This document shows, one piece after another, positions 1-64,000 of a stretch of 64,000 nucleotides of DNA (within the stretch, counting starts at the first letter, position 1; each line of letters starts with the position of its first letter). The DNA is taken from the NCBI GenBank assembly GCA_034231615.1, contig CM067322.1:50722456-50786455 (forward strand). The letters are read 5' to 3'. A program made the translations under genes and the position numbers. Origin of the DNA: Meghimatium bilineatum. Taxonomy: Eukaryota; Mollusca; Gastropoda; Stylommatophora; Philomycidae. The notes below the pieces were generated by a model, which searched no databases, was not told where the DNA came from, and was given only the letters and a program-made list of their open reading frames with translations.

Positions 1-119
1 TGTCGCTGTGACATGTTCTGTTCAACACTCCACGTTTCTTGTCGTTGTGACATGTTTTTTTTCGATATTTCACGTCTGCTGTCGTTGTGACATGTTCTGG
101 CCAACAAGCCTCCTGTTTC
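1..119. repeat. Tandem repeat, about 40-bp unit, 3 degenerate copies
   Basis: Units begin at 1, 40 and 80 with TGTCGYTGTGACATGTT and diverge toward their ends. The array is cut by the window edge, so its real size is unknown. Confidence 0.7.
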
Positions 120-189
120 CTATTTTTCATTTATTAATGTTTCAATTTGAGTCATACTGTATTCAAATTTCAAGATATTAGAATAAAAT

Positions 190-466
190 TGCTTGTGTGT
201 TGCCCGAGTCCGAAAAAAAGAGCAAAGAATATCAGCACTATTTACCTTCTATACATGTCGTACGAGACGACTAAGGAGGCTATGGGGTGGAGTTGACAGT
301 CCCACCCATATAGAGTCAAAGTTACCCAGAAGCTACTCTGAAGTCGGATGTGCCACCCCGAAAGGCGTAGATATCGCAGCAAAGCTGTAAACCATGACAA
401 GGCGCATTCTACTCTTCGGACTACATCCTGCTAATCTGCAAGAGTCTGAGAACGAACACAAGAATA
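190..466 (+). mobile_element. SINE-A, degenerate copy
   Basis: This follows the SINE-A order seen in better copies: GTGTGTTGCC head, CATGTCGTA..GACTAAGGAGG core, GAAGTCGGATGTG box, AAACCATGACA, then CTGCTAATCTGCA hairpin and GAGAACGAACAC near the tail. Many substitutions, and only a poor (GAA) tail, mark it as old. I saw no TSD. A 65-codon reading frame inside it is incidental. Confidence 0.75.
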
Positions 467-748
467 CAAAGAAAACTGTTATACTTTGCGTGTTTCTGTT
501 TCTCTATACGCTGAAACTATCATGTTCCTGTGGTAGAAGTGGTTATTGAGGTGGTATGTTTCTCGTTGCGCCTATTTTCTTTATATTAAATGCATAAACT
601 TCTAGTTGCACCAAGATCGTGACAACTACATAAAAGTGAAGCTTGCTATTAAAATACACATTTTGTATTATTCACAACAAATCAAACCTGTATGGTGTAC
701 TATGAATAATATACTTGATGTGACATGTATCATGCAATACATGATAGT

Positions 749-1145
749 ATCATCATCATCATCATCATCAAGTGACATTTTCTTTCCAGAACGTAGTCTT
801 TCCTATGGATCTCTCATGTGCATATATTTCCTTGAATTCTCCGCGGTCTTGAACAAGTTGCCCTGCTTCTTTCAATGGCATTAGCAGGCATTCTTTAACG
901 TATTTTGTCCAACGGCGTCTTGGTCGGCCTTTGCCCCTGTTACCTTCTATCATCCCCTCCAGTAACACTCACTCAATGCCGTCGTGTCTCTTAATATGAC
1001 CGAAAAAACTAACTTTTTCTTTAATATAGTGAGTGTTCAGAAGCCAGCCTTCCTGGACGTTAATTGTTCATAACACCTCCTGGTTTGTTTTCTTCGCTGT
1101 CCATGGTATTCTCAAAACTCTTCTATAACACTTTAATTCAAATGA
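749..1145 (-). pseudogene. LINE-e 3' end (reverse-transcriptase polyprotein C-terminus)
   Basis: Read on the minus strand, this encodes the C-terminus of a non-LTR retrotransposon polyprotein: a FFGHIKRHDG motif near 1010, a basic GNRGKGRPRRRW stretch near 925, and KEAGQLVQDR before the final stop. It ends in a (TGA)n tail at 749-770, the usual 3' microsatellite of this LINE group. A stop follows GHIKRHDGIE. The reverse transcriptase domain itself is absent, so this is a 5'-truncated dead copy. A related fragment lies at 20366-20455. The clade cannot be assigned from this piece. Confidence 0.7.
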
Positions 1146-1149
1146 TGTT

Positions 1150-2588
1150 ATTCATAGAAAATTTCTTGGGGACAATACCCCTGTAGTTTGCCGTTGCTTT
1201 CAGGAGGAACATCCGATTTAAACTGACACCGAGGAAAACTCATACATTATCACTCGCCATTTTGACCGGAAGTTCAAAACAATAGTATCATGCAATACCA
1301 AATTACCGTCGAACAGTGAAAGCCCAAGTGGCACAGGACAATCAACGCAACACAATAAAATATATGCACCGAACGGTAAGCAGTCAAAACTGTCAATACT
1401 GCATTTTCCCCGTTAAGGAGTTTCAGGGATGGGATTGAATAGCTGTGTGATAAAGGCCGCATGCTCTTGCTGTCGCCACGTCATGTACAGGGTGAGATTT
1501 TTAATTTGAACGGTAAGCAGTAACAGCGATAATATCATTACAGAGCACCACAACTTAAAAGAAACCGTTAAAAACATGACCAATATCAGACTATATGCAT
1601 AGTAATCGATCGCAGATATTGCACACACCCTGAAGTTAATGTCTGTATTTACATCTCTTTTTTATAAATGATCATATAAATTAAAAAATTTTGATTGCAA
1701 CAGTGCTCTATTAAAACTTGCACCGGGTCCACAGCTTTCTTTGTGATTGCACAATTGAACCAGCCAAGGCTGTCGTAGTGTTTGAAGCAGTAATATCACA
1801 GTACACACGGATTGATACAATATCGATCACTATATAAATAGATTAAGTGAATGGTCTAGACTTCCCGCAAGGCCTCCAACTGTGACAACGAAGTCATTGA
1901 ATCTTAACATGGAATAGCAATTATATATAAATAAATGAATGTGTGTGTGAGTATATATATATATATACATATGTACATGTAGTGCCTACACATATATGTA
2001 TGTATGTAATATCATGTGTGTAATAAAATTGTTCTTACCTTTCATATGGCTGTCATCATATGAGTAGAGAAGAGAGTCTATGCTCCGAAACACTGAATAT
2101 AATGATATAAGTGAAGGGAAGACTAGTTTCTTCAAAGCGTCGAGGTTGCTTCGTAGACGACCGCAAACTCTCCGATTGAGGTGGTCATTTTCACAAGACT
2201 GAATCGGAAACTGGCTGTATCGAGAATGTAGCATCTTTCATTAATGTGCACACGTTCAGCAGCTCAACAGCGGAGAGTAGCTAGATAATCACGGACATAC
2301 CAAAATCCGTCTACTGTGGTCATTCCATACCCGAACTTTCCAATGGCATTTACAGTTCGAATATGGCTCACTGGCCATCTACAAACTATTAGGCATGGTC
2401 ATATTTCAATCTGAATTTTCAAAAGTTGATGTAAAAAGTGGTCATCATCACTTGTGATGGACGAACACACACATACATGTTTAAATGAGATGTGACCTCT
2501 TGCAAGTTTTGTGATAGTTTTTTCTTCCTAATGAAACCGCGTTGGTTAGATTTGTTGATATACATTTTTGATGCCGTTCGTCAGTATC
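1150..2588. other. Unassigned, no gene seen
   Basis: AT-rich DNA with short reading frames only. It contains a short (TA)n at about 1953-1970 and a 14-bp phrase GAACGGTAAGCAGT repeated near 1371 and 1509. I recognise nothing else. Confidence 0.6.
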
Positions 2589-2599
2589 ATTATGGAATA

Positions 2600-2880
2600 C
2601 GCCCGTGTGTTGCCGGGGCCAGAAGGGAAGTAAAGAATAGCAACACTATTTACCTTCCACGCATGTCGTAAAAGGCGACTAATGAGGTTATGGGATGGAG
2701 TTGGCTGTCCCATCCCATATAGGGTCAGCGACCTAAATCCGTGCTGAAGTCGGATGTGCCAGGCCGAAAGGCGCAGATATCCCAGTAATGGTGTAAACCA
2801 TGACACAATGCATTCCGTTCTACGGACTACATCCTGATAATCTGCAGGAGTTTGAGAAAGAACGCAGAAGAAGAAGAATA
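2600..2880 (+). mobile_element. SINE-A, near full-length, with TSD
   Basis: The head CGCCCGTGTGTTGCCGGGGC begins at 2600 and the element ends in (GAA)n at 2880. Flanks ATTATGGAATA (2589-2599) and ATTATTGAATA (2881-2891) match at 10 of 11 positions, a TSD of the length expected for LINE-type retroposition. It carries the core GTCGTAAAAGGCGACTAA, GAAGTCGGATGTG, and the hairpin before the tail. No tRNA-type A or B box is evident, so the promoter type is unknown. Confidence 0.85.
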
Positions 2881-2891
2881 ATTATTGAATA

Positions 2892-3606
2892 TACACTACG
2901 ATCTTAACTAATATATTTGAATAATCAGTTAACTGATTCTAGGTACCCCCCCCCCCTCTCCATTTCTCTATCCGTAACCAATTACTTCCGATCAATGCTC
3001 ATCAGTGGGGAAACTAGGCGAGAACATAGAAAATACATCGTACAATTCAATAAGGATGATTAACCTTGCATGCGGTGACAGAAACATGTCAACGGAACAC
3101 TATGTCACAAAAACATAATGGAACATGCATTGTCAAGTAGAGTGTTTCGTATTCAAGAAAACAACGGCTTCCCAATAGATCTAATGTCCATGTAGTTGAC
3201 ATTGCTGTATCTGGAAACTTCTCTGAGTTCAGAAGGGTTAGTCAGGAATTGAATGAACTATCGTAGCTTCTAATGGTGTGTGTAGTCCCAGATACATAGA
3301 TTGTTTGTGATCCTTGAGGAATTTACATACCTGAGCAGTGTGTGTGTGTGTTGTTGTTGTTATCTGTGTTTCGATCGACCTGTCTATATTCATGGTAGCT
3401 TTAGAATATTCACGTTGGAAGTCCTGACTAAAATCGCATCTGCTATGTAGATGCAGTGTAGTCTAATTCGCAAAATGTAATTAAACCATTTTGCGAGGCA
3501 AGTAGGTGCCAGCTGAAAACACGAGGTTTTAATCCCATCTAATGCCTTCTTTTTTTTTAGATATACAAATGTGACTGTAGTACTATAAGATACTTGTGAA
3601 TGTAGT
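2892..3606. other. Unassigned, no gene seen
   Basis: It holds a C-run near 2946, GT/TTG microsatellite sequence near 3340-3362, and otherwise unique AT-rich DNA with no supported coding region. Confidence 0.6.
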
Positions 3607-3773
3607 CAGGGCCGACCCTAACAATTGCGGGGCCTAATGCGAAACGGATTGCGCGGGGCCCAGTCTGGGTAGGGAAGAGGATAATAAAATAAATTCTAAT
3701 ATTAATTTATGGGCCTATGAAGTGCGGGGCCCAATGCGGCCGCATATGTTGCAATGGCATAAGACCGGCCCTG
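3607..3773. mobile_element. Possible small non-autonomous DNA transposon
   Basis: The segment starts CAGGGCCGACC and ends GACCGGCCCTG, short terminal inverted repeats of a hAT-like type, with GGGGCC-rich subterminal sequence. The 8-bp flanks (AATGTAGT and AGTCGCAT) do not match, so a TSD is not demonstrated. Confidence 0.4.
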
Positions 3774-3905
3774 AGTCGCATGTGAGTATAGTATTATAAG
3801 TAAATAATACTCCTGTGAAATTGTGCAGTCATTGGAGCTACTCTGTACTTGCTTTGTCGCTCACACTCACCATCTTCAAGTCAGCATCTTCGAAATTGCA
3901 TTGAT

Positions 3906-4491
3906 AATAAATAGGGCCTACATCAATTGTATCCAGTTTCCCTCGTTCTGTAACAATTCTATCATAATATTACTAATGATATAATAAATAGGGCCTACAT
4001 CAATTTTATCCAGTTTCCCTCGTTCTGTAACAATTCTATCATAATATTACTAATGATATAATAAATAGGGCCTACATCAATTTTATCCAGTTTCCCTCGT
4101 TCTGTAACAATTCTATCATAATATTACTAATGATATAATAAATAGGGCCTACATCAATTTTATCCAGTTTCCCTCGTTCTGTAACAATTCTATCATAATA
4201 TTACTAATGATATAATAAATAGGGCCTACATCAATTTTATCCAGTTTCCCTCGTTCTGTAACAATTCTATCATAATATTACTAATGATATAATAAATAGG
4301 GCCTACATCAATTTTATCCAGTTTCCCTCGTTCTGTAACAATTCTATCATAATATTACTAATGATATAATAAATAGGGCCTACATCAATTGTATCCAGTT
4401 TCCCTCGTTCTGTAACAATTCTATCATAATATTACTAATGATATAATAAATAGGGCCTACATCAATTGTATCCAGATTCCCTCGTTCTGTA
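3906..4491. repeat. 77-bp satellite, 7 full units plus a partial
   Basis: Units start at 3906, 3983, 4060, 4137, 4214, 4291, 4368 and 4445 and are nearly identical (AATAAATAGGGCCTACATC...). The eighth unit is split by the family C insertion and resumes at 5705-5750, so the array existed before that insertion. Confidence 0.95.
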
Positions 4492-5704
4492 TTTGTTTGT
4501 TTGTTTTTCGTTCGCTCTATTGTAACCATCACGGATATCCGTGCGATTTCCGCCAGGAGCGTGATTACGTTGTGCCACCGTTATGCGCCTTGTAGGCCTA
4601 GCACATCCGATTTCGGCATGCCTTGACAATTCGGGTGGGCTACCGTTAGCCTGTGACAGCCTCTATATCTGTCTCCAGGCACGCGTAGTGGAGACTCTTC
4701 GCCCAGACGATTTTTTGCTCTCGTCTGACTCGAACAAGGTGTTCCACTGTCTATGAACTTGCCTCGTGTAATTGGACGTGCTGTGCCTGTGCCCATTGGG
4801 TACTGAACCGTTTCTCATCCGTGAGCCTTGTTCCTTAAGGGGAAGAACTCATCAGAGGAGTTGGACCCTGGCTCTTTCGTCCTCTTAGCCGAGGTGTCAT
4901 TCACCGACATCGTGTACCCCTTGTCCAAGTTCGAGTCTCACACCACGCGTTTGAGAGCAAGGCGTTCTCGAGCTGAGCGTCCTTGTCCCAATAGCGCCTG
5001 AGCCCATCAGGTACTGAACCCTTTCTCTCTTCAAGTGTATTTCCGGTGTAGGAAAACTTGGCAGTAGAGTTGGGCCAGGGCTAAATCGTTGTCCCTTTTG
5101 TGCCTGAGCGCATCGAGTACGGAACCCTTTCTCTTCGCGAGCATATTTCCGGTTTAGGAAGGCCCGACATTAGAGTTGGGTTAGGACTTCTTGCTTTACC
5201 AAACGCCAATGGATGGGTCTGGGTCTCTGCCTGTAAGGAACACAGGTAACTAGAAGCTCGTCTCGAGCTGACGGAGCTTGTAGTTCCCCTTTCCTAGGGA
5301 CTTTTCACTTTCTATTTGCAGTTCGCGCTGCCCTCTAGCGCTGTTCTGCCCTGTCATTGTTTCATTGTACTCGGTATGAAATCTATTTGTCTCTCGCCAT
5401 GGATCTATCTTTACGTACATTTTACATTGGCCGCCCCTCCAATGTTCGGACTGGACTGACCTGCTTCACTGTATGTCGACAGTGTCGCTATATGTGGTGA
5501 TGCTGGTGGTGTCGGAGATATTGTCTGTCTCTTGTGCAGTCAAATCTCTTTCCATCTGCTACCTCCACATTGTGATTTGGCCAGAATCAGCTCGAGCTGC
5601 TGTATTTCTGTTTCCAGGGTGCACCGCGTGGAGGTACATTTGGGATCTTGGTTATCTGCTAACCCTGGGTCCGCCTAGAGCAATGCGTTTCCTTTGCACC
5701 CCAC
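4492..5704 (-). mobile_element. Family C long retroposon, full-length copy 1 (1213 bp)
   Basis: The element lies inside a satellite unit with a perfect 11-bp TSD, CTCGTTCTGTA (4481-4491 and 5705-5715). In its own sense (minus strand) it begins TGGGGTGC and ends GAGCGAACG..(CAAA)n at 4492-4510. Near the 3' end is the perfect palindrome CACGGATATCCGTG (4531-4544). Its middle holds related repeats starting at 4791, 5002 and 5108 (GCSCATYGRGTACKGAACC). No reading frame over about 70 codons is conserved between copies, so it looks non-coding and non-autonomous. The shared 5' end with the copy at 37921-39334 argues that both are full length. Confidence 0.85.
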
Positions 5705-5750
5705 CTCGTTCTGTAACAATTCTATCATAATATTACTAATGATATAATAT
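5705..5750. repeat. Remainder of the interrupted 77-bp satellite unit
   Basis: It continues the eighth satellite unit directly after the family C element, including the second TSD copy. Confidence 0.9.
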
Positions 5751-6159
5751 GCAATAGCTACTTGTTATTGTGAGCACAATGTGCAATGTCATTTATACGT
5801 CAACTTTAAATAAAGACTAGTCGAAAAAGGTATTACTTGCAGCTGTCAACTTTCCCGTAACTACTGTCCTAGCAGCGTGTGGCAATACCCTCCACCAAGA
5901 GTAAACATGCGGCCGCCGGGACTATAATATTAAGCAATCAATATCATGTGTTGATTGTCAATAGGATTTTACAGTTCTATTGTCTTTATCAGATCTACGG
6001 GTGGGAGTGTATTCATACACGGCGTTATAGATATACACGGCTATGTTGCGGGATTTATCACGTCACGGAAACAGTTGGAAGTAAAGAAACATTGCCAAAA
6101 TGTATAGTACTATTCCTTTTCTATACATTTTTTTTGGTGTACCGCCACGGATATCTAGA
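5751..6159. other. Unassigned, no gene seen
   Basis: No repeat family recognised. A reading frame here runs into the LINE-c sequence downstream and is not a separate gene. Confidence 0.5.
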
Positions 6160-6609
6160 TATGAGATTTATAAAGGAGCATATCAAGAACATCCCGCGAA
6201 ACATATCAACAGGATTGGATGGCATAACAACTGAATCCATTAAGACGTGTTAAGAAATTGGAGTAAGCTGGCTGAAAACAATATTCACAGCCGTATGGTC
6301 AGATAAACAAGTACCACATGACTGGCAGAAAGCAATAATTGTACATATAAAAAAAAACATGGGCAGCAAAATGAAGTGTGAGACATACAGAGACATATAA
6401 CACTCAGACACATATGAAAGATTTATGCAAAAATCATAGAACAGAGAGTAAGACTGATAATAGAACTCCAGCGAAATAGACACAATTTGGTTTCAGGAAC
6501 GGTATGGGGTGCACAAATACAATTTGTGCGATACGCCAGCTGAGCGAAAAGACACCAGCTATATGGTCCCCAACTAAACATCGCCTTCATCGACCAAAAA
6601 AAGGCATTT

Positions 6610-6863
6610 TTCTTCTTCTTCTGCGTTCGTTCTCAAACTCCTGCAGATCAGCAGGGTGCAGTCCAGAGAATGGAATGCGCTGTGTCATGGTTTACAGCAC
6701 TGTTGCGATATCTGTACCTTTCGACCGGACACATCCGACTTCAGCATGGCTTTGGGTCACTGATCCTATATGTGATGGGACAGCCAACTCCATTTCATAA
6801 CCTCCTTAGTGGCCTTGTACGACATGCATGGAAGGTAAACAGTGTTGCTATTCTTTAGTGGCG
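6610..6863 (-). mobile_element. SINE-A, 5'-truncated, inserted in LINE-c
   Basis: The tail (TTC)n begins at 6610 and the copy ends within the AAAGAATAGCAACACTG region, so the 5' head is missing. Both sides carry AAAAGGCATTT (6599-6609 and 6864-6874), an 11-bp TSD made from the host LINE's own motif A codons. It is therefore younger than LINE-c. Confidence 0.85.
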
Positions 6864-7212
6864 AAAAGGCATTTGACAGAGCTGACAAGGAAAAATTGTA
6901 GCTAATATTTGAAGACTACGGAATACATTTACCTTTAATAGATAACATAAGAGCTTTGTACAAAAACTGCTAAGGCATACTCTGAACTACTGAGAGCACA
7001 ACCGATCCATTTGAAATAAAAACGTGCGTCAGACAAGGCTGCGTACTATCACCACTTTTGTTCGTAACATACATGGACATAATCATTAAAGAATCAAGCC
7101 CAAGAAATAAACCCACTCCTGCATGCACATTAAATAAAGAACACAGCTCACAAAACGAACGGCTATATGCAGACGATCGAAGTTTAATATTGAATCTGAA
7201 GATGAATTACTA

Positions 7213-7965
7213 CGGCATACACACGTGCTCCATACAACCTTCTAACAATACACACGTGCTCCATACAACCTTCTAACAATACACACGTGCTCCATACAAC
7301 CTTCTAACAATACACACGTGCTCCATACAACCTTCTAACAATACACACGTGCTCCATACAACCTTCTAACAATACACACGTGCTCCATACAACCTTCTAA
7401 CAATACACACGTGCTCCATACAACCTTCTAACAATACACACGTGCTCCATACAACCTTCTAACAATACACACGTGCTCCATACAACCTTCTAACAATACA
7501 CACGTGCTCCATACAACCTTCTAACAATACACACGTGCTCCATACAACCTTCTAACAATACACACGTGCTCCATACAACCTTCTAACAATACACATGTGC
7601 TCCATACAACCTTCTAACAATACACACGTGCTCCATACCACCTTCTAACAATACACACGTGCTCCATACAACCTTCTAACAATACACACGTGCTCCATAC
7701 AACCTTCTAACAATACACACGTGCTCCATACAACCTTCTAACAATACACACGTGCTCCATACAACCTTCTAACAATACACACGTGCTCCATACAACCTTC
7801 TAACAATACACATGTGCTCCATACAACCTTCTAACAATACACACGTGCTCCATACAACCTTCTAACAATACACACGTGCTCCATACAACCTTCTAACAAT
7901 ACACACGTGCTCCATACAACCTTCTAACAATACACACGTGCTCCATACAACCTTCTAACAATACA
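7213..7965. repeat. 31-bp minisatellite, about 24 units, inside LINE-c
   Basis: The unit is TACACACGTGCTCCATACAA followed by CCTTCTAACAA. Units are almost identical, with rare changes such as CATGTG. LINE-c coding sequence continues on both sides, so the array arose by expansion of a segment in or inserted into the LINE. Confidence 0.95.
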
Positions 7966-8231
7966 GCATGAAACAAAATACATCTGAAAAAGAGAATATA
8001 ACGATAGGCAGAACACCAGGTCAGTTAAATTGACATGTCAATGGTACAGAACTAAAGCAGTTCTCAGAGTTCTAGTATTTCGGAATTGTCTTTACTGAGG
8101 CAAACTGGATAGAGATCGAGACAAGATGTTAGAAAGTCAATACTGTGACTTACTAGCTATCGTCAATACTCAAACACCCATGAATCTGCATGGTTACAAA
8201 ACGAAAAGTGACAAACATTATTTGTACATCA

Positions 8232-9064
8232 ACTCTATGTTACCTTCTTCTTCTGTGTTACCTTTCAGTGTGACATCCACTGTTCCCTTAGACTTTTCAG
8301 GCTAAAACTTGTCCCTGGCCAGTAGTTCCCGTGATGACGGCGGTCAATGATTTAGGCTTTGGTCGATACGTCAATCTCGCACGAGGTGTACCGCTGCCAA
8401 TGAACTTGTCTCGCGTAATTAGACGTATTATGAATGTACTGAACTTTTTCTGTCCGGGAGCATGATTCCAGTATAGGAAGCATCCACAGTAGAGTTGGGC
8501 CCAGGTTCGTTTACCTTCTTAGCAGAGGTGTCATTCACAGACATTGTGAATTCCTCGTCCAAGTCTTGAGTCTGTACACATATTTTAGGGACACTTGGGA
8601 ATAGAAGCTTGTCCTCGGACTGAACAAAAACCTTAGCTTCGATTTCCTTTTAACGTTTCCCCATTCCGTTTGCATGTTGTGCTGCCTCTAGCGCTGACTG
8701 CCCTCTCATTGTACTCAATATGCTGTCTTTTCGACTCTATTCGTCCTGACATATACACATTTCGTGACAATTGCATTGGCCGCCCCTCCAGTGCTCGAAC
8801 CGGACTGTCTTGCGTCAATATTTGTCTACAGTGATACTGTATGTTTTGGCACAAACGTGTCGGGAGATTTCCTGTCTTTTGCAGTCAATTCTGATTCTAT
8901 CTGCAATCTCCACATTAACAGACACAATCCCAAATGTGTTTGCCAGAAGAGGCACGAGTCACTGTACTTCTGTTTCCAGGGTGCACCACAAGGAGGTAAT
9001 TTTGAGATCTTGGTTATCTGCTAACCCTGGGTTCGTCCATAGCAACGCGGTACCCTTAGCACCC
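8232..9064 (-). mobile_element. Family C, diverged and internally deleted copy 3
   Basis: From about 8370 it tracks family C: CACGAGGTGT, TGAACTTGTCTCGCGTAATT, AGAGTTGGGCCCAGG, GTGTCATTCACAGACAT, then TGTTTCCAGGGTGCACC and a final TTAGCACCCA that matches the 5' terminus of full copies. A (TTC)n stretch at 8232 is the likely tail, but the 3' palindrome region is lost. No clean TSD was found. Reading frames here (for example 8764-9151) are incidental. Confidence 0.7.
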
Positions 9065-9069
9065 ATTTG

Positions 9070-9478
9070 TATGACCAATGTCAAACATGGCCTTGGCAAA
9101 GACATTAGCGAAAAAGATGTAAAATCAGCAGTATGTGAACGAGATATTTGAAGAAAGCTATAATTGTTACAAGAAGAGATCGAAATCAGGAAAGAAATAA
9201 AGATCATCTCAAGTCAAGACTACATTGAAAGATAGAAAACCAGGTGTTCATAAGAATGGAACATATGCAACCAGCACTTCATGCATACAACCGCAGAAGA
9301 TCGGGCTACAGGACACGAGGAAGACCAAGAACTAGATGGGTGGAGATAATCAAAGAAACCATAAATAGACACGGGCTGACCATGGCCAGCACGACACAAA
9401 TGGCCAAAGAAAGAAAACTGCAACTTTCCCCCATAACGCTTAGCAGCACAAGTGGAAATGACAATAGACATATAGAAT
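9070..9478 (+). pseudogene. LINE-h 3' end (polyprotein C-terminus)
   Basis: A 78-codon frame (9244-9480) encodes GYRTRGRPRTRWVEIIKE followed by INRHGLTMASTTQMAKERK. This is the basic GRPRxRW plus ARERK-type C-terminus common to endonuclease/RT LINEs. Upstream, 9130-9240 looks like the preceding RT-tail segment with stops. The RT domain is absent, so it is a truncated relic. It may be a distant relative of LINE-c, whose end at 26690-26830 has a similar layout. Confidence 0.6.
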
Positions 9479-9491
9479 AGAATACACAATA

Positions 9492-9643
9492 GCCCGCCGA
9501 CGACGGATGTGTCGGGCCATTGGCCCAAATAAAACGGCGACATAACGCATTTCCATTCTCTTGACTACATCCTGCTGGAAATCTAGTAGGACAATGGTTC
9601 TGCTACAAGGGAGATCCAGCGGGAGTTTGAGAATTAACGAAAA
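9492..9643 (+). mobile_element. SINE-B, full-length, with 13-bp TSD
   Basis: It begins GCCCGCCGACGACGGATGTG, contains the near-palindrome TAGGACAATGGTTCTGCTA, and ends GAGAATTAACGAAAA. AGAATACACAATA flanks it on both sides (9479-9491 and 9644-9656), a perfect 13-bp TSD. Confidence 0.9.
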
Positions 9644-9656
9644 AGAATACACAATA

Positions 9657-10271
9657 TGGAGTGTTTGCATACTGTCACGCTTTTCTCGTGGTACGAACAG
9701 TGAATAACTTCGCTGCGAGTGTTATAACTTGTGTGTGTTGTCTCACTGGACGGGTCACGATTAAAAATTCGTTTACAACTGTGTCCGCTGAAATTTGTTC
9801 ACTGTGTCCTCGAGCTTTGTTTGTTTGTTGAGTGCTGGATTCGACAAGGCCATCTCCGGATGCCTAGTCACGTCGCTTTCAACCTAGTCCTAAGAAGGAC
9901 TTTTTGGTTATATCACGACGCTGGGTACGGACAGGGAACTGCCGAAAAGTACTTGTGCCTTGGCGAAAAGGCAGACGAAAGTTTGCTGAAGCTTGCTTTT
10001 AATCCCGGGACGCACTGCAGATAAGAAGAGTCAATTCTCTCTTGGAAGTTTCCTAGTCCACAGCAGGTTCCCACCTCAGCTGGAGATCTTCGATCCTTGA
10101 TAGCTTAGCCAGATTGCTCTGTTGCCCAGGGTACTCCGCGAGGAGGAGTATCAAGGAGTGGCGAGCGAAGCGAGCAGGTGCTCGCTTCAACGTGTCTGTA
10201 CCCCGTGTCCCCGAGTTGATGACCGGGCAGCTTTATAAGTGTCCATGAAACCGAGATATTCGGCAGTATAT
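9657..10271. other. Unassigned GC-richer segment
   Basis: This stretch is visibly richer in G and C than its neighbours. It holds a 97-codon frame (9731-10024, plus) with no recognisable domain, and an inverted repeat GCGAGCGAAGCGAGC near 10162. At about 10129, CCAGGGTACTCCGCGAGGAG resembles a phrase near the 5' end of family C (CCAGGGTGCACCGCGAGGAG), which hints at a distant relative. I do not call a gene. Confidence 0.4.
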
Positions 10272-10487
10272 AGACCTTCCAACAAAATTACTTAGGGCCC
10301 CATTCGTTACGTTTTTGTTTATTATTGGGTTTTCGGCTGGTCACTATTTATATACTTAGAGTTGTCTTGTGTATTTTTGGCATGCGATTCCAATTATTTA
10401 AATAGTGAACAACCGAATTTCAACAATTATTTAAAAAAAACAAAAAAACTTAACTAATGACTCCTAATTAATTATGTTGGAAGGTCT
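10272..10487. mobile_element. Family E inverted-repeat element, copy 1
   Basis: It starts AGACCTTCCAACAAAATTA and ends with the near-complement TAATTATGTTGGAAGGTCT, about 20-bp terminal inverted repeats around an AT-rich core. The core phrases TTCGTTACGTTTTTG and CACTATTTATATACTT recur at 20578-20740 and 42985-43110. Probably a miniature inverted-repeat element (MITE). No TSD is evident. Confidence 0.6.
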
Positions 10488-10592
10488 TTATTTGTGACGA
10501 GCATAATCAAATTCACCAGTCTAAATGGATGAATACGGGAGTACTTTAGGCTAAGGGAGCAAACCCTGACAGAAAACATCTATTCTCTAGCG

Positions 10593-11003
10593 CAGGGGTC
10601 GGGAACCTTTTGTCTGAGAGAGCCACGGACAACACATATTTTGAAAAGTAATTCTGTGAGAGCGATACATTATGTTTAAAACTAAAAATTCAAGTAAATG
10701 TGTGCATTTTGTATATTTTCAACACTAAAAGTACAATAATTATGTCTCTGAATTCTTTTTTAATAACATTGGTATGCTGTTGCTAATCAATAATGAGTAT
10801 TTCTTACCATTAATGCGACTTCTGATGCTAAGCTGTAGTAGACTTTAGCTCAGTTGTAGAATGAAATATTGATATACAATTATTATGTAGATCAAAAGAG
10901 TCTAAAGAAACATTTTTTCTATAATCGAACATTTGTCTGAGAACCAGATGCAGCCATCAATAGAGCCACATCTGGCTCGCGAGCCATGGGTTCCCGACCC
11001 CTG
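10593..11003. mobile_element. hAT-like non-autonomous element, copy 1 (411 bp)
   Basis: Termini are CAGGGGTCGGGAACC and GGTTCCCGACCCCTG, exact inverted repeats of the hAT type. The flanking octamers CTCTAGCG and GTCAAGCG match at 6 of 8, as expected for an aged 8-bp TSD. No transposase frame. Another copy in opposite orientation is at 40334-40745. Confidence 0.85.
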
Positions 11004-11047
11004 GTCAAGCGGGTTAGCACTGGAGTGTCCCATGTAGTAACGTATTA

Positions 11048-11145
11048 TATGGATGAAGTGTTGTTGATTTCCACAAGAGGAAAGTCTCACTCTATATGCA
11101 TGCTATCTATTAGAAATTGACTGTTTGATGGGGTATGATAGGAGA
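11048..11145. repeat. Dispersed repeat family H, copy 1
   Basis: ATGAAGT..GATTTCCA..GAAAGTCTCACT..TATGC..GCTATCTATTAGA also occurs at about 18527-18630. Boundaries and type are unknown. Confidence 0.5.
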
Positions 11146-11149
11146 AAGA

Positions 11150-12235
11150 CTCACTATATATATGTTAATTATTAGACTGTTGAATGGGGTTTTACCCCTT
11201 ACCGTAATATTCTTTGTTTTCTTATATCCTTTATCTTGATTATACTTGAAGTTTTATTTCATGTGTTCAGTATGTCATTAAATGTAATTGCTTAGTGAAC
11301 TCGCTTCTATCTGTTCTACCTAACTCACTTTCACTATTTGAGATGTATGTAGGAATTTCGAATATGTTAATTTTTTTATATATTTTATTTTGATAGCATA
11401 ATTTATTCACAATGTAGCTATCAACCCATTACTTTTGGCTATAGTGATTTTATAAACAATATAAATACGTTCAATAGTTTGCCAGTGCTTTCTGAACGAC
11501 CCGGATGCACAATTGCCTGTGGCGGGGTATAAACTCGTTATCGTGACAGTCACAGATGCGCCCTGTACCACGTCGCCCCCGAGCCGGACAATATGTTTAC
11601 AGGAATGTAAAATAAATGATCTAATATTTTACTACTTTTTCTTCTTTTGTTTGGGTGGGGGGGGGGGGTAAGATTTTGGGACATAATTAAGCAAGGTCGT
11701 GTCCTTTAATTCTGAACAGTCGTTGACATGGAAGTAAAAATTTGGTAAATAATTGTTGATATATTTATGGAGTCCCTATATTGTGTTTTGTTCATCTTTT
11801 GATTTTTCACTTGCACCTCTTTTTATGCATTGCTTTCTGCCATTCATCGTAACCTTCAAGCAAGGTTGTGTATGTGTGTTTAATGGGGAATTCATCCCAT
11901 CTGGTCGAAGCACACCTTTTCGACCAAGGTTTGATTTCCTTTTTTTGCTATATCAGAGCGTTGTCAAGTAAAATCACCATCAAGATGTCTTTATATAGGG
12001 TGCCTATACACTGACAACACGCATGTCTGCATTAAACCATTAAATTCGCATGGCGTAGTGTCATCACCAATGTGAGCGAGTGCGCAGTGACTATGTAGAC
12101 ACCTTGTATATGTCCTTATTTTTCTTTTTTATTTACTTTAACAATAGTTTTTAGTACTTAGTGTTTCCAGAACCATCTTGTTCCTTCTCCTTCAATGAAA
12201 TTCGTTCTATTGGATTTTTCTTAGTTTAAAAATTA
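11150..12235. other. Unassigned, no gene seen
   Basis: AT-rich DNA with a G-run at about 11657. Nothing recognised. Confidence 0.5.
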
Positions 12236-12798
12236 TCTCACCACAAACGAGCACATGTGCATGCCTACACTGACATTCTCTCACCACAAACGAGCACATG
12301 TACATGCCTACACTGACATTCTCTCACCACAAACGAGCACATGTACATACCTACACTGACATTATCTCACCACAAACGAGCACATATGCATGCCTACACT
12401 GACATTCTCTCACCACAAACGAGCACATGTACATACCTACACTGACATTCTCTCACCACAAACGAGCAAGTGTGTGCATGCCTACACTGACATTCTCTCA
12501 CCACAAACGAGCAAGTGTGTGCATGCCTACACTGACATTCTCTCACCACAAACGAGCACATGTACATGCCTACACTGACATTCTCTCACCACAAACGAGC
12601 ACATGTACATACCTACACTGACATTCTCTCACCACAAACGAGCACATGTACATACCTACACTGACATTCTCTCACAACAAACGAGCACATATGCATGCCT
12701 ACACTGACATTCTCTCACCACAAACGAGCAAGTGTGTGCATGCCTACACTGACATTCTCTCACCACAAACGAGCAAGTGTGTGCATGCCTACACTGAC
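12236..12798. repeat. 43/44-bp satellite, about 13 units
   Basis: The unit CCACAAACGAGCACATGTAC..CTACACTGACATTCTCTCA has two variants, ACATGTACAT and AAGTGTGTGCAT, the latter one base longer. Their order is interspersed, suggesting higher-order copying. Reading frames across it are artefacts of periodicity. Confidence 0.95.
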
Positions 12799-13021
12799 GC
12801 TAGTGGATGAAGTTTGGCAGCAATTATTCTTCGTTAATTGTTTATTGATTTGTCTCCGATTCTCAGACGAAGGTGCTTTCTGAACAAAGAAAGTTCATTT
12901 CTAGATCGACTTTGTGGTAGCTTCCCAAAATAACCAGCCTAGTATGCTGATACATAAATCTAGAAGAGGGAGAAATACTGATTCTGCTGAAAGTTGGAAA
13001 ATGCATGGATCGGAAATGTTA

Positions 13022-13168
13022 AACTATAAAATGTTAGAGCTATATGTCACACATCATACTTCAACTCTCATGGTTATGAAATGTTAGAGCTATATGTCAC
13101 ACATCATACTTCAACTTAAATCGTTATGAAATGTTACAGCTATCTGTCACACATCATACTTCAACTCT
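13022..13168. repeat. 57-bp tandem repeat, about 2.5 units
   Basis: AAATGTTAGAGCTATATGTC and CACACATCATACTTCAACT recur three times. Confidence 0.8.
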
Positions 13169-13490
13169 CACCAGAACACATCAACATCACTGGGTCACAT
13201 TGGCAGAACACATCAACATCACTAGATCACATTGGCAGAGCACATCAACATCACTAGATCACATTGGCAGAGCACATCAACATCACTAGATCACATTGGC
13301 AGAGCACATCAACATCACTAGATCACATTGGCAGAGCACATCAACATCACTGAGTCACATGCGAGCAGGGTAATATCACTGGGACACATTGGGAGCGCAC
13401 GGCTACATCACTCGGTCACATGCGAGCAGGGCAACATCACTCGGTCACATGCGAGCAGGGCAACATCACTGGGTCACATGCGAGCAGGGC
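13169..13490. repeat. Two adjoining related minisatellites (32-bp then 29-bp units)
   Basis: Units built on CACATCAACATCACTAGATC and ACATTGGCAGAG repeat to about 13350. The array then changes to CATGCGAGCAGGGCAACATC and ACTGGGTCA units. The shared ACATCACT..TCACAT core shows that one array evolved from the other. Confidence 0.85.
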
Positions 13491-14160
13491 CGTAGATATT
13501 ATCTTCTCAAAAGAGTGGTTTTACCTAAACAAATTTTTATTAAAAGACAATTAAGGTAATTCGTGCGTTTTCATCGACTAGATTGTGTTTGTTAGAAGAA
13601 TTTGAAGGCCTTTTTGCGACAAATCGCTAACGAAATGGTTCTTTATGCTATTTGTTTTCCTTTTAGCCTAGTTCCTAGTACTGAAAAGCATACTCCGCAT
13701 ATTACGGTATGTGAAGGAGGAAATGAAGAGGTTGAACACCCAACATCCCTCCCTCCACATATATACGGGCCTGCATGGGGGACTCGATTCCAGTCAATAG
13801 TCAATAAACATAGGTTTGCATGGTATATCAACATTATCAATATCGTCTGCATATTCAACTACATGTGAAGCATGTGTTTTCACAAACCTTTCATTTGATT
13901 TATGTCATACCGAGTCGCTTTATAGTAATATTTTAATTATTATGTTCGTTTCTTTGGTAGTTCCACAAACATGCATGTTTTGCTATACCTTTTGCGTGTC
14001 TTCATAACACATTCGCTAACATGAGTCTTATATCAAGAGATTTCTTTTAATATGATCATAATCTTCAAGAAGAGCTACATTTGCTTTGTAGAAAATTACT
14101 ATTCAATATTTCACATCTTCATTCCCAACTATCCAATATTTTATTATCGTTTATAGTGCA
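13491..14160. other. Unassigned, no gene seen
   Basis: AT-rich. Short frames on both strands show no domain. Confidence 0.5.
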
Positions 14161-14294
14161 CTTCTCAAGATAATACATGAAAGAATTAAGAACAAGATAG
14201 ACATGGAGGTCGGTGAAGAACAATTCGGTTTTAGGAAAAACAAAGGAACCAGAGAAGCTATACTGATTATCCGACTAGTGATAGATAAATATAT

Positions 14295-15797
14295 CATCAT
14301 CATCATCAGGTGCCATGCCGGGTGGCGTAGGCGGTCATGGCTCTCCACAGCTCTCTGTCCACAGTATTATGTATCAAAGTCGTTGTTGTTTCTTTGCCGT
14401 GCCAGGTTGTCAAACTGTCTAATATTTTCTCACGTTGTCGCCCTCTGTCTCTGGTGCCTTCAATCTTGCCTGTTGTGATTATGTTATCTAAACCTGCCTG
14501 TCTCATGAAGTGGCCAAAAAAAAAAAGAAGATTGCCTTTTTCTTATATTGTTGATTAAGGTCCGTTTCGCATTTAACTCTTTTAACACCTCTACATTAGT
14601 TTTTCTGGCAGTCCATGGTATTCTCAGCATTCTTCTGTAGAACCACATCTCCGTTGCCTCCAATCTCCCACTTTCCAGTTTGTTTATTGTCCAAGACTCG
14701 CACCCATATGTTAGTATAGGGGTTATATAGCACTGCAGAACTCTCTTTCTCACCTCTAATGACAAGGTCATATTACACAGTATATTTTTCATTTTTCTGA
14801 ATGTTGTTTTTGCCTGTCCTATTTTGCATCTTATTTCTGTTGAACTTCTTCCATCTGCTGTTATAATTGTACCTAGATATTTGAATTGGTAGACCTGTTT
14901 TAATACTATATCATTCACTATGATCTTGCAAGGTGTGTTATTTTCTTTCTTTGAAATAACCATTACTTCTGTTTTCTTGATATTTAGGAAGAGGCCTTTC
15001 TCTTTGCTTTCTGTGACTACTACTTTAATTAATTTTTGAAGGTCTTCCTAACTTTTTGCAATCAGAACAGTGTCATCCGCATATCTCAAATTATTTATGT
15101 TATGTCCTCCCACTGATATTCCTGGGATATCTACTATTGCACGCAATATGTTTTCACTGTATAGAGAGAACAGGTCTGGTGAAAGCACGCATCCCTGTCT
15201 GACTCCTTGTTTTATTTGTTGAAAAGGGCCAAATTGCTTTCCTACTCTTATTGCTGCTGTTTGTTGCCAGTACATGTTCTTGATTATTCTTAAATCCTTG
15301 CTGTCAATGTTCAGATTCTCTAGCATGTGTATAATTTCGCTATGTTTAACTTTGTCAAAAGCTTTAGTGTAGTCTATAAAACAGAGGTACAGATCTGTTT
15401 TTACCTCTATAGACCTCTCTATTAGTGTTCTCAATATATAAATCGCATTGTTGGTGCCTTTGCCTTCTACAAATCCACATTGTTCTGGACTTATTTCTGG
15501 TTTTATTTTGTTTCTCACTCTCTTCATGATGATTCTGAGCAGTATTTTGGTTATTTGGCTCATGAGGCTGATTGTACGGTGTTCTTCACATTCAGTGGTC
15601 CCTGGTTTCTTAGGTAATGCTATGAATATGGATCTCATTAAGTCATCGGGTATGTTTCCGCTGTTATATATGTCATTCAGCAATTTTGTGATTATTTCAA
15701 CTCCAAAGTTATCTAAAGCTGCTAATTCTTCTAATGTGATATTGTCTGGACCTGGGGCTTTGCCATATTTCATGTGTCTTAGTGCCTCCCTTACTTC
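14295..15797 (-). mobile_element. LINE-b, 5'-truncated, antisense insertion in LINE-a
   Basis: The 3' end is a (TGATGA)n tail at 14295-14310 preceded by the coding end TAYATRHGT. The 5' end at 15797 truncates the RT domain. TAAATATAT flanks it: left at 14286-14294, and right as TAAATA (15798-15803) plus TAT (16677-16679), because a mariner later landed in the right-hand TSD. It is hence younger than LINE-a and older than the mariner. Confidence 0.9.
14306..15797 (-). pseudogene. LINE-b reverse transcriptase, one stop and one frameshift
   Basis: Minus-strand frames carry KAPGPDNI near the start, [12 protein letters not shown] (motif A), [13 protein letters not shown] (motif B) and YADD (15072-15083, motif C). 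A single in-frame TAG follows at about 15045-15047. The same frame then continues to FKYLGTIITADGR and YGCESWTINK. A frameshift in an A/T homopolymer near 14520-14530 separates the last piece (RDRGRQR, WRAMTAYATRHGT). So few lesions over about 1.5 kb suggest a fairly recent insertion. Such RTs copy their own RNA at a nicked target (target-primed reverse transcription). The endonuclease domain is lost by truncation. Confidence 0.9.
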
Positions 15798-15803
15798 TAA
15801 ATA

Positions 15804-16674
15804 CGAGGCATGTTCAAATGAAACCGGGACTTGTTACACCACGCGTGATATAGCGCACTGATATTGATGACATTTTGCACTAGTAATGAGTATCCAATAA
15901 TTTACATACGGTCACGTGTTCATCTTCCCAGCATGCATATGTGCTGCAGAGGACTGTTAACAATATGGCGGGTGTGATTCCGAACCCGTCCAAAGTGAAT
16001 CAGCGTGCTGTGATCCAGTTTCTTTCATTTGAAGGATGTCAAGCAGTAGACATTCATCGGAGAATGAAGGCAGCATATGGTGACAAATGTTTGTCGAGGA
16101 CCAGAGTGATGGAGTGGGTGCGTATGTTTAAAGACGGACGTGAGTTAACGGCAGATCTTGCACGGCCAGGTCAGGCGCATATTGTTGCAACAGAAGAAGC
16201 CATAGCCGTGCTTGATAAAGCAGTACTGACTGACCGTCGTCGGAGCATTCGTTCGCTTGCAGAAGAATTCCATATGTCAATTGGGACAGCCCACATGGTT
16301 GTTCGGAAGAAATTGAACTATCGGAAGGTGTGTTCACAGTGGGTCCCACGGATGTTGACTGACCACCATAAGGAAGAACGGATGGGGTGGAGTTTGAACC
16401 ACATGGGGTGGAGTTTCAACAGCGACGCAGACGTGAAGACAGCGGTGACCACATGGTTCAGAGAACAGCCACGCAATTTTTTCTCGGACGGCATTCGACG
16501 TCTACCTAAACAGTGGGATGCTTGCCTAAATGCATACGGAGATTTTTTCTGATGAACCCATGTGCATTCTTATTCACAAGTGGTTGCTTTGTTCAATTCC
16601 GTTGAAAATATTAAATTGCGTATGATACTTTTTAAATAAATCCACAAGTCCCGTTTTCATTTGAACACGCCTCG
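15804..16674 (+). mobile_element. Mariner transposon, internally deleted (871 bp)
   Basis: Terminal inverted repeats are CGAGGCATGTTCAAATGAAA.. on the left and its near-complement TTTCATTTGAACACGCCTCG on the right, about 31 bp with two mismatches. TA dinucleotides at 15802-15803 and 16675-16676 are the canonical mariner TSD. The element lies inside the TSD of LINE-b. At 871 bp it is shorter than the roughly 1.3 kb of intact mariners. Confidence 0.95.
15941..16552 (+). pseudogene. Mariner transposase with catalytic core deleted (203 aa)
   Basis: The frame is open from M at 15941 to the stop after 16552. Residues about 20-75 form the first helix-turn-helix region (RMKAAYGDKCLSRTRVMEWV..FKDGRE) and residues about 95-140 the second (SIRSLAEEFHMSIGTAHMVV). 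At about residue 150 (HHKEERM) it jumps, with a short GWS.NHMGWSF duplication, directly to the C-terminal TTWFREQPRNFFSDGIRRLP. The D,D34D catalytic segment is missing, so it cannot catalyse transposition. It could still bind the inverted repeats, which is inference. A full mariner transposase is about 340-350 aa. Confidence 0.9.
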
Positions 16675-17785
16675 TATATAGAAGTCCAAAAAAGTATCTA
16701 TATTTGCTTCATAGACTACAGCAAGGCCTTTGACAGAGTCCAACATGAAAAATTAATCAAATGTCTTCAAGAAATAGGCATAGATGGAAAAGACAACAGG
16801 CTGATTAGAAATATATATTGGGAACAAACTGCATCAATAAGGTGTGAAAACAGCTACTCTCCCTACATAGAAATAAGAAGAGGGATAAGACAAGGATGCA
16901 TTTTATCACCAAGCCTATTTAATATCTACACAGAGAATATCTTTAAAAATATAGAAGAAATACCAGGACTCAAGATCAATGGGAAAATAATAAACAACAT
17001 TAGATATGCAGATGACACTGTTCTTTTAGCAGAAAGTGAACATGCACTACAAAGACTAATAGATCAAGTCAATAAATCAAGTAATGAATATGGACTGGAT
17101 ATAAACATTCAAAAAACAAAAACCATGATAATCAGCAAAGACACAGAAGAACAGGAGGTAAACATAAACATACAGGGAGAGAAACTACAACAAGTAAAAC
17201 AGTATCAATATCTTGGACACATAGTCACAAATGATGGCAGATGTGAAACAGAAGTTAAAAGGAGAATAGGAATGGCTAAAAGTACCTTCAATGACATGAG
17301 GAAATTATTAATATCTAAACAAATTACAAACAAGTTAAAAATGAGAATTATAAAATGCTACATCTATTCCATATTAATGTATGGCTCAGAAACATGGACA
17401 CTAAATAAACAATTAGTAGACAAAATTGACGCCTTTGAGATGTGGGTATATAGAAGAATAGGGAGAACATCATGGAAAGAGAGGAAAACAAATAAAGAGG
17501 TGTTAAAGACATTTAACATGAAGAAAGAACTACTAAGAAATAAAGATCAGGCAAATAAAATACTTTGGACACGTTAAAAGACATGACACCCTATTGAAGA
17601 CCTTACTTGAGGGTAAAGTCAAAGGGAAGCGAGCAAGAGGTAGGCAGAGATACAAGTGGGAGAGTAACATTACACGATGGACAGGTTACAGTCTAGCAGA
17701 GTGCACCACCAAGACAAGAGACAGGAGATTTTGGATATACGTTGCAGCCAACCTTCGTTGCGGAGACGGCACTTGATGATGTCGA

Positions 17786-18018
17786 CTCGGAGTTCAAGTT
17801 ATTAGTGGGCCCAGCTCATTAAAAAAAAACCACTCGCTCTAACTACCTAATGGTTGGAAAGTCGGTCGCTTACATAGCACTGCCAATGCTCCATTGCCAA
17901 CTCTCCGTCGTTTGATACAAACGAGGTTTGTTTCAATGCTGTCTCTTGCTTCGTTATCTAGAACTCCTTCATGTTCTAGACAGGAGAAATGTATGTTTGA
18001 ATAATATATCGGGGAATC
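17786..18018. other. Unassigned, no gene seen
   Basis: Short unique segment between LINE-a and SINE-A, with an A-run at about 17821. Confidence 0.5.
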
Positions 18019-18280
18019 TTCTTCTGCTGCGTTCGTTATCAAACTCCTGCAGATTAGCAAGATGTAGTCCGGAGAAGCTGAGCTGGTCATGGTTTACAGC
18101 TGAGCTATGATATCTACAACTTTCAGCCATCCGACTTCATCATGGCTTATGGGTCACTTTGACCCTATATGAGATAGGACAGCCAACTTCACCACATTAC
18201 CTCCTTAGTCGCCTATAACGATATGCATAAATAGTGTTGCTATTCCTTGCGTTCCTTTTGGAACCACGGCAACACGAGAG
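18019..18280 (-). mobile_element. SINE-A, degenerate copy
   Basis: It starts TTCTTCTGCTGCGTTCG and shows the CTCCTGCAGATTAGCAAGAT hairpin, the CATCCGACTTCA box and TTAGTCGCCTATAACGA, ending near CCACGGCAACACGAG, which corresponds to the head. There are several small deletions and no clear TSD. Confidence 0.8.
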
Positions 18281-18302
18281 AGTATCAGGGAATGTCTTTA
18301 TC

Positions 18303-18375
18303 GGGTAATATATGTTTTGTTTGTTTTGTTTATTTCTTTTGTTTGTTTCGTTTATTTATTTTGTTTGTTTTAATG
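18303..18375. repeat. (TTTG/TTTA)n microsatellite
   Basis: Imperfect TTTGTTTGTTTT and TTATTT repeats. Confidence 0.8.
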
Positions 18376-18526
18376 ATCAGGAATTAATTACCACTAGAGC
18401 TATTGGGTTCTTTTATGTTTACAATGTGGATATTTCTCCAGATCTACATTTCATACACAGAAGGATCCAATTATAAGTGATGTACAATGCTTGTGTGAAG
18501 AAGCTTCCTACTCAGAGGGAAGTACA

Positions 18527-18630
18527 TACGTAATTATATCGATGAAGTTGGTTTCCAGGAGATGAAAGTCTCACTTTATATGCCTGCTATCTATTAGATG
18601 TTGACTGCTTCATTGTGGCTGGTAGGATAT
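18527..18630. repeat. Dispersed repeat family H, copy 2
   Basis: It shares GATGAAGT..GGTTTCCA, GAAAGTCTCACT and GCTATCTATTAGA in the same order as 11048-11145. Confidence 0.5.
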
Positions 18631-18776
18631 GCCACTTCAGTATGCGGCAATTATACACACCAGTTCTGAAATTACGGAAATGTCAGCTTTCCCCAGCGTT
18701 TTAAACAAGCTATAATAATAATTATCTAATCATAGTTCTACGTACTGATTCATTCATCTTTGTTGATCCGATTGTT

Positions 18777-18920
18777 TTATAGTCTATTGTCTTTCCCCAG
18801 GTGGTTTGTGATCCACTCTTGCCGTTAAGCGTAGGGGTGATTGGCGCTCGAGCTTGCGTTCTAAAGCCAGATGTGTGGCCTCGGCTGTGCTATGACCGTG
18901 TTTGTTCAGGATGTCCCTGA
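18777..18920 (-). mobile_element. LINE-c 3' end, heavily 5'-truncated
   Basis: The sequence matches the 3' end of the antisense LINE-c at 26690-26825 (TATTGTCTTTCCCCAGGTGG..TTCAGGATGT). CGATTGTT occurs at both edges (18769-18776 and 18921-18928), a probable 8-bp TSD. Only about 144 bp of the LINE is present. Confidence 0.75.
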
Positions 18921-18928
18921 CGATTGTT

Positions 18929-18990
18929 CATTGGTCATTTAATGTTAACTTTGTGTCGGCAACCAATACAAAGCACGGGAAAAGTCTAAT
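18929..18990. repeat. Dispersed repeat family I, copy 1
   Basis: A TTGGTCA..ACTTTGTGTCGGCAACCAAT phrase recurs, in part inverted, near 44385-44430 and 44900-44960. Confidence 0.4.
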
Positions 18991-19754
18991 ATATAAATAT
19001 AAGCTGATCCGAGATTAGCATATAGGCTCTATATTGTCAATGGTCACGGTTTTTTTTTTACGTAAGCGGGGTATCGACGTTAAGGAGCTGATAAGGATTA
19101 AATGATAGAAGGCGAATCAGTGACCCAGGGACAATGATAAAGTCCTTTCACTTGTCATGATATGATTCCATTTCCAAATAGGCTGATGTAAACATCGTGA
19201 CCCTCGAAAAAAGCAAATCTAACTGAAAAAAGACGACAAGAAGGAAATAAGACAACAGGGAAAACTTTAACATAAAGACGTGTAAAAAGCACACACACAA
19301 ATGTTGGCTAATCATGAATTTTAAATACAAAAAGTACTTCAAAGGTGAGGAACAGTTTCAACCACTGTCCTTACTCCAATATGGTTACATACAATAATTA
19401 GGCCCCTACATGGCTATACAAAGGAATGGATATTGCAGTTCTGGCAATGTTGCGCCAAGACACGATTACATTTCTTCTTCTTCATTTTCTTTTAGAAGCA
19501 CATATTGTGACATCTGGCAACGGTAGCTGTAAATTTTTCATCCGCTGATCAAGCCCGGGTTTCGAATCCACTCGTTATTCATAGTTTGAAATAAAAATTA
19601 CTTTACCCCAGTGGTTTACCCAGCCACCAAGACGCAGATTACTAGGGCTTATGCTCTGGGAAGGTTGATGAATAGCGCCATCGCTACTTAACAAGAGTGT
19701 AAGCGACGCTAGTCAGTCAATGGTCAACCACTGACTAGGCAGCTGCGGAACTAA
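18991..19754. other. Unassigned, no gene seen
   Basis: Includes a T-run at about 19050 and a TTCTTCTTC run near 19470 that is not followed by a SINE. No coding region supported. Confidence 0.5.
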
Positions 19755-19945
19755 TGGGGAATCGTGTACTATGACGTTGTCCATAAGTCAATGGAAAATC
19801 GTGTGCTGTATCGCTGGTTCATAAGTCAATGGGAAACCATGTGTTACAACGCTGGTTCATAAGTCAATGGGAAACCATGTGTTACAACGCTGGTTCATAA
19901 GTCAATGGGAAACCATGTGTTACAACGCTGGTTCATAAGTAATTT
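19755..19945. repeat. 38-bp minisatellite, about 5 units
   Basis: The unit GGTTCATAAGTCAATGGGAA followed by ACCATGTGTTACAACGCT becomes cleaner toward the right. Confidence 0.9.
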
Positions 19946-20365
19946 TACCTTACATTTACCCTTTCATGGAAAAAAAAAACAACAGCACGGCCAATAATTA
20001 TTCGTTCTTCATCGTATCGTGGGTAAATCTGCAACACGTGTTTGGCTGTCATAGGGTTCGTGCCATAGGGCATACGTCTGTTGTGCCAATCTTGTATTTG
20101 AGATATAGGTGGTGACGCCATATCCTGTGCGCAGTGGGAAACTGTCGGTCCTGGTCCCGTCGGAAGAGATTATTGTAAGTGATGTTCTGGCTGATGGTAT
20201 TCTCACTCTGATGTGGATGTGGATGTGAAAGTGGATTTAATTGTTGCTGTGGCCACTTGACACGTGGTCCGAATATCACTTTTTTGCAATGCTGCGCCGT
20301 CTTTACGACTTTGACTTCTGATTAATTTCTCGGGATTTTGCTAGAGACATTCAGTAATACATGCA

Positions 20366-20455
20366 CATGTCCTAGAGGAAGCGGGACAACTTGTCAGAGA
20401 CCGCTGGGATTTCAGAAGATTCATAAGGAAGACGAATTTTGGTTAGAAAACGTCA
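20366..20455 (+). pseudogene. LINE-e 3' end fragment, copy 2
   Basis: The plus strand reads EEAGQLVRDRWDFRRF followed by IRKTNF, closely parallel to KEAGQLVQDRGEFKE and IGKTTFWKENV in the copy at 749-1145. Only the extreme C-terminus survives. Confidence 0.6.
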
Positions 20456-20577
20456 CATTATATATGTATATATTATATATATAATTTTTCTGAAGAGAAA
20501 AAAGGGGGAGGGGTTAGCAAATTATATTTGATCGTAGCCATTGATAGCACTATAAGACCTAACTGTAAAAAGTAAAC

Positions 20578-20740
20578 AGGCCTTAATTCGGTACGTTTTT
20601 GATTATTGTCACGCTTTCTATTGGGTACTATTTATATACTTTGAGTAGCCTTGGTTATTTTTGTCATGTGATTCTAAGTATATAAATATTGATCAAGGGA
20701 AAACACGGGAATAATCAAGAAAGGGAAGGAATGAAGGCCT
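20578..20740. mobile_element. Family E inverted-repeat element, copy 2
   Basis: It starts AGGCCTTAATTCGGTACG..TTGATTATT and ends AATAATCAAGAAAGGG..GAATGAAGGCCT, imperfect inverted repeats of about 30 bp. It shares its core with 10272-10487. Confidence 0.6.
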
Positions 20741-20825
20741 AATAATTAATAGCACAGGTATTTTACTTCCGTTCGGTTACGATTTGATGCAGGTCCCTAT
20801 AACGTTGAATAGGTGATTTTGTATG

Positions 20826-21097
20826 GTTGTGTGGTGTTGTATGATTGTGTTCTGTTGTATGATTGTGTTCTGTTGTATTATTGTGTTCTGTTGTATGATT
20901 GTGTTTTTGTATGATTGTGTTCTGTTGTATGATTGTGTTCTGTTGTATGATTGCGTTCTGTTGTATGATTGCGTTCTGTTGTATGATTGTGTTCTGTTGT
21001 ATGATTGTGTTCTGTTGTATGATTGTGTTCTGTTGTATGATTGTGTTCTGTTGTATGATTGTGTTCTGTTGTATGATTGTGTTCTGTTGTATGGCTC
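20826..21097. repeat. 18-bp minisatellite, about 15 units
   Basis: The unit TGTTGTATGATTGTGTTC is a multiple of three bases and so leaves long open frames on both strands that encode a repeating hexapeptide. There is no sign of selection on these. Confidence 0.95.
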
Positions 21098-21189
21098 TGA
21101 AACATTGAGGAATAACAAAAATGTATATCTAGCCAATCACTTTATTTCATTCATTAGTGTACATGTAAAATAGAAGTTTGATGTGGTGA

Positions 21190-21371
21190 AGATCACTAAT
21201 GATCGACTCATGGGAAGATCACTAATGATCGACTCATGGGAAGATAACTAATGATCGACTCATGGGAAGATAACTAATGATCGACTCATGGGAAGATCAC
21301 TAATGATCGACTCATGGGAAGATCACTAATGATCGACTCATGGGAAGATCAATAATGATCGACTCATGGGA
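21190..21371. repeat. 26-bp minisatellite, 7 units
   Basis: Unit GAAGATCACTAATGATCGAC plus TCATGG. It contains the palindrome TAATGATC..GATC. A (GA)n run follows at about 21402-21422. Confidence 0.95.
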
Positions 21372-21715
21372 AAAAAATTTAAAAACAAACATTAGTGGAG
21401 ATAGAGAGAGAGAGAGAGAGAGAACTTAAGAAAGGAAGATGAAGGCTGAAGATAAATACATTAAAGAGAACAAAGGAAATCATATGATTTGTTTTCTGAA
21501 ATCCACTAGGAAAAAGAAACAAATACAATTTTAATAAATGTATGGAGTAATTATTTAGATAAATATACCAGGCTTCTGCAAAAAATTACTGAGTCTATTC
21601 CGATAATGGTCATGTATAGAGTTGTTTATTTTAGGTTGTTAGTAGGTTGATATGATCGAAGCTGGAACAATCCCGTAGTATGTGTTCTGATTTATGTGGT
21701 GTTGCTCCGCAAATG

Positions 21716-22075
21716 TAAGATGCAGAATCATTGACAACGATTCGGTGTAAGCTGCAGAATCATTGACGCCGATTCGGTGTAAGCTGCAGAATCATTGATG
21801 CCGATTCGGTGTAAGTTGCAGAATCAATGACGCCGATTGGGTGTAAGATGCAGAATCATTGACGTCGATTCAGTGTAAGCTGCAGAATCATTGACGCCGA
21901 TTCGGTGTAAGCTGCAGAATCATTGACGCCGATTCGGTGTAAGCTGCAGAATCATTGACGCCGATTCGGTGGAGGCTCCAGAATCATTGACGCCGATTCG
22001 GTGTAGGCTGCAGAATCATTGACGCCGATTCGGTGTAAGCTACAGAATCATTGACAACGATGCGGTGTACGTGCA
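21716..22075. repeat. 32-bp minisatellite, about 11 units
   Basis: Unit AAGCTGCAGAATCATTGACG plus CCGATTCGGTGT. The half-palindrome CCGATTCGG lies in each unit. End units are the most diverged. Confidence 0.95.
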
Positions 22076-22257
22076 CCTGTAGACAGCAGTGTCCCGATAT
22101 CATTTGACAAATTTTGACTTATTCATTTTCTGTTCAAAATGTTGATATATTTTTTCTCAGATCTGTAGTTTCCGTTGAATTCTCTTCTCTCAAGTAGCAT
22201 ATACTTGTTCTTAAAATACTAGTGGGTAGGACAACAACGACACTAATCTTTAGTATT

Positions 22258-22345
22258 GCAGTCTAGCAGAGTGCACCACCAAAGCAAGAGGCAGGGATGT
22301 TGAAGATCCGTTTTAGCCAACCTTTGTTGCAGAGGTTTTGCTGAT
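22258..22345 (+). mobile_element. LINE-a 3' end fragment
   Basis: GCAGTCTAGCAGAGTGCACC through CCAACCTTTGTTGCAGAG matches the last 90 bp of LINE-a, ending in TTGCTGATGAG in place of the (TGA)n tail. Confidence 0.7.
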
Positions 22346-22544
22346 GAGAATTTAGCGACCGAGATTGATGAACTGCAAATCAATATCCAAGTGAGCAACA
22401 ATTTAAATCAAAATAAATCATTTTACGTATATAGGTCCGGGGCTAGAGCGCGTCCAGGTCGCCATAATGCCTAGTTTCAGATCTGCAGTAGGAAATGGAA
22501 AGAACAGTTTGAAATAGGTCTAGCCATATTGGCGACTGAGTCCA

Positions 22545-23562
22545 ACATGAAAAATTAATCACATATCTTCAAGAATAGGGATTTATGGAAAAGACATCAG
22601 ACTAATTAGAAATATATATTGGGAACAGACTGCATCAATAAAGTGTGAAAACACCTACTTACTATACATAGAAATTAGAAGAGGGGTAAGACAAGGATGT
22701 ATTTTATCACTAAACCTATTTAATATCTACACAGATAATATTTTTAAACATATAGAATAAATGCCAGGACTCAAGTTCAATGGGAAAATAATAAACAACC
22801 TGAGATATGCAGATGACACTGTTCTTTTAGCAGAAAGTGAACATGAACTACAAAGACTAATATATCGTTGATAAATCAAGTAATGAATATGTACTGGATA
22901 TAAATATCCACCCAAAAAAAACACCATGATAATCAGCAAAATCACAGAAGAACAAGCGCTAAACATAAACATGCATGGAGAGAAACTACAGCAAGTAGAA
23001 CATTAACAATATCTTGGACACATAGTCACAAATGACGGCAAATGTGAAACAGAAGTTAAAAGGAGAATAAGAATGGCTAAAAATACCTTCAATGACATGA
23101 AGAAATTAGTAACATCTAAACAAATTGAAAACAAGTTAAAAATGAGAAATATAAAATGCTACATCTATTCTATATTAATCTATGACTCAACAACATGCAC
23201 ACTAAACAAACTATTAGAAGTCAGAATTGATGCCTTTGAGATTTTGGTATGTAGAAGAATAGGGAGAACATCATGGAAAGAGAAGAAAATAAAGAGCTCT
23301 AAAAACACTTAATATGAAGAAAGAATTATTAAGAGAAATAAAGATCAGGCAAATAAAATACTTTGGACACATTAAAAGACATGCCACCTTGTTGAAGACA
23401 TTACTTGAGGGTAAAGTCAAATGAAAGCAAGCAAGAGGTAGGCAGAGATACAAGATGGACTTGTTACAGTCTAGCAGCGGGTACCACCAAAATAAAAGAC
23501 AAGGGATGTTGGCGGTCTGTCGCAGCCAACCTTCGTAGCAGAGACGGCACTTGATGATGATG
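22545..23562 (+). mobile_element. LINE-a copy 2, 5'-truncated, degenerate
   Basis: It aligns with LINE-a from AGTCCAACATGAAAAATTAA to the (TGATGA)n tail at 23552-23562. YADD is intact at 22806-22817, but upstream and downstream frames are broken by small indels, for example near 22868, and by stops. ORF fragments at 23073-23312 carry the KCYIYSILIY region. Confidence 0.85.
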
Positions 23563-24261
23563 ACTGGCGGCTGGTCACGGTTTAACTAAGGATAGTTCAC
23601 GATGAAAGATATTTTTTGAAGTCTTTGCTCCGCAGGTAATAGCAGAGGTAAACAGAATAGATGGAAAACTATACAAATTTAGTAAGGACATAGTTCATAT
23701 CAAAGAAACTAAATGATCGTAGAATGTGTTCCATAAGGATCAATGAATATTTGTACTTGTTCAAGGCAAATATTCGCTGTGAGTCGCTCAAACATGCACA
23801 TGTTCATACCAAATCAAGCCATCTATTTCCCAGACTGCAGGCTATTCCTGTCGATATTGTCTATTCTCAGGGACAATCAACCAGGTCAAGGTTACAAACA
23901 CGATAATCTCCTACCAACATTTGCACTATATAAACAAAGAGTAATGGGAAGTGAACATGCGACGTGTGATCCAGTTCTGATTGGTTATGCTTGAATTGTG
24001 TCCGTCGACCATAGACACATGTCGAGGGGGGAAGGGAGGGGGGGGGGAGAAAATGGTATGGCATAACTGTGTCAGTCATTTGCAAACATTGAGGACAGTC
24101 AAGTCCTTCTGTATGATAGTACTGCGATATTATCGAAACTTATATTATCGTCACTTATCTTGGCTAATTCGGTTGGTCATTGGTCACAGGTGTATACTTT
24201 TTTTTAATACATTAGCTGCACCCGCATAAGTAGTACAATTATACATTAAGAATTTTTGCTC
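23563..24261. other. Unassigned, no gene seen
   Basis: Contains a G-run at about 24026-24047. Two short overlapping frames show no domain. Confidence 0.5.
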
Positions 24262-24616
24262 AACTCAAGATGGAAATGTGCGAGACGTATGATTGGAGTT
24301 AGCTTGAGAGACAAAATCAGGAATGAAGCACTAAGGAAACAATAACGGATCACACCAACAATAGAATACATACAGAAACAACAAGTTAAATGGTACGGCC
24401 ACATAACCAGACAGAAAGAGCAAAGTATTATCAAAAAAAAACACTTAACAAACGATACGAAAACAGGAGACCTATTGGACGCCCTCGTAAAAGGTGGATA
24501 GTGTATCAGAGACACTCGGAAATATAACAGCAGAGGAGGCAAATAGAAGGGCAAAAGACCGTACACTCACTCTCCCCTCAACACCGAAAGGTACATGAGG
24601 ACAGAAAGAAGAAGAA
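24262..24616 (+). pseudogene. LINE-f 3' end (polyprotein C-terminus)
   Basis: With a few stops and an A-run shift near 24430, the plus strand encodes MIGVSLRDKIRNEALRK, then WYGHITRQ, then RPIGRPRKRW, and ETLGNITAEEANRRAKDR before the stop. These are the usual landmarks of the C-terminus of an endonuclease/RT LINE. The 3' end is (GAA)n at 24602-24616. A second, shorter copy is at 49762-49916. Confidence 0.75.
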
Positions 24617-25058
24617 GAATTTTGCCATCATACAGATGTATGCCCCCTCTACTGTTTACGAGGAAGCAATTGACAATTTGTATGCACAGATAGAAGATGT
24701 AATAAAGAAAATAGCAAAAGAGGATACTCTTATAATATAGCGTCATTTGAATGTTAACATAGGGCTGGACGCACATGACCAATGGGCTGGCACAGTGCAC
24801 ATTCGCCGCAGGAGCAACAAATGATCGCAGTCTACGATTGTTGGATTTTGCCAGTAGCTAGGCCTACAAGCTAACGCTTTCTAATACATTGTTTCCTCAT
24901 AAAGTATTCAGACGAACAACACGGCATGCACCAGAGCTGGAGATATATAATCAAATAAATGTCCTACTTGTGACCAGAAGATTCAAATCTAGTATCCATC
25001 AGGCTGCGACCAGGAGCTTCACGGGAGCTGGTGTTGGCGGTATTCACGTCATGGAACT
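24617..25058 (+). pseudogene. LINE endonuclease (APE-type) domain fragment
   Basis: The plus strand reads QMYAPSTVYEEAIDNLYAQ, then a stop, then NVNIGLDAHDQWAGTV, and later FPHKVFRRTTRHAPE, INVLLVTRRFKSS and FTGAGVG. The order matches the C-terminal half of an apurinic-endonuclease-like domain, which nicks target DNA during LINE insertion. Key positions look degraded: the expected GDFN-type motif reads RHLNV and the final SDH motif is not seen. It starts directly after the LINE-f tail. Whether it belongs to LINE-f or to another LINE is unclear. Confidence 0.7.
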
Positions 25059-25126
25059 CACGCACGCACACACACATATACTTACATAAATACGTACATA
25101 GATTTATAGATACATACGTATATACA

Positions 25127-25182
<56 letters not shown>

Positions 25183-25300
25183 AGTACTTACACGTATATA
25201 TACATACGTACACACATATATATTATTATATGTACATACGTACGTAAGTAATTACATACACACACATACATGCATACTTACATTAATAATAAGTTAATAA
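25059..25300. repeat. CA/TA microsatellite region
   Basis: ACACACATATA leads into (TA)n at about 25129-25178 and further ACATACGTA-type repeats. Confidence 0.9.
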
Positions 25301-25419
25301 CACTAATAAAATCCACAACCCGACAGAGTCGTACTGGCGTCAGATTGAGACATTTAGTGTTGAAATATCTCCACCAATGACTATCTAACACCCCCCCCCC
25401 AATCGCCGGATTTATACTT

Positions 25420-25567
25420 GATAAGGCTCTAAGCTATTTGAGATATGGGGCCCTTTATAAGTCCAGATATTATATGTCAGTGCCAAATATGATTTTTTGT
25501 GCCCCCAAGAAAGTTGGGGCCCTAAGCTATAGCTTGTTTAGCTTATAGGTACATCCTGCACTGCCCC
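25420..25567. mobile_element. Possible DNA-transposon relic
   Basis: GGGGCCCTAAGCTATAGC, TTAGCTTATAGGTACATCC and a terminal TGCACTGCC resemble the end of a hAT-like element. The opposite end is not identifiable. Confidence 0.3.
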
Positions 25568-26190
25568 CCCCCCGATGAGTTTAGAAATAACAACCTGTCC
25601 AGTCCTCGAAATTGTCCAGCCATATTTTCTAGCTACCTTGTTTTCTTGTACCTCCCACCGTACGATGAAGAACATATTTTGTCATCTAGTAATGTCTTAT
25701 CACGTGTCCGTACCACCAGAATGTACCAATACTTACAATTGTTAACAGTTGTTCTTGTTGACCTTTCTAATTCATCAACTCTATCATGCACACACATTGG
25801 TTTTATGTTCTCGGTAAAAGATACCCAACACGTGTCTATAGCATTCCTTTTCAAACGCCTAGATTCTTTACTCTAATCCCGCAATTAGAGTATAGGTCTC
25901 ACAGACGTATTGAAATATTAACACAACCAAAAATTTAGATAAGTTAACTGTAACGCGGATGGTGATCCTGCTTTTCTCAATGATGGTTATTCTTGTTAAC
26001 CATTTTGTAATCTTGTTATGGCAACCATGACCATTGTCAGTCTTTTCTTAACTTTAATTGTTGATTCACATTACCACTAATTTGGGCTCCCAGATTAGTA
26101 AATGGCAAAAACCCTTCAAACATTCGATATATAAAATATATAAATATATTGTCAATTGTATTGTAATATACACGTACTATATATGTCAAT
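25568..26190. other. Unassigned, no gene seen
   Basis: Opposed short frames at 25633-25876 overlap each other and lack domains. AT-rich. Confidence 0.5.
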
Positions 26191-26201
26191 ATATATTCAG
26201 T

Positions 26202-26476
26202 CGTCCGTGTGTTGCCGGAGCCCGAAAAGGGAGCAAAGAATATCAACACTGTTTACCTTCCACGCATGTCGTAAAAGGCGACTAAGAGGTTATGGGATGG
26301 AGTTGGCTGTCCCATCCCATACAGGGTAAGTGACCCAAAGCCATGCTGAAGTCGGATGTGTCAGGCCGAAAGGCACAGATATCGCAGCAATGCTGTAAAC
26401 CATGACACAACGCATTCCGTTCTCTGGACTACATCCTGTTAATCTGCAGGAGTTTGAGAACGAACGCAGAAGAAGA
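26202..26476 (+). mobile_element. SINE-A, near full-length, with TSD
   Basis: The head CGTCCGTGTGTTGCCGGAGC starts at 26202 and the tail GCAGAAGAA ends at 26476. ATATATTCAGT flanks it at 26191-26201 and 26477-26487, an exact 11-bp TSD. Core, GAAGTCGGATGTGTCAGGCC box and CTGTTAATCTGCAGG hairpin region are all well preserved. Confidence 0.9.
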
Positions 26477-26504
26477 ATATATTCAGTATTAGAAAAGTGT
26501 CTAG

Positions 26505-26580
26505 CTCTCTAGTGCAGTGGTACAGGGTCCGTCAGTTACGGCCACGGTACAGAGTTCGATCCCCACCACAGGCAATTGTG
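26505..26580 (+). ncRNA. tRNA-like SINE head (pol III promoter-like boxes)
   Basis: CTAGTGCAGTGGTACAGGG resembles an A box and AGAGTTCGATCCCC a B box (consensus GGTTCGANTCC), spaced as in a tRNA. The acceptor arms do not pair, so it is more likely the 5' part of a tRNA-derived SINE than a functional tRNA. Confidence 0.55.
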
Positions 26581-26668
26581 CATCCGTACCGTTCAGAAAG
26601 CATCATGGTAAACTACTGAACATATTTATATTGCCTAGAAAATCACTACCGCCAAAATATGCTGGGTT

Positions 26669-26932
26669 GATATCTATCTATCTATCTATTGTCTTTCCCC
26701 AGGTGGGTTGTGATCCACTCCTGCCGTTAAGCGTAGAGGTGACTGGAGCTCGCGCTTGCGTTCTAAAGCCAGATGTGTGGCCTCGGCTGTGCTATGGCCG
26801 TGTCTGTTCAGGATGTTCCTGACGTTTTCTATCCATCTTTTCCTCTGGCTTTGTACCCTGATCTCATTTGGTTATATGCCTGTACGGACAACTTTTCGTG
26901 ATGTATTCTCATAATGTGACCAAACCACTTGA

Positions 26933-26973
<41 letters not shown>

Positions 26974-27335
26974 ATCTGTACAAGACATTATACCTATTCA
27001 TTCTCTGATATATTCATTTCGTAATATATCGAGCTACTTTCCTCAAGCATTTCATCTCACATGTCACTATCTTTCTGTAATGTGAAGATGAGAGAGACCA
27101 GGTTTGGTACTGGTAACATAGTGTTGGTAGGAATATACTGTAGATCATTTGTCTCTTAACTTCCATCTCGATCTTGGGATGAAGAAGTAGTGGTGACAGT
27201 TGGTATGTTACTGCATTTGGCTTTTGACATCTCATCTCTATTTCTCTATCGAGGCTTCAATTTTCTGAAAAATACTACCGAGATATTTGAACTCTGTTAC
27301 TTGTTTTACTCCTATATTGTCTATCTGTATGTTTA
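26669..27335 (-). pseudogene. LINE-c 3' part, antisense
   Basis: Read on the minus strand from 27335, it encodes RCQKPNAVTYQLSPLLLHPK, then FLPTLCYQYQTWSLSS and EMKCLRKVARYITK (frame 27014-27235), then after a (CT)n run at 26937-26968, NILNRHGHSTAEATHLALER. It ends at a (GATA)n tail (26669-26690). The same IETRC and YQL region is seen in the plus-strand copy at about 8100. Stops and the microsatellite inside make it dead. Confidence 0.75.
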
Positions 27336-28538
27336 GTGATAACCACGTCCTGAATATGATATGCTACCAATTAGACAAGTTAACATTATTCATTTCGTCA
27401 TTAGAAAATAAAGTACCATATGATTGCATGGGAAATCAATGTAATAATTTAGAGTTTCAAATTGCTGCCGTTAATGAAATCTTGTGAAAACTTAAAGCGT
27501 TTAATTTTCAATATAATTTGACTGTTTGAAAGAGTGATATTTATCAACGGAACAGGTTTTCCAACATAGTCCACGCTCTCAGTAGTAGCGTATATTTGTA
27601 TTAAATATATTTGTATCATGCAAATTCATATGTCATACATAATTGCTGTGTTCTTAACCAATCATACCACTTCATTTGGAGTACGAATATGCATGTTCTG
27701 TGATTGTGTTCCAGAGGATACTTTAATACTTGTACGGGATGTTCATTGATGTTGTAATAGTCCTTGTTTCGATTGGTCTGTTCTCAGTGACTTGAGTACA
27801 CAGGCTGAAAGTCTTGACCGGGCCAAATATTTTTTGGGGTTGTGGTTGGTCAAGTACGGAAAACCTGTTTACTTGTGTTGCAAAGCGATTCGGTGCTGCT
27901 AGAACAGACCTCATTCAATTCCCGTCAGCTGTAAGAATTATTTTCATTTGGAGCCTCAGTTTTGAAGATAATCAACAAAAAATAATAAAACAATAACTAG
28001 TGCCACTAAAAGCAAACATGAACTAAACATGTTATTTGAAATATATAATAGCCAAAATGCCACATGATATCCGGACAAAGAGGAGAGTGTCTCAGTAACA
28101 TTGTTATGATATTTTGAAGAAGTGTATAAACACATTTCTTTAAGATAATCAAATTGGAACACACACACAAAAACACACACACAAAATCGAACGTTCAATG
28201 ACAAGTTGTCAAAAGCACATTCTAGCATAATCCTATCGCAATAGGTAATGTTTTCAATACGCGTGTAAGTCTAAATATAAACTAGTTAAAAGTTGCAAAT
28301 ATTGTTTGCAATGTGTAGAGAGAACTTCAAAGACGGAACCTATACCTCTGTGGTGTACACATTAATACCCATAACCTCTTGATATACACAGTTCACGTCG
28401 ATCAATCGCTGTATATATAGTTAAGCGTTGCATATATTCTGAAACCGAAGAGGAGGCGTTGTTGTATTTCTTAGCTTCATTCTTGATTCTTTTGAGACAT
28501 AATTATTCAGGAGCTCATTTTGACCCGGGAAAAGAAAA
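27336..28538. other. Unassigned, no gene seen
   Basis: Contains a short (CA)n at about 28160-28182. Short frames only. Confidence 0.5.
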
Positions 28539-30408
28539 TCGATAAATCTGTCTGGAGCTAGTCGTATATCTTCTTCTTCTGCGTTCGTTCTCTTCTCAAA
28601 CTCCTGCAGATTAGCAGGATTTAGTCCGGAGAACTGAATGCGTTGTGTCATGGTTTACAGCATTGCTGCGATATCTGCGCCTTTCGGCCTGACACATCCG
28701 GCTTCAGCATGGCTTTGGGTCACTGACCCTATATGGGATTGGACAGCCAACTCCATCCCATAACCTCCTTAGTCGCCTTTTACGACATGCTTGGAAGGTA
28801 AACAGTGTTGCTATTCTTTGCTCCCCTTTCAGGCCCAGGCAACACACGGGCGGCTAGTCGTATATAAGAGGGCACGTTTACTTGTATCCCATGGTCTTTT
28901 GTTTTCGCATTGTTGCCAGGAAATACAATTTTACATTTCCATTGTATCATATTTAAACGACAATTATTTGAAGACCCATCTCTGTTGCTGTCTTTAAAAA
29001 GATTGTTTCTTTTGTTTCTATAACAGGCAGAGATCATGCAATGTCAGTTTTCGGTAAATCAGTGTTTCTGAAACTCATTCTTGTCACCGCCCATTTCGTA
29101 TATATTTTATAGTTCAACGCCGCCCGAACTAGCGCGTTAAATAAAAACAAACTTGGGCATTTCTTCGTTTGTGTGAAATTTTTTCACAAATTGTTACTTA
29201 ATAAATATGGCTTCATGGTTTCATTAAAATACAATTTTCAATGATGACAAGAGATACGTATTGCTCTCATGCAAATTCAGAGTTAGTAGGTAACCGAGAT
29301 CCCAAAAGCATCTCCTCGTTGTGCACACTGGATGTAGATTGTTTTGAAACGCGTACGCTACGGATCGTCTGAGAGTAGTGTAAACCGAGATGGAAAGTAA
29401 ATTGATTGCACAAGATAAACAATATATCCGGTACCTTTCGGTTGCTAAAACCAAAATATTGTGGCAGCACAGTGTAAGACAACTGATGGCCTGGTCTGGC
29501 AAGTTGTCATGTCCGTCAGCTCACAAAGATGTGAACAATGAGCGAGTCTGCGGGGAGGTAAAGCAAGTCTACTGAGTACATGATAAGTTGTAGCACTCGA
29601 AAGCAGTGCAAGAAAAGTGGGAAAATAGAAACAATAACAAAAGCAATAACGTGATCGAGAACAAGCTTTCATCTGTCATCTGGCAGCACTCTGTGTGGAA
29701 AGGTAGAGGCAGGTACCATACCGTTTGGGTACGAAGAAAATGCGGATAGCAGCTCATTCGGTGAAAAAAACTTCGACTAAGAGGGCAGACAACCCCAATC
29801 TAACGTTAATATTTCAGCAATGTCCTATATCTGAACCACCTCACAATCTAGAAAAGGGCCAATACCCGTAGACAACGGGGACAATGTTGTCTAATTACGC
29901 GAGACAAGTTCTCTGGCACCGGAATACCTCAGACTCGATAAACGTAGTTGATCCAAGTCTAAATCCCTATTAACCGTTTCCTCGGAAACTGTCACACAAG
30001 GACACGTTTTGGCCTGCAAATCCCAAGAGCACAGTGGGTTATAAATCGTCACGGTGTAAGGCTGATTCGAAATTGTTTTTTGCCTAAGAAGCATACTTGA
30101 AATGAAAGCATGCCAAAATATGATGTGCTTGGCCAGAAGGCGAAAAGAACGCAGATCCGTTGTGAAATCAGCAACACACAGTACTTCATGTTCTCCGTTG
30201 GAAATACACAAAATTTCGTGTTGGAATCAGACAGCTAACGCAGAAGAAGAAGGAACATTTCTCACATATCAAGCACAATGACAATCGTGTTTTCATGAGT
30301 CAAAGCAATGCATCCTTATTTAAAATATTTAACACTGTGTTGATGACACTTATTTTGTAAGGATTTTCGTTTGTAATAAATGAGATTTCTTCTTCTTCTT
30401 CTTCAGCG
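28539..30408. repeat. Tandem segmental duplication, unit X copy 1
   Basis: This 1870-bp block recurs at 31656-33525 with offset 3117 and only scattered differences that I could find (for example near 29107 and 30318). It contains SINE-A (28570-28852), about 1.5 kb of non-repetitive DNA without a recognisable gene, and the tail of SINE-B. A 106-codon minus frame (29891-30211) is preserved in both copies, but that is expected from recent copying. Confidence 0.9.
28570..28852 (-). mobile_element. SINE-A, full-length reference copy (283 bp), with 13-bp TSD
   Basis: GCTAGTCGTATAT flanks it at 28557-28569 and 28853-28865. In sense order it reads CGCCCGTGTGTTGCC, AGGGGAGCAAAGAATAGC, GTCGTAAAAGGCGACTAAGG, TGGGATGGAGTTGGCTGTCC, GAAGCCGGATGTGTCAGGCC, TGTAAACCATGACACAACGC, then the hairpin TCCTGCTAATCTGCAGGA and the (GAA)n tail. 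It is duplicated at 31687-31969 and 34206-34488 as part of the larger duplication. Confidence 0.95.
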
Positions 30409-30558
30409 TTCATTCCCAAACTCTCGCTGGATCTATCTTGTAGCAGGACCATGGTCCTATTAGATTGATTTCCAGCAGGATGTAATCCAGAGAATGGAAA
30501 TGCGCTGTGTCGCAGTTTTATTTACACCAATGACCCGACACATCCGTCTTCGGCGGTG
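30389..30558 (-). mobile_element. SINE-B with 10-bp TSD
   Basis: (TTC)nAGCGTTCATTC at the left and CACATCCGTCTTCGGCGGTG at the right, with the palindrome AGGACCATGGTCCT at about 30446. AATGAGATTT flanks it at 30379-30388 and 30559-30568. In the second duplication unit only its tail remains (33506-33525). Confidence 0.9.
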
Positions 30559-30719
30559 AATGAGATTTAAAATTATAGAAACAACAGTATAATTTACGAA
30601 ATTCACCGCCAGACTCGCTAAATAATAATAACAATCAAAGAAGACATTAATAAACACAATAACTTTGAACATTATTTATCAAAGTGAAAGAAGTGTTTTC
30701 AATCGGAACAGATTAATTA

Positions 30720-31493
30720 TGTCCGTGTGATTCAATATGTGTGATTCTATCCGTGTGATTCAATATGTGTGATTCTATCCGTGTGATTCTATCTGTGTGA
30801 TTCTATCCGTGTGATTCTATCTGTGTGATTCTATCTGTGTTATTCTATCTGTGTGATTCTATCCGTGTGATTCTTTCTGTGTGATTCTATCCGTGTGATT
30901 CAATATGTGTGATTCTATCCGTGTGATTCAATATGTGTGATTCTATCCGTGTGATTCTATCTGTGTGATTCTATCCGTGTGATTCTTTCTGTGTGATTCT
31001 ATCCGTGTGATTCTTTCTGTGTGATTCTATCTGTGTGATTCTTTCTGTGTGATTCTATCTGTGTGATTCTATCCGTGTTATTCTATCTGTGTGATTCTAT
31101 CCGTGTGATTCTTTCTGTGTGATTCTATTCGTGTGATTCCATCTGTGTGATTCTATCCGTGTGATTCTATCTGTGTGATTCTATCTGTGTGATTCTATCT
31201 GTGTGATTCTATCCGTGTGATTCTATCCGTGTGATTCTATCCGTGTGATTCTATCCGTGTGATTCTATCCGAGTGATTCTATCTGTGTGATTCTATTCGT
31301 GTGATTCTATCTGTGTGATTCTATCTGTGTGATTCTATCCGTGTGATTCTATCTGTGTGATTCTATCAGTGTGATTCTATCTGTGTGATTCTATCTGTGT
31401 GATTCTATCCGTGTGATTCTTTCTGTGTGATTCTATCTGTGTGATTCTATCTGTGTGATTCTATCTGTGTGATTCTATCTGGATGTGATATTA
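30720..31493. repeat. 14-bp satellite, about 55 units (array 1)
   Basis: The unit is TGTGATTCTATCYG. YG alternates between CTG and CCG with occasional TTT, AAT and CAG variants in a non-random mosaic order. The same order recurs in array 2. Confidence 0.95.
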
Positions 31494-31655
31494 GTAATTA
31501 TGTTCGTATGATTCTCTATGCATGTGATATTTGTAATTAATTGTCAATAAAGAGAGAATATATTCTGACATGACATCCAGTCACTGAGCAACATCTCCAC
31601 TACGACAGACCTGGTAAGTCGGTAAATGTGTTTCTCCTCACCTGATAAAAAATGT
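31494..31655. repeat. Duplication flank F, copy 1
   Basis: GATGTGATATTAGTAATTAT through CACCTGATAAAAAATGTT recurs at about 34010-34174, and its second half recurs again at 34528-34626. Confidence 0.85.
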
Positions 31656-33525
31656 TCGATAAATCTGTCTGGAGCTAGTCGTATATCTTCTTCTTCTGCG
31701 TTCGTTCTCTTCTCAAACTCCTGCAGATTAGCAGGATTTAGTCCGGAGAACTGAATGCGTTGTGTCATGGTTTACAGCATTGCTGCGATATCTGCGCCTT
31801 TCGGCCTGACACATCCGGCTTCAGCATGGCTTTGGGTCACTGACCCTATATGGGATTGGACAGCCAACTCCATCCCATAACCTCCTTAGTCGCCTTTTAC
31901 GACATGCTTGGAAGGTAAACAGTGTTGCTATTCTTTGCTCCCCTTTCAGGCCCAGGCAACACACGGGCGGCTAGTCGTATATAAGAGGGCACGTTTACTT
32001 GTATCCCATGGTCTTTTGTTTTCGCATTGTTGCCAGGAAATACAATTTTACATTTCCATTGTATCATATTTAAACGACAATTATTTGAAGACCCATCTCT
32101 GTTGCTGTCTTTAAAAAGATTGTTTCTTTTGTTTCTATAACAGGCAGAGATCATGCAATGTCAGTTTTCGGTAAATCAGTGTTTCTGAAACTCATTCTTG
32201 TCACCGCCCATTTCGTATATGTTTTATAGTTCAACGCCGCCCGAACTAGCGCGTTAAATAAAAACAAACTTGGGCATTTCTTCGTTTGTGTGAAATTTTT
32301 TCACAAATTGTTACTTAATAAATATGGCTTCATGGTTTCATTAAAATACAATTTTCAATGATGACAAGAGATACGTATTGCTCTCATGCAAATTCAGAGT
32401 TAGTAGGTAACCGAGATCCCAAAAGCATCTCCTCGTTGTGCACACTGGATGTAGATTGTTTTGAAACGCGTACGCTACGGATCGTCTGAGAGTAGTGTAA
32501 ACCGAGATGGAAAGTAAATTGATTGCACAAGATAAACAATATATCCGGTACCTTTCGGTTGCTAAAACCAAAATATTGTGGCAGCACAGTGTAAGACAAC
32601 TGATGGCCTGGTCTGGCAAGTTGTCATGTCCGTCAGCTCACAAAGATGTGAACAATGAGCGAGTCTGCGGGGAGGTAAAGCAAGTCTACTGAGTACATGA
32701 TAAGTTGTAGCACTCGAAAGCAGTGCAAGAAAAGTGGGAAAATAGAAACAATAACAAAAGCAATAACGTGATCGAGAACAAGCTTTCATCTGTCATCTGG
32801 CAGCACTCTGTGTGGAAAGGTAGAGGCAGGTACCATACCGTTTGGGTACGAAGAAAATGCGGATAGCAGCTCATTCGGTGAAAAAAACTTCGACTAAGAG
32901 GGCAGACAACCCCAATCTAACGTTAATATTTCAGCAATGTCCTATATCTGAACCACCTCACAATCTAGAAAAGGGCCAATACCCGTAGACAACGGGGACA
33001 ATGTTGTCTAATTACGCGAGACAAGTTCTCTGGCACCGGAATACCTCAGACTCGATAAACGTAGTTGATCCAAGTCTAAATCCCTATTAACCGTTTCCTC
33101 GGAAACTGTCACACAAGGACACGTTTTGGCCTGCAAATCCCAAGAGCACAGTGGGTTATAAATCGTCACGGTGTAAGGCTGATTCGAAATTGTTTTTTGC
33201 CTAAGAAGCATACTTGAAATGAAAGCATGCCAAAATATGATGTGCTTGGCCAGAAGGCGAAAAGAACGCAGATCCGTTGTGAAATCAGCAACACACAGTA
33301 CTTCATGTTCTCCGTTGGAAATACACAAAATTTCGTGTTGGAATCAGACAGCTAACGCAGAAGAAGAAGGAACATTTCTCACATATCAAGCACAATGACA
33401 ATCGTGTTTTCATGAGTCAAAGCAATGCATCCGTATTTAAAATATTTAACACTGTGTTGATGACACTTATTTTGTAAGGATTTTCGTTTGTAATAAATGA
33501 GATTTCTTCTTCTTCTTCTTCAGCG
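31656..33525. repeat. Tandem segmental duplication, unit X copy 2
   Basis: Near-identical to 28539-30408, including SINE-A with the same TSD (31687-31969). It stops inside SINE-B directly after CAGCG and passes straight into the 14-bp satellite. Most of SINE-B, its spacer and part of the satellite have therefore been deleted in this unit. Confidence 0.9.
31687..31969 (-). mobile_element. SINE-A, duplicate of 28570-28852
   Basis: Same insertion, same 13-bp TSD, carried along by the segmental duplication rather than independently inserted. Confidence 0.9.
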
Positions 33526-34009
33526 AAGATTCTTTCTGTGTGATTCTATCTGTGTGATTCTTTCTGTGTGATTCTATCTGTGTGATTCTATCCGTGTTAT
33601 TCTATCTGTGTGATTCTATCCGTGTGATTCTTTCTGTGTGATTCTATTCGTGTGATTCCATCTGTGTGATTCTATCCGTGTGATTCTATCTGTGTGATTC
33701 TATCTGTGTGATTCTATCTGTGTGATTCTATCCGTGTGATTCTATCCGTGTGATTCTATCCGTGTGATTCTATCCGTGTGATTCTATCCGAGTGATTCTA
33801 TCTGTGTGATTCTATTCGTGTGATTCTATCTGTGTGATTCTATCCGTGTGATTCTATCCGTGTGATTCTATCTGTGTGATTCTATCAGTGTGATTCTATC
33901 TGTGTGATTCTATCTGTGTGATTCTATCCGTGTGATTCTTTCTGTGTGATTCTATCTGTGTGATTCTATCTGTGTGATTCTATCTGTGTGATTCTATCTG
34001 GATGTGATA
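33526..34009. repeat. 14-bp satellite, about 34 units (array 2)
   Basis: The order of unit variants matches the right-hand part of array 1, so the array was duplicated with its surroundings and shortened at the left. Confidence 0.95.
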
Positions 34010-34626
34010 TTAGTAATTATGTTCGTATGATTCTCTATGCATGTGATATTTGTAATTAATTGTCAATAAAGAGAGAATATATTCTGACATGACATCCAGT
34101 CACTGAGCAACATCTCCACTACGACAGACCTGGTAAGTCGGTAAATGTGTTTCTCTTCACCTGATAAAAAATGTTCGATAAATCTGTCTGGAGCTAGTCG
34201 TATATCTTCTTCTTCTGCGTTCGTTCTCTTCTCAAACTCCTGCAGATTAGCAGGATTTAGTCCGGAGAACTGAATGCGTTGTGTCATGGTTTACAGCATT
34301 GCTGCGATATCTGCGCCTTTCGGCCTGACACATCCGGCTTCAGCATGGCTTTGGGTCACTGACCCTATATGGGATTGGACAGCCAACTCCATCCCATAAC
34401 CTCCTTAGTCGCCTTTTACGACATGCTTGGAAGGTAAACAGTGTTGCTATTCTTTGCTCCCCTTTCAGGCCCAGGCAACACACGGGCGGCTAGTCGTATA
34501 TAAGAGGGCACGTTTACTTGTATCCCAGAGAATATATTCTGACATGACATCCAGTCACTGAGCAACATCTCCACTACGACAGACCTGGTAAGTCGGTAAA
34601 TGTGTTTCTCTTCACCTGATAAAAAT
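34010..34626. repeat. Flank F copy 2, partial unit X copy 3 and partial F copy 3
   Basis: F copy 2 runs to about 34174. X resumes at 34175 and breaks off at 34527 after GTATCCCA. A second half-copy of F (34528-34626) follows, then unique DNA. This marks the right edge of the tandem array. SINE-A inside lies at 34206-34488. Confidence 0.85.
34206..34488 (-). mobile_element. SINE-A, second duplicate
   Basis: The same insertion event as the two copies to the left, in the truncated third unit. Confidence 0.9.
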
Positions 34627-34985
34627 GTTGCAGATCCTTCACATGACGATTAGTTGGACGTGTCAAGATTCTATAGCTTATATAAAATCCAGACATTTAC
34701 TCTCGTCCATGAATTAAAAAAGACGGGAGGGGTGCTCTACCAAGAAATACGAACGAGATAGATAGTAAATCTCCTCTAGATTTCAGTATATTTGTATAGT
34801 GTACTTAGTGTGATTACATCTACGTGCTATTTTAGTTTCTCCAGATGATGATGACCAAATAATCCTTTTTGCTATGATCAGGTAGCCCTTGACAACCCAT
34901 AGCCTTACTGATTAAAAAAACCCCCCCAAAAAAACAGATTCCTCGTAGTTATCACACTGAGAGAACACTGGGACTCATACACATT
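34627..34985. other. Unassigned, no gene seen
   Basis: Contains A/C homopolymers at about 34914-34935. Nothing else recognised. Confidence 0.5.
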
Positions 34986-34986
34986 A

Positions 34987-35141
34987 TCTTCTTCTTCTGC
35001 GTTCATTCTCAAACTCCCACTGGATATCTCTTGTATCAGGACAATGGTCCTAAAAGATTTCCAGAAGGCTGTAGTCCAGAGAATGGAAATGCGTTGTGTC
35101 GCCGTTTTATTTGCGCCAATGGCCCGACACATCCGTCTTCG
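34987..35141 (-). mobile_element. SINE-B copy
   Basis: CTTCTTCTTCTGCGTTCATT at the left, AATGGAAATGCGTTGTGTCG in the middle and ACACATCCGTCTTCGGTGG at the right. The palindrome is decayed (AGGACAATGGTCCT). No clear TSD. Confidence 0.85.
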
Positions 35142-35239
35142 GTGGGTTACAATGTATCAAAGATATGCATATGTAAAGGTTGTTTATGGATGCATGTTTA
35201 GTCTTCTAAGGAAGGGATTCTAATGCACCAGCATCCCTG

Positions 35240-35590
35240 GATTACCAGATCCTGCCAGAAGCACAGCACACGCATCTGAGCCAACTATTTTATCCAGATT
35301 CTGCCAGAAGCACAGCACACACATCTGAGCCAACTATTTTATCCACATCCTGCCAGAAACACAGCACACACTTCTGAGCCAACTATTTTATCCACATCCT
35401 GTCAGAAACACAGCACACACATCTGAGCCAACTATTTTATCCACATCCTGTCAGAAACACAGCACACACATCTGAGCCAACTATTTTATCCACATTCTGT
35501 CAGAAACACAGCACACACATCTGAGTCAACTATTTTATCCAGTTCCTGCCAGAAACACAGCACACACATCTGAGCCAACTATTTTATCAA
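35240..35590. repeat. 49-bp satellite, about 7 units
   Basis: Unit CCTGCCAGAAACACAGCACA then CACATCTGAGCCAACTATTTTATC-like sequence, with spacing 49 bp from 35292 to 35341. Confidence 0.95.
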
Positions 35591-35689
35591 TCTCCTGTAA
35601 TATTTGTTGAAACATCTGCAGCGATGGCACATCTAGCATTTTCAGTCACCCAGGAGTCTGCCACAAATTTGACAGAAGACAAAAGTAAG

Positions 35690-35815
35690 AAATGGAGACA
35701 AGATGTGACAATGATGATTTTTCGCAAGTGACCGGTGTCAGCCTATTTCCAATTTCCTTTAGTCGCCTCCTAAAAGAAGCTAGTGGCCCTATTCTTTGCA
35801 CCTTTGAATTAACAG
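35690..35815 (-). mobile_element. Very diverged SINE-A-core relic
   Basis: TTTAGTCGCCTCCTAAAAGA and CTATTCTTTGCACCTTTGA align with the SINE-A core and head (TTAGTCGCCTTTTACGACA, CTATTCTTTGCTCCCCTTT). The rest is not alignable by eye. Confidence 0.4.
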
Positions 35816-35944
35816 TCTAAGCTTTTAATTGCCACACTATGTCACAACCATTTTCTTCAGATTAGAGTATTTTGACTTGCCTTGATACATCTAATACAAG
35901 TAAATTCGAGTAGGAAGCATGAGGATAAATGAAAATAATTCTTA

Positions 35945-36025
35945 CAGCTTACGGGAATTGAACCAGGTCCGTTCCAGCGGCACCGAATCACCTTGCAACT
36001 AAAGCAAACACGTTTTCCGCACTTC
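35945..36025 (-). ncRNA. tRNA-like SINE head, family F copy 1
   Basis: On the minus strand, TAGTTGCAAGGTG resembles an A box and GGTTCAATTCCCGT matches a B box. CGGGAATTGAACC plus GTCCGTT recurs at 63968-63995. Likely the promoter half of a tRNA-derived SINE. No cloverleaf acceptor stem. Confidence 0.5.
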
Positions 36026-36430
36026 CGTGCTTACACAGGGTCCACCCCTCTAAAAATATATAATATAATCGCTGGCTTACACAGGGCCCCCAAAATGTAT
36101 AGTATACGCTCTGGTGGCTACAAGGGAAAAATACGATCACACAGAACCCATTCATCATTTTTTTGACCATACTAATACTATAAATTACAAATAATGACTT
36201 TCTGGTGGTAAGCCCCCCACACAAACTGCTTTAGTGTTTGACTTCAGTAGTAATTTGATATATCAGGTTTTTATAGATAATTTCTACCAATCATAAAAGT
36301 GTAAATTCTACATGCTAGATATGGTACATATTTAGAAATATTGCCATCCACACAAACACATGTTCATACGGAGACAAAAATAATTCTTACCTGTCGTCAC
36401 GTGAGTTGATGCTGTCAATCTTAGTGAGAA
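36026..36430. other. Unassigned, no gene seen
   Basis: A 78-codon minus frame (35988-36224) has no domain. AT-rich. Confidence 0.5.
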
Positions 36431-36838
36431 AACTGTAGCTACCCTTACTACCTTACATCAAATGTAGCTACACTCACTACCTTACATCAACTGTAGCTAC
36501 ACTCGCTACCTTACATCAACTGTAGCTACCATCACTACCTTAAGCCAACTGTAGCTACACTCACTACCTTACATCAACTGTAGCTACCATCACTACCTTA
36601 CATTAACTGCAGCTACCATCACTACCTTAAGCCAACTGTAGCTACACTCACTACCTTACATCAACTGCAGCTACACTCGCTACCTTACATCAACTGCAGC
36701 TACCATCACTACCTTACATCAACTGTAGCTACACTCACTACCTTACATTAACTGCAGCTACCATCACTACCTTACGTCAACTGTAGCTACCATCACTACC
36801 TTACGTCAACTGTAGCTACAGTCACTACCTTACAGCTA
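36431..36838. repeat. 30-bp minisatellite, about 14 units
   Basis: Unit AACTGTAGCTACACTCACTA plus CCTTACATCA, with ACCATC and GCAGCT variants intermixed. Confidence 0.95.
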
Positions 36839-37522
36839 CAAAGTATTTAGTGATCACTGCCGCATCAAGTCATGCCTACAAGACAATCACAGTTCACAAA
36901 ACCACACTTTATAAACCAATAAAGATATTGAACTTATACTTAGAAAACAGATTTACTCTTGTTCTGTTTTATTTAATTCTGAAACTATTCCTCGCAAGGA
37001 AAGAACTCCAAGTTATAGATGTGTCGTATGATTGACAGAATAGTCTGAAGAATCAATATTAGACCTTAGGTCAGGACCAGTTTCCATCGCACACTGGAGT
37101 TTCTGGCACGCGTTTCCGTCAGGAGAGCCAACTACGGAGAAGGGGGGAAGTAAAATTTGTCATGTGACATTATTTTATGCACACAATCATTTTTCAAGCA
37201 TATTTGTTAGATCATATCCCTTACTCGCTAAGTTTAATGAAACGTATCCTTTATATAAGCCCCATGCTAGAAGGAGGGGATGGTGGTGGGGTTGTAGTGT
37301 TGACACACCTACCCCCTTTCAGTTTAAATGATAGAACTGAAAAAAATATTTCAAGGGCTTGAAAAGTCGTACAGGACTGATTTTCATTGTATTCGAGTTA
37401 CCCCATATGTACTTCGTCCCTCTCAACAGAGCAGCACAAGTCTGCCTAGAGTACCATTTATATGATGTATCCCCATAGCTTCAGGCGATAATCACCAAGG
37501 ATCTCCGAAAATTAAATCTACA
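36839..37522. other. Unassigned, no gene seen
   Basis: Short frames only. A G-rich patch lies near 37275. Confidence 0.5.
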
Positions 37523-37580
37523 TTGTAAACAATACGTCGCAGGCGGGATTGGAACCCACGACCTTAGTATAACATTTAGT
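37523..37580 (-). promoter_or_regulatory. B-box-like sequence in a dispersed repeat
   Basis: The minus strand has GGGTTCCAATCCCGCC, close to the pol III B box. The adjoining TTTAGTACTAGGAAACAAGC phrase recurs near 41364, 44671 and 63687 (family G). Probably a SINE relic. Confidence 0.4.
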
Positions 37581-37698
37581 ACTAGGAAACAAGCAAAACG
37601 TAGGTACCACTTCACTTTCCCCTTCTTTTTGACAGTTTTCTTTAAAAAATCATATATATATCCGACAAAAACCAGAACCCATTCCACATTTGACCAAA

Positions 37699-37860
<162 letters not shown>

Positions 37861-37920
37861 ATATAAAACACTGTATAAGACATTGATATATATAACACTG
37901 CATAAGACATTGATTTCCAA

Positions 37921-39334
37921 TTTCTTCTTCTTCTTCTTCTTCTTCTTCTTCTGCGTTCGCTCTCAAATAACCACAACAAATATTTCGTGTGATTTCCGCC
38001 AGGGAACGTGAAGTACGTTGTGCTGCAAGTTCCACAGTAAAACTGTGATTATTTGCACCCAGGTTGGCCACTTGTGGTCAGGACGTCCGACCTCTAGCAC
38101 ATCCGTTTTCGTCATTCCTTTATTTCGGGTTGTGGTCCCTAGTCCGTCACAGCCTTTCTATATGCCGCCGGGCACGCTGGTGTGTAGTGCCTCTTCGCAA
38201 AGACGCTTGTCGAGCGCGTCTATCTGGTACGAGGTGTTCCGCCATCTATGAACTCATCTCGTGCATTTGGACAAACTGTGCCTGTGCCCATCGGGTACTG
38301 AACCGTTTCTCATCTGCGAGCCTGGTTTCGTATGAGGAAGAACTCGCCAGTAGAGTTGGACCCTAGCTTGTTCGCCCTCCTACCCAAGGCGTCGTTCACC
38401 GACATCGTGAACCCCTCGTCCAAGTTCGAGTCTCACACCACGCGTTTGAGAGCAAGGCGTTCTCGAGCTGAGCGACCTTGTCTCAATAGCGCCCGAGCCC
38501 ATCAGGTACTGAACCCTTTCTCTCTGCAAGTGTGTTTCCGGTATAGGAAGCTTGACAGTAGAGTTAGGCCAGGGCTAAAATCGTTATCCCTTTTGTGCCT
38601 GAGCCCATCAGGTACTAAACCCTTTCTCTCTGCAAGTGTATTTCTGGTAAAGGAAATCTTGACAGTAGAGTTGGGCCAGGACTGCCATCGTTGTCCTTTT
38701 TTTGCCTAAGCCCATCGGGTACGGCACCCTATCTCTTCGCGAGCATTATTTCCAGTTTAGGAAGGCTCGACATTAGAGTTGGGTTAGGTCTTCTTGCTTT
38801 TCCGAACGCCTGTGATTGGGTCTGGGTCTCTGCATATGAGGAGTACAGGTAACTAGAAGCTCGTCTCGAGCTAACAGAGCTTGTAGTTCCCCCTTCCTAT
38901 GAACCTTTCACTTTCTATGTGCAGTTCGCGCTGCCCTCTGTTTCATTGTGTCATTGTACTCATTATGACATATATTTGTTTCTCGCCATGCATTAACCTT
39001 TACGTATCTTTTACATTGGCCGCCCCTCCAATGTTCTGACTGGACTATCTGGCGTCACTGTATGTCGACAGTGTCGCTGTATGTGGTGATGCTAATGGCG
39101 TAGGAGATATTGTCTGTTTCAATGCAGTCAAATCTCTTTCCAACTGCTTCTTCCACATTCTCGGACACGATCCCCAAATGATTTGGCCAGAATCAACTCG
39201 AGCTGCTGTATTTCTGTTACCAGGGTGCACCGCGAGGAGGTACATTTGGGATCATGGTTATCTGCTAACCCTCGATAATCTGCTGCTAACCCTCTGCTAT
39301 CCGCCTAGAGCAATGCGTTCCCATTGCACCCCAA
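37921..39334 (-). mobile_element. Family C long retroposon, full-length copy 2 (1414 bp)
   Basis: GATTTCCAA flanks it at 37912-37920 and 39335-39343 (9-bp TSD). In sense orientation it starts TTGGGGTGC, like copy 1, and ends GAGCGAACGCAG(AAG)n. Its tail is therefore (GAA)n rather than (CAAA)n. Internal repeats start at 38286, 38497, 38603 and 38710, spaced 106-107 bp, one more than in copy 1. The 3' palindrome is replaced by CACAACAAATATTTCGTGTG, which still pairs at 8 of 10 positions. Frames of 77-125 codons on the plus strand are antisense to the element and not conserved as proteins. Confidence 0.85.
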
Positions 39335-39343
39335 GATTTCCAA

Positions 39344-39450
39344 CAGATTAATATCTATGACACTGTCTAAGACATTGATTTTCAACAAATTCATTTCTAT
39401 GACACTGTATAAGACTTTGAGTGTGAACAATTGGTGATTTTTTTTCAAAG
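39344..39450. repeat. Short repeat interrupted by family C
   Basis: CACTGTCTAAGACATTGATT and similar phrases occur at about 37869, 37896, 39362 and 39410, on both sides of the family C insertion. Confidence 0.6.
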
Positions 39451-39714
39451 CAACACTATTCAATCGTAGCGTCAGTAAAATGTGCACGAGCGGTTTTGGA
39501 ACCACACGCTAATTCGATCTCGTTGGGAACATCAAGTGCACGCTATCCATCCTACCATCGAGCCAACAGTAACTTATTTACTACGTGAATTAATGGAATC
39601 CTCTGGCTCTGTGTCTGCTAATACACGCACACATGCAGGTATGCACTATGTGTGTTTATGTAAATAGATATTAATGTTTGCATGTGATTGACACTATAAC
39701 ACACAAATAAAACC

Positions 39715-39885
39715 AGGGGCGTGCGCTAGATTTACTTAGTGTGATACAAGTATTCGAAATGCTGCCCCTTAAATGTTTTTTTTTTACATTGTTGAATGGT
39801 TCAAATTGTATTTGGGTTTCGCTGCTTATGCCGCCTCCGTATGGTGCTGCCTCTCTGTATTATAGCACGGCATGGTCCTGAATAA
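39715..39885. repeat. Dispersed repeat family D, copy 1
   Basis: CTTAGTGTGAT, AAATGCTGCCCCTTAAATGT, TTGAATGGTTCAAATTGTAT, TCGCTGCTTATGCC and CTCTGTATTATAGCACGGC appear in the same order at about 62130-62290. Confidence 0.65.
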
Positions 39886-40333
39886 AACCGTCGCACTGTC
39901 AAGCCAGAGTGTATATGGTGAACTTCACTCTGTGAAGAGAGAATGTATGTGGTGACCTTCATTTACCAGTAATTCGTGTACATATTTCCCCACCCCCCCC
40001 CCTCCAATAAACCAACGAACAGGATTAAGAATGAACCTTCACCTTCCTAAACTTAAATATAGTGTGTCTATGAAGTCGATGTGCACTGAATTTCAAAAGA
40101 AATATAATGTGTATGAGTGCTTGTGTGTGCGCGCGCGTGCGTGCGTGTTTACTCAATTTGATATCATTTAAGTTGTGTATTTTCATGGCGCAGTGTAAAA
40201 CACGACTCAGCAGATTACTGTCAGCTGAAGAGTTGCTTTATAATCGTTTAACTGTGCAAGAATGGTGTTAACTGCAGAACAAAAAGTATTTGTGGTGGAA
40301 CAAGTGTTTAATAAGGAGGCAATAATCTTTCTT

Positions 40334-40745
40334 CAGGGGTCGGGAATCCATGGCTCGCGAGCCAGATGTGGCTCTATTGATGGCTGCATCTGGTTCGCAG
40401 ACAAATATTTGATTATAAAAAAAAATGTTTCTTTAGACTCCTTTATCTACATATTAATTTCATATGAATATTTCATTCTACAAATGAGCTAAAGTCTACT
40501 ACAGCTCAGCATCAGAAGTCGCATTAATGGTAAGAAATACTCATTATTGATTAGCAACAGCATACCAATGTTATTAAAAAAGAATTCAGAGACAAATTAT
40601 TGTACTTTTAGTGTTGAAATTACACAAAATGCACACATTTACTTGAATTTTTAGTTTTAAACATAATGTATGGCTCTCATAGAATGACTTTTCAAAAATA
40701 TGTCGTGTCCATGGCTCTCTCAGACTAAAAGGTTCCCGACCCCTG
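40334..40745. mobile_element. hAT-like non-autonomous element, copy 2 (412 bp), inverted
   Basis: CAGGGGTCGGGAATCC and GGTTCCCGACCCCTG termini. The interior is the reverse complement of the copy at 10593-11003. The flanking octamers TCTTTCTT and TCAGTATC match poorly, so the TSD has decayed or been lost. A 76-codon frame crossing the left end is not a gene. Confidence 0.85.
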
Positions 40746-40799
40746 TCAGTATCTATTCGCTAAAACGCTTTGTTTTCTTTCAGTGTCAGAGGTAGAAGA

Positions 40800-41040
40800 A
40801 TTTTCTGGAAATAGTCCTCGTGTGTGATTAGTATATTGTGGACTTTGTCGCCTCTTTTATTTCGGTGGTTCATCGCTTTCGTGGTCGGCCTCTAGGTCTG
40901 CCTTCACTGTATCTGTGTAGCATAGCTTGCTGTGGTATGCTGCCTGGTGGTAATCTGATGATGTGTGCAAATCATTTGATCTGTTGTCTCTTAATATATT
41001 CCATGATTGGGGTTTAGCATATACGAGGATACTATTAGAT
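40800..41040 (-). pseudogene. LINE-d 3' fragment
   Basis: On the minus strand, frames read NHGIY..ETTDQMICTHHQIT and later ADHESDEPPK. CACTGTATCTGTGTAGCATA and TGGTGGTAATCTGATGATG match, with divergence, the larger LINE-d copy at about 54825-54960. Severely decayed. Confidence 0.5.
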
Positions 41041-41109
41041 AATTCGTACAAAAGTTTCGTGATGAACAAGTTTCAACAATTTTTGTAGAAGAAACTTCGT
41101 CAGCGAAGT

Positions 41110-41202
41110 TTAAGAAATCATTTTACCCATTAATCATTTTATCATGTTAAGAATCATTTTACCCATTAATAATTTTATCATGTTAGGAATCATTTTACCC
41201 AA
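41110..41202. repeat. About 37-bp tandem repeat, 2.5 units
   Basis: AATCATTTTACCCATTAATA followed by ATTTTATCATGTTAGG is repeated. Confidence 0.85.
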
Positions 41203-41384
41203 TATGCGAATGTTATTCACAAATGTTGTTGCGTCAATGATGTCACACAGATTCACACTAAAAACACAAGTCATGTGAGATAATGTCACCAGCACTCAAA
41301 GATCGTAGATAAGGTGGTGTATTTGGGAGTTCAAACCTCTGTCCCCCCCTAGAGAAATATGAAATTAGTACTAGGAAGAAAGCA

Positions 41385-41410
41385 AAAAAAAAAAAAAAAA
41401 AAAAAAAAAA
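41385..41410. repeat. Poly(A) run
   Basis: A single homopolymer just after the family G phrase TTAGTACTAGGAAGAAAGC. It could be a retroposon tail. Confidence 0.8.
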
Positions 41411-41682
41411 GAAAAGCAAAATAAAAAAAGCGGATAAATCATCCTTTCTTCTCCACTTAATGTTTGTAATACAGATCACAAACACACACAAACAACTAAA
41501 ATGCAGGAAATACCCACAAAACCAGGAAATAATTTTTTTAGGTAAACTCTACCTCCGAAGACGTATCTACGGTACTGTAAATTATATAAGTTAGTGCACG
41601 TCGATTTTATAGACACCCTGTATATACTGTATAATGAATGTACATGTAATATCTTGAAATGCTTCAGTGACTAGTTTTTCCG

Positions 41683-41800
41683 GCATTAGTTTGAATATTA
41701 TATTACATTAGTATGAATATTATATTACATTAGTATGAATATTATATTACATTAGTATGAATATTATATTACATTAGTATGAATATTATATTACATTATT
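41683..41800. repeat. 22-bp minisatellite, about 5 units
   Basis: Unit TTAGTATGAATATTATATTA plus CA. Confidence 0.95.
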
Positions 41801-41814
41801 TTAATATTAGATAC

Positions 41815-41976
41815 TTCTTCTTCTTCAGCGTTCATTCTCAAACTCCCGCTGGATTTCTCTTGTAATAGGACAATAGTCCTACAAGATTTCCAGTTGAATG
41901 TAGTCCATAGAATGGAAATGCGTTGTGTTGCTGTTTTATTTGCGCCAATGGCCCAACACATCCGTCTTCGGTGGAT
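41815..41976 (-). mobile_element. SINE-B, full-length, with TSD, at satellite edge
   Basis: ATATTAGATAC flanks it (41804-41814 and 41977-41987). The tail (TTC)n joins AGCGTTCATTC. The palindrome region reads AGGACAATAGTCCTA. It sits directly beside the 22-bp array. Confidence 0.9.
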
Positions 41977-42059
41977 ATATTAGATACAAATATATGGTTG
42001 CCTAGTGATTGTATATCCACAACGCTTACATATCTCAATGATTATTGTGGTTTTCTGCG

Positions 42060-42424
42060 GCGGAGGGGTTAGTAGTATCAACGTGCCTGAATTATCTTGA
42101 GATTCAACTTCAGATGAGGTCTGTTCGCGAAGGTCATGCTAATAAATGTGTTACGTGGATCTAAATGTTCCATAGCAGTTTAATAGTAGTGTCCTAAACA
42201 AGGCACGTTTCTGATTTATTGTGTAGCCTGCCATTGCCTATACTTTCTCACAATAAAGTGTTGTGCTTTCATCACACACACATTCACAGTGAAGTTACTC
42301 TGCACGGGGGAGGGGGGGGGCTATAAATAATGTTACTAGTACAACAGTATAAGAATAAAATAATAATAGCCTCAACATATCATGTATAGTACTTTGCTAT
42401 TTCAAATATTTTTGAAATTTTATT
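42060..42424. other. Unassigned, no gene seen
   Basis: A G-run at 42306-42320 is the only notable feature. Confidence 0.5.
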
Positions 42425-42722
42425 CAACCACTAATACATGCAATCTTATTGCCACCACTAATACATGCAATCTTATTGCCACCACTAATACATCTAATCA
42501 TATTGCCACCACCAATACATCTAATCCTATTGCTACCACCAATACATATAATCCCATTGCCACCACTAATACATCCAATCTTATTGCCACCGCTAATACA
42601 TACAATCTTATTGCCACCGCTAATACATTCAATCTTATTGCCACCACTGATACATATAATTCTATTGCCACCACTAATACATCTAATCCTATTGCCACCA
42701 GTAATACATCCAATCTAGTAAC
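42425..42722. repeat. 27-bp minisatellite, 11 units
   Basis: Unit CCACTAATACATGCAATCTT plus ATTGCCA. Because 27 is a multiple of three, it stays open in several frames on both strands. Confidence 0.95.
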
Positions 42723-42984
42723 CAACTGAACGCCTAACAATAATCATGTCACGTAACAACTGGCCCAACTTAATTTAGTGAACATGTCTCCTCTACTGCC
42801 AATCCGTCAGGCCTAGTGTAACCAAATTATGGACTCGTATTTATACACAACCCTCAGTTCAGGAATTTTGAAATTTGGGGGGGGGGGGGATTGGTGTGTT
42901 CAACCCTCTCCCTTTAACAAGTGGCAACATGGCTTTTAGTCGAGACTGTCGGAACTATAGAAAATCTGTTTTCTGAATTAATTA

Positions 42985-43110
42985 GGACGCCGTTCGTTAC
43001 GTTTTTGATTATTGTTTGACTCTCGTTTGGTCACTATTTATATACTTGTCTATTTTTGACATTGTATTCCAATTTAATAAATATTGACAAACCAAGCGCC
43101 CAAAACCAGG
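42985..43110. mobile_element. Family E, copy 3 (partial)
   Basis: CCGTTCGTTACGTTTTTGAT, TGGTCACTATTTATATACTT and TCTATTTTTGACATTGTATT match the family E core. The terminal repeats are not recognisable here. Confidence 0.5.
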
Positions 43111-43744
43111 CCCCGTCTGGTCACATGACAATTCTAGATAACAGGTATGTAGTGCCACGTCGATGGTCACGCTTTTAGTACTAGGGGCTTGGCCAATAGG
43201 TGAGTAAAAAGCCCCTACTCCACCCACCCCACCTCCGAGATTATTCAAATAAACTTCGTTTTTCATTAAAAAAGATAATCTGACTCAGGAAAGCACACGA
43301 ATTACTTTTCATTTTCAGGTAAACCTCTCTCCCCCTTCCTTGACGAGAATACGTCTACGGCACTGCTCCATATAATGACTTTAACTTCTCATTTCTCCGA
43401 TCCAAGGGCACATTTTTTTAAAACAAGGACTCTAAAGCCGATGTCGACTATATTGAGCTATTGGAGCAACTGCAACGGCACCATAACGTATCTCAGTTGT
43501 CTGGACTATGTAAACCTGCGGTAAATCTAGTAATAAATAAAGGTAGGTCTCATGGCAGCAACCTGCTGTCGGGGATGAAGATAACTCTTCATGTACCAAG
43601 TTGCTGCAACTATTTGGTGGGGTGGCCAGTTCGCTTCCTTGTTGCTTTACCTCCAATAACTTATACGTCTGGTACTTATTTGCAGCTGAGTCGACTGGAT
43701 GGGTGGACATGTCAAGTGAGAAATTACAACCCGGATTTTTTAAT

Positions 43745-43818
43745 TTGTCCGGACTTGGTTTCGAACCTGATACGCCGTAACCCGGTGATAGCAAGCAAGC
43801 TCACTATCAACTAGGGGA
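43745..43818 (-). ncRNA. tRNA-like SINE head
   Basis: The minus strand carries a perfect B box, GGTTCGAAACC, with GTGAGCTTGCTTGCTATCAC upstream in the A-box position. No convincing cloverleaf, so a tRNA-derived SINE relic is more likely than a tRNA gene. Confidence 0.5.
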
Positions 43819-43882
43819 TACAAGTTCCAGTGTCGGGTAACAACCCTAAACAGGAAATGGATGACTGGGGTAACACAGGGCA

Positions 43883-44094
43883 AATATCAAAATAAACAAG
43901 AATATGTATAAATGTTACCATAATAAGTCATAAAACAATCTAACTACGAGACACAGTGACAGACAAATGTGGTCTTTGTTTGTCCTAATGAAGGCTTTTT
44001 AGTCGAAACGTCCTCTATCACCGTGTCTCGTTGTTAGGTTGTTTTATGGCCTATTTTGGTAACACTTACACCTATTTTTGTTCATTTTGATATT
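43883..44094. mobile_element. Fold-back element with arms of about 72 bp
   Basis: The left arm begins AATATCAAAATAAACAAGAA and ends CTAACTACGAGACAC. The right arm is its imperfect reverse complement, GTGTCTCGTTGTTAGG to TTCATTTTGATATT. The loop contains CCTAATGAAGGCTTTTTAGT and CGAAACGTC. Probably a non-autonomous DNA element. No TSD evident beyond CA. Confidence 0.7.
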
Positions 44095-44359
44095 CACTAT
44101 CAACTAGGCTACCGAGCTCCTCGTAACAGTAAAACTAGTAGGGTCGTTCATAATTAGATACTCAGTGGGAGATGATAATTAACGCCAAAATAGAACAATG
44201 ACTGTCATCTGGTCTTTATGTGCAATCGATTCATCATTTGGTCAGCTACACACCGGATATCTGTTTCCAGATATCACGTTTACACAATGAATAAAACCAT
44301 GTCCATCCACAAGGTAAGAGCTGTGGTCTAAATTAGAAATAATCTTTCTCACGTTGCAA

Positions 44360-44430
44360 ATGTTACTTTCCCCGTGATGTAATTGGCTGCCGACACAAAG
44401 TGACCAATAAAAATCATGGAAAAGTCAAAT
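44360..44430. repeat. Dispersed repeat family I, copy 2
   Basis: TGGCTGCCGACACAAAGTGA then CCAATAAAA and GGAAAAGTCAAAT. Related to 18929-18990 and 44890-44965. Confidence 0.4.
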
Positions 44431-44889
44431 TGGTCTCCTAAGAAGGCTGATGCCCGATGAAACGGCAAGATTATAATTTACGAAAGACACGATAAAAGCA
44501 CCTGTGCTACTAGACATATAACGGTCGAACACCTGCTCAACATCCGATAACAAGTAAAATAGCGAATTACCAAAATAGCAGACGTCCATCTCTTGTCTGC
44601 AGGCCCGTAGAAAGTGGAGGTTGAACCCCGTTGGGGGGTGGGGTGTTTATAATCCTCCCTTACCTAATAGAACATGACTTTAGCACTAGGAATGTAGCCA
44701 TAAAGTTGGTAAAACGTAGATATTCTGCAAAAAGGTCAATACATATCTCAGGAAAAAGAAAACATGAAAATATACAAAAGAGTTTTGTTTTAGTTAACAA
44801 AAGTCCTTACTGAAAAATCATCTACAGTGCCGATAAGGCCCGTATATTAGAGGGAAAACATACTTTTAAAATGACTCATTTGACTTTCC

Positions 44890-44965
44890 AGGGATGTTCA
44901 TTGGTCGCTATGATTATACTCTGTGTCGACTACCAATATAAATCAAGGGGAAAATCAAATGAATT
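44890..44965. repeat. Dispersed repeat family I, copy 3
   Basis: ATTGGTCGCTATGATTATAC, TGTGTCGACTACCAATATAA and GGGGAAAATCAAATG. Confidence 0.4.
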
Positions 44966-45053
44966 ATTTTGGGAATCTGTGTTTTTCATTAGCAACTAAG
45001 TTTTATAATATTTACGGTCTCTATTTTGTTGACAATGGATGAGCTGATACAAG

Positions 45054-45940
45054 GATGCATTTTATCAACTAAACCTATTTAATATCTACACAGAGAATAT
45101 CTTTAAAAATATAGAAGAAATGCCAGGACTCAAGATCAATGGGAAAATAATAAACACCTTAGATATGCAGATGACACTGTTCTTTTGGCGGAAAGTGAAC
45201 ATGAACTACAAAGACTAATAGATTAAGTCCATAAATCAAGTAAAGAATATGGACTGGATATAAATATATTTAAAAAACCATGATAATCAGCAAATACACA
45301 GAAGAACATGAGCTAACATTAACATACATGGAGAGAAACTACAACAAGTAAAACATTATCAATATCTTGGATACATAGTCACAAATGATGACAGATGTGA
45401 ATCAGAAGTTAAAAGGAGAATAGGAATGGCTAAAATTACCTTCAATGACATGAAGAAATTATTAATATTTAAACACATTACAAACAAGTTAAAAATGAGA
45501 ATTATAAAATGCTACATCTATTCTATATTAATGTATGGCTAAGAAACATGGACACTAAATAAACAATTAGAAGACAAAATTGATGCCTTTGCGATGTGGG
45601 TATATAGAAGAATAGGGAGAACATCATGGAAAGAGAAGAAAACAAATAAAGAGATACTAAAAACACTTAATATGAAGAAAGAATTACTAAGAGAAATAAA
45701 GATAGGCAAATAAAATACTTTGGACACATTAAAAGACATGACACCCTATTGAAGACCTTACTTGAGGGTAAAGTCAAAAGGAAGCGAGCAAGAGGTAGGC
45801 ATAGATACAAGTGGGAGAGTAACATCACACGATGGACAGGTTACAGTCTAGCAGAGTGCACCACCAAGACAAAAGACAAGAGACCTGTTGGAGATACGTT
45901 GCAGCCAGCCTTCGTTGCAGAGACGGCACTTAATGATGAT
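45054..45940 (+). mobile_element. LINE-a copy 3, 5'-truncated, with 16-bp TSD
   Basis: GATGAGCTGATACAAG occurs at 45038-45053 and 45941-45956. The LINE starts at GATGCATTTTATC inside RT motif B, and ACAAG at the junction is microhomology with the LINE. YADD is at 45164-45175. Frames are broken by several 1-2 bp deletions and a TAA in the YGSETWTLNK region (about 45540). The C-terminal GRHRYKWESNITRWTGYS piece is open at 45749-46012. Confidence 0.9.
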
Positions 45941-45956
45941 GATGAGCTGATACAAG

Positions 45957-46753
45957 TCTGTGACATAATTACGATCTCCAGCATGTCCAGTAGCTTTATG
46001 TGTGTGACATAATTACGATCTCCAGCATGTCCAGTAGCTTTATGTGTGTGACATAATTACGATCTCCAGCATGTCCAGTAGCTTTATGTGTGTGACATAA
46101 TTACGATCTCCAGCATGTCCAGTAGCTTTATGTGTGTGACATAATTACGATCTCCAGCATGTCCAGTAGCTTTATGTGTGTGACATAATTACGATCTCCA
46201 GCATGTCCAGTAGCTTTATGTGTGTGACATAATTACGATCTCCAGCATGTCCAGTAGCTTTATGTCTGTGACATAATTACGATCTCCAGCATGTCCAGTA
46301 GCTTTATGTGTGTGACATAATTACGATCTCCAGCATGTCCAGTAGCTTTATGTGTGTGACATAATTACGATCTCCAGCATGTCCAGTAGCTTTATGTGTG
46401 TGACATAATTACGATCTCCAGCATGTCCAGTAGCTTTATGTGTGTGACATAATTACGATCTCCAGCATGTCCAGTAGCTTTATGTGTGTGACATAATTAC
46501 GATCTCCAGCATGTCCAGTAGCTTTATGTGTGTGACATAATTACGATCTCCAGCATGTCCAGTAGCTTTATGTGTGTGACATAATTACTATCTCCAGCAT
46601 GTCCAGTAGCTTTATGTGTGTGACATAATTACGATCTCCAGCATGTCCAGAAGCTTTATGTCTGTGACATAATTACGATCTCCAGCATGTCGAGTAGCTT
46701 TATGTGTGTGACATAATTACTATCTCCAGCATGTCCAGTAGCTTTATGTGTGT
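45957..46753. repeat. 44-bp satellite, about 18 units
   Basis: Unit TGTGACATAATTACGATCTC then CAGCATGTCCAGTAGCTTTATGTG-type sequence. Nearly invariant. Begins right at the LINE-a TSD. Confidence 0.95.
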
Positions 46754-47591
46754 GGCAAAATCAAGGCTGGCGATTTCAAATACATACCAACAAAACCTTT
46801 CTTGACAATTAGATTTATTTACTTGTCAACATCCAATATCTTTTCCGAGTACAATTCATATATAATTGATGGCATCCTAGGGTCACGCGATAGATTCTCG
46901 TTAACGTTACACATTTTCATGTTCACTGTACAGTGACATTCGTATACTGGAGACGGTCATGACTGTACAGGAGCAACTGCTCATAGTTAATCAAGAGTCA
47001 TAAATATTTGCTGAAACTTCTGGTTGATGCTATCACTTTCAGCGTCATTTTAGCAGCTGGAAATGTTGTTTCGTCTATTTGATTTCACTTTAAGCACGTA
47101 AAAAGAACCTGACTCACGCCATTTTATCACTGGCAGGTCTTCATCATCTATATCCTATGTCTATTGGGGATTACATCACGTGTCTACCGTAGCCGGCTCT
47201 TTCTATTTAATGACCCATCAAATTAGACGGGAAAAAAATGTATCAAATTTAGTTAACAAGCTTTACAATTTAATTTCTAGCTAGCTAACGTTTCCTCTAA
47301 ATAACACCAGTACTCCTAGTGAATATTTTGTTTGGATGAGAAACCAATCCAATATTTTGAGGACAATTCTGGCATGGTGATCTAGAAACATTGCTATTAA
47401 TTGCTCTCGTGTCAGAAAAGCAATTTTTGTTAGCTAATTGCCGTTGTGCATACAAAACATGTTACGTGATGCACTCAGAGTAATTGAAGAATTTGATTAC
47501 ATTTAAAGATTGTTTACTGTTTGTGCAGCTTGTTTTACTTATTTGTGTGTGTGTGTTATTTGCTTGATTGACACAGTAAACATTCATAGTC
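46754..47591. other. Unassigned, no gene seen
   Basis: No domain-bearing frame. A (GT)n is at about 47543. Confidence 0.5.
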
Positions 47592-47707
47592 GAATATGTC
47601 GGGCCATGGGGATAAATAAAACGGCGATACAAAGCATATATGTACTTAAGCTGGAAATCTAGTAGGACCATTATCTTGATACAAGATAAGATCCAGTGTG
47701 GGTTGAA
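47592..47707 (+). mobile_element. SINE-B, degenerate
   Basis: AATATGTCGGGCCATGG, AAATAAAACGGCGATACAAA and GCTGGAAATCTAGTAGGACC are followed by a decayed palindrome. The (GAA) tail is replaced by GAAAGAAAAAC. Confidence 0.7.
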
Positions 47708-47772
47708 AGAAAAACAACAACAAAAACCCGCTGTCTTTTGTATTTCAGCAGTGGCTCTCAGGGTAGGTCACA

Positions 47773-48200
47773 CCTCACTGTGCCACACAACGTAGATAAT
47801 ACCTCACTGTGCCACACAACGTAGATAATACCTCACTGTGCCACACAACGTAGATAATACCTCACTGTGCCACACAACGTAGATAATACCTCACTGTGCC
47901 ACACAACTTAGATAATATCTCATTGTGCCACACAACGTAGATAATATCTCACTATGCCACACAACGTAGATAATATCTCATTGTGCCACACAACGTAGAT
48001 AATATCTCATTGTGCCACACAACGTAGATAATATCTCATTGTGCCACACAACGTAGATAATATCTCATTGTGCCACACAACGTAGATAATATCTCATTGT
48101 GCCACACAACGTAGATAATATCTCACTGTGCCACACAACGTAGATACTATCTCACTGTGCCACACAACGTAGATACTATCTCACTGTGCCACACAACGTT
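47773..48200. repeat. 29-bp satellite, about 15 units
   Basis: Unit CCTCACTGTGCCACACAACG plus TAGATAATA. Grades into the 19-bp array that follows, which lacks the ACGTAGATAAT part. Confidence 0.95.
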
Positions 48201-48279
48201 AGTCATATCTTATTGTGCCACACATATCTCACTGTCACACATATCTCACTGTGCCACACAACGTTAGTCATATCTTATT
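48201..48279. repeat. Left part of the 19-bp CACATATCTCACTGTGC satellite
   Basis: Mixed long and short units up to the LINE-g insertion point. Confidence 0.85.
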
Positions 48280-48837
48280 CTCCAGTCTGGAAAACTAACA
48301 GACTTGAAATAACTACTTAGCGAATTGTCTTACCAGTATAGGGTAACCATGCAGTGGATACCCTCTCACTGTGGAATACCAGGAAATAAAAAAGCAGACC
48401 AACTGGCTAAGGAAGGTGCTGCCGAAGACCAACCAGATATACCAATCACCTACCATCAGAAAAAACAGATGATCAAGTCAATAAGAAAGCCACAAACACC
48501 AACACAAGATGACTATCATATTATGAACAGACCAGAACAAGTTATAATTCTACGTCTCAGAACAGGACACAACCGACTCCGCAGTCACATGTATACAAAG
48601 TTCAAGATTGGCAACACGGCCACGTGTACATGTCGACAGGCAGCACAGAGTGCCAAACATATACTTCAAGAGTGTTCTGAGCATGAAACGGTGAGGCAGA
48701 CATATTGGCCAGAGGAAACAACACTGGAATCAAAACTCTATGGGACACTGTATGAACTACAGAAGACCGTGAGTTTTATTAAGGAGACAGAATTACAGAT
48801 ATAGACATGTTTCAAGTGAACGAAAGAAGAAGAAGAA
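48280..48837 (+). mobile_element. LINE-g, 5'-truncated, inserted in satellite
   Basis: ATATCTTATT flanks it (48270-48279 and 48837-48846). Its 3' end is TTTCAAGTGAACG followed by a (GAA)n tail. Only the RNase H to C-terminal part remains. Confidence 0.9.
48325..48804 (+). pseudogene. LINE-g RNase H C-terminal region and zinc-knuckle-like tail (159 aa)
   Basis: Residues about 9-30 (TMQWIPSHCGIPGNKKADQL, then AKEGA) are the terminal RNase H motif with its conserved His and Asp, typical of I- and Jockey-group LINEs that carry RNase H. Residues about 70-115 (RLRTGHNRLRSHMYTKFKIG, then CTCRQAAQSAKHILQEC) form the Cys/His-rich segment after RNase H. The frame is open to the natural stop, but the first RNase H catalytic residues, RT and endonuclease are lost by 5' truncation. 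RNase H removes template RNA during retrotransposition. Its tail resembles those of SINE-A and SINE-B. Confidence 0.9.
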
Positions 48838-49465
48838 TATCTTATTGTGCCACACATATCTCACTGTGCCACACATATCTCACTGTCACACATATCTCAC
48901 TGTGCCACACATATCTCACTGTGCCACACAACGTTAGTCATATCTCACTGTGCCACACATATCTCACTGTCACACATATCTCACTGTGCCACACATATCT
49001 CACTGTGCCACACATATCTCACTGTGTCACACATATCTCACTAGGTCACACATATCTCACTGTGTCACACATATCTCACTAGGTCACACATATCTCACTG
49101 TGTCACACATAGCTCACCGTGTCACACATAGCTCACCGTGTCACACATATCTCCTGTGTCACACATATCTCCTGTGTCACACATATCTCCTGTGTCACAC
49201 ATATCTCCTGTGTCACACATATCTCCTGTGTCACACATATCTCACTGTGTTACACATATCTCACTGTGCCACACATATCTCACTGTGCCACACATATCTC
49301 ACTGTGCCACACATATCTCACTGTGCCACACATATCTCACTGTGCCACACATATCTCACTATGTCACACATATCTCACTAGGTCACACATATCTCACTAG
49401 GTCACACATATCTCACTGTGTCACACATATCTCACTGTGTCACACATATCTCACTGTGTCACACA
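48838..49465. repeat. 19-bp satellite, about 32 units
   Basis: Unit CACATATCTCACTGTGCCA with variants TGTGTCA, AGGTCA and CTCCTGTG arranged in runs. Frames across it are artefacts. Confidence 0.95.
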
Positions 49466-49761
49466 GCGTAGGCCATATCTCAGAAAGAACGTGTAAGAAA
49501 AGTGAAAATATGTAAACAGTTATTAATGTTCATGATCTGGTAAAGTAGATAACTACAAAGTAGATAGTTATATGACATTATATAATGTAACGTGTATAGA
49601 AACATAGATATGGGTAAGATGGGTTAGGAATATAGACAAACATGTATATGTGAGTAGGGAAGATAGAGAATATGTTTTAAGAAATTTAACCACAGGGAAG
49701 GCACAAAAGTTTGAGAATGAACGTACGGTTAAATATTAACCAAAGTTTAAGTAACCTTTAT
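49466..49761. other. Unassigned, with a SINE-tail-like phrase
   Basis: GTTTGAGAATGAACG at about 49709-49723 equals the end of SINE-B just before its tail. No other SINE-B sequence is visible. Confidence 0.4.
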
Positions 49762-49916
49762 CCGCCCTCGTTTATCCGCCCTCGTAAAAGGTGGATAGAT
49801 AGTGTATTAGAGACACTCGGAAATATAACAGCAGAGGAGGCAAATAGAGGGGCAAAAGACCGTACACTCACTCTCCCCTCAACACCGAAAGGTAAATGAG
49901 GACAGAAAGAAATAAG
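49762..49916 (+). mobile_element. LINE-f 3' end, copy 2
   Basis: It encodes RPRKRWIDSVLETLGNITAE, then EANRGAKDR, ending GGACAGAAAGAAATAAGAAG, as in 24480-24616. A 14-bp duplication (TCCGCCCTCGTTTA-like) lies at its 5' edge. Confidence 0.75.
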
Positions 49917-50580
49917 AAGAATATATTTGAAAGTTTATACCAGCATAACAGTGTAAAATTGCATAAAAACAAGTAACCATGAAGAAAGACGGGAACGTAT
50001 AGGAGCAGTGTTAATATGTATGCTGAAAGAAGCCACTGGAACAAGCTTACAAACAGTACACAAGAAGGTCATCTCCAGAGAACTCTTCCACCCCTGACGC
50101 CGCAAGGCAAACAAGGGACACAGCGTATAGATAGAGATTGACATACCTGAAGTCGCATGCCAAAAATAGCCAAGGCCAACCAATAGATATCACACAAATC
50201 GGAAACTAGTTCATGTTTACGTTTTAGTTGACAGGTCTCTTTTAACACCGACGGTCGCGCCTGTATATAGATTTTGTTTCTAAATAGTACAGTAATCGGC
50301 CAGCGATTTCCAAATGTTTCACTGTCGATAGATAGAATTTTCAATGAGGATTTCTATATATATTTGTACTTGGGAAGTGGTCTATGGCGAACTGGTTACC
50401 CATCAGAAATCTAGTATAATTAGTATAAAATTAGTACATAATTAGTAAAATTAGTATAAATAGTATAGTTATTTATGGTCATTCATTTTTTTCTTTAGCA
50501 CTGGAGTTAGCGCATAGGGAAGAGGTCAGATCTCTCCAATTGCGCCTGTTCAACGTTATTCTGTGCAGTTCTTGAATAGT
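49917..50580. other. Unassigned, no gene seen
   Basis: A TTAGTATAAAATTAGTA-type simple repeat lies at about 50415-50468. Otherwise nothing recognised. Confidence 0.5.
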
Positions 50581-50776
50581 AATGTTATGGTAAGGTATGT
50601 TATAATATTGGTATGGTATTCTATATTTTTCTATGATATGTTATGGTATTGATGGGTTTATTATGTAAAGGCTATGACATGCTATCGAATGGTATGACAT
50701 ATTAGGTAGTGCTGTTATATTATGGTATGTTGCTATTGTATGATATGTAATGAAATGATATTGTATGATATGTTAT
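50581..50776. repeat. TATGG/ATGTTAT-rich low-complexity region, left part
   Basis: Irregular repeats of TATGGTAT, TATGTTAT and similar. Continues after the SINE-A insertion. Confidence 0.8.
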
Positions 50777-51059
50777 TCTTCTTCTTCTTCTGCGTTCGTT
50801 CTCAAACTCCTGCAGATTAGCAGGATGTAGTCCAGAGAACGGAATGCGTTGTGTCATGGTTTACAGCATTGCTGCGGTATCTGCGCCTTTCGGCATGACA
50901 CATCCGACTTCAGCATGTCTTTGTGTCACTGGCCCTATATGGGATAGGACAGCCAACTCCATCCTATAACCTCTTTAGTCGTTTTTTACGACTTGCGTGG
51001 AAGGTAAATAGTTGTGCTATTCTTTGCTCCCCTTTCGGGCCCCGGCAACACACGGGCGC
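50777..51059 (-). mobile_element. SINE-A, full-length, with TSD
   Basis: TATGTTAT flanks it at 50769-50776 and 51060-51067. It ends at the full head (sense AGCGCCCGTGTGTTGCCGGG) and has the complete core. Confidence 0.9.
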
Positions 51060-51270
51060 TATGTTATAATATTGTATAGTATGTTATGCTATGGTATATG
51101 GTGTGGTATTGTATATGTTATGCTATGGTATGGTGTGGTATTGTATATGTTATGCTATGGTATGGTGTGATATTGTATATGTTATGCTATGGTATGGTGT
51201 GATATTGTATATGTTATGCTATGGTATGGTGTGATATTATTGTATTGTCTGGTATGGTATAATATAGTAC
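51060..51270. repeat. About 32-bp TATGG-rich minisatellite, 5 units
   Basis: ATGTTATGCTATGGTATGGT then GTGATATTGTAT is repeated. Confidence 0.85.
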
Positions 51271-51815
51271 GACGGTCGTATATATGAATCAGTAAGGGAA
51301 TACTTGTCTAGGAAAAGTTGAGGTAGAGAGGTTGATGGACAGGCAGAGAGACAGACATATGGCTGGATGGATAGTTAGATAGATGTAGATGCAGACAGGA
51401 GGGCAGATCTACAGACATCTAAATCGACAGACAAACATCTCAGCAGATAAACAAATATTTGCCTAACAGACATACATCTTTGGAACAGACAGAAAAATAG
51501 ACAGACACTTGTCATACAGATTTAAAGACAAACATGCGGCTTGGATTTGGTAACATATAATCGATAACTACAACGGAAATGTGTACTCAACAACAGTGTC
51601 CCACTGGTCACGATTATGATAGCCAGCAGGTAATGGACTTTCTTCCAATCTGATTATCACAAGGCTAGAACTTGGCCTGGGAGTGAGCAGTGAGTCACCG
51701 GTCACAATATCTAGAAGCGGGAGAAGTAGGTCGAGAGGAAATCGAATAAGAAAGGGAGGCCGCAGGGCCGTATTAATGCATGGACTTTAGGGACTTCAGC
51801 ACAGAAGTCCCCAAC
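51271..51815. other. Unassigned, with GACA/GATA-like simple sequence
   Basis: Degenerate AGACAGACA and GATAGATAG runs at about 51340-51530. No gene. Confidence 0.5.
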
Positions 51816-51823
51816 AGCTAAAT

Positions 51824-52198
51824 CAGTGAATCTCAAAGTGGGATATATGTATGATGCGGACCCGAGAGAGGAGGTGGTGGTCAAGGAAAATATTTTAAAT
51901 TTGGGGCTCAGTCTTAGGGGGAGGGGGGAGGGAGACAATAAGGTAAGTATTAGAACAATGTTTAGAAAGATACCATAATAAAAAGTGAAGAAAGAAAGCC
52001 AACAAAAATTATTTCAGCTTCAGTGGGGCACGAAAGAAATATCGTCACAAAAGAAGACACTTGCAAAAAAAGTTGAGAATCACTTAACTAGATTAATGAT
52101 TTCTCAAACTATTTTGACTGTGACCATCTTTAATGACAATTTTCATTTCCATGGAGTTTGGAATTCTCCGTGATCACCAGCGAAGTTGAGAATCACTG
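51824..52198. mobile_element. hAT-like non-autonomous element, second family (375 bp)
   Basis: The left terminus CAGTGAATCTCAAAGTG and the right terminus AAGTTGAGAATCACTG form inverted repeats. Octamers AGCTAAAT (51816-51823) and AGCTAGAA (52199-52206) match at 6 of 8. An additional internal AGTTGAGAATCACT at 52071-52084 suggests an internal duplication or nested end. A 62-codon frame inside has no domain. Confidence 0.75.
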
Positions 52199-52384
52199 AG
52201 CTAGAATTCGTCAAGCAATATATGAACAAAAATTATGTTTCTGAACTTTAAACGAATTCATTTTTCTTCTTGTTTTTGCTTGATTTTAAAATTTTTGTGC
52301 GCACTCCTGCAGTGGTATTTATTATATAACCTTCAATGTCTTTTGTAGTTCTTGCATACGCTTGTTTCGTCTTCTACTTCTCAG

Positions 52385-52740
52385 CATATTCTTCTGCGTC
52401 AACTCTCACTTAATCAACATGTGAGCAGGATTTGATTCTTGAGTGTTTCAGCTTACTGCATAGCAGCGACATATTTGCCTTTCGATCCAGCACATCCAAT
52501 TTCGACATGTCTTTTGTCTAGGAAGGCATCGCTAATCTCGACAGCCCTCAAATATGTACAGGAGTAAGTATGATTACTATCAGAATAGTTTTCTGTACCA
52601 GAGGTTTCTCTATCCCACGTGTGGTAAACTGGAACTGGACTTGTAGTTTAGAAAAGAATAGGACCACCATTTTGTTTCTATGCATGTCGTAAGGGACAAC
52701 GAAGGAAAGTTTGGGTATAAGTTGACAACCTGTCACGTGT
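52385..52740. mobile_element. Two diverged SINE-A-like relics, possibly facing
   Basis: 52390-52560 (minus) follows SINE-A order: TTCTGCGTCAACTCTCAC, GAGCAGGATTTGATT, GCAGCGACATATTTGCCTTT and AGCACATCCAATTTCGACAT. In the plus direction, 52678-52735 reads GCATGTCGTAAGGGACAACG and AAGTTGACA, resembling the SINE-A core in the opposite orientation. Confidence 0.45.
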
Positions 52741-53019
52741 GGAAAAAAACATCTTTATTATAGAAACATCACTTCAAAGCGCAGCACAGAAATAGTTGCA
52801 GAACTACAGTTACAGCCGTTCGTTCCAAAGTGAACAGAAACGAAAGAGAAAGAATGTGTGTCTCTGTGTGTAATATTGTAGTCAGTCGTGAAGTATATTT
52901 TCTTTGTGTTATCACATTCATATTGTAAACTACTCATTCCGTTCTTGAAAGTACATCTTAATAACCGGTAGGATTATGAGAGGAAGAGAAAAGAAATATA
53001 TACATATATATATATATAC

Positions 53020-53220
53020 ATACTAGAAGCAATGCTCGGCGTTGCCCGGGCTAGAAAAAAAAAGAAAAATATAAAATATGTTAATATATTTCTTATAACG
53101 AAGCGATGACTTTGTTTAAACTTTTCAGTTTCTGGATATGTTTTTTTTAAATATAACAACCAACAGACGCGAATATTAAATCTTATAACGCAGCGATGAT
53201 TGTGTTATTTGTGTATACAT
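53020..53220. repeat. Low-copy repeat with GCTCGGCGTTGCCCGGGC motif
   Basis: AATGCTCGGCGTTGCCCGGG next to (TA)n, then CTTATAACGAAGCGATGACT at about 53092 and CTTATAACGCAGCGATGATT at about 53182. Looks like a dispersed-repeat end. Identity unknown. Confidence 0.4.
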
Positions 53221-53561
53221 GCCGGCAGCAAATAAAAAAAAAACAAAAAAAACAAAAAAATAAATACAAGTCACTCACGTCAGACTAATGGTTTACGCCA
53301 CAACAACACGACGACGACATATTTAAGTATACAAAATATTATTTATATAAAAAGCTTGTAAATTTTGCAAGGAATGTCAGTCAGTGACGTATGATGGTTA
53401 AGGTCAAGCGTGTTTATTCCATCAAAACTTGATCGATATTTGATTTTGGACTGTAGTTATCAACTTTTAAGATCTCTCATACAGACTATGTGAGATATTA
53501 TTACAATACTTAACCTCTGAATGCATAGTAAACATTTTTATAGAAATAGTTTGAACGTCAA

Positions 53562-53724
53562 TTCTTCTTCTTCTTCTTTAGCGTTCATTCTTAAACTCCC
53601 GCTGGATCTCCCTTGTAGCAGGACTATGATCCTACTAGATTTCCAGCAGGAAACATGAGAATGAAAATGCGTTATGTCGTCGTTTTATTTGCGTCAATGG
53701 CCCGACACATCCGTCGTCGGCGGG
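53562..53724 (-). mobile_element. SINE-B copy
   Basis: (TTC)nTTTAGCGTTCATTC at the left, palindrome AGGACTATGATCCT at about 53621, GACACATCCGTCGTCGGCGG at the right. The TSD is not clear (CAATT/TAATT). Confidence 0.85.
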
Positions 53725-54513
53725 AAAAGTTAATTCAAATTCAAGAATATTATTTTCTAGGCCTAGCCGATACGGTCAAATGTTGATATTAAGTGTTAAA
53801 CTATGGGACTAAAAGAACACATTATACGAAACTAACGATTTTAATACAGTGCAAATTTAATTTAATTATGAATAATAACAACTAAAATAAAAAGTCGAAC
53901 GTCAGTAGAAAATGAGCAAGTGGTCATCGGATTTAGAGTCCTATTCTCTACCGCTTCTCATACCTAACTGCATACATCACAGACTTCTCATATCTAACTG
54001 ATGTAAAATTGCATACATATATTATTGTATGAATCTCTACACAAGAGATTCTTTGAATAAAATTTTCTTGTGTCACTTTGAAACAGATGCGAAATGTTCT
54101 CTTTTATGAAATCAATTACCAAACGAAATAAAAGAAACGATAGTAGACATCATATTTCACATATAGTCAACGTTAATTGAACGTTAATTGCTGTCAACGT
54201 TGGCAGTAAAACCCGCAATTTATTAAATAATCGGCTAGCCGTTATGGACAAATGTTGACTTTATGCGAAATGTGTATCTCGGTCAGAGGGTCAAAGATCA
54301 ACCAATCATATAATTGGTCACCTTTTGCCGGACACAAGGACATTAATTCTAAATTCTCCTAGCGCCAGCACCTCCTCCGTAGAATTTTCTATACGTTTAG
54401 CAATTTTCATTCGTCTGCGTTACGAAATGGAGGAATGTATAGAATATGACAACAGAAACAGCTACTGAGCTTATATATATCCCTGATAATAACTATATCG
54501 CATATTAAAAAGG
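53725..54513. other. Unassigned, no gene seen
   Basis: AT-rich, no coding frame above the listing threshold. Confidence 0.5.
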
Positions 54514-54614
54514 TCTTGTTTTTCTGCATTCGTTCTCAAACTCCTGCAGATTAGCAAGATGCAGTCCGGAGAATTGAATGCGATGTGTTATGGTTTACAA
54601 CTTAGCTGCGATAA
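54514..54614 (-). mobile_element. SINE-A, 5'-truncated fragment
   Basis: TTCTGCATTCGTTCTCAAAC, CTCCTGCAGATTAGCAAGAT and ATGGTTTACAACTTAGCTGC, then it stops. About 100 bp of the 3' end. Confidence 0.8.
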
Positions 54615-54639
54615 AGACTATATTAAGTTAGTTATTTTA

Positions 54640-57055
54640 TTATAATACTAACTATGAAAATAAATAAAACAATGTAAAAACTAAATAGTAATAAACACAA
54701 TAAAAAGGCGTCAGGTGTTGAAGGGTTGTTTGAAGGCAGCCTTTTTGTGTGCTTCATATATGTTTGTTTTCGTAGACTCTTATTTCTGTAATCCATCTTT
54801 TGCATAGTCTGGCACTGGGTTAGTATTCATTGTATCTGTATAGTAATGCTTGTTTTGAGGGACACTATCTGATGGTAGTCTGGAAGCATTTGAAAATGAC
54901 TTAATCTATTGTCATCTGATGTTATCCGGGATTGACATCGTGTTTGTTAGTCTTCTGATGTTTTCGTTTCTGATTCTATCTTTTATTGTCACTCCGATAA
55001 TTCTACGTAGACAAATAATTTATGTTTTGACTAGTTTTCTTTAGGCCTGGTTGTTGGTGTCCATGTTTGACATTGGTAGCATTGTGATGGCATGATGATC
55101 GTTTTATATAATGCAGTTTTGGTGTTCACGTTTCAATGTTTGTTTTTGAAAATAGGAGACATCTGCCCTAAGTTATGACGTGATATGTTATATATATGTT
55201 GGTTTTCTTTGATATTTTCCCCATTTGATGATATGATGCTTCCAAGATGAATGAATTCTTTAGTCAGTTTGTTTGTTTGTTTTGCGTTCGCTCCATTGTA
55301 ACCAGCACGGATATCCGTGCGATTTCCGCCGGGAGCGTGATTACGTTGTGCCACCGTTATGCGCCTTGTAGGCCTAGCACATCCGATTTCGGCATGCCTT
55401 GACAATTCGGGTGGGCTACCCTAGCCTGTGACAGCCTCAATATCTGTCTCCAGGCATGCGTGTATGTGGTGACTCTTCGCCCAGACGATTTTTGCTCTCG
55501 TCTGTCTTGCACGAGGTGTTCCACTGTCTATGAACTTGCCTCGTGTAATTGGACATACTGAGCCTGTGCCCATCGGGTACTGAACCGTTTCTCATCCGTG
55601 AGCCTGGTTCCTTAAGGGGAAGAACTCATCTGAAGAGTTGAACCCTGGCTCTTTCGCTCTCTTAGCCGAGGTGTCATTCACCGACATCATTTTAGTCAGT
55701 TTAAGTTGTTGGTCATCGATGAAAAAAGTAGTGTCTCTTTCCGTTTTTTACGATTGACATTACCTTTTTTTTTATGTGTTTATCTTCATGTTAAAATTCA
55801 TACAGTTTGTGTGAACTCTATTTATATGTTGTTGTAGTTGTTCTTCTTATGTTGATATTATTGTTTGTCGTCTAAAAAAGAAGTTTGTTCAGGAAGTTGT
55901 TTTGGTTGTCTTCTTCATTGGTGGTGGCAATTGTGCGTATACAATCGATATATAATGAGTAGCAAGGAAGATAGAATATTTCCTTGTCGTACGCCAGAGT
56001 GTATGTGGAATTTGTCTGAAAGCCCGTCGCCCGTTCTGACTGCACATTGCCTACACGTGTAAACTGCACTCGTTGATTATGTGTTGTGGAACCCCATATT
56101 TTGATATTATTTTCCAAGGTTGTTGAAGGTTGTCTCTGTATAATGTTTTTTCTTCGAGAAACGCGATATACAATTCCTGGTTGATTTAAGTTGCTTTTTT
56201 TTTCCCTGCCAGTTGTCTCAGTGTAAAAGCAACATCTGTACTGCTCTTATTCTTGCGGAATCACATTTGAGTGTTGTTAAGTTGTGGTTCGATGAATGAT
56301 TGTAATATACTTTCTAGAAGTTTGCTGAAAATACGTCTGTATTTTGTACAATCTCTTTTGCTGCCTTTTTCTTCCAAATAGGTATTACTCCAGCATGTTT
56401 CCAGTCTTCTGCTATTTCTTGTGCATTCCATGATATATTAAACAGTACCATTTTATCCCTATATCTGCTGCTGCCTTGACTAATTTGACTTGTATGTTAT
56501 CGTGTCCTGGGATGATGGAGCTGTTTCTATTGTATTTTCTATTTCTGCTAGCAATTTGTTTGTTTATATTTTTTCCGTTATATTATTTACTATGTTGTCG
56601 CCTCTCCCCATCTTTTAGATTTAGAAATTCTTTCAAATAGTGTTACTACCATTCCATGATTATTTTCGTATCATTGATTGTCTTTCCATTTTCATCATTT
56701 ATTATTTCGGTTGCCTCATTTATCTTCCCTATTTCTCATATTCTTAATTTTCTTGTAGAATTTCGTTAGTACTTGTTTGTACTCTGTATTTAATGATTCC
56801 CCACACTCTTGCCAATCTGTTATTTTGGCATCTTTAACGATTTTCTGTTTATTGATTTAGCTGACCTGTACTCAATATAATCTTCTTGTGATTTTCTTTC
56901 AGCCCATTTCTTGAATTTGTGTTTATCTTTTATGGCATCGCTGACTTCCTCGTTTCTTAATGGTGTTACTTTGGGTTTTCTACCTTTATGTTTCATGTAT
57001 CCACGTGTTTCTCCCGCTATTTGCATTATGGTTTTCTTTAATATTTCCCTGACAG
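54640..57055 (-). pseudogene. LINE-d, antisense, degenerate, split by family C
   Basis: From 57055 downward the minus strand encodes a GRKPKVTPLRNEEVSDAIKD segment (frame 56820-57026), which is the linker before RT, then decayed RT with PGHDNIQVKLV near 56500 and a motif-A-like FLEEKTLYR near 56150. After the inserted family C copy at 55271-55690 comes LTKEFIHLGSIISSNGENIK (about 55190-55270), the YLGS.IS.DG motif after RT. The end is near 54740. Stops and indels are everywhere, so it is the oldest large LINE here. A small related fragment is at 40800-41040. Confidence 0.8.
55271..55690 (-). mobile_element. Family C, 5'-truncated copy 4 (420 bp), inside LINE-d
   Basis: TTTAGTCAGTTT flanks it at 55259-55270 and 55691-55702 (12-bp TSD). 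The tail is (CAAA)n, followed inward by GAGCGAACGCAAAA-type sequence and the perfect palindrome CACGGATATCCGTG (55306-55319). Compared with 4492-5704 it stops after the first third, the 5' truncation expected of LINE-style reverse transcription. Confidence 0.9.
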
Positions 57056-57770
57056 AAAGGATACGTGTCAGAAAAATTGAAGCTTATGATCCCTAACTCT
57101 GCATGATGCGGAAAGGTAGTAAAGCTACAAAAATCATTAAAATGTACTGCCTTCTAAGTATGAAGATTCTTCTCAAAGCATTACACATCGCTAAGAGTTA
57201 AGTCTTTTTGGTATGAAATAAAATTGTGCAGAAACCTCATCATTGTTAAAAGGATACACGAGCTCTATTGCTCGTAATTTCTGGAGATCGAAATAAACAG
57301 CAATAACAATGATGAATGACTAGATTTTAATCATTTTAAATATGCCAACAATATTTTCTCTTTATCCAACAACGTGCCCGAGAGGAAGACAGCTCGTTCT
57401 GATGTTGTGAGATCATGTTCTGATACGAGATTCATAAACAGCTGCTTCCAGTTGGACAGATGACAGATTGTTCAGAGAACAATTGGAAAACCAACTGAAT
57501 GTGGAAATATTATATAAAATCACTACAGATTTTATTCTGGGGTTTTCTCTACAGTTTTAATAGTATAGAAATATACATTTTTTTTACTTTGGTCATAATA
57601 CACAAATGAGGATTTTAAAAAAAGTACTCTTTTAAAAAAAAAAGACAAAGCGTGAGGGGAACAAGATATATGTATTTATGAGGGTCAATAAAAAAATAAA
57701 TGTCTGTACTTTATTACTATGTCAAGGAATAATACTATTTTATGTGTGTGTCGTTAGTGTGTTTTTTCTT
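57056..57770. other. Unassigned, no gene seen
   Basis: AT-rich, with A-runs at about 57617-57650. Confidence 0.5.
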
Positions 57771-57771
57771 T

Positions 57772-57824
57772 GTCATCGTTCATTCTTAAACTTCCGTTGG
57801 ATCTCTCTTCTAGTACGACAATGG
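57772..57824 (-). mobile_element. SINE-B fragment (older, host of the next insertion)
   Basis: TCGTTCATTCTTAAACTTCC, then GTTGGATCTCTCTTCTAGTA and ACGACAATGG. It breaks at the palindrome, where a second SINE-B inserted. Confidence 0.8.
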
Positions 57825-57982
57825 TCTTCTTCTTCTGCGATCATTCTCAAACTCCCGCTGAATCTCCCTTGTAGCAGGACCGTTGTCCTACTAGATTTTC
57901 AGCAGGATGTAGTCCAGAGAATGAAAATGCGTTGTGTCGCCGTTTTATTTGCGCCAATGGCCCGACACATCCGTCTTCGGCA
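57825..57982 (-). mobile_element. SINE-B, inserted into an older SINE-B
   Basis: GACAATGG flanks it (57817-57824 and 57983-57990), the left copy being the older SINE-B's palindrome half. The element itself is complete, (TTC)nTGCGATCATTC to CATCCGTCTTCGGCA. Confidence 0.85.
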
Positions 57983-57990
57983 GACAATGG

Positions 57991-58552
57991 AATTACTTTT
58001 CAACATTGTATCTAAAGCAGGCCTACTAAGAATGTGTTTCTATTTTGCATGATTTTGTTAAGATTTTGGAGGGATTTATTTTCAATAAATTACACAACTC
58101 ACATATTTCACCTCTATTTATTGCTGATAGCTTCGTAGCTAAGGAAATATGTCAGTAACTCGCATAATAATCTTATAATGTGACTGACCACAACCTTGGG
58201 TTCACAACAACAAAATATAATTAATCACAAAGGAAGAAGAACAGAATGAATCGATGATTCAGAGACACTTAAGTTGACCAAAAAGGCATGCCCCAGTCAG
58301 ATGCTGAAAATGAAAACAATGAACTTTGTTTCGTTGCAGTCGAGGGCACAAACAGTTCGTGAAAAATGGTAGCATTCTGAACTAAATATCTAACATCCGG
58401 TGTGAAGAGCTAGCCATTGTTTCCTGGCAAATGTGTTGTTAGCATATAATAATATGCATAATCATAGGCTTATACATGTTCACGGCGTGTGTCTGTTTTT
58501 ATGTATAATTTTAAAGAAAATATAATTGCACCCGAATGTTATATTTATCATT
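57991..58552. other. Unassigned, no gene seen
   Basis: No recognised repeat or coding region. Confidence 0.5.
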
Positions 58553-58697
58553 CGTCGAAGAAAGATCGGCACAAATAAAGCGGCGACACAAAGCATTTCC
58601 ATTCTCTGGACTACATCCTGCTGAAAATCTTGTGGGACCATGGTCCTGCTGCAAGGGAGATCCAGCGGGAGTTTGAGAATGAACGCTGAAGAAGATA
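58553..58697 (+). mobile_element. SINE-B with small internal deletion
   Basis: CGTCGAAGAAAGATCGGCAC joins AAATAAAGCGGCGACACAAA, lacking about 17 bp of the 5' box. The palindrome GGGACCATGGTCCTGCT and tail GAATGAACGCTGAAGAAG are intact. Confidence 0.85.
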
Positions 58698-58959
58698 GTT
58701 ACCAAAAGTGAGAATTATTTTCCGAAACTGATTTTTAAGTAAAACAACCACACAAAAAAACTCGTCTTTCGATCAATTTGAAGACGAATGGGACAATTGC
58801 CAAGCCAAGCATGGGTAATTATGCCGCGTTGAGCATGTCAGAAAAACAAACAAATATGACCATACAAAATAAATATAAAAGATAACGGCTTCTTTAAGAA
58901 ATATTATTTCAGAAGGAAAAGGATGATGATAACACATGTCCGAGCCCTCTAGTGTTGAC

Positions 58960-59212
58960 GGGTCCTAAAATGGGAACACACAAAAAAAAGCGCTGTTTAT
59001 CTTACATGTATGTGTAAGAGAATGCTAAGAAGGTTGTGGGGTGAAGTTGTCAGTCCCATCCCATATGGAGGATCAAAGTGATCTAGAAACATGCTGAAGT
59101 TGAAGGTGTCAGGCCGAAAGGGACAGATATTACAGCAGAACTGTTAACCAAGACACAACTGAATCAGCTCTACAGGCTGCATCTTGAAAATTGCAGGAGT
59201 TTGAGAGTGAAG
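58960..59212 (+). mobile_element. SINE-A, degenerate
   Basis: CATGTATGTGTAAGAGAATGC, then GTTGTGGGGTGAAGTTGTCAG, GAAGTTGAAGGTGTCAGGCC and TGCAGGAGTTTGAGAGTGAA follow SINE-A order with heavy divergence. Confidence 0.7.
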
Positions 59213-59305
59213 ATGAACACCGGGTCTTTAATTCTTGTTTACTATGCCAGTTGAGTTTACTTTCAGCTATAAATTGTAGTAAACTTTCAGCTATAAATTG
59301 TAGAA

Positions 59306-60823
59306 ACCAACAATACACAACAATGATGGACCAGCAATACTGAAATCAGAAGTAGAACATGCAATAAATTCAATAAAATGTGGAAAAGCTGCAGGCTCTG
59401 ACAACATAACAGCAGACATAATAAAAACTCTAAATGAGTTTGGTGTAGATACTATCACAGAAATTTGCAATGACATATACGAAACAGGCCATATACCTAA
59501 AGACCTAACATCATCAATATTCATACCACTACATAAGAAGCCCAGGGCTGTGAACTGTACAGAATATAGAACAATAAGTCTAATGAGCCATCTAACTAAA
59601 ATACTTCTCAAGATAATACATTAAAGAATTAAGAACAAGATAGACATGGAGGTCGGTGAAGAACAATTCGGTTTTAGGAAAAACAAAGGAACCAGAGAAG
59701 CTATACTGAGTATCCGGCTAGTGATAGATAAATATATAGAAGTCCAAAAAAGTATCTATATTTGCTTCATAGACTACAGCAAGGCCTTTGACAGAGTCGA
59801 ACGTGAAAAATTAATCAAATGTCTTCAAGAAATAGGCATAGATGGAAAAGACATCAGACTGATTAGAAATATATATTGGGAACAAACTGCATCAATAAGG
59901 TGTGAAAACAGCTACTCTCCATACATAGAAATAAGAAGAGGGATAAGACAAGGATGCATTTTATCACCAAGCCTATTTAATATCCACACAGAGAATATCT
60001 TTAAAAAATATATAAGAAATGCCAGGACTCAATATCAATGGGAAAATAATAAACAACATTAGATATGCAGATGACACTGTTCTATTGGCAGAAAGTGAAC
60101 ATGAACTACAAAGACTACTAGATCAAGTCAATAAATCAAGTAATGAATATGGACTATAAACATTCAAAAAACAAAAACCACGATAATCAGCAAAGACAAA
60201 GAGGAACAGGAGGTAAACATAAACATACATGGAGAGAAACTACAACAAGTAAAACAGTATCAATATCTTGGACACATAGTCACAAATGATGGCAGACGTG
60301 AAACAGAAGTTAAAAGGAGAATAGGAATGGCTAAAAGTACCTTCAATGACATGAGGAAATTATTAATATTTAAACAAATTACAAACAAGTTAAAAATAAG
60401 AATTATAAAATGCTACATCTATTCCATATTAATGTATGGCTCAGAAACATGGACACTAAATAAACAATTAGAAGACAAAATTTATGCCTTTGAGATGTGG
60501 GTATATAAAGAATAGGGAGAACATCATGGAAAGAGAAGAAAACAAATAAAGAGGTGCTAAAGACACTTAATATGAAGAAAGAACTACTAAGAGAAATAAA
60601 GATCAGGCAAATAAAATACTTTGGACACATTAAAATACATGACACCTTATTGAAGACCTTACTTGAGGGTAAAGTCAAAGGGAAGCGAGCAAAAGGTAGG
60701 CAGAGATACAAGTGGGAGAGTAACAGTCTAGCAGAGTGCACCACCATGACAAGAGACATGAGATGTTGGAGATACGTTGCAGCCAACCTTCGTTGCGGAG
60801 ACGGCACTTGTTGATGATGATGG
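59306..60823 (+). mobile_element. LINE-a copy 4, longest (1518 bp), with 12-bp TSD
   Basis: TAAATTGTAGAA flanks it at 59294-59305 and 60824-60835. The tail is (TTGATGATGATG). 5'-truncated at the N-terminal side of RT. This copy is uninterrupted and serves as the reference for the nested copy at 14161-17785. Confidence 0.95.
59319..60814 (+). pseudogene. LINE-a reverse transcriptase, degenerate
   Basis: The frame starts NNDGPAILKSEVEHAI, continues GKAAGSDNI and EYRTISLMSHLTKILLKIIH, then hits a TAA at about 59622 where the copy at 14161 has GAA. It resumes FGFRKNKGTREAI, FIDYSKAFDRV (59765-59798, motif A) and IRRGIRQGCILSPSLF (motif B). An extra A near 60008 shifts frame before YADD (60064-60075). 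Later frames give CYIYSILMYGSETWTLNK and KRAKGRQRYKWES. Few lesions, so moderately young. Same RT group as LINE-b. Confidence 0.9.
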
Positions 60824-60916
60824 TAAATTGTAGAATCTCTGACATTTTTTTTTGAAGGGGAAGATTTACACAATTTGTTCAAATCCCAGATGACCATTTT
60901 ACACAACCTGACAGTA

Positions 60917-61162
60917 AGGTAGTGCAATGACACATTATAGCTGTAAGGTGGTGCAATGACACAATATGGCTGTAAGGTGGTGCAATGACACAATATGGCT
61001 GTAAGCTGGTGCTATGACACAATATGGCTATAAGGTGGTGCAATGACACAATATGGCTGTAAGATCGTGCAATGACATAATATGGCTGTAAGTTCGTGTA
61101 ATGACACAATATGGCTATAAGGTGGTGCAATGACACAATATGGCTGTAAGATCGTGCAATGA
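60917..61162. repeat. 29-bp minisatellite, about 8.5 units
   Basis: Unit TGGTGCAATGACACAATATG plus GCTGTAAGG, with TCGTG variants. Open frames on the minus strand are periodicity artefacts. Confidence 0.95.
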
Positions 61163-61354
61163 CTAACTCCGAGCAGTCTACTCAGAAGGGTACTGTGACG
61201 TCCTTGTAATCTCGAGACATGTGACAGATAAAAAGGCATGTTATTTCTTCACACCAATTCCGACATAGCTTTTCAGGCTTCATAACAACGGAAATACGTC
61301 ATAGCAGGATATGATTCCACTCTCAACTGCCTCAGTTGTATTTCACGATATGCA

Positions 61355-61430
61355 TAGTAGGTGGTAGCTTTACTTTTCTGTCCTTTGTTTTCCTGCTGAT
61401 CCCCCGGCAACATAAGGGCGAAGGGTGAAA
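61355..61430 (-). mobile_element. SINE-A head relic
   Basis: ATTTCACGATATGCATAGTA..CTGTCCTTTG..CCCCCGGCAACATAAGGGCG corresponds to the SINE-A core-to-head stretch, strongly diverged. Confidence 0.4.
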
Positions 61431-61439
61431 GAAATAATT

Positions 61440-62128
61440 TAATGTGTGCAGGTCATTTGAAAATAAATGTATGCATATTTTTTCATGGAACAATAATATT
61501 AATTTACTTTAGGTGTATAGTTTTATGGCACCTAATATGTACTAAGCAGTGTGTGATTCAGGGAGGGGGGGGGTGAGACTTTAAAAAAAGTTATGTTCAA
61601 CAAATACTTGTTAGAAGAAGAACAAAAACTGCTCAATGTCTCAGACTTCTCGTTCAACGTGTGCAGACACTCATAATACTTATTGGCAACATTGGGATGC
61701 ACTGCAGGCATCATCATCATCTTTGTCATGTGTGAACTCAATCGGTCTTTGTCGGTACCGATGGACACATAATAGCTTCTTGTATTCTAAAATGAATGTG
61801 TCACGACCAAAAGACAACATAAACCCATTGTGAATAAATGACTATAGTACAATTTTCCATCTCAAAACAGGCTATAGTATACAACAGATGTTCACAGGAT
61901 ATAACAGGATATAAAATACAATAGATGATCGCTTGGACAGGATAAAGCCAACTAGCCAGCATCGATGCTAGGAATTTGGGCACCCTGAGCGAAAGTCAGT
62001 TTAGACTCCTTTTTTGTAGGCGCCCCTTCTTTTTGTACATAAGCGAAATTCTTTTCGGTAGTAGTTTCTTGGGGGATTGATGTTTACATCTCCAATAAAT
62101 GCACCCCTTCCCAACCCACCTGGTGTGC
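61440..62128. other. Unassigned, no gene seen
   Basis: A G-run at about 61562 and short frames only. Confidence 0.5.
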
Positions 62129-62129
62129 T

Positions 62130-62290
62130 GTAGTTTTTCTTAGTGCGATGAAAGTCTTCAAAATGCCGCCCAGCATATGTTTAAAACAAAAATATTGAAT
62201 GGTTCAAAGTGTATGGGGGCCTATTTTGATTCCGCTGCTATTCCTTTTCTCTGTATCATAGAACAGCACGGCCCTTCCCTCCCCGCATCC
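62130..62290. repeat. Dispersed repeat family D, copy 2
   Basis: CTTAGTGCGATGAAAGTCTT, AAATGCCGCCCAGCATATGT, TTGAATGGTTCAAAGTGTAT, TTCCGCTGCTATTCC and ATAGAACAGCACGGCCC parallel 39715-39885. Confidence 0.65.
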
Positions 62291-63413
62291 AGGTCGCATA
62301 CCATAGTTTCGATGTTACAACTAGCGGGTGTCTCTCATTAATTACAGTCCTGTGGACTCATGGGACACCATCGAATGAGTCATTTGAACTATATACTAGT
62401 TGAGGGGGTACAAGCCAGCTCACCTATTTGTACTAATTGCAATCATCCATCAACCATTACATTTGCATCAGGTCTAGATTTTTTTTTTTAGTTTCACTGC
62501 AGAATAGTCATTGGGATATAGAAACAGCCCAACCTAGTGTCATTAGGTCAAACGGCATCCGGGACTTGAACAAACACCTGCTCTTAAGCCATTCTGTCAA
62601 CAACACAACTTACAAAATCATTAATGCCACGAGAAATATGAATTTGAAGTCAAACTCCAACACCTGTCATGGGGTAACAAGAATGACAAAATGGTTCCCC
62701 CTTGCGTTTTGCAGAAAGCGTCATTAGCAAATAATACACAGACTTCAAACTGCCTGCTACACACGGAATATTTCTATGTATTATTTTCCAATTATCTATG
62801 GAATATTTGTGCAGGCTCGTGACATTGTTTATTTTCCAATGATACGAGACTTCTGTCTGAAGCTTATACTGATTGAAAGTAGAATGACAATCACTCCGTT
62901 CCGATGTTTAAAACAACACATTCTTTCATCTCTCTCACGCCTGTCAGTTATTGATACAAAAACCCATTCTTTTATCCTCAAATCCGGTCCATTTTTACTG
63001 GCTCAACAGGTTTAGTTCAAATTCTATACGCACTGACCCTTGAACTTGGGAAATATCAGATCACAAGCTATCTCTGCCACACTGTAAAAGGCGGTGCTAA
63101 ACAGTGATAAGATTATTAATTCAAATCACTGCCACTATGTTAATAACTGTAAACAGAGTTGCTTATCACCAGCTTTTGTTTGATTTCTGAAACTATAGAC
63201 TCCACACGCGTCAAGACTTACAGTGCATAGAAAGTTTGAGATGCCTGCGAAAACTACTTAGGCGACATTGATATTTCAAAAAATATCGCCAAGAACTAAA
63301 CAAGGAAATCGTTGGTCCCCGTCATCACAAAATAAACCCATTTTGGCCTGTGGATTCAAATCGTATTCTGCCATCAAGCCCGTAGACGGGGGGAGGGGGG
63401 GTGTTTGGGGGTG
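62291..63413. other. Unassigned, no gene seen
   Basis: Frames of 79-96 codons at 62437-62727 and 62776-63015 have no recognisable domain. A G-rich run at about 63389-63410 begins the family G phrase. Confidence 0.5.
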
Positions 63414-63462
63414 TTCAACGCCTCCATCCCCTTTTGGGAAAATCAGGACATTACTTTTAGTA
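63414..63462. repeat. 49-bp direct duplication, left copy
   Basis: TTCAACGCCTCCATCCCCTT to GACATTACTTTTAGTA is identical to 63648-63696. The pair brackets a LINE-a fragment. Confidence 0.9.
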
Positions 63463-63652
63463 ATGTGTCCAAAGTATTTTATTTGCCTGATCTTTATTTC
63501 TTTTAGTAGTTCTTTCTTTATATTAAGTGTCTTTAGCACCTCTTTATTTGTTTTCTTCTCTTTCCATGATGTTCACCCTATTCTTCTATATACCCACATC
63601 TCAAAGGCATCAATTTTGTCTTCTAATTGTTTATTTAGTGTCCATGTTTCAA
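63460..63652 (-). mobile_element. LINE-a internal fragment, no tail, between 49-bp duplications
   Basis: On the minus strand it encodes the WTLNK to KYFGH stretch (IRQIKYFGHI in frame 63276-63539), an internal part of LINE-a lacking both the 3' tail and the 5' RT. The junctions show short microhomology (TAATGTG at the left, TTC at the right). Confidence 0.85.
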
Positions 63653-63696
63653 CGCCTCCATCCCCTTTTGGGAAAATCAGGACATTACTTTTAGTA
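63648..63696. repeat. 49-bp direct duplication, right copy
   Basis: Identical by eye to 63414-63462. The following TTAGGAATTTAGCTAAAAGG continues family G. Confidence 0.9.
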
Positions 63697-63960
63697 TTAG
63701 GAATTTAGCTAAAAGGTGACCGCCTCCCCTTTGTTAAACGATATTTTCTACAAAAGTGCATACACTTTTTCATGAGAATGAAGTTACGCACTAAAATGAG
63801 CGAATGACATTTGTTTTTGTTTTTAGGTTTTAAAAAACCCGAACTCAGAATCGTAGCTAACTGCCTGGCCTACCGTGATCTAGATGACCATCATGTTATA
63901 TGACCATGTACGTCGAACACTGATCTAAATACATGCACAGCCCATAACCAGTCAAAAATT
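63697..63960. other. Unassigned, no gene seen
   Basis: Short remainder with no coding frame and no recognised repeat after the family G phrase. Confidence 0.4.
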
Positions 63961-64000
63961 ATTGAGACTAACGGGAATTGAACCAGTCCGTTCAACGGCA
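63961..64000 (-). ncRNA. tRNA-like SINE head, family F copy 2 (cut by window end)
   Basis: AACGGGAATTGAACCAGTCC matches 35950-35970. The minus strand gives the B box GGTTCAATTCCCGTT. The A-box part would lie beyond the window. Confidence 0.5.

Follow-up and report, generated by a model that had tools for sequence, protein, structure and literature searches.

How the enzyme of a LINE selects its own RNA, and how SINEs exploit this selection, is a long-standing question. It arises here from a window (the whole stretch of DNA analysed, 64,000 nt) that contains three families of repeats, A, B and C, which differ in size and share one 3' architecture. We consider it fairly probable that these families, together with a fourth family D, are non-autonomous, SIDE-like derivatives of LINEs that keep a composite 5'-3' RNA structure. 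One genome here offers several non-autonomous families and three LINE families with covarying, testable arms.

Three retroposon families of different size

Family A comprises 267 nt plus a tail, family B 146 nt and family C 1,212 nt, and all three are retroposons with target-site duplications (TSDs). Blastn within the window gave 11 A-type matches, six B copies, four C-type copies, as well as two short stretches that match the C head. The copies are listed below together with a LINE1 fragment, a member of the candidate partner LINE family; the TSDs given were read by eye.

189..475, plus strand: family A copy, older; ends approximate
2597..2880, plus strand: family A copy; ends approximate
6612..6858, minus strand: family A copy, 5' truncated
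18015..18258, minus strand: family A copy, older; ends approximate
26200..26480, plus strand: family A copy; ends approximate
28570..28855, minus strand: family A copy, part of a local duplication that holds three
31687..31972, minus strand: family A copy, in the local duplication
34206..34491, minus strand: family A copy, in the local duplication
50780..51060, minus strand: nearly full-length family A copy with head, box, outer stem and (GAA)n tail; ends approximate
54513..54613, minus strand: family A 3' fragment
58945..59210, plus strand: family A copy, the most diverged (72% identity)
9495..9650, plus strand: family B copy; ends approximate
30350..30555, minus strand: family B copy; ends approximate
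34985..35145, minus strand: family B copy; ends approximate
41800..41972, minus strand: family B copy; ends approximate
57825..57981, minus strand: family B copy; ends approximate
58557..58697, plus strand: family B copy; ends approximate
4490..5703, minus strand: full-length family C copy with (CAAA)n tail; TSD ACAGAACGAGG
8369..9064, minus strand: family C copy, old and degenerate
37920..39335, minus strand: full-length family C copy with (GAA)n tail; TSD TTGGAAATC
55278..55688, minus strand: family C copy, 5' truncated; TSD AACTGACTAAA
48282..48838, plus strand: LINE1 fragment, 5' truncated, from the RNase H domain to the 3' end TGAACGAAAGAAGAAGAAGAA; TSD TATCTTATT

Relatives were searched for in the source genome of the window (1.61 Gb), where TSDs were counted for A, B and C. 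TSDs of at least 7 nt flank 21 of 30 copies of A, those of at least 9 nt flank 16 of 30 copies of B (by reading; L055 and L056 among these 16 are probable duplicates), and those of at least 10 nt flank 10 of 12 copies of C (nine by script, L071 by eye). All 40 scored genome matches of C, the self-match counted, are near full length at no less than 94%. The longest sense stretch between stops in the C consensus is 90 aa, and A and B are shorter than 300 nt; the families thereby combine the absence of a long ORF with TSD-flanked copies, as SIDEs do.

A shared 3' module with a covarying outer stem

The motif GARCGAACG occurs 10 times in the window compared to 0.29 expected, and nine of these sites lie at the 3' ends of A (six) and C (three) copies, whereas the one at 52817 is without such a module. 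Alignment of A with B spans 105 columns with gaps (score 58, 0/500 shuffles) and that of A with C 41 columns (score 45, 0/500), compared to which the B-C alignment is weaker (score 28, 2/500). The boxes common to A, B and C align as parts of one homologous 3' module. A sequence-only reading of the window had proposed that three families of different size share one 3' architecture, with boxes in common beyond chance. Both points are borne out by the motif count and by the A-B and A-C alignments, which extend beyond the short boxes; chance sharing of motifs was considered and ruled out by the same count and shuffles. Of the ends assigned to the families in that reading, B terminates with GAGAATGAACGC, not with GAACGAACGC. 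In A and C a head precedes the box, which lies ~145 nt from the 5' end in A and ~1,100 nt in C; B starts nearly at the box.

The hairpins near the tail are kept among genome copies, as had been predicted. In the best-scoring matches, which are no random sample, all six pairs are present in 26 of 30 copies of A (five of six in the other four), all eight in 16 of 30 copies of B (seven in 13, five in one) and all seven in 11 of 12 copies of C. The further idea of a conserved position with changed sequence fails for these inner hairpins, the ones originally named, whose alignment columns differ between A/B and C, but it holds for an outer helix of the CGTTCTC/GAGAACG type, which occupies one place in all three families. 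A check for compensatory changes, made on an alignment of 25 copies chosen out of 90, came out in favour of this outer stem: 94.4% of the cells are paired, three of the seven pairs show two-sided changes between families, and the covariation score is 0.338 compared to 0.195 when shuffled (0/500 as high). In the set of 90 used for arm pairing, five entries are unparsed (B copy L053 and the window A copies at 28806, 237, 18211 and 58993), and L003 and L033 duplicate two window entries, so that the A and B counts each contain one duplicate. Because the outer stem changes in sequence and keeps its place and pairing, the structural recognition element suggested earlier fits the data and gains support. 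Within single families, the SINE stems reach no significance alone (0.14 for A), and for B and C an inner stem comes out best within the tested zones (0.15 and 0.013, respectively). In all three families, as in LINE1, the 5' arm comes after an (A)CACAAC box.

Leaders and termini of the resident LINEs

Like ingi/I-type elements, LINE1 has a single long ORF: the 1,305-aa frame of L075 holds AP endonuclease, RT and RNase H domains (Pfam; LINE1 only), presumably in an ingi-like order. By inspection, the LINEs of the genome have a terminus similar to the ends of A, B and C, followed by (GAA)n. The 3' end is GTGAACGAAAGAAG in 11 of 11 LINE1 copies and CCGAACGAGAAG in nine of 11 LINE2 ends; aligned locally with the final 400 nt of LINE1, neither A nor B scores higher than shuffled sequences. 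The A box matches the LINE 5' leader around the ATG, at 0/1000 shuffles for LINE1 and LINE2 and 4/1000 for LINE3, and in the LINEs it stands directly upstream of the ATG. An origin of the box from a LINE 3' UTR was dropped, as the LINE1 3' UTR is shorter than 40 nt and the box was found in the leader.

Family B has no leader match of its own (54/1000 shuffles for LINE3, 682/1000 for LINE2), its match to the LINE1 leader (4/1000) running only through a 15-nt hairpin, and C matches none of the leaders (815/1000, 584/1000 and 696/1000 for LINE1, LINE2 and LINE3). By alignment, B and C are tied to the LINE leaders only through A, and a genome search found no LINE whose leader is of the A, B or C version. 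We infer that A, B and C may have come from further LINE relatives. In A, the SIDE make-up of a LINE 5' part plus 3' end consists of similarity of box and terminus only. The likeness of the A box to LINE leaders, and of the termini to the 3' ends of LINEs, gives the elements the look of LINEs shortened by internal deletion. This description fits better than the SINE superfamily first proposed, and a free-standing SINE core is not supported as a description of the module.

In family D, the LINE1 leader runs into the final nucleotides of LINE1, so that 5' part and 3' end come from a single LINE, as in a SIDE. Leader and terminus are both spanned by 22 of 40 genome matches (self-match counted). 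The junctions differ in L086, L089, L093 and L098, and L041 is, by eye, apparently a D-like element from LINE2. Among 19 D-type loci, four have the LINE 3' end without the 5' arm and four are without a parsed 3' end.

Complementarity between the two ends of the LINEs

Each of the three LINE families examined shows complementarity between the stretch downstream of its ATG and its 3' terminus, and the sequences involved differ from family to family. The arms of LINE1 and LINE2 lie ~20 nt past the ATG and across the stop codon; owing to this complementarity, the LINE ends can form a panhandle. The end pairing amounts to -27.1 and -26.7 kcal/mol in LINE1 (2 and 5 of 2000 shuffles as low) and -28.9 in LINE2 (1 of 2000). 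In LINE3, whose start codon is our choice and whose sequences had been seen when the 75- and 45-nt zones were fixed, it amounts to -41.2 (0 of 2000). The end-pairing rule itself had been written down before the LINE3 5' end was retrieved; of the predicted 25-nt LINE3 arm, only the core around TATGCTC is present and pairing. Cross-family pairing is weaker (-13 to -24 kcal/mol), each LINE family pairing best with its own end. For wider zones, 0/400 dinucleotide shuffles are as good in each of seven copies, with 59 pairs in LINE3.

For the 3' zones of LINE1 and LINE2, 0 of 398-399 internal windows pair as well, and 0 of 172-173 when the wider zones are used. The LINE1 5' zone pairs as well with 9 and 8 of 405 internal 45-mers and that of LINE2 with 3 of 404; for 79-mers the numbers are 32 and 43 of 174 in LINE1 and 1 of 174 in LINE2. 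Among 3000 random genomic 45-mers, 45 pair as well for LINE1b, 15 for LINE2 and one for LINE3.

The complementarity might also be a by-product of biased coding ends, or the relic of an inverted duplication, with no role in retrotransposition. We regard this as rather unlikely; the likelihoods given to this and the following alternatives are not mutually exclusive. The many equal internal partners of the wider LINE1 5' zone agree with a by-product, as do the D copies that have no 5' arm and the sample of three LINE families with zones fixed after LINE3 had been seen. Against it speak the preference of every LINE family for its own end, the placement of the LINE1 and LINE2 arms and the covariation of the A/B/C outer stem.

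A composite structure as a proposed recognition signal

If A, B, C and D are SIDE-like, they would derive from LINEs of the same genome, of which LINE1 is the best-known member, and their common module would comprise a LINE 5' leader piece from around the start codon together with the LINE 3' terminus, simple-repeat tail included. In the LINE RNA, the stretch after the ATG would pair with the region of the stop codon and 3' terminus to give a panhandle, whereas in the short elements the two corresponding arms, a few dozen nt apart, would form a local stem. The LINE RT would most likely recognise this composite structure beside the tail and start target-primed reverse transcription there, and the short elements would survive by keeping it. 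We infer that the pairing would form in cells and be read by the RT. More tentatively, the LINE group might mark its own RNA by the 5'-3' panhandle, which A-D would collapse into a local hairpin; bringing the start-codon region to the 3' terminus would limit copying to RNAs that possess both ends.

Reading of a both-end structure by the RT would explain the LINE leader piece kept by the short elements, would let LINEs check whether a template is full length, and would make the pairing of after-ATG region and stop-codon region a rule that links orphan SINEs to LINEs. A panhandle read in this way would amount to recognition by end pairing in a non-LTR retrotransposon, a subject on which a search by title and abstract start found no paper in the collection searched.

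Alternatively, the families could be an ordinary SINE group, whose core or 3' tail is recognised only via the terminal hairpin and simple repeat, the likeness of A to the leaders being an old functionless fragment. The retention of terminal hairpins in genome copies and the lack of a significant match of the B and C boxes to LINE leaders are in line with this, and stringent LINEs reportedly recognise a 3' stem-loop (PMC5135761, excerpts). Yet for two LINE leaders the match to A exceeds every one of 1000 shuffles, D displays the leader-plus-terminus plan directly, and the (A)CACAAC box precedes the 5' arm in the three families as well as in LINE1, all of which makes an ordinary SINE group unlikely.

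It is still less likely that the box is a LINE promoter or translation-start element, kept by the short elements for transcription and without a role as RT signal. Its position directly upstream of the LINE ATG and the start of B nearly at the box would suit such an element, but in A and C the box lies behind other heads and far from the 5' end, which argues against a 5' promoter role. Unrelated repeats with a chance GAA tail in common are hardly conceivable: the sole point in favour is the simple-repeat nature of (GAA)n, and a chance resemblance is refuted by the shuffle tests and contradicted by the motif counts, alignments and TSDs.

Comparison with known systems

The comparisons with published elements draw on excerpts of the cited papers. 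The R2 and R2/R1 SIDEs of Drosophila are non-autonomous, combine a LINE 5' part with the LINE 3' end and have a 5' ribozyme (PMC3414825). The present families resemble R2 SIDEs in the LINE 5' plus 3' make-up and in the 5' ribozyme, here suspected for C, but differ in the simple-repeat tail and the extra heads of A and C. R2 inserts at a specific site in rDNA and depends on the structure of its 3' UTR (PMC3414825), whereas the insertions here are dispersed; the excerpts report no 5'-3' pairing or complementarity for R2 SIDEs. In Lepidoptera, Persaeus is the SIDE of Zenon, a CR1 element; it reportedly arose at least four times and is likewise dispersed and amplified with its LINE partner (PMC6740152). 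Persaeus and Zenon belong to the CR1 clade, and the text on Persaeus makes no mention of complementarity, hairpin, secondary structure, stem or ribozyme (PMC6740152).

In trypanosomatid elements of the L1Tc/ingi clade, the Pr77 HDV-like ribozyme lies in a 5' segment common to LINEs and their shorter partners (PMC4035085). The present LINEs and shorter partners also share a 5' segment, with a putative ribozyme, but they reside in an animal genome, in A and C the shared leader piece lies toward the 3' side, and one arm of the terminal stem is on the leader side. The short partners of L1Tc/ingi elements are NARTc/RIME. In stringent LINE/SINE pairs, LINE and SINE have a conserved terminal stem-loop beside the tail in common, which belongs to the 3' UTR (PMC5135761). 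A stem-loop of this kind may also be common to LINEs and short elements here, with one arm that corresponds to the region after the start codon.

Complementary stretches near both RNA ends also recall the cyclisation of flavivirus genomes, an analogy of mechanism only between unrelated elements. Ty1 likewise has complementary stretches near both RNA ends. The CORE-, V-, Deu-, Ceph- and Meta-SINE superfamilies have different heads and one conserved domain in common, which is central, with tails from different LINEs; unlike in these, the shared domain here takes in the terminus itself. Excerpts on German cockroach SINEs gave no link to A, B or C (PMC9191728), and a literature search with element sequence strings gave no relevant paper, one 13-letter string occurring in two papers unrelated by title.

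5' heads and putative ribozyme folds

ARAGORN found no tRNA in the window, and Rfam gave no match at gathering score, so that no tRNA, 5S or 7SL head was found; the only matches were weak and below threshold, in C copies and in most of one A copy (A head cut ~20 nt short). CATGTCGTAAAAGGCGACTAA occurs in two viral contigs, which have one stretch in common and do not match the window by blastn, and GAAGNCGGATGTGTCRGGCC has no match in viral contigs. A longer pattern had no match in genome contigs, and a distant phage search gave none.

Near the 5' end of C, at about nt 47-137 of the element, drz-agam-1 scores 24.2 bits in L064 and L066 (E 0.11) and 19.8 bits in L063, compared to a gathering score of 37, and no HDV-like ribozyme in C exceeds that threshold. 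HDV-like folds have a 7-bp P1 at the first base, a short P3, P1.1, P4 and a J4/2 with a C. By eye, a P1 of 7 bp from the first base (G1.U wobble counted), a short P3, P1.1 and P4 can be drawn in the C consensus, as can J4/2 with a C; an HDV-like ribozyme is suspected at the C 5' end. LINE1 and the 5' pieces of LINE3 have no HDV-like Rfam match. In the 5' region of LINE1, LINE2 and D, a putative HDV-like double pseudoknot has 93.6% of its cells paired compared to 20-49% when slid, with only two two-sided changes, both from LINE2, and 81/500 shuffles as high.

Families A, B and C are retroposons

The three short families A, B and C, together with a fourth, D, in which the leader of LINE1 (the stretch around its ATG) is fused to the final nucleotides of that LINE, are most plausibly non-autonomous elements that derive from LINEs and keep a two-part RNA structure. 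The sequence-only reading had described A, B and C as repeats that finish with GAACGAACGC or GAGCGAACG followed by a simple tail; motif counts and blastn bore out the three families, and the observation overall proved right by motif counts, alignments and target-site duplications (TSDs). The window contains 10 sites of the motif GARCGAACG, compared to 0.29 expected from shuffles; six of them form the termini of A copies and three those of C copies. Family B ends in GAGAATGAACGC. In the window, blastn revealed 11 hits of family A with 72-100% identity, six copies of B, and four C-type copies, of which two are full-length, a third is 5'-truncated and the fourth is old.

The searched genome, to which the window belongs, comprises 1.61 Gb in 32 contigs, and the scored hits are the best 40 of 4,959 (A), 1,597 (B) and 4,985 (C) first-look candidates. 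The best 40 C hits, the window copy included, all span ~1,200 nt at an identity of at least 94%, indicating a uniform full-length C at 40 places at least; the sense stretch between stops in the C consensus never exceeds 90 codons. TSDs of at least 7 nt were found in 21 of 30 A copies (two heads unmatched), of at least 9 nt in 16 of 30 B copies by reading (L055 and L056 look like duplicate loci), and of at least 10 nt in 10 of 12 C copies by reading, one TSD being found by eye. A TSD was likewise seen by eye at the window's 5'-truncated C copy. A, B and C are genuine retroposons.

Three near-identical A copies (98%) lie at 28523-34500 with spacings of 3,117 and 2,519 bases, apparently within a local duplication that also holds 14-nt minisatellites (30725-31481 and 33528-34000). 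The interior of family C contains tandem ~106-nt units with GGTTCAGTACC-like stretches (for instance, 4980-5190 and 38491-38780), which are apparently more numerous in the copy at 38 kb. After an identical GAGCGAACG, the C tails are of two types, (CAAA)n and (GAA)n (4490-4520 and 37920-37960), as if the tail or its partner had switched.

An outer stem covaries between the families

Alignment of the consensus sequences gave scores of 58 for A against B and 45 for A against C, each reached by none of 500 shuffles, and 28 for B against C (2/500). The three families share one module order, namely a GAAGNCGGATGTG-type box, GGCGCA, CACAACG and a stem, with AACG leading into the tail. The inner hairpins, previously assigned to one conserved position, are indeed kept among copies, but they occupy different alignment columns in A and B versus C. 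The helix found at one place in A, B and C is an outer stem, which lies downstream of the box and is formed by CGTTCTC/GAGAACG in A (7/7 pairs in 28 of 35 parsed copies), CATTCTC/GAGAATG in B (7/7 in 29 of 35) and CGCTCC/GGAGCG in C (6/6 in 11 of 15); in these counts five of 90 sequences are unparsed, and one copy is counted twice in A and one in B.

When 25 selected sequences, 23 of them distinct, are aligned, 94.4% of the outer-stem cells are paired, compared to 27-44% after a slide of one to three columns, and the covariation score is 0.338 versus 0.195 for shuffled alignments, with 0/500 shuffles as high. Two-sided changes occur in three of the seven pairs, a number matched by 254 of 500 shuffles, and in 18 cells; the cells are sequences rather than events, and the changes correspond to roughly three between-family replacements. 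In single-family tests, the outer stem of A was not significant (p 0.14), and the best score in B and C went to another, inner stem. The earlier idea of a structural signal is supported in a more specific form.

LINEs with similar termini

The window contains the following LINE fragments and one further open frame:

48282-48838: 5'-truncated LINE1 fragment that encodes an RNase H domain, terminates in TGAACGAAAGAAGAAGAAGAA and has a TSD by eye
14484-15833, minus strand: LINE fragment with an RVT_1 domain, 25-28% alike to LINE1 (range for the three such fragments)
16636-17577, plus strand: as the preceding
59349-60515, plus strand: as the preceding
15890-16552, plus strand: open frame of 220 aa, with no Pfam match at E 0.001

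We take the three RVT_1 fragments to be RTE-like, and the 220-aa frame presumably resembles a mariner/SETMAR-type protein. The LINE1 fragment is embedded in 29- and 19-nt minisatellites (47774-49465), the CACAACGTA-like units of which appear to near-match the box of the short families, possibly a chance likeness.

A full LINE1 copy (L075) of ~4.06 kb has a single frame that encodes the domains of an endonuclease, an RT and an RNase H, and a 3' UTR shorter than 40 nt; open frames reach 1,310 aa among 150 scored hits. The terminus is GTGAACGAAAGAAG in 11/11 fetched LINE1 3' ends, CCGAACGAGAAG in nine of 11 fetched LINE2 copies (L104-L114) and GATCGCAGAAGAAG in 4/4 fetched LINE3 copies. LINE2, which aligns with LINE1 at ~46% in protein, has older copies, the longest open frame among those listed being 452 aa, whereas the open frames of LINE3 extend to 1,337 aa. 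By eye, these termini look like the SINE ends; local alignment of A or B against the last 400 nt of LINE1 was no better than shuffles.

On the leader side, the A box matches the leaders of LINE1 and LINE2 (0/1,000 shuffles each) and that of LINE3 (4/1,000), the LINE1 leader GCTGAAGACGGAGGC...AAAAGGCGCACAGATAATCAGGATGCCACGCACACAAC corresponding to GCTGAAGTCGGATGTG...GAAAGGCGCAGATATC...ATGACACAACGC in A. The B and C boxes showed no significant match to the LINE1-LINE3 leaders, and the inner hairpin of B resembles that of the LINE1 leader (AGGACCATGGTCCTG versus AGGACCATAGTCCTG; 4/1,000). A, B and C may have descended from particular LINEs, B and C being linked to them through A.

Family D and related short derivatives

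In the D locus L061, the last LINE1 nucleotides are fused directly onto the LINE1 leader. A genome search with this type showed that 22 of 40 scored hits, L061 included, span the join and 18 stop before it; of the latter, three were fetched, and L100 and L101 continue into LINE coding sequence by eye. The junctions are variable, as L086, L089, L093 and L098 differ from the main type, and L041 resembles by eye a D-like derivative of LINE2, indicating that this LINE group yielded leader-terminus short elements more than once. Among 19 D loci, the 5' arm is kept in 11 and absent in four, and no 3' end was parsed in the other four.

The short elements here follow the SIDE plan, like R2 SIDEs (PMC3414825) and Persaeus (PMC6740152), and SIDEs derived from LINEs are described as rare in the Persaeus study. 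Some gastropods are rich in Ingi-type LINEs (PMC11203168), and the RT of stringent LINEs reportedly reads a terminal stem-loop (PMC5135761). A stem of leader-side and 3'-terminal arms in both LINEs and their short derivatives was not found in the portions of the literature examined on end pairing.

Complementarity between the LINE ends

The post-ATG segment GAAACATGTCTTTATCTATAA of LINE1 is complementary to its terminus TTACAGATATAGACATGTTTC, as is TTGACATGTCTGCACGACAA to TTGCTGTGTAGACATGTCAA in LINE2. The end-pairing rule was written down before the LINE3 5' end was obtained, together with a predicted LINE3 arm of 25 nt; this prediction proved only partly correct, with a core around TATGCTC present and pairing. 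In zones of 75 and 45 nt, fixed with the LINE3 sequences already known, LINE3 scored 31.5, with 5/3,000 shuffles as good. The own-end duplexes have energies of -27.1 and -26.7 (LINE1), -28.9 (LINE2) and -41.2 kcal/mol (LINE3), reached by 2 and 5, 1 and 0 shuffles per 2,000, respectively; cross-family duplexes range from -13 to -24 kcal/mol. In a wider zone, L117/L118 of LINE3 form 59 pairs at -76.3 kcal/mol, and 0/400 dinucleotide shuffles were as good in each of seven copies, four of which are near-identical LINE3.

Several controls count against the end pairing. Of the internal 45-mers, 9/405 and 8/405 pair equally well with the LINE1 5' zone and 3/404 with that of LINE2; for internal 79-mers, the counts are 32 and 43 of 174 for LINE1 and 1/174 for LINE2. 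Random genomic 45-mers equal the own pairing in 45 (LINE1b, a LINE1 copy), 15 (LINE2) and 1 (LINE3) of 3,000. Conversely, none of the internal stretches tested pairs as well with the LINE1 and LINE2 3' zones (0/398-399 at 45 nt and 0/172-173 in the wider zones), and none of 1,500 random genomic 79-mers equals the LINE3 value, the best being -70.4. Any role of this end pairing would be one suggested by sequence complementarity.

Ribozyme-like 5' ends

HDV-like ribozymes are known in trypanosomatid L1Tc/ingi-clade elements (PMC4035085). Nucleotides ~47-137 of C match Rfam drz-agam-1 with 24.2 bits in two of three copies, below the gathering threshold of 37 (E 0.11), and with 19.8 bits in the third. 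A candidate P1 drawn by eye, GGGGTGC/GCACCCT, places a G1.U wobble at the first base of the element. A similarly drawable fold, the P1 of which begins with C, is common to LINE1, LINE2 and D, with 93.6% of cells paired and weak covariation (two two-sided changes, matched by 81/500 shuffles); an Rfam search of LINE1 and of the LINE3 5' pieces gave no such ribozyme match. The 5' ends of C and of LINE1, LINE2 and D are candidate ribozymes only. The 5' leader of LINE3, as fetched (L117, L119 and L121), is longer and contains a hairpin formed by GGGATATCAG/CTGATATCCC.
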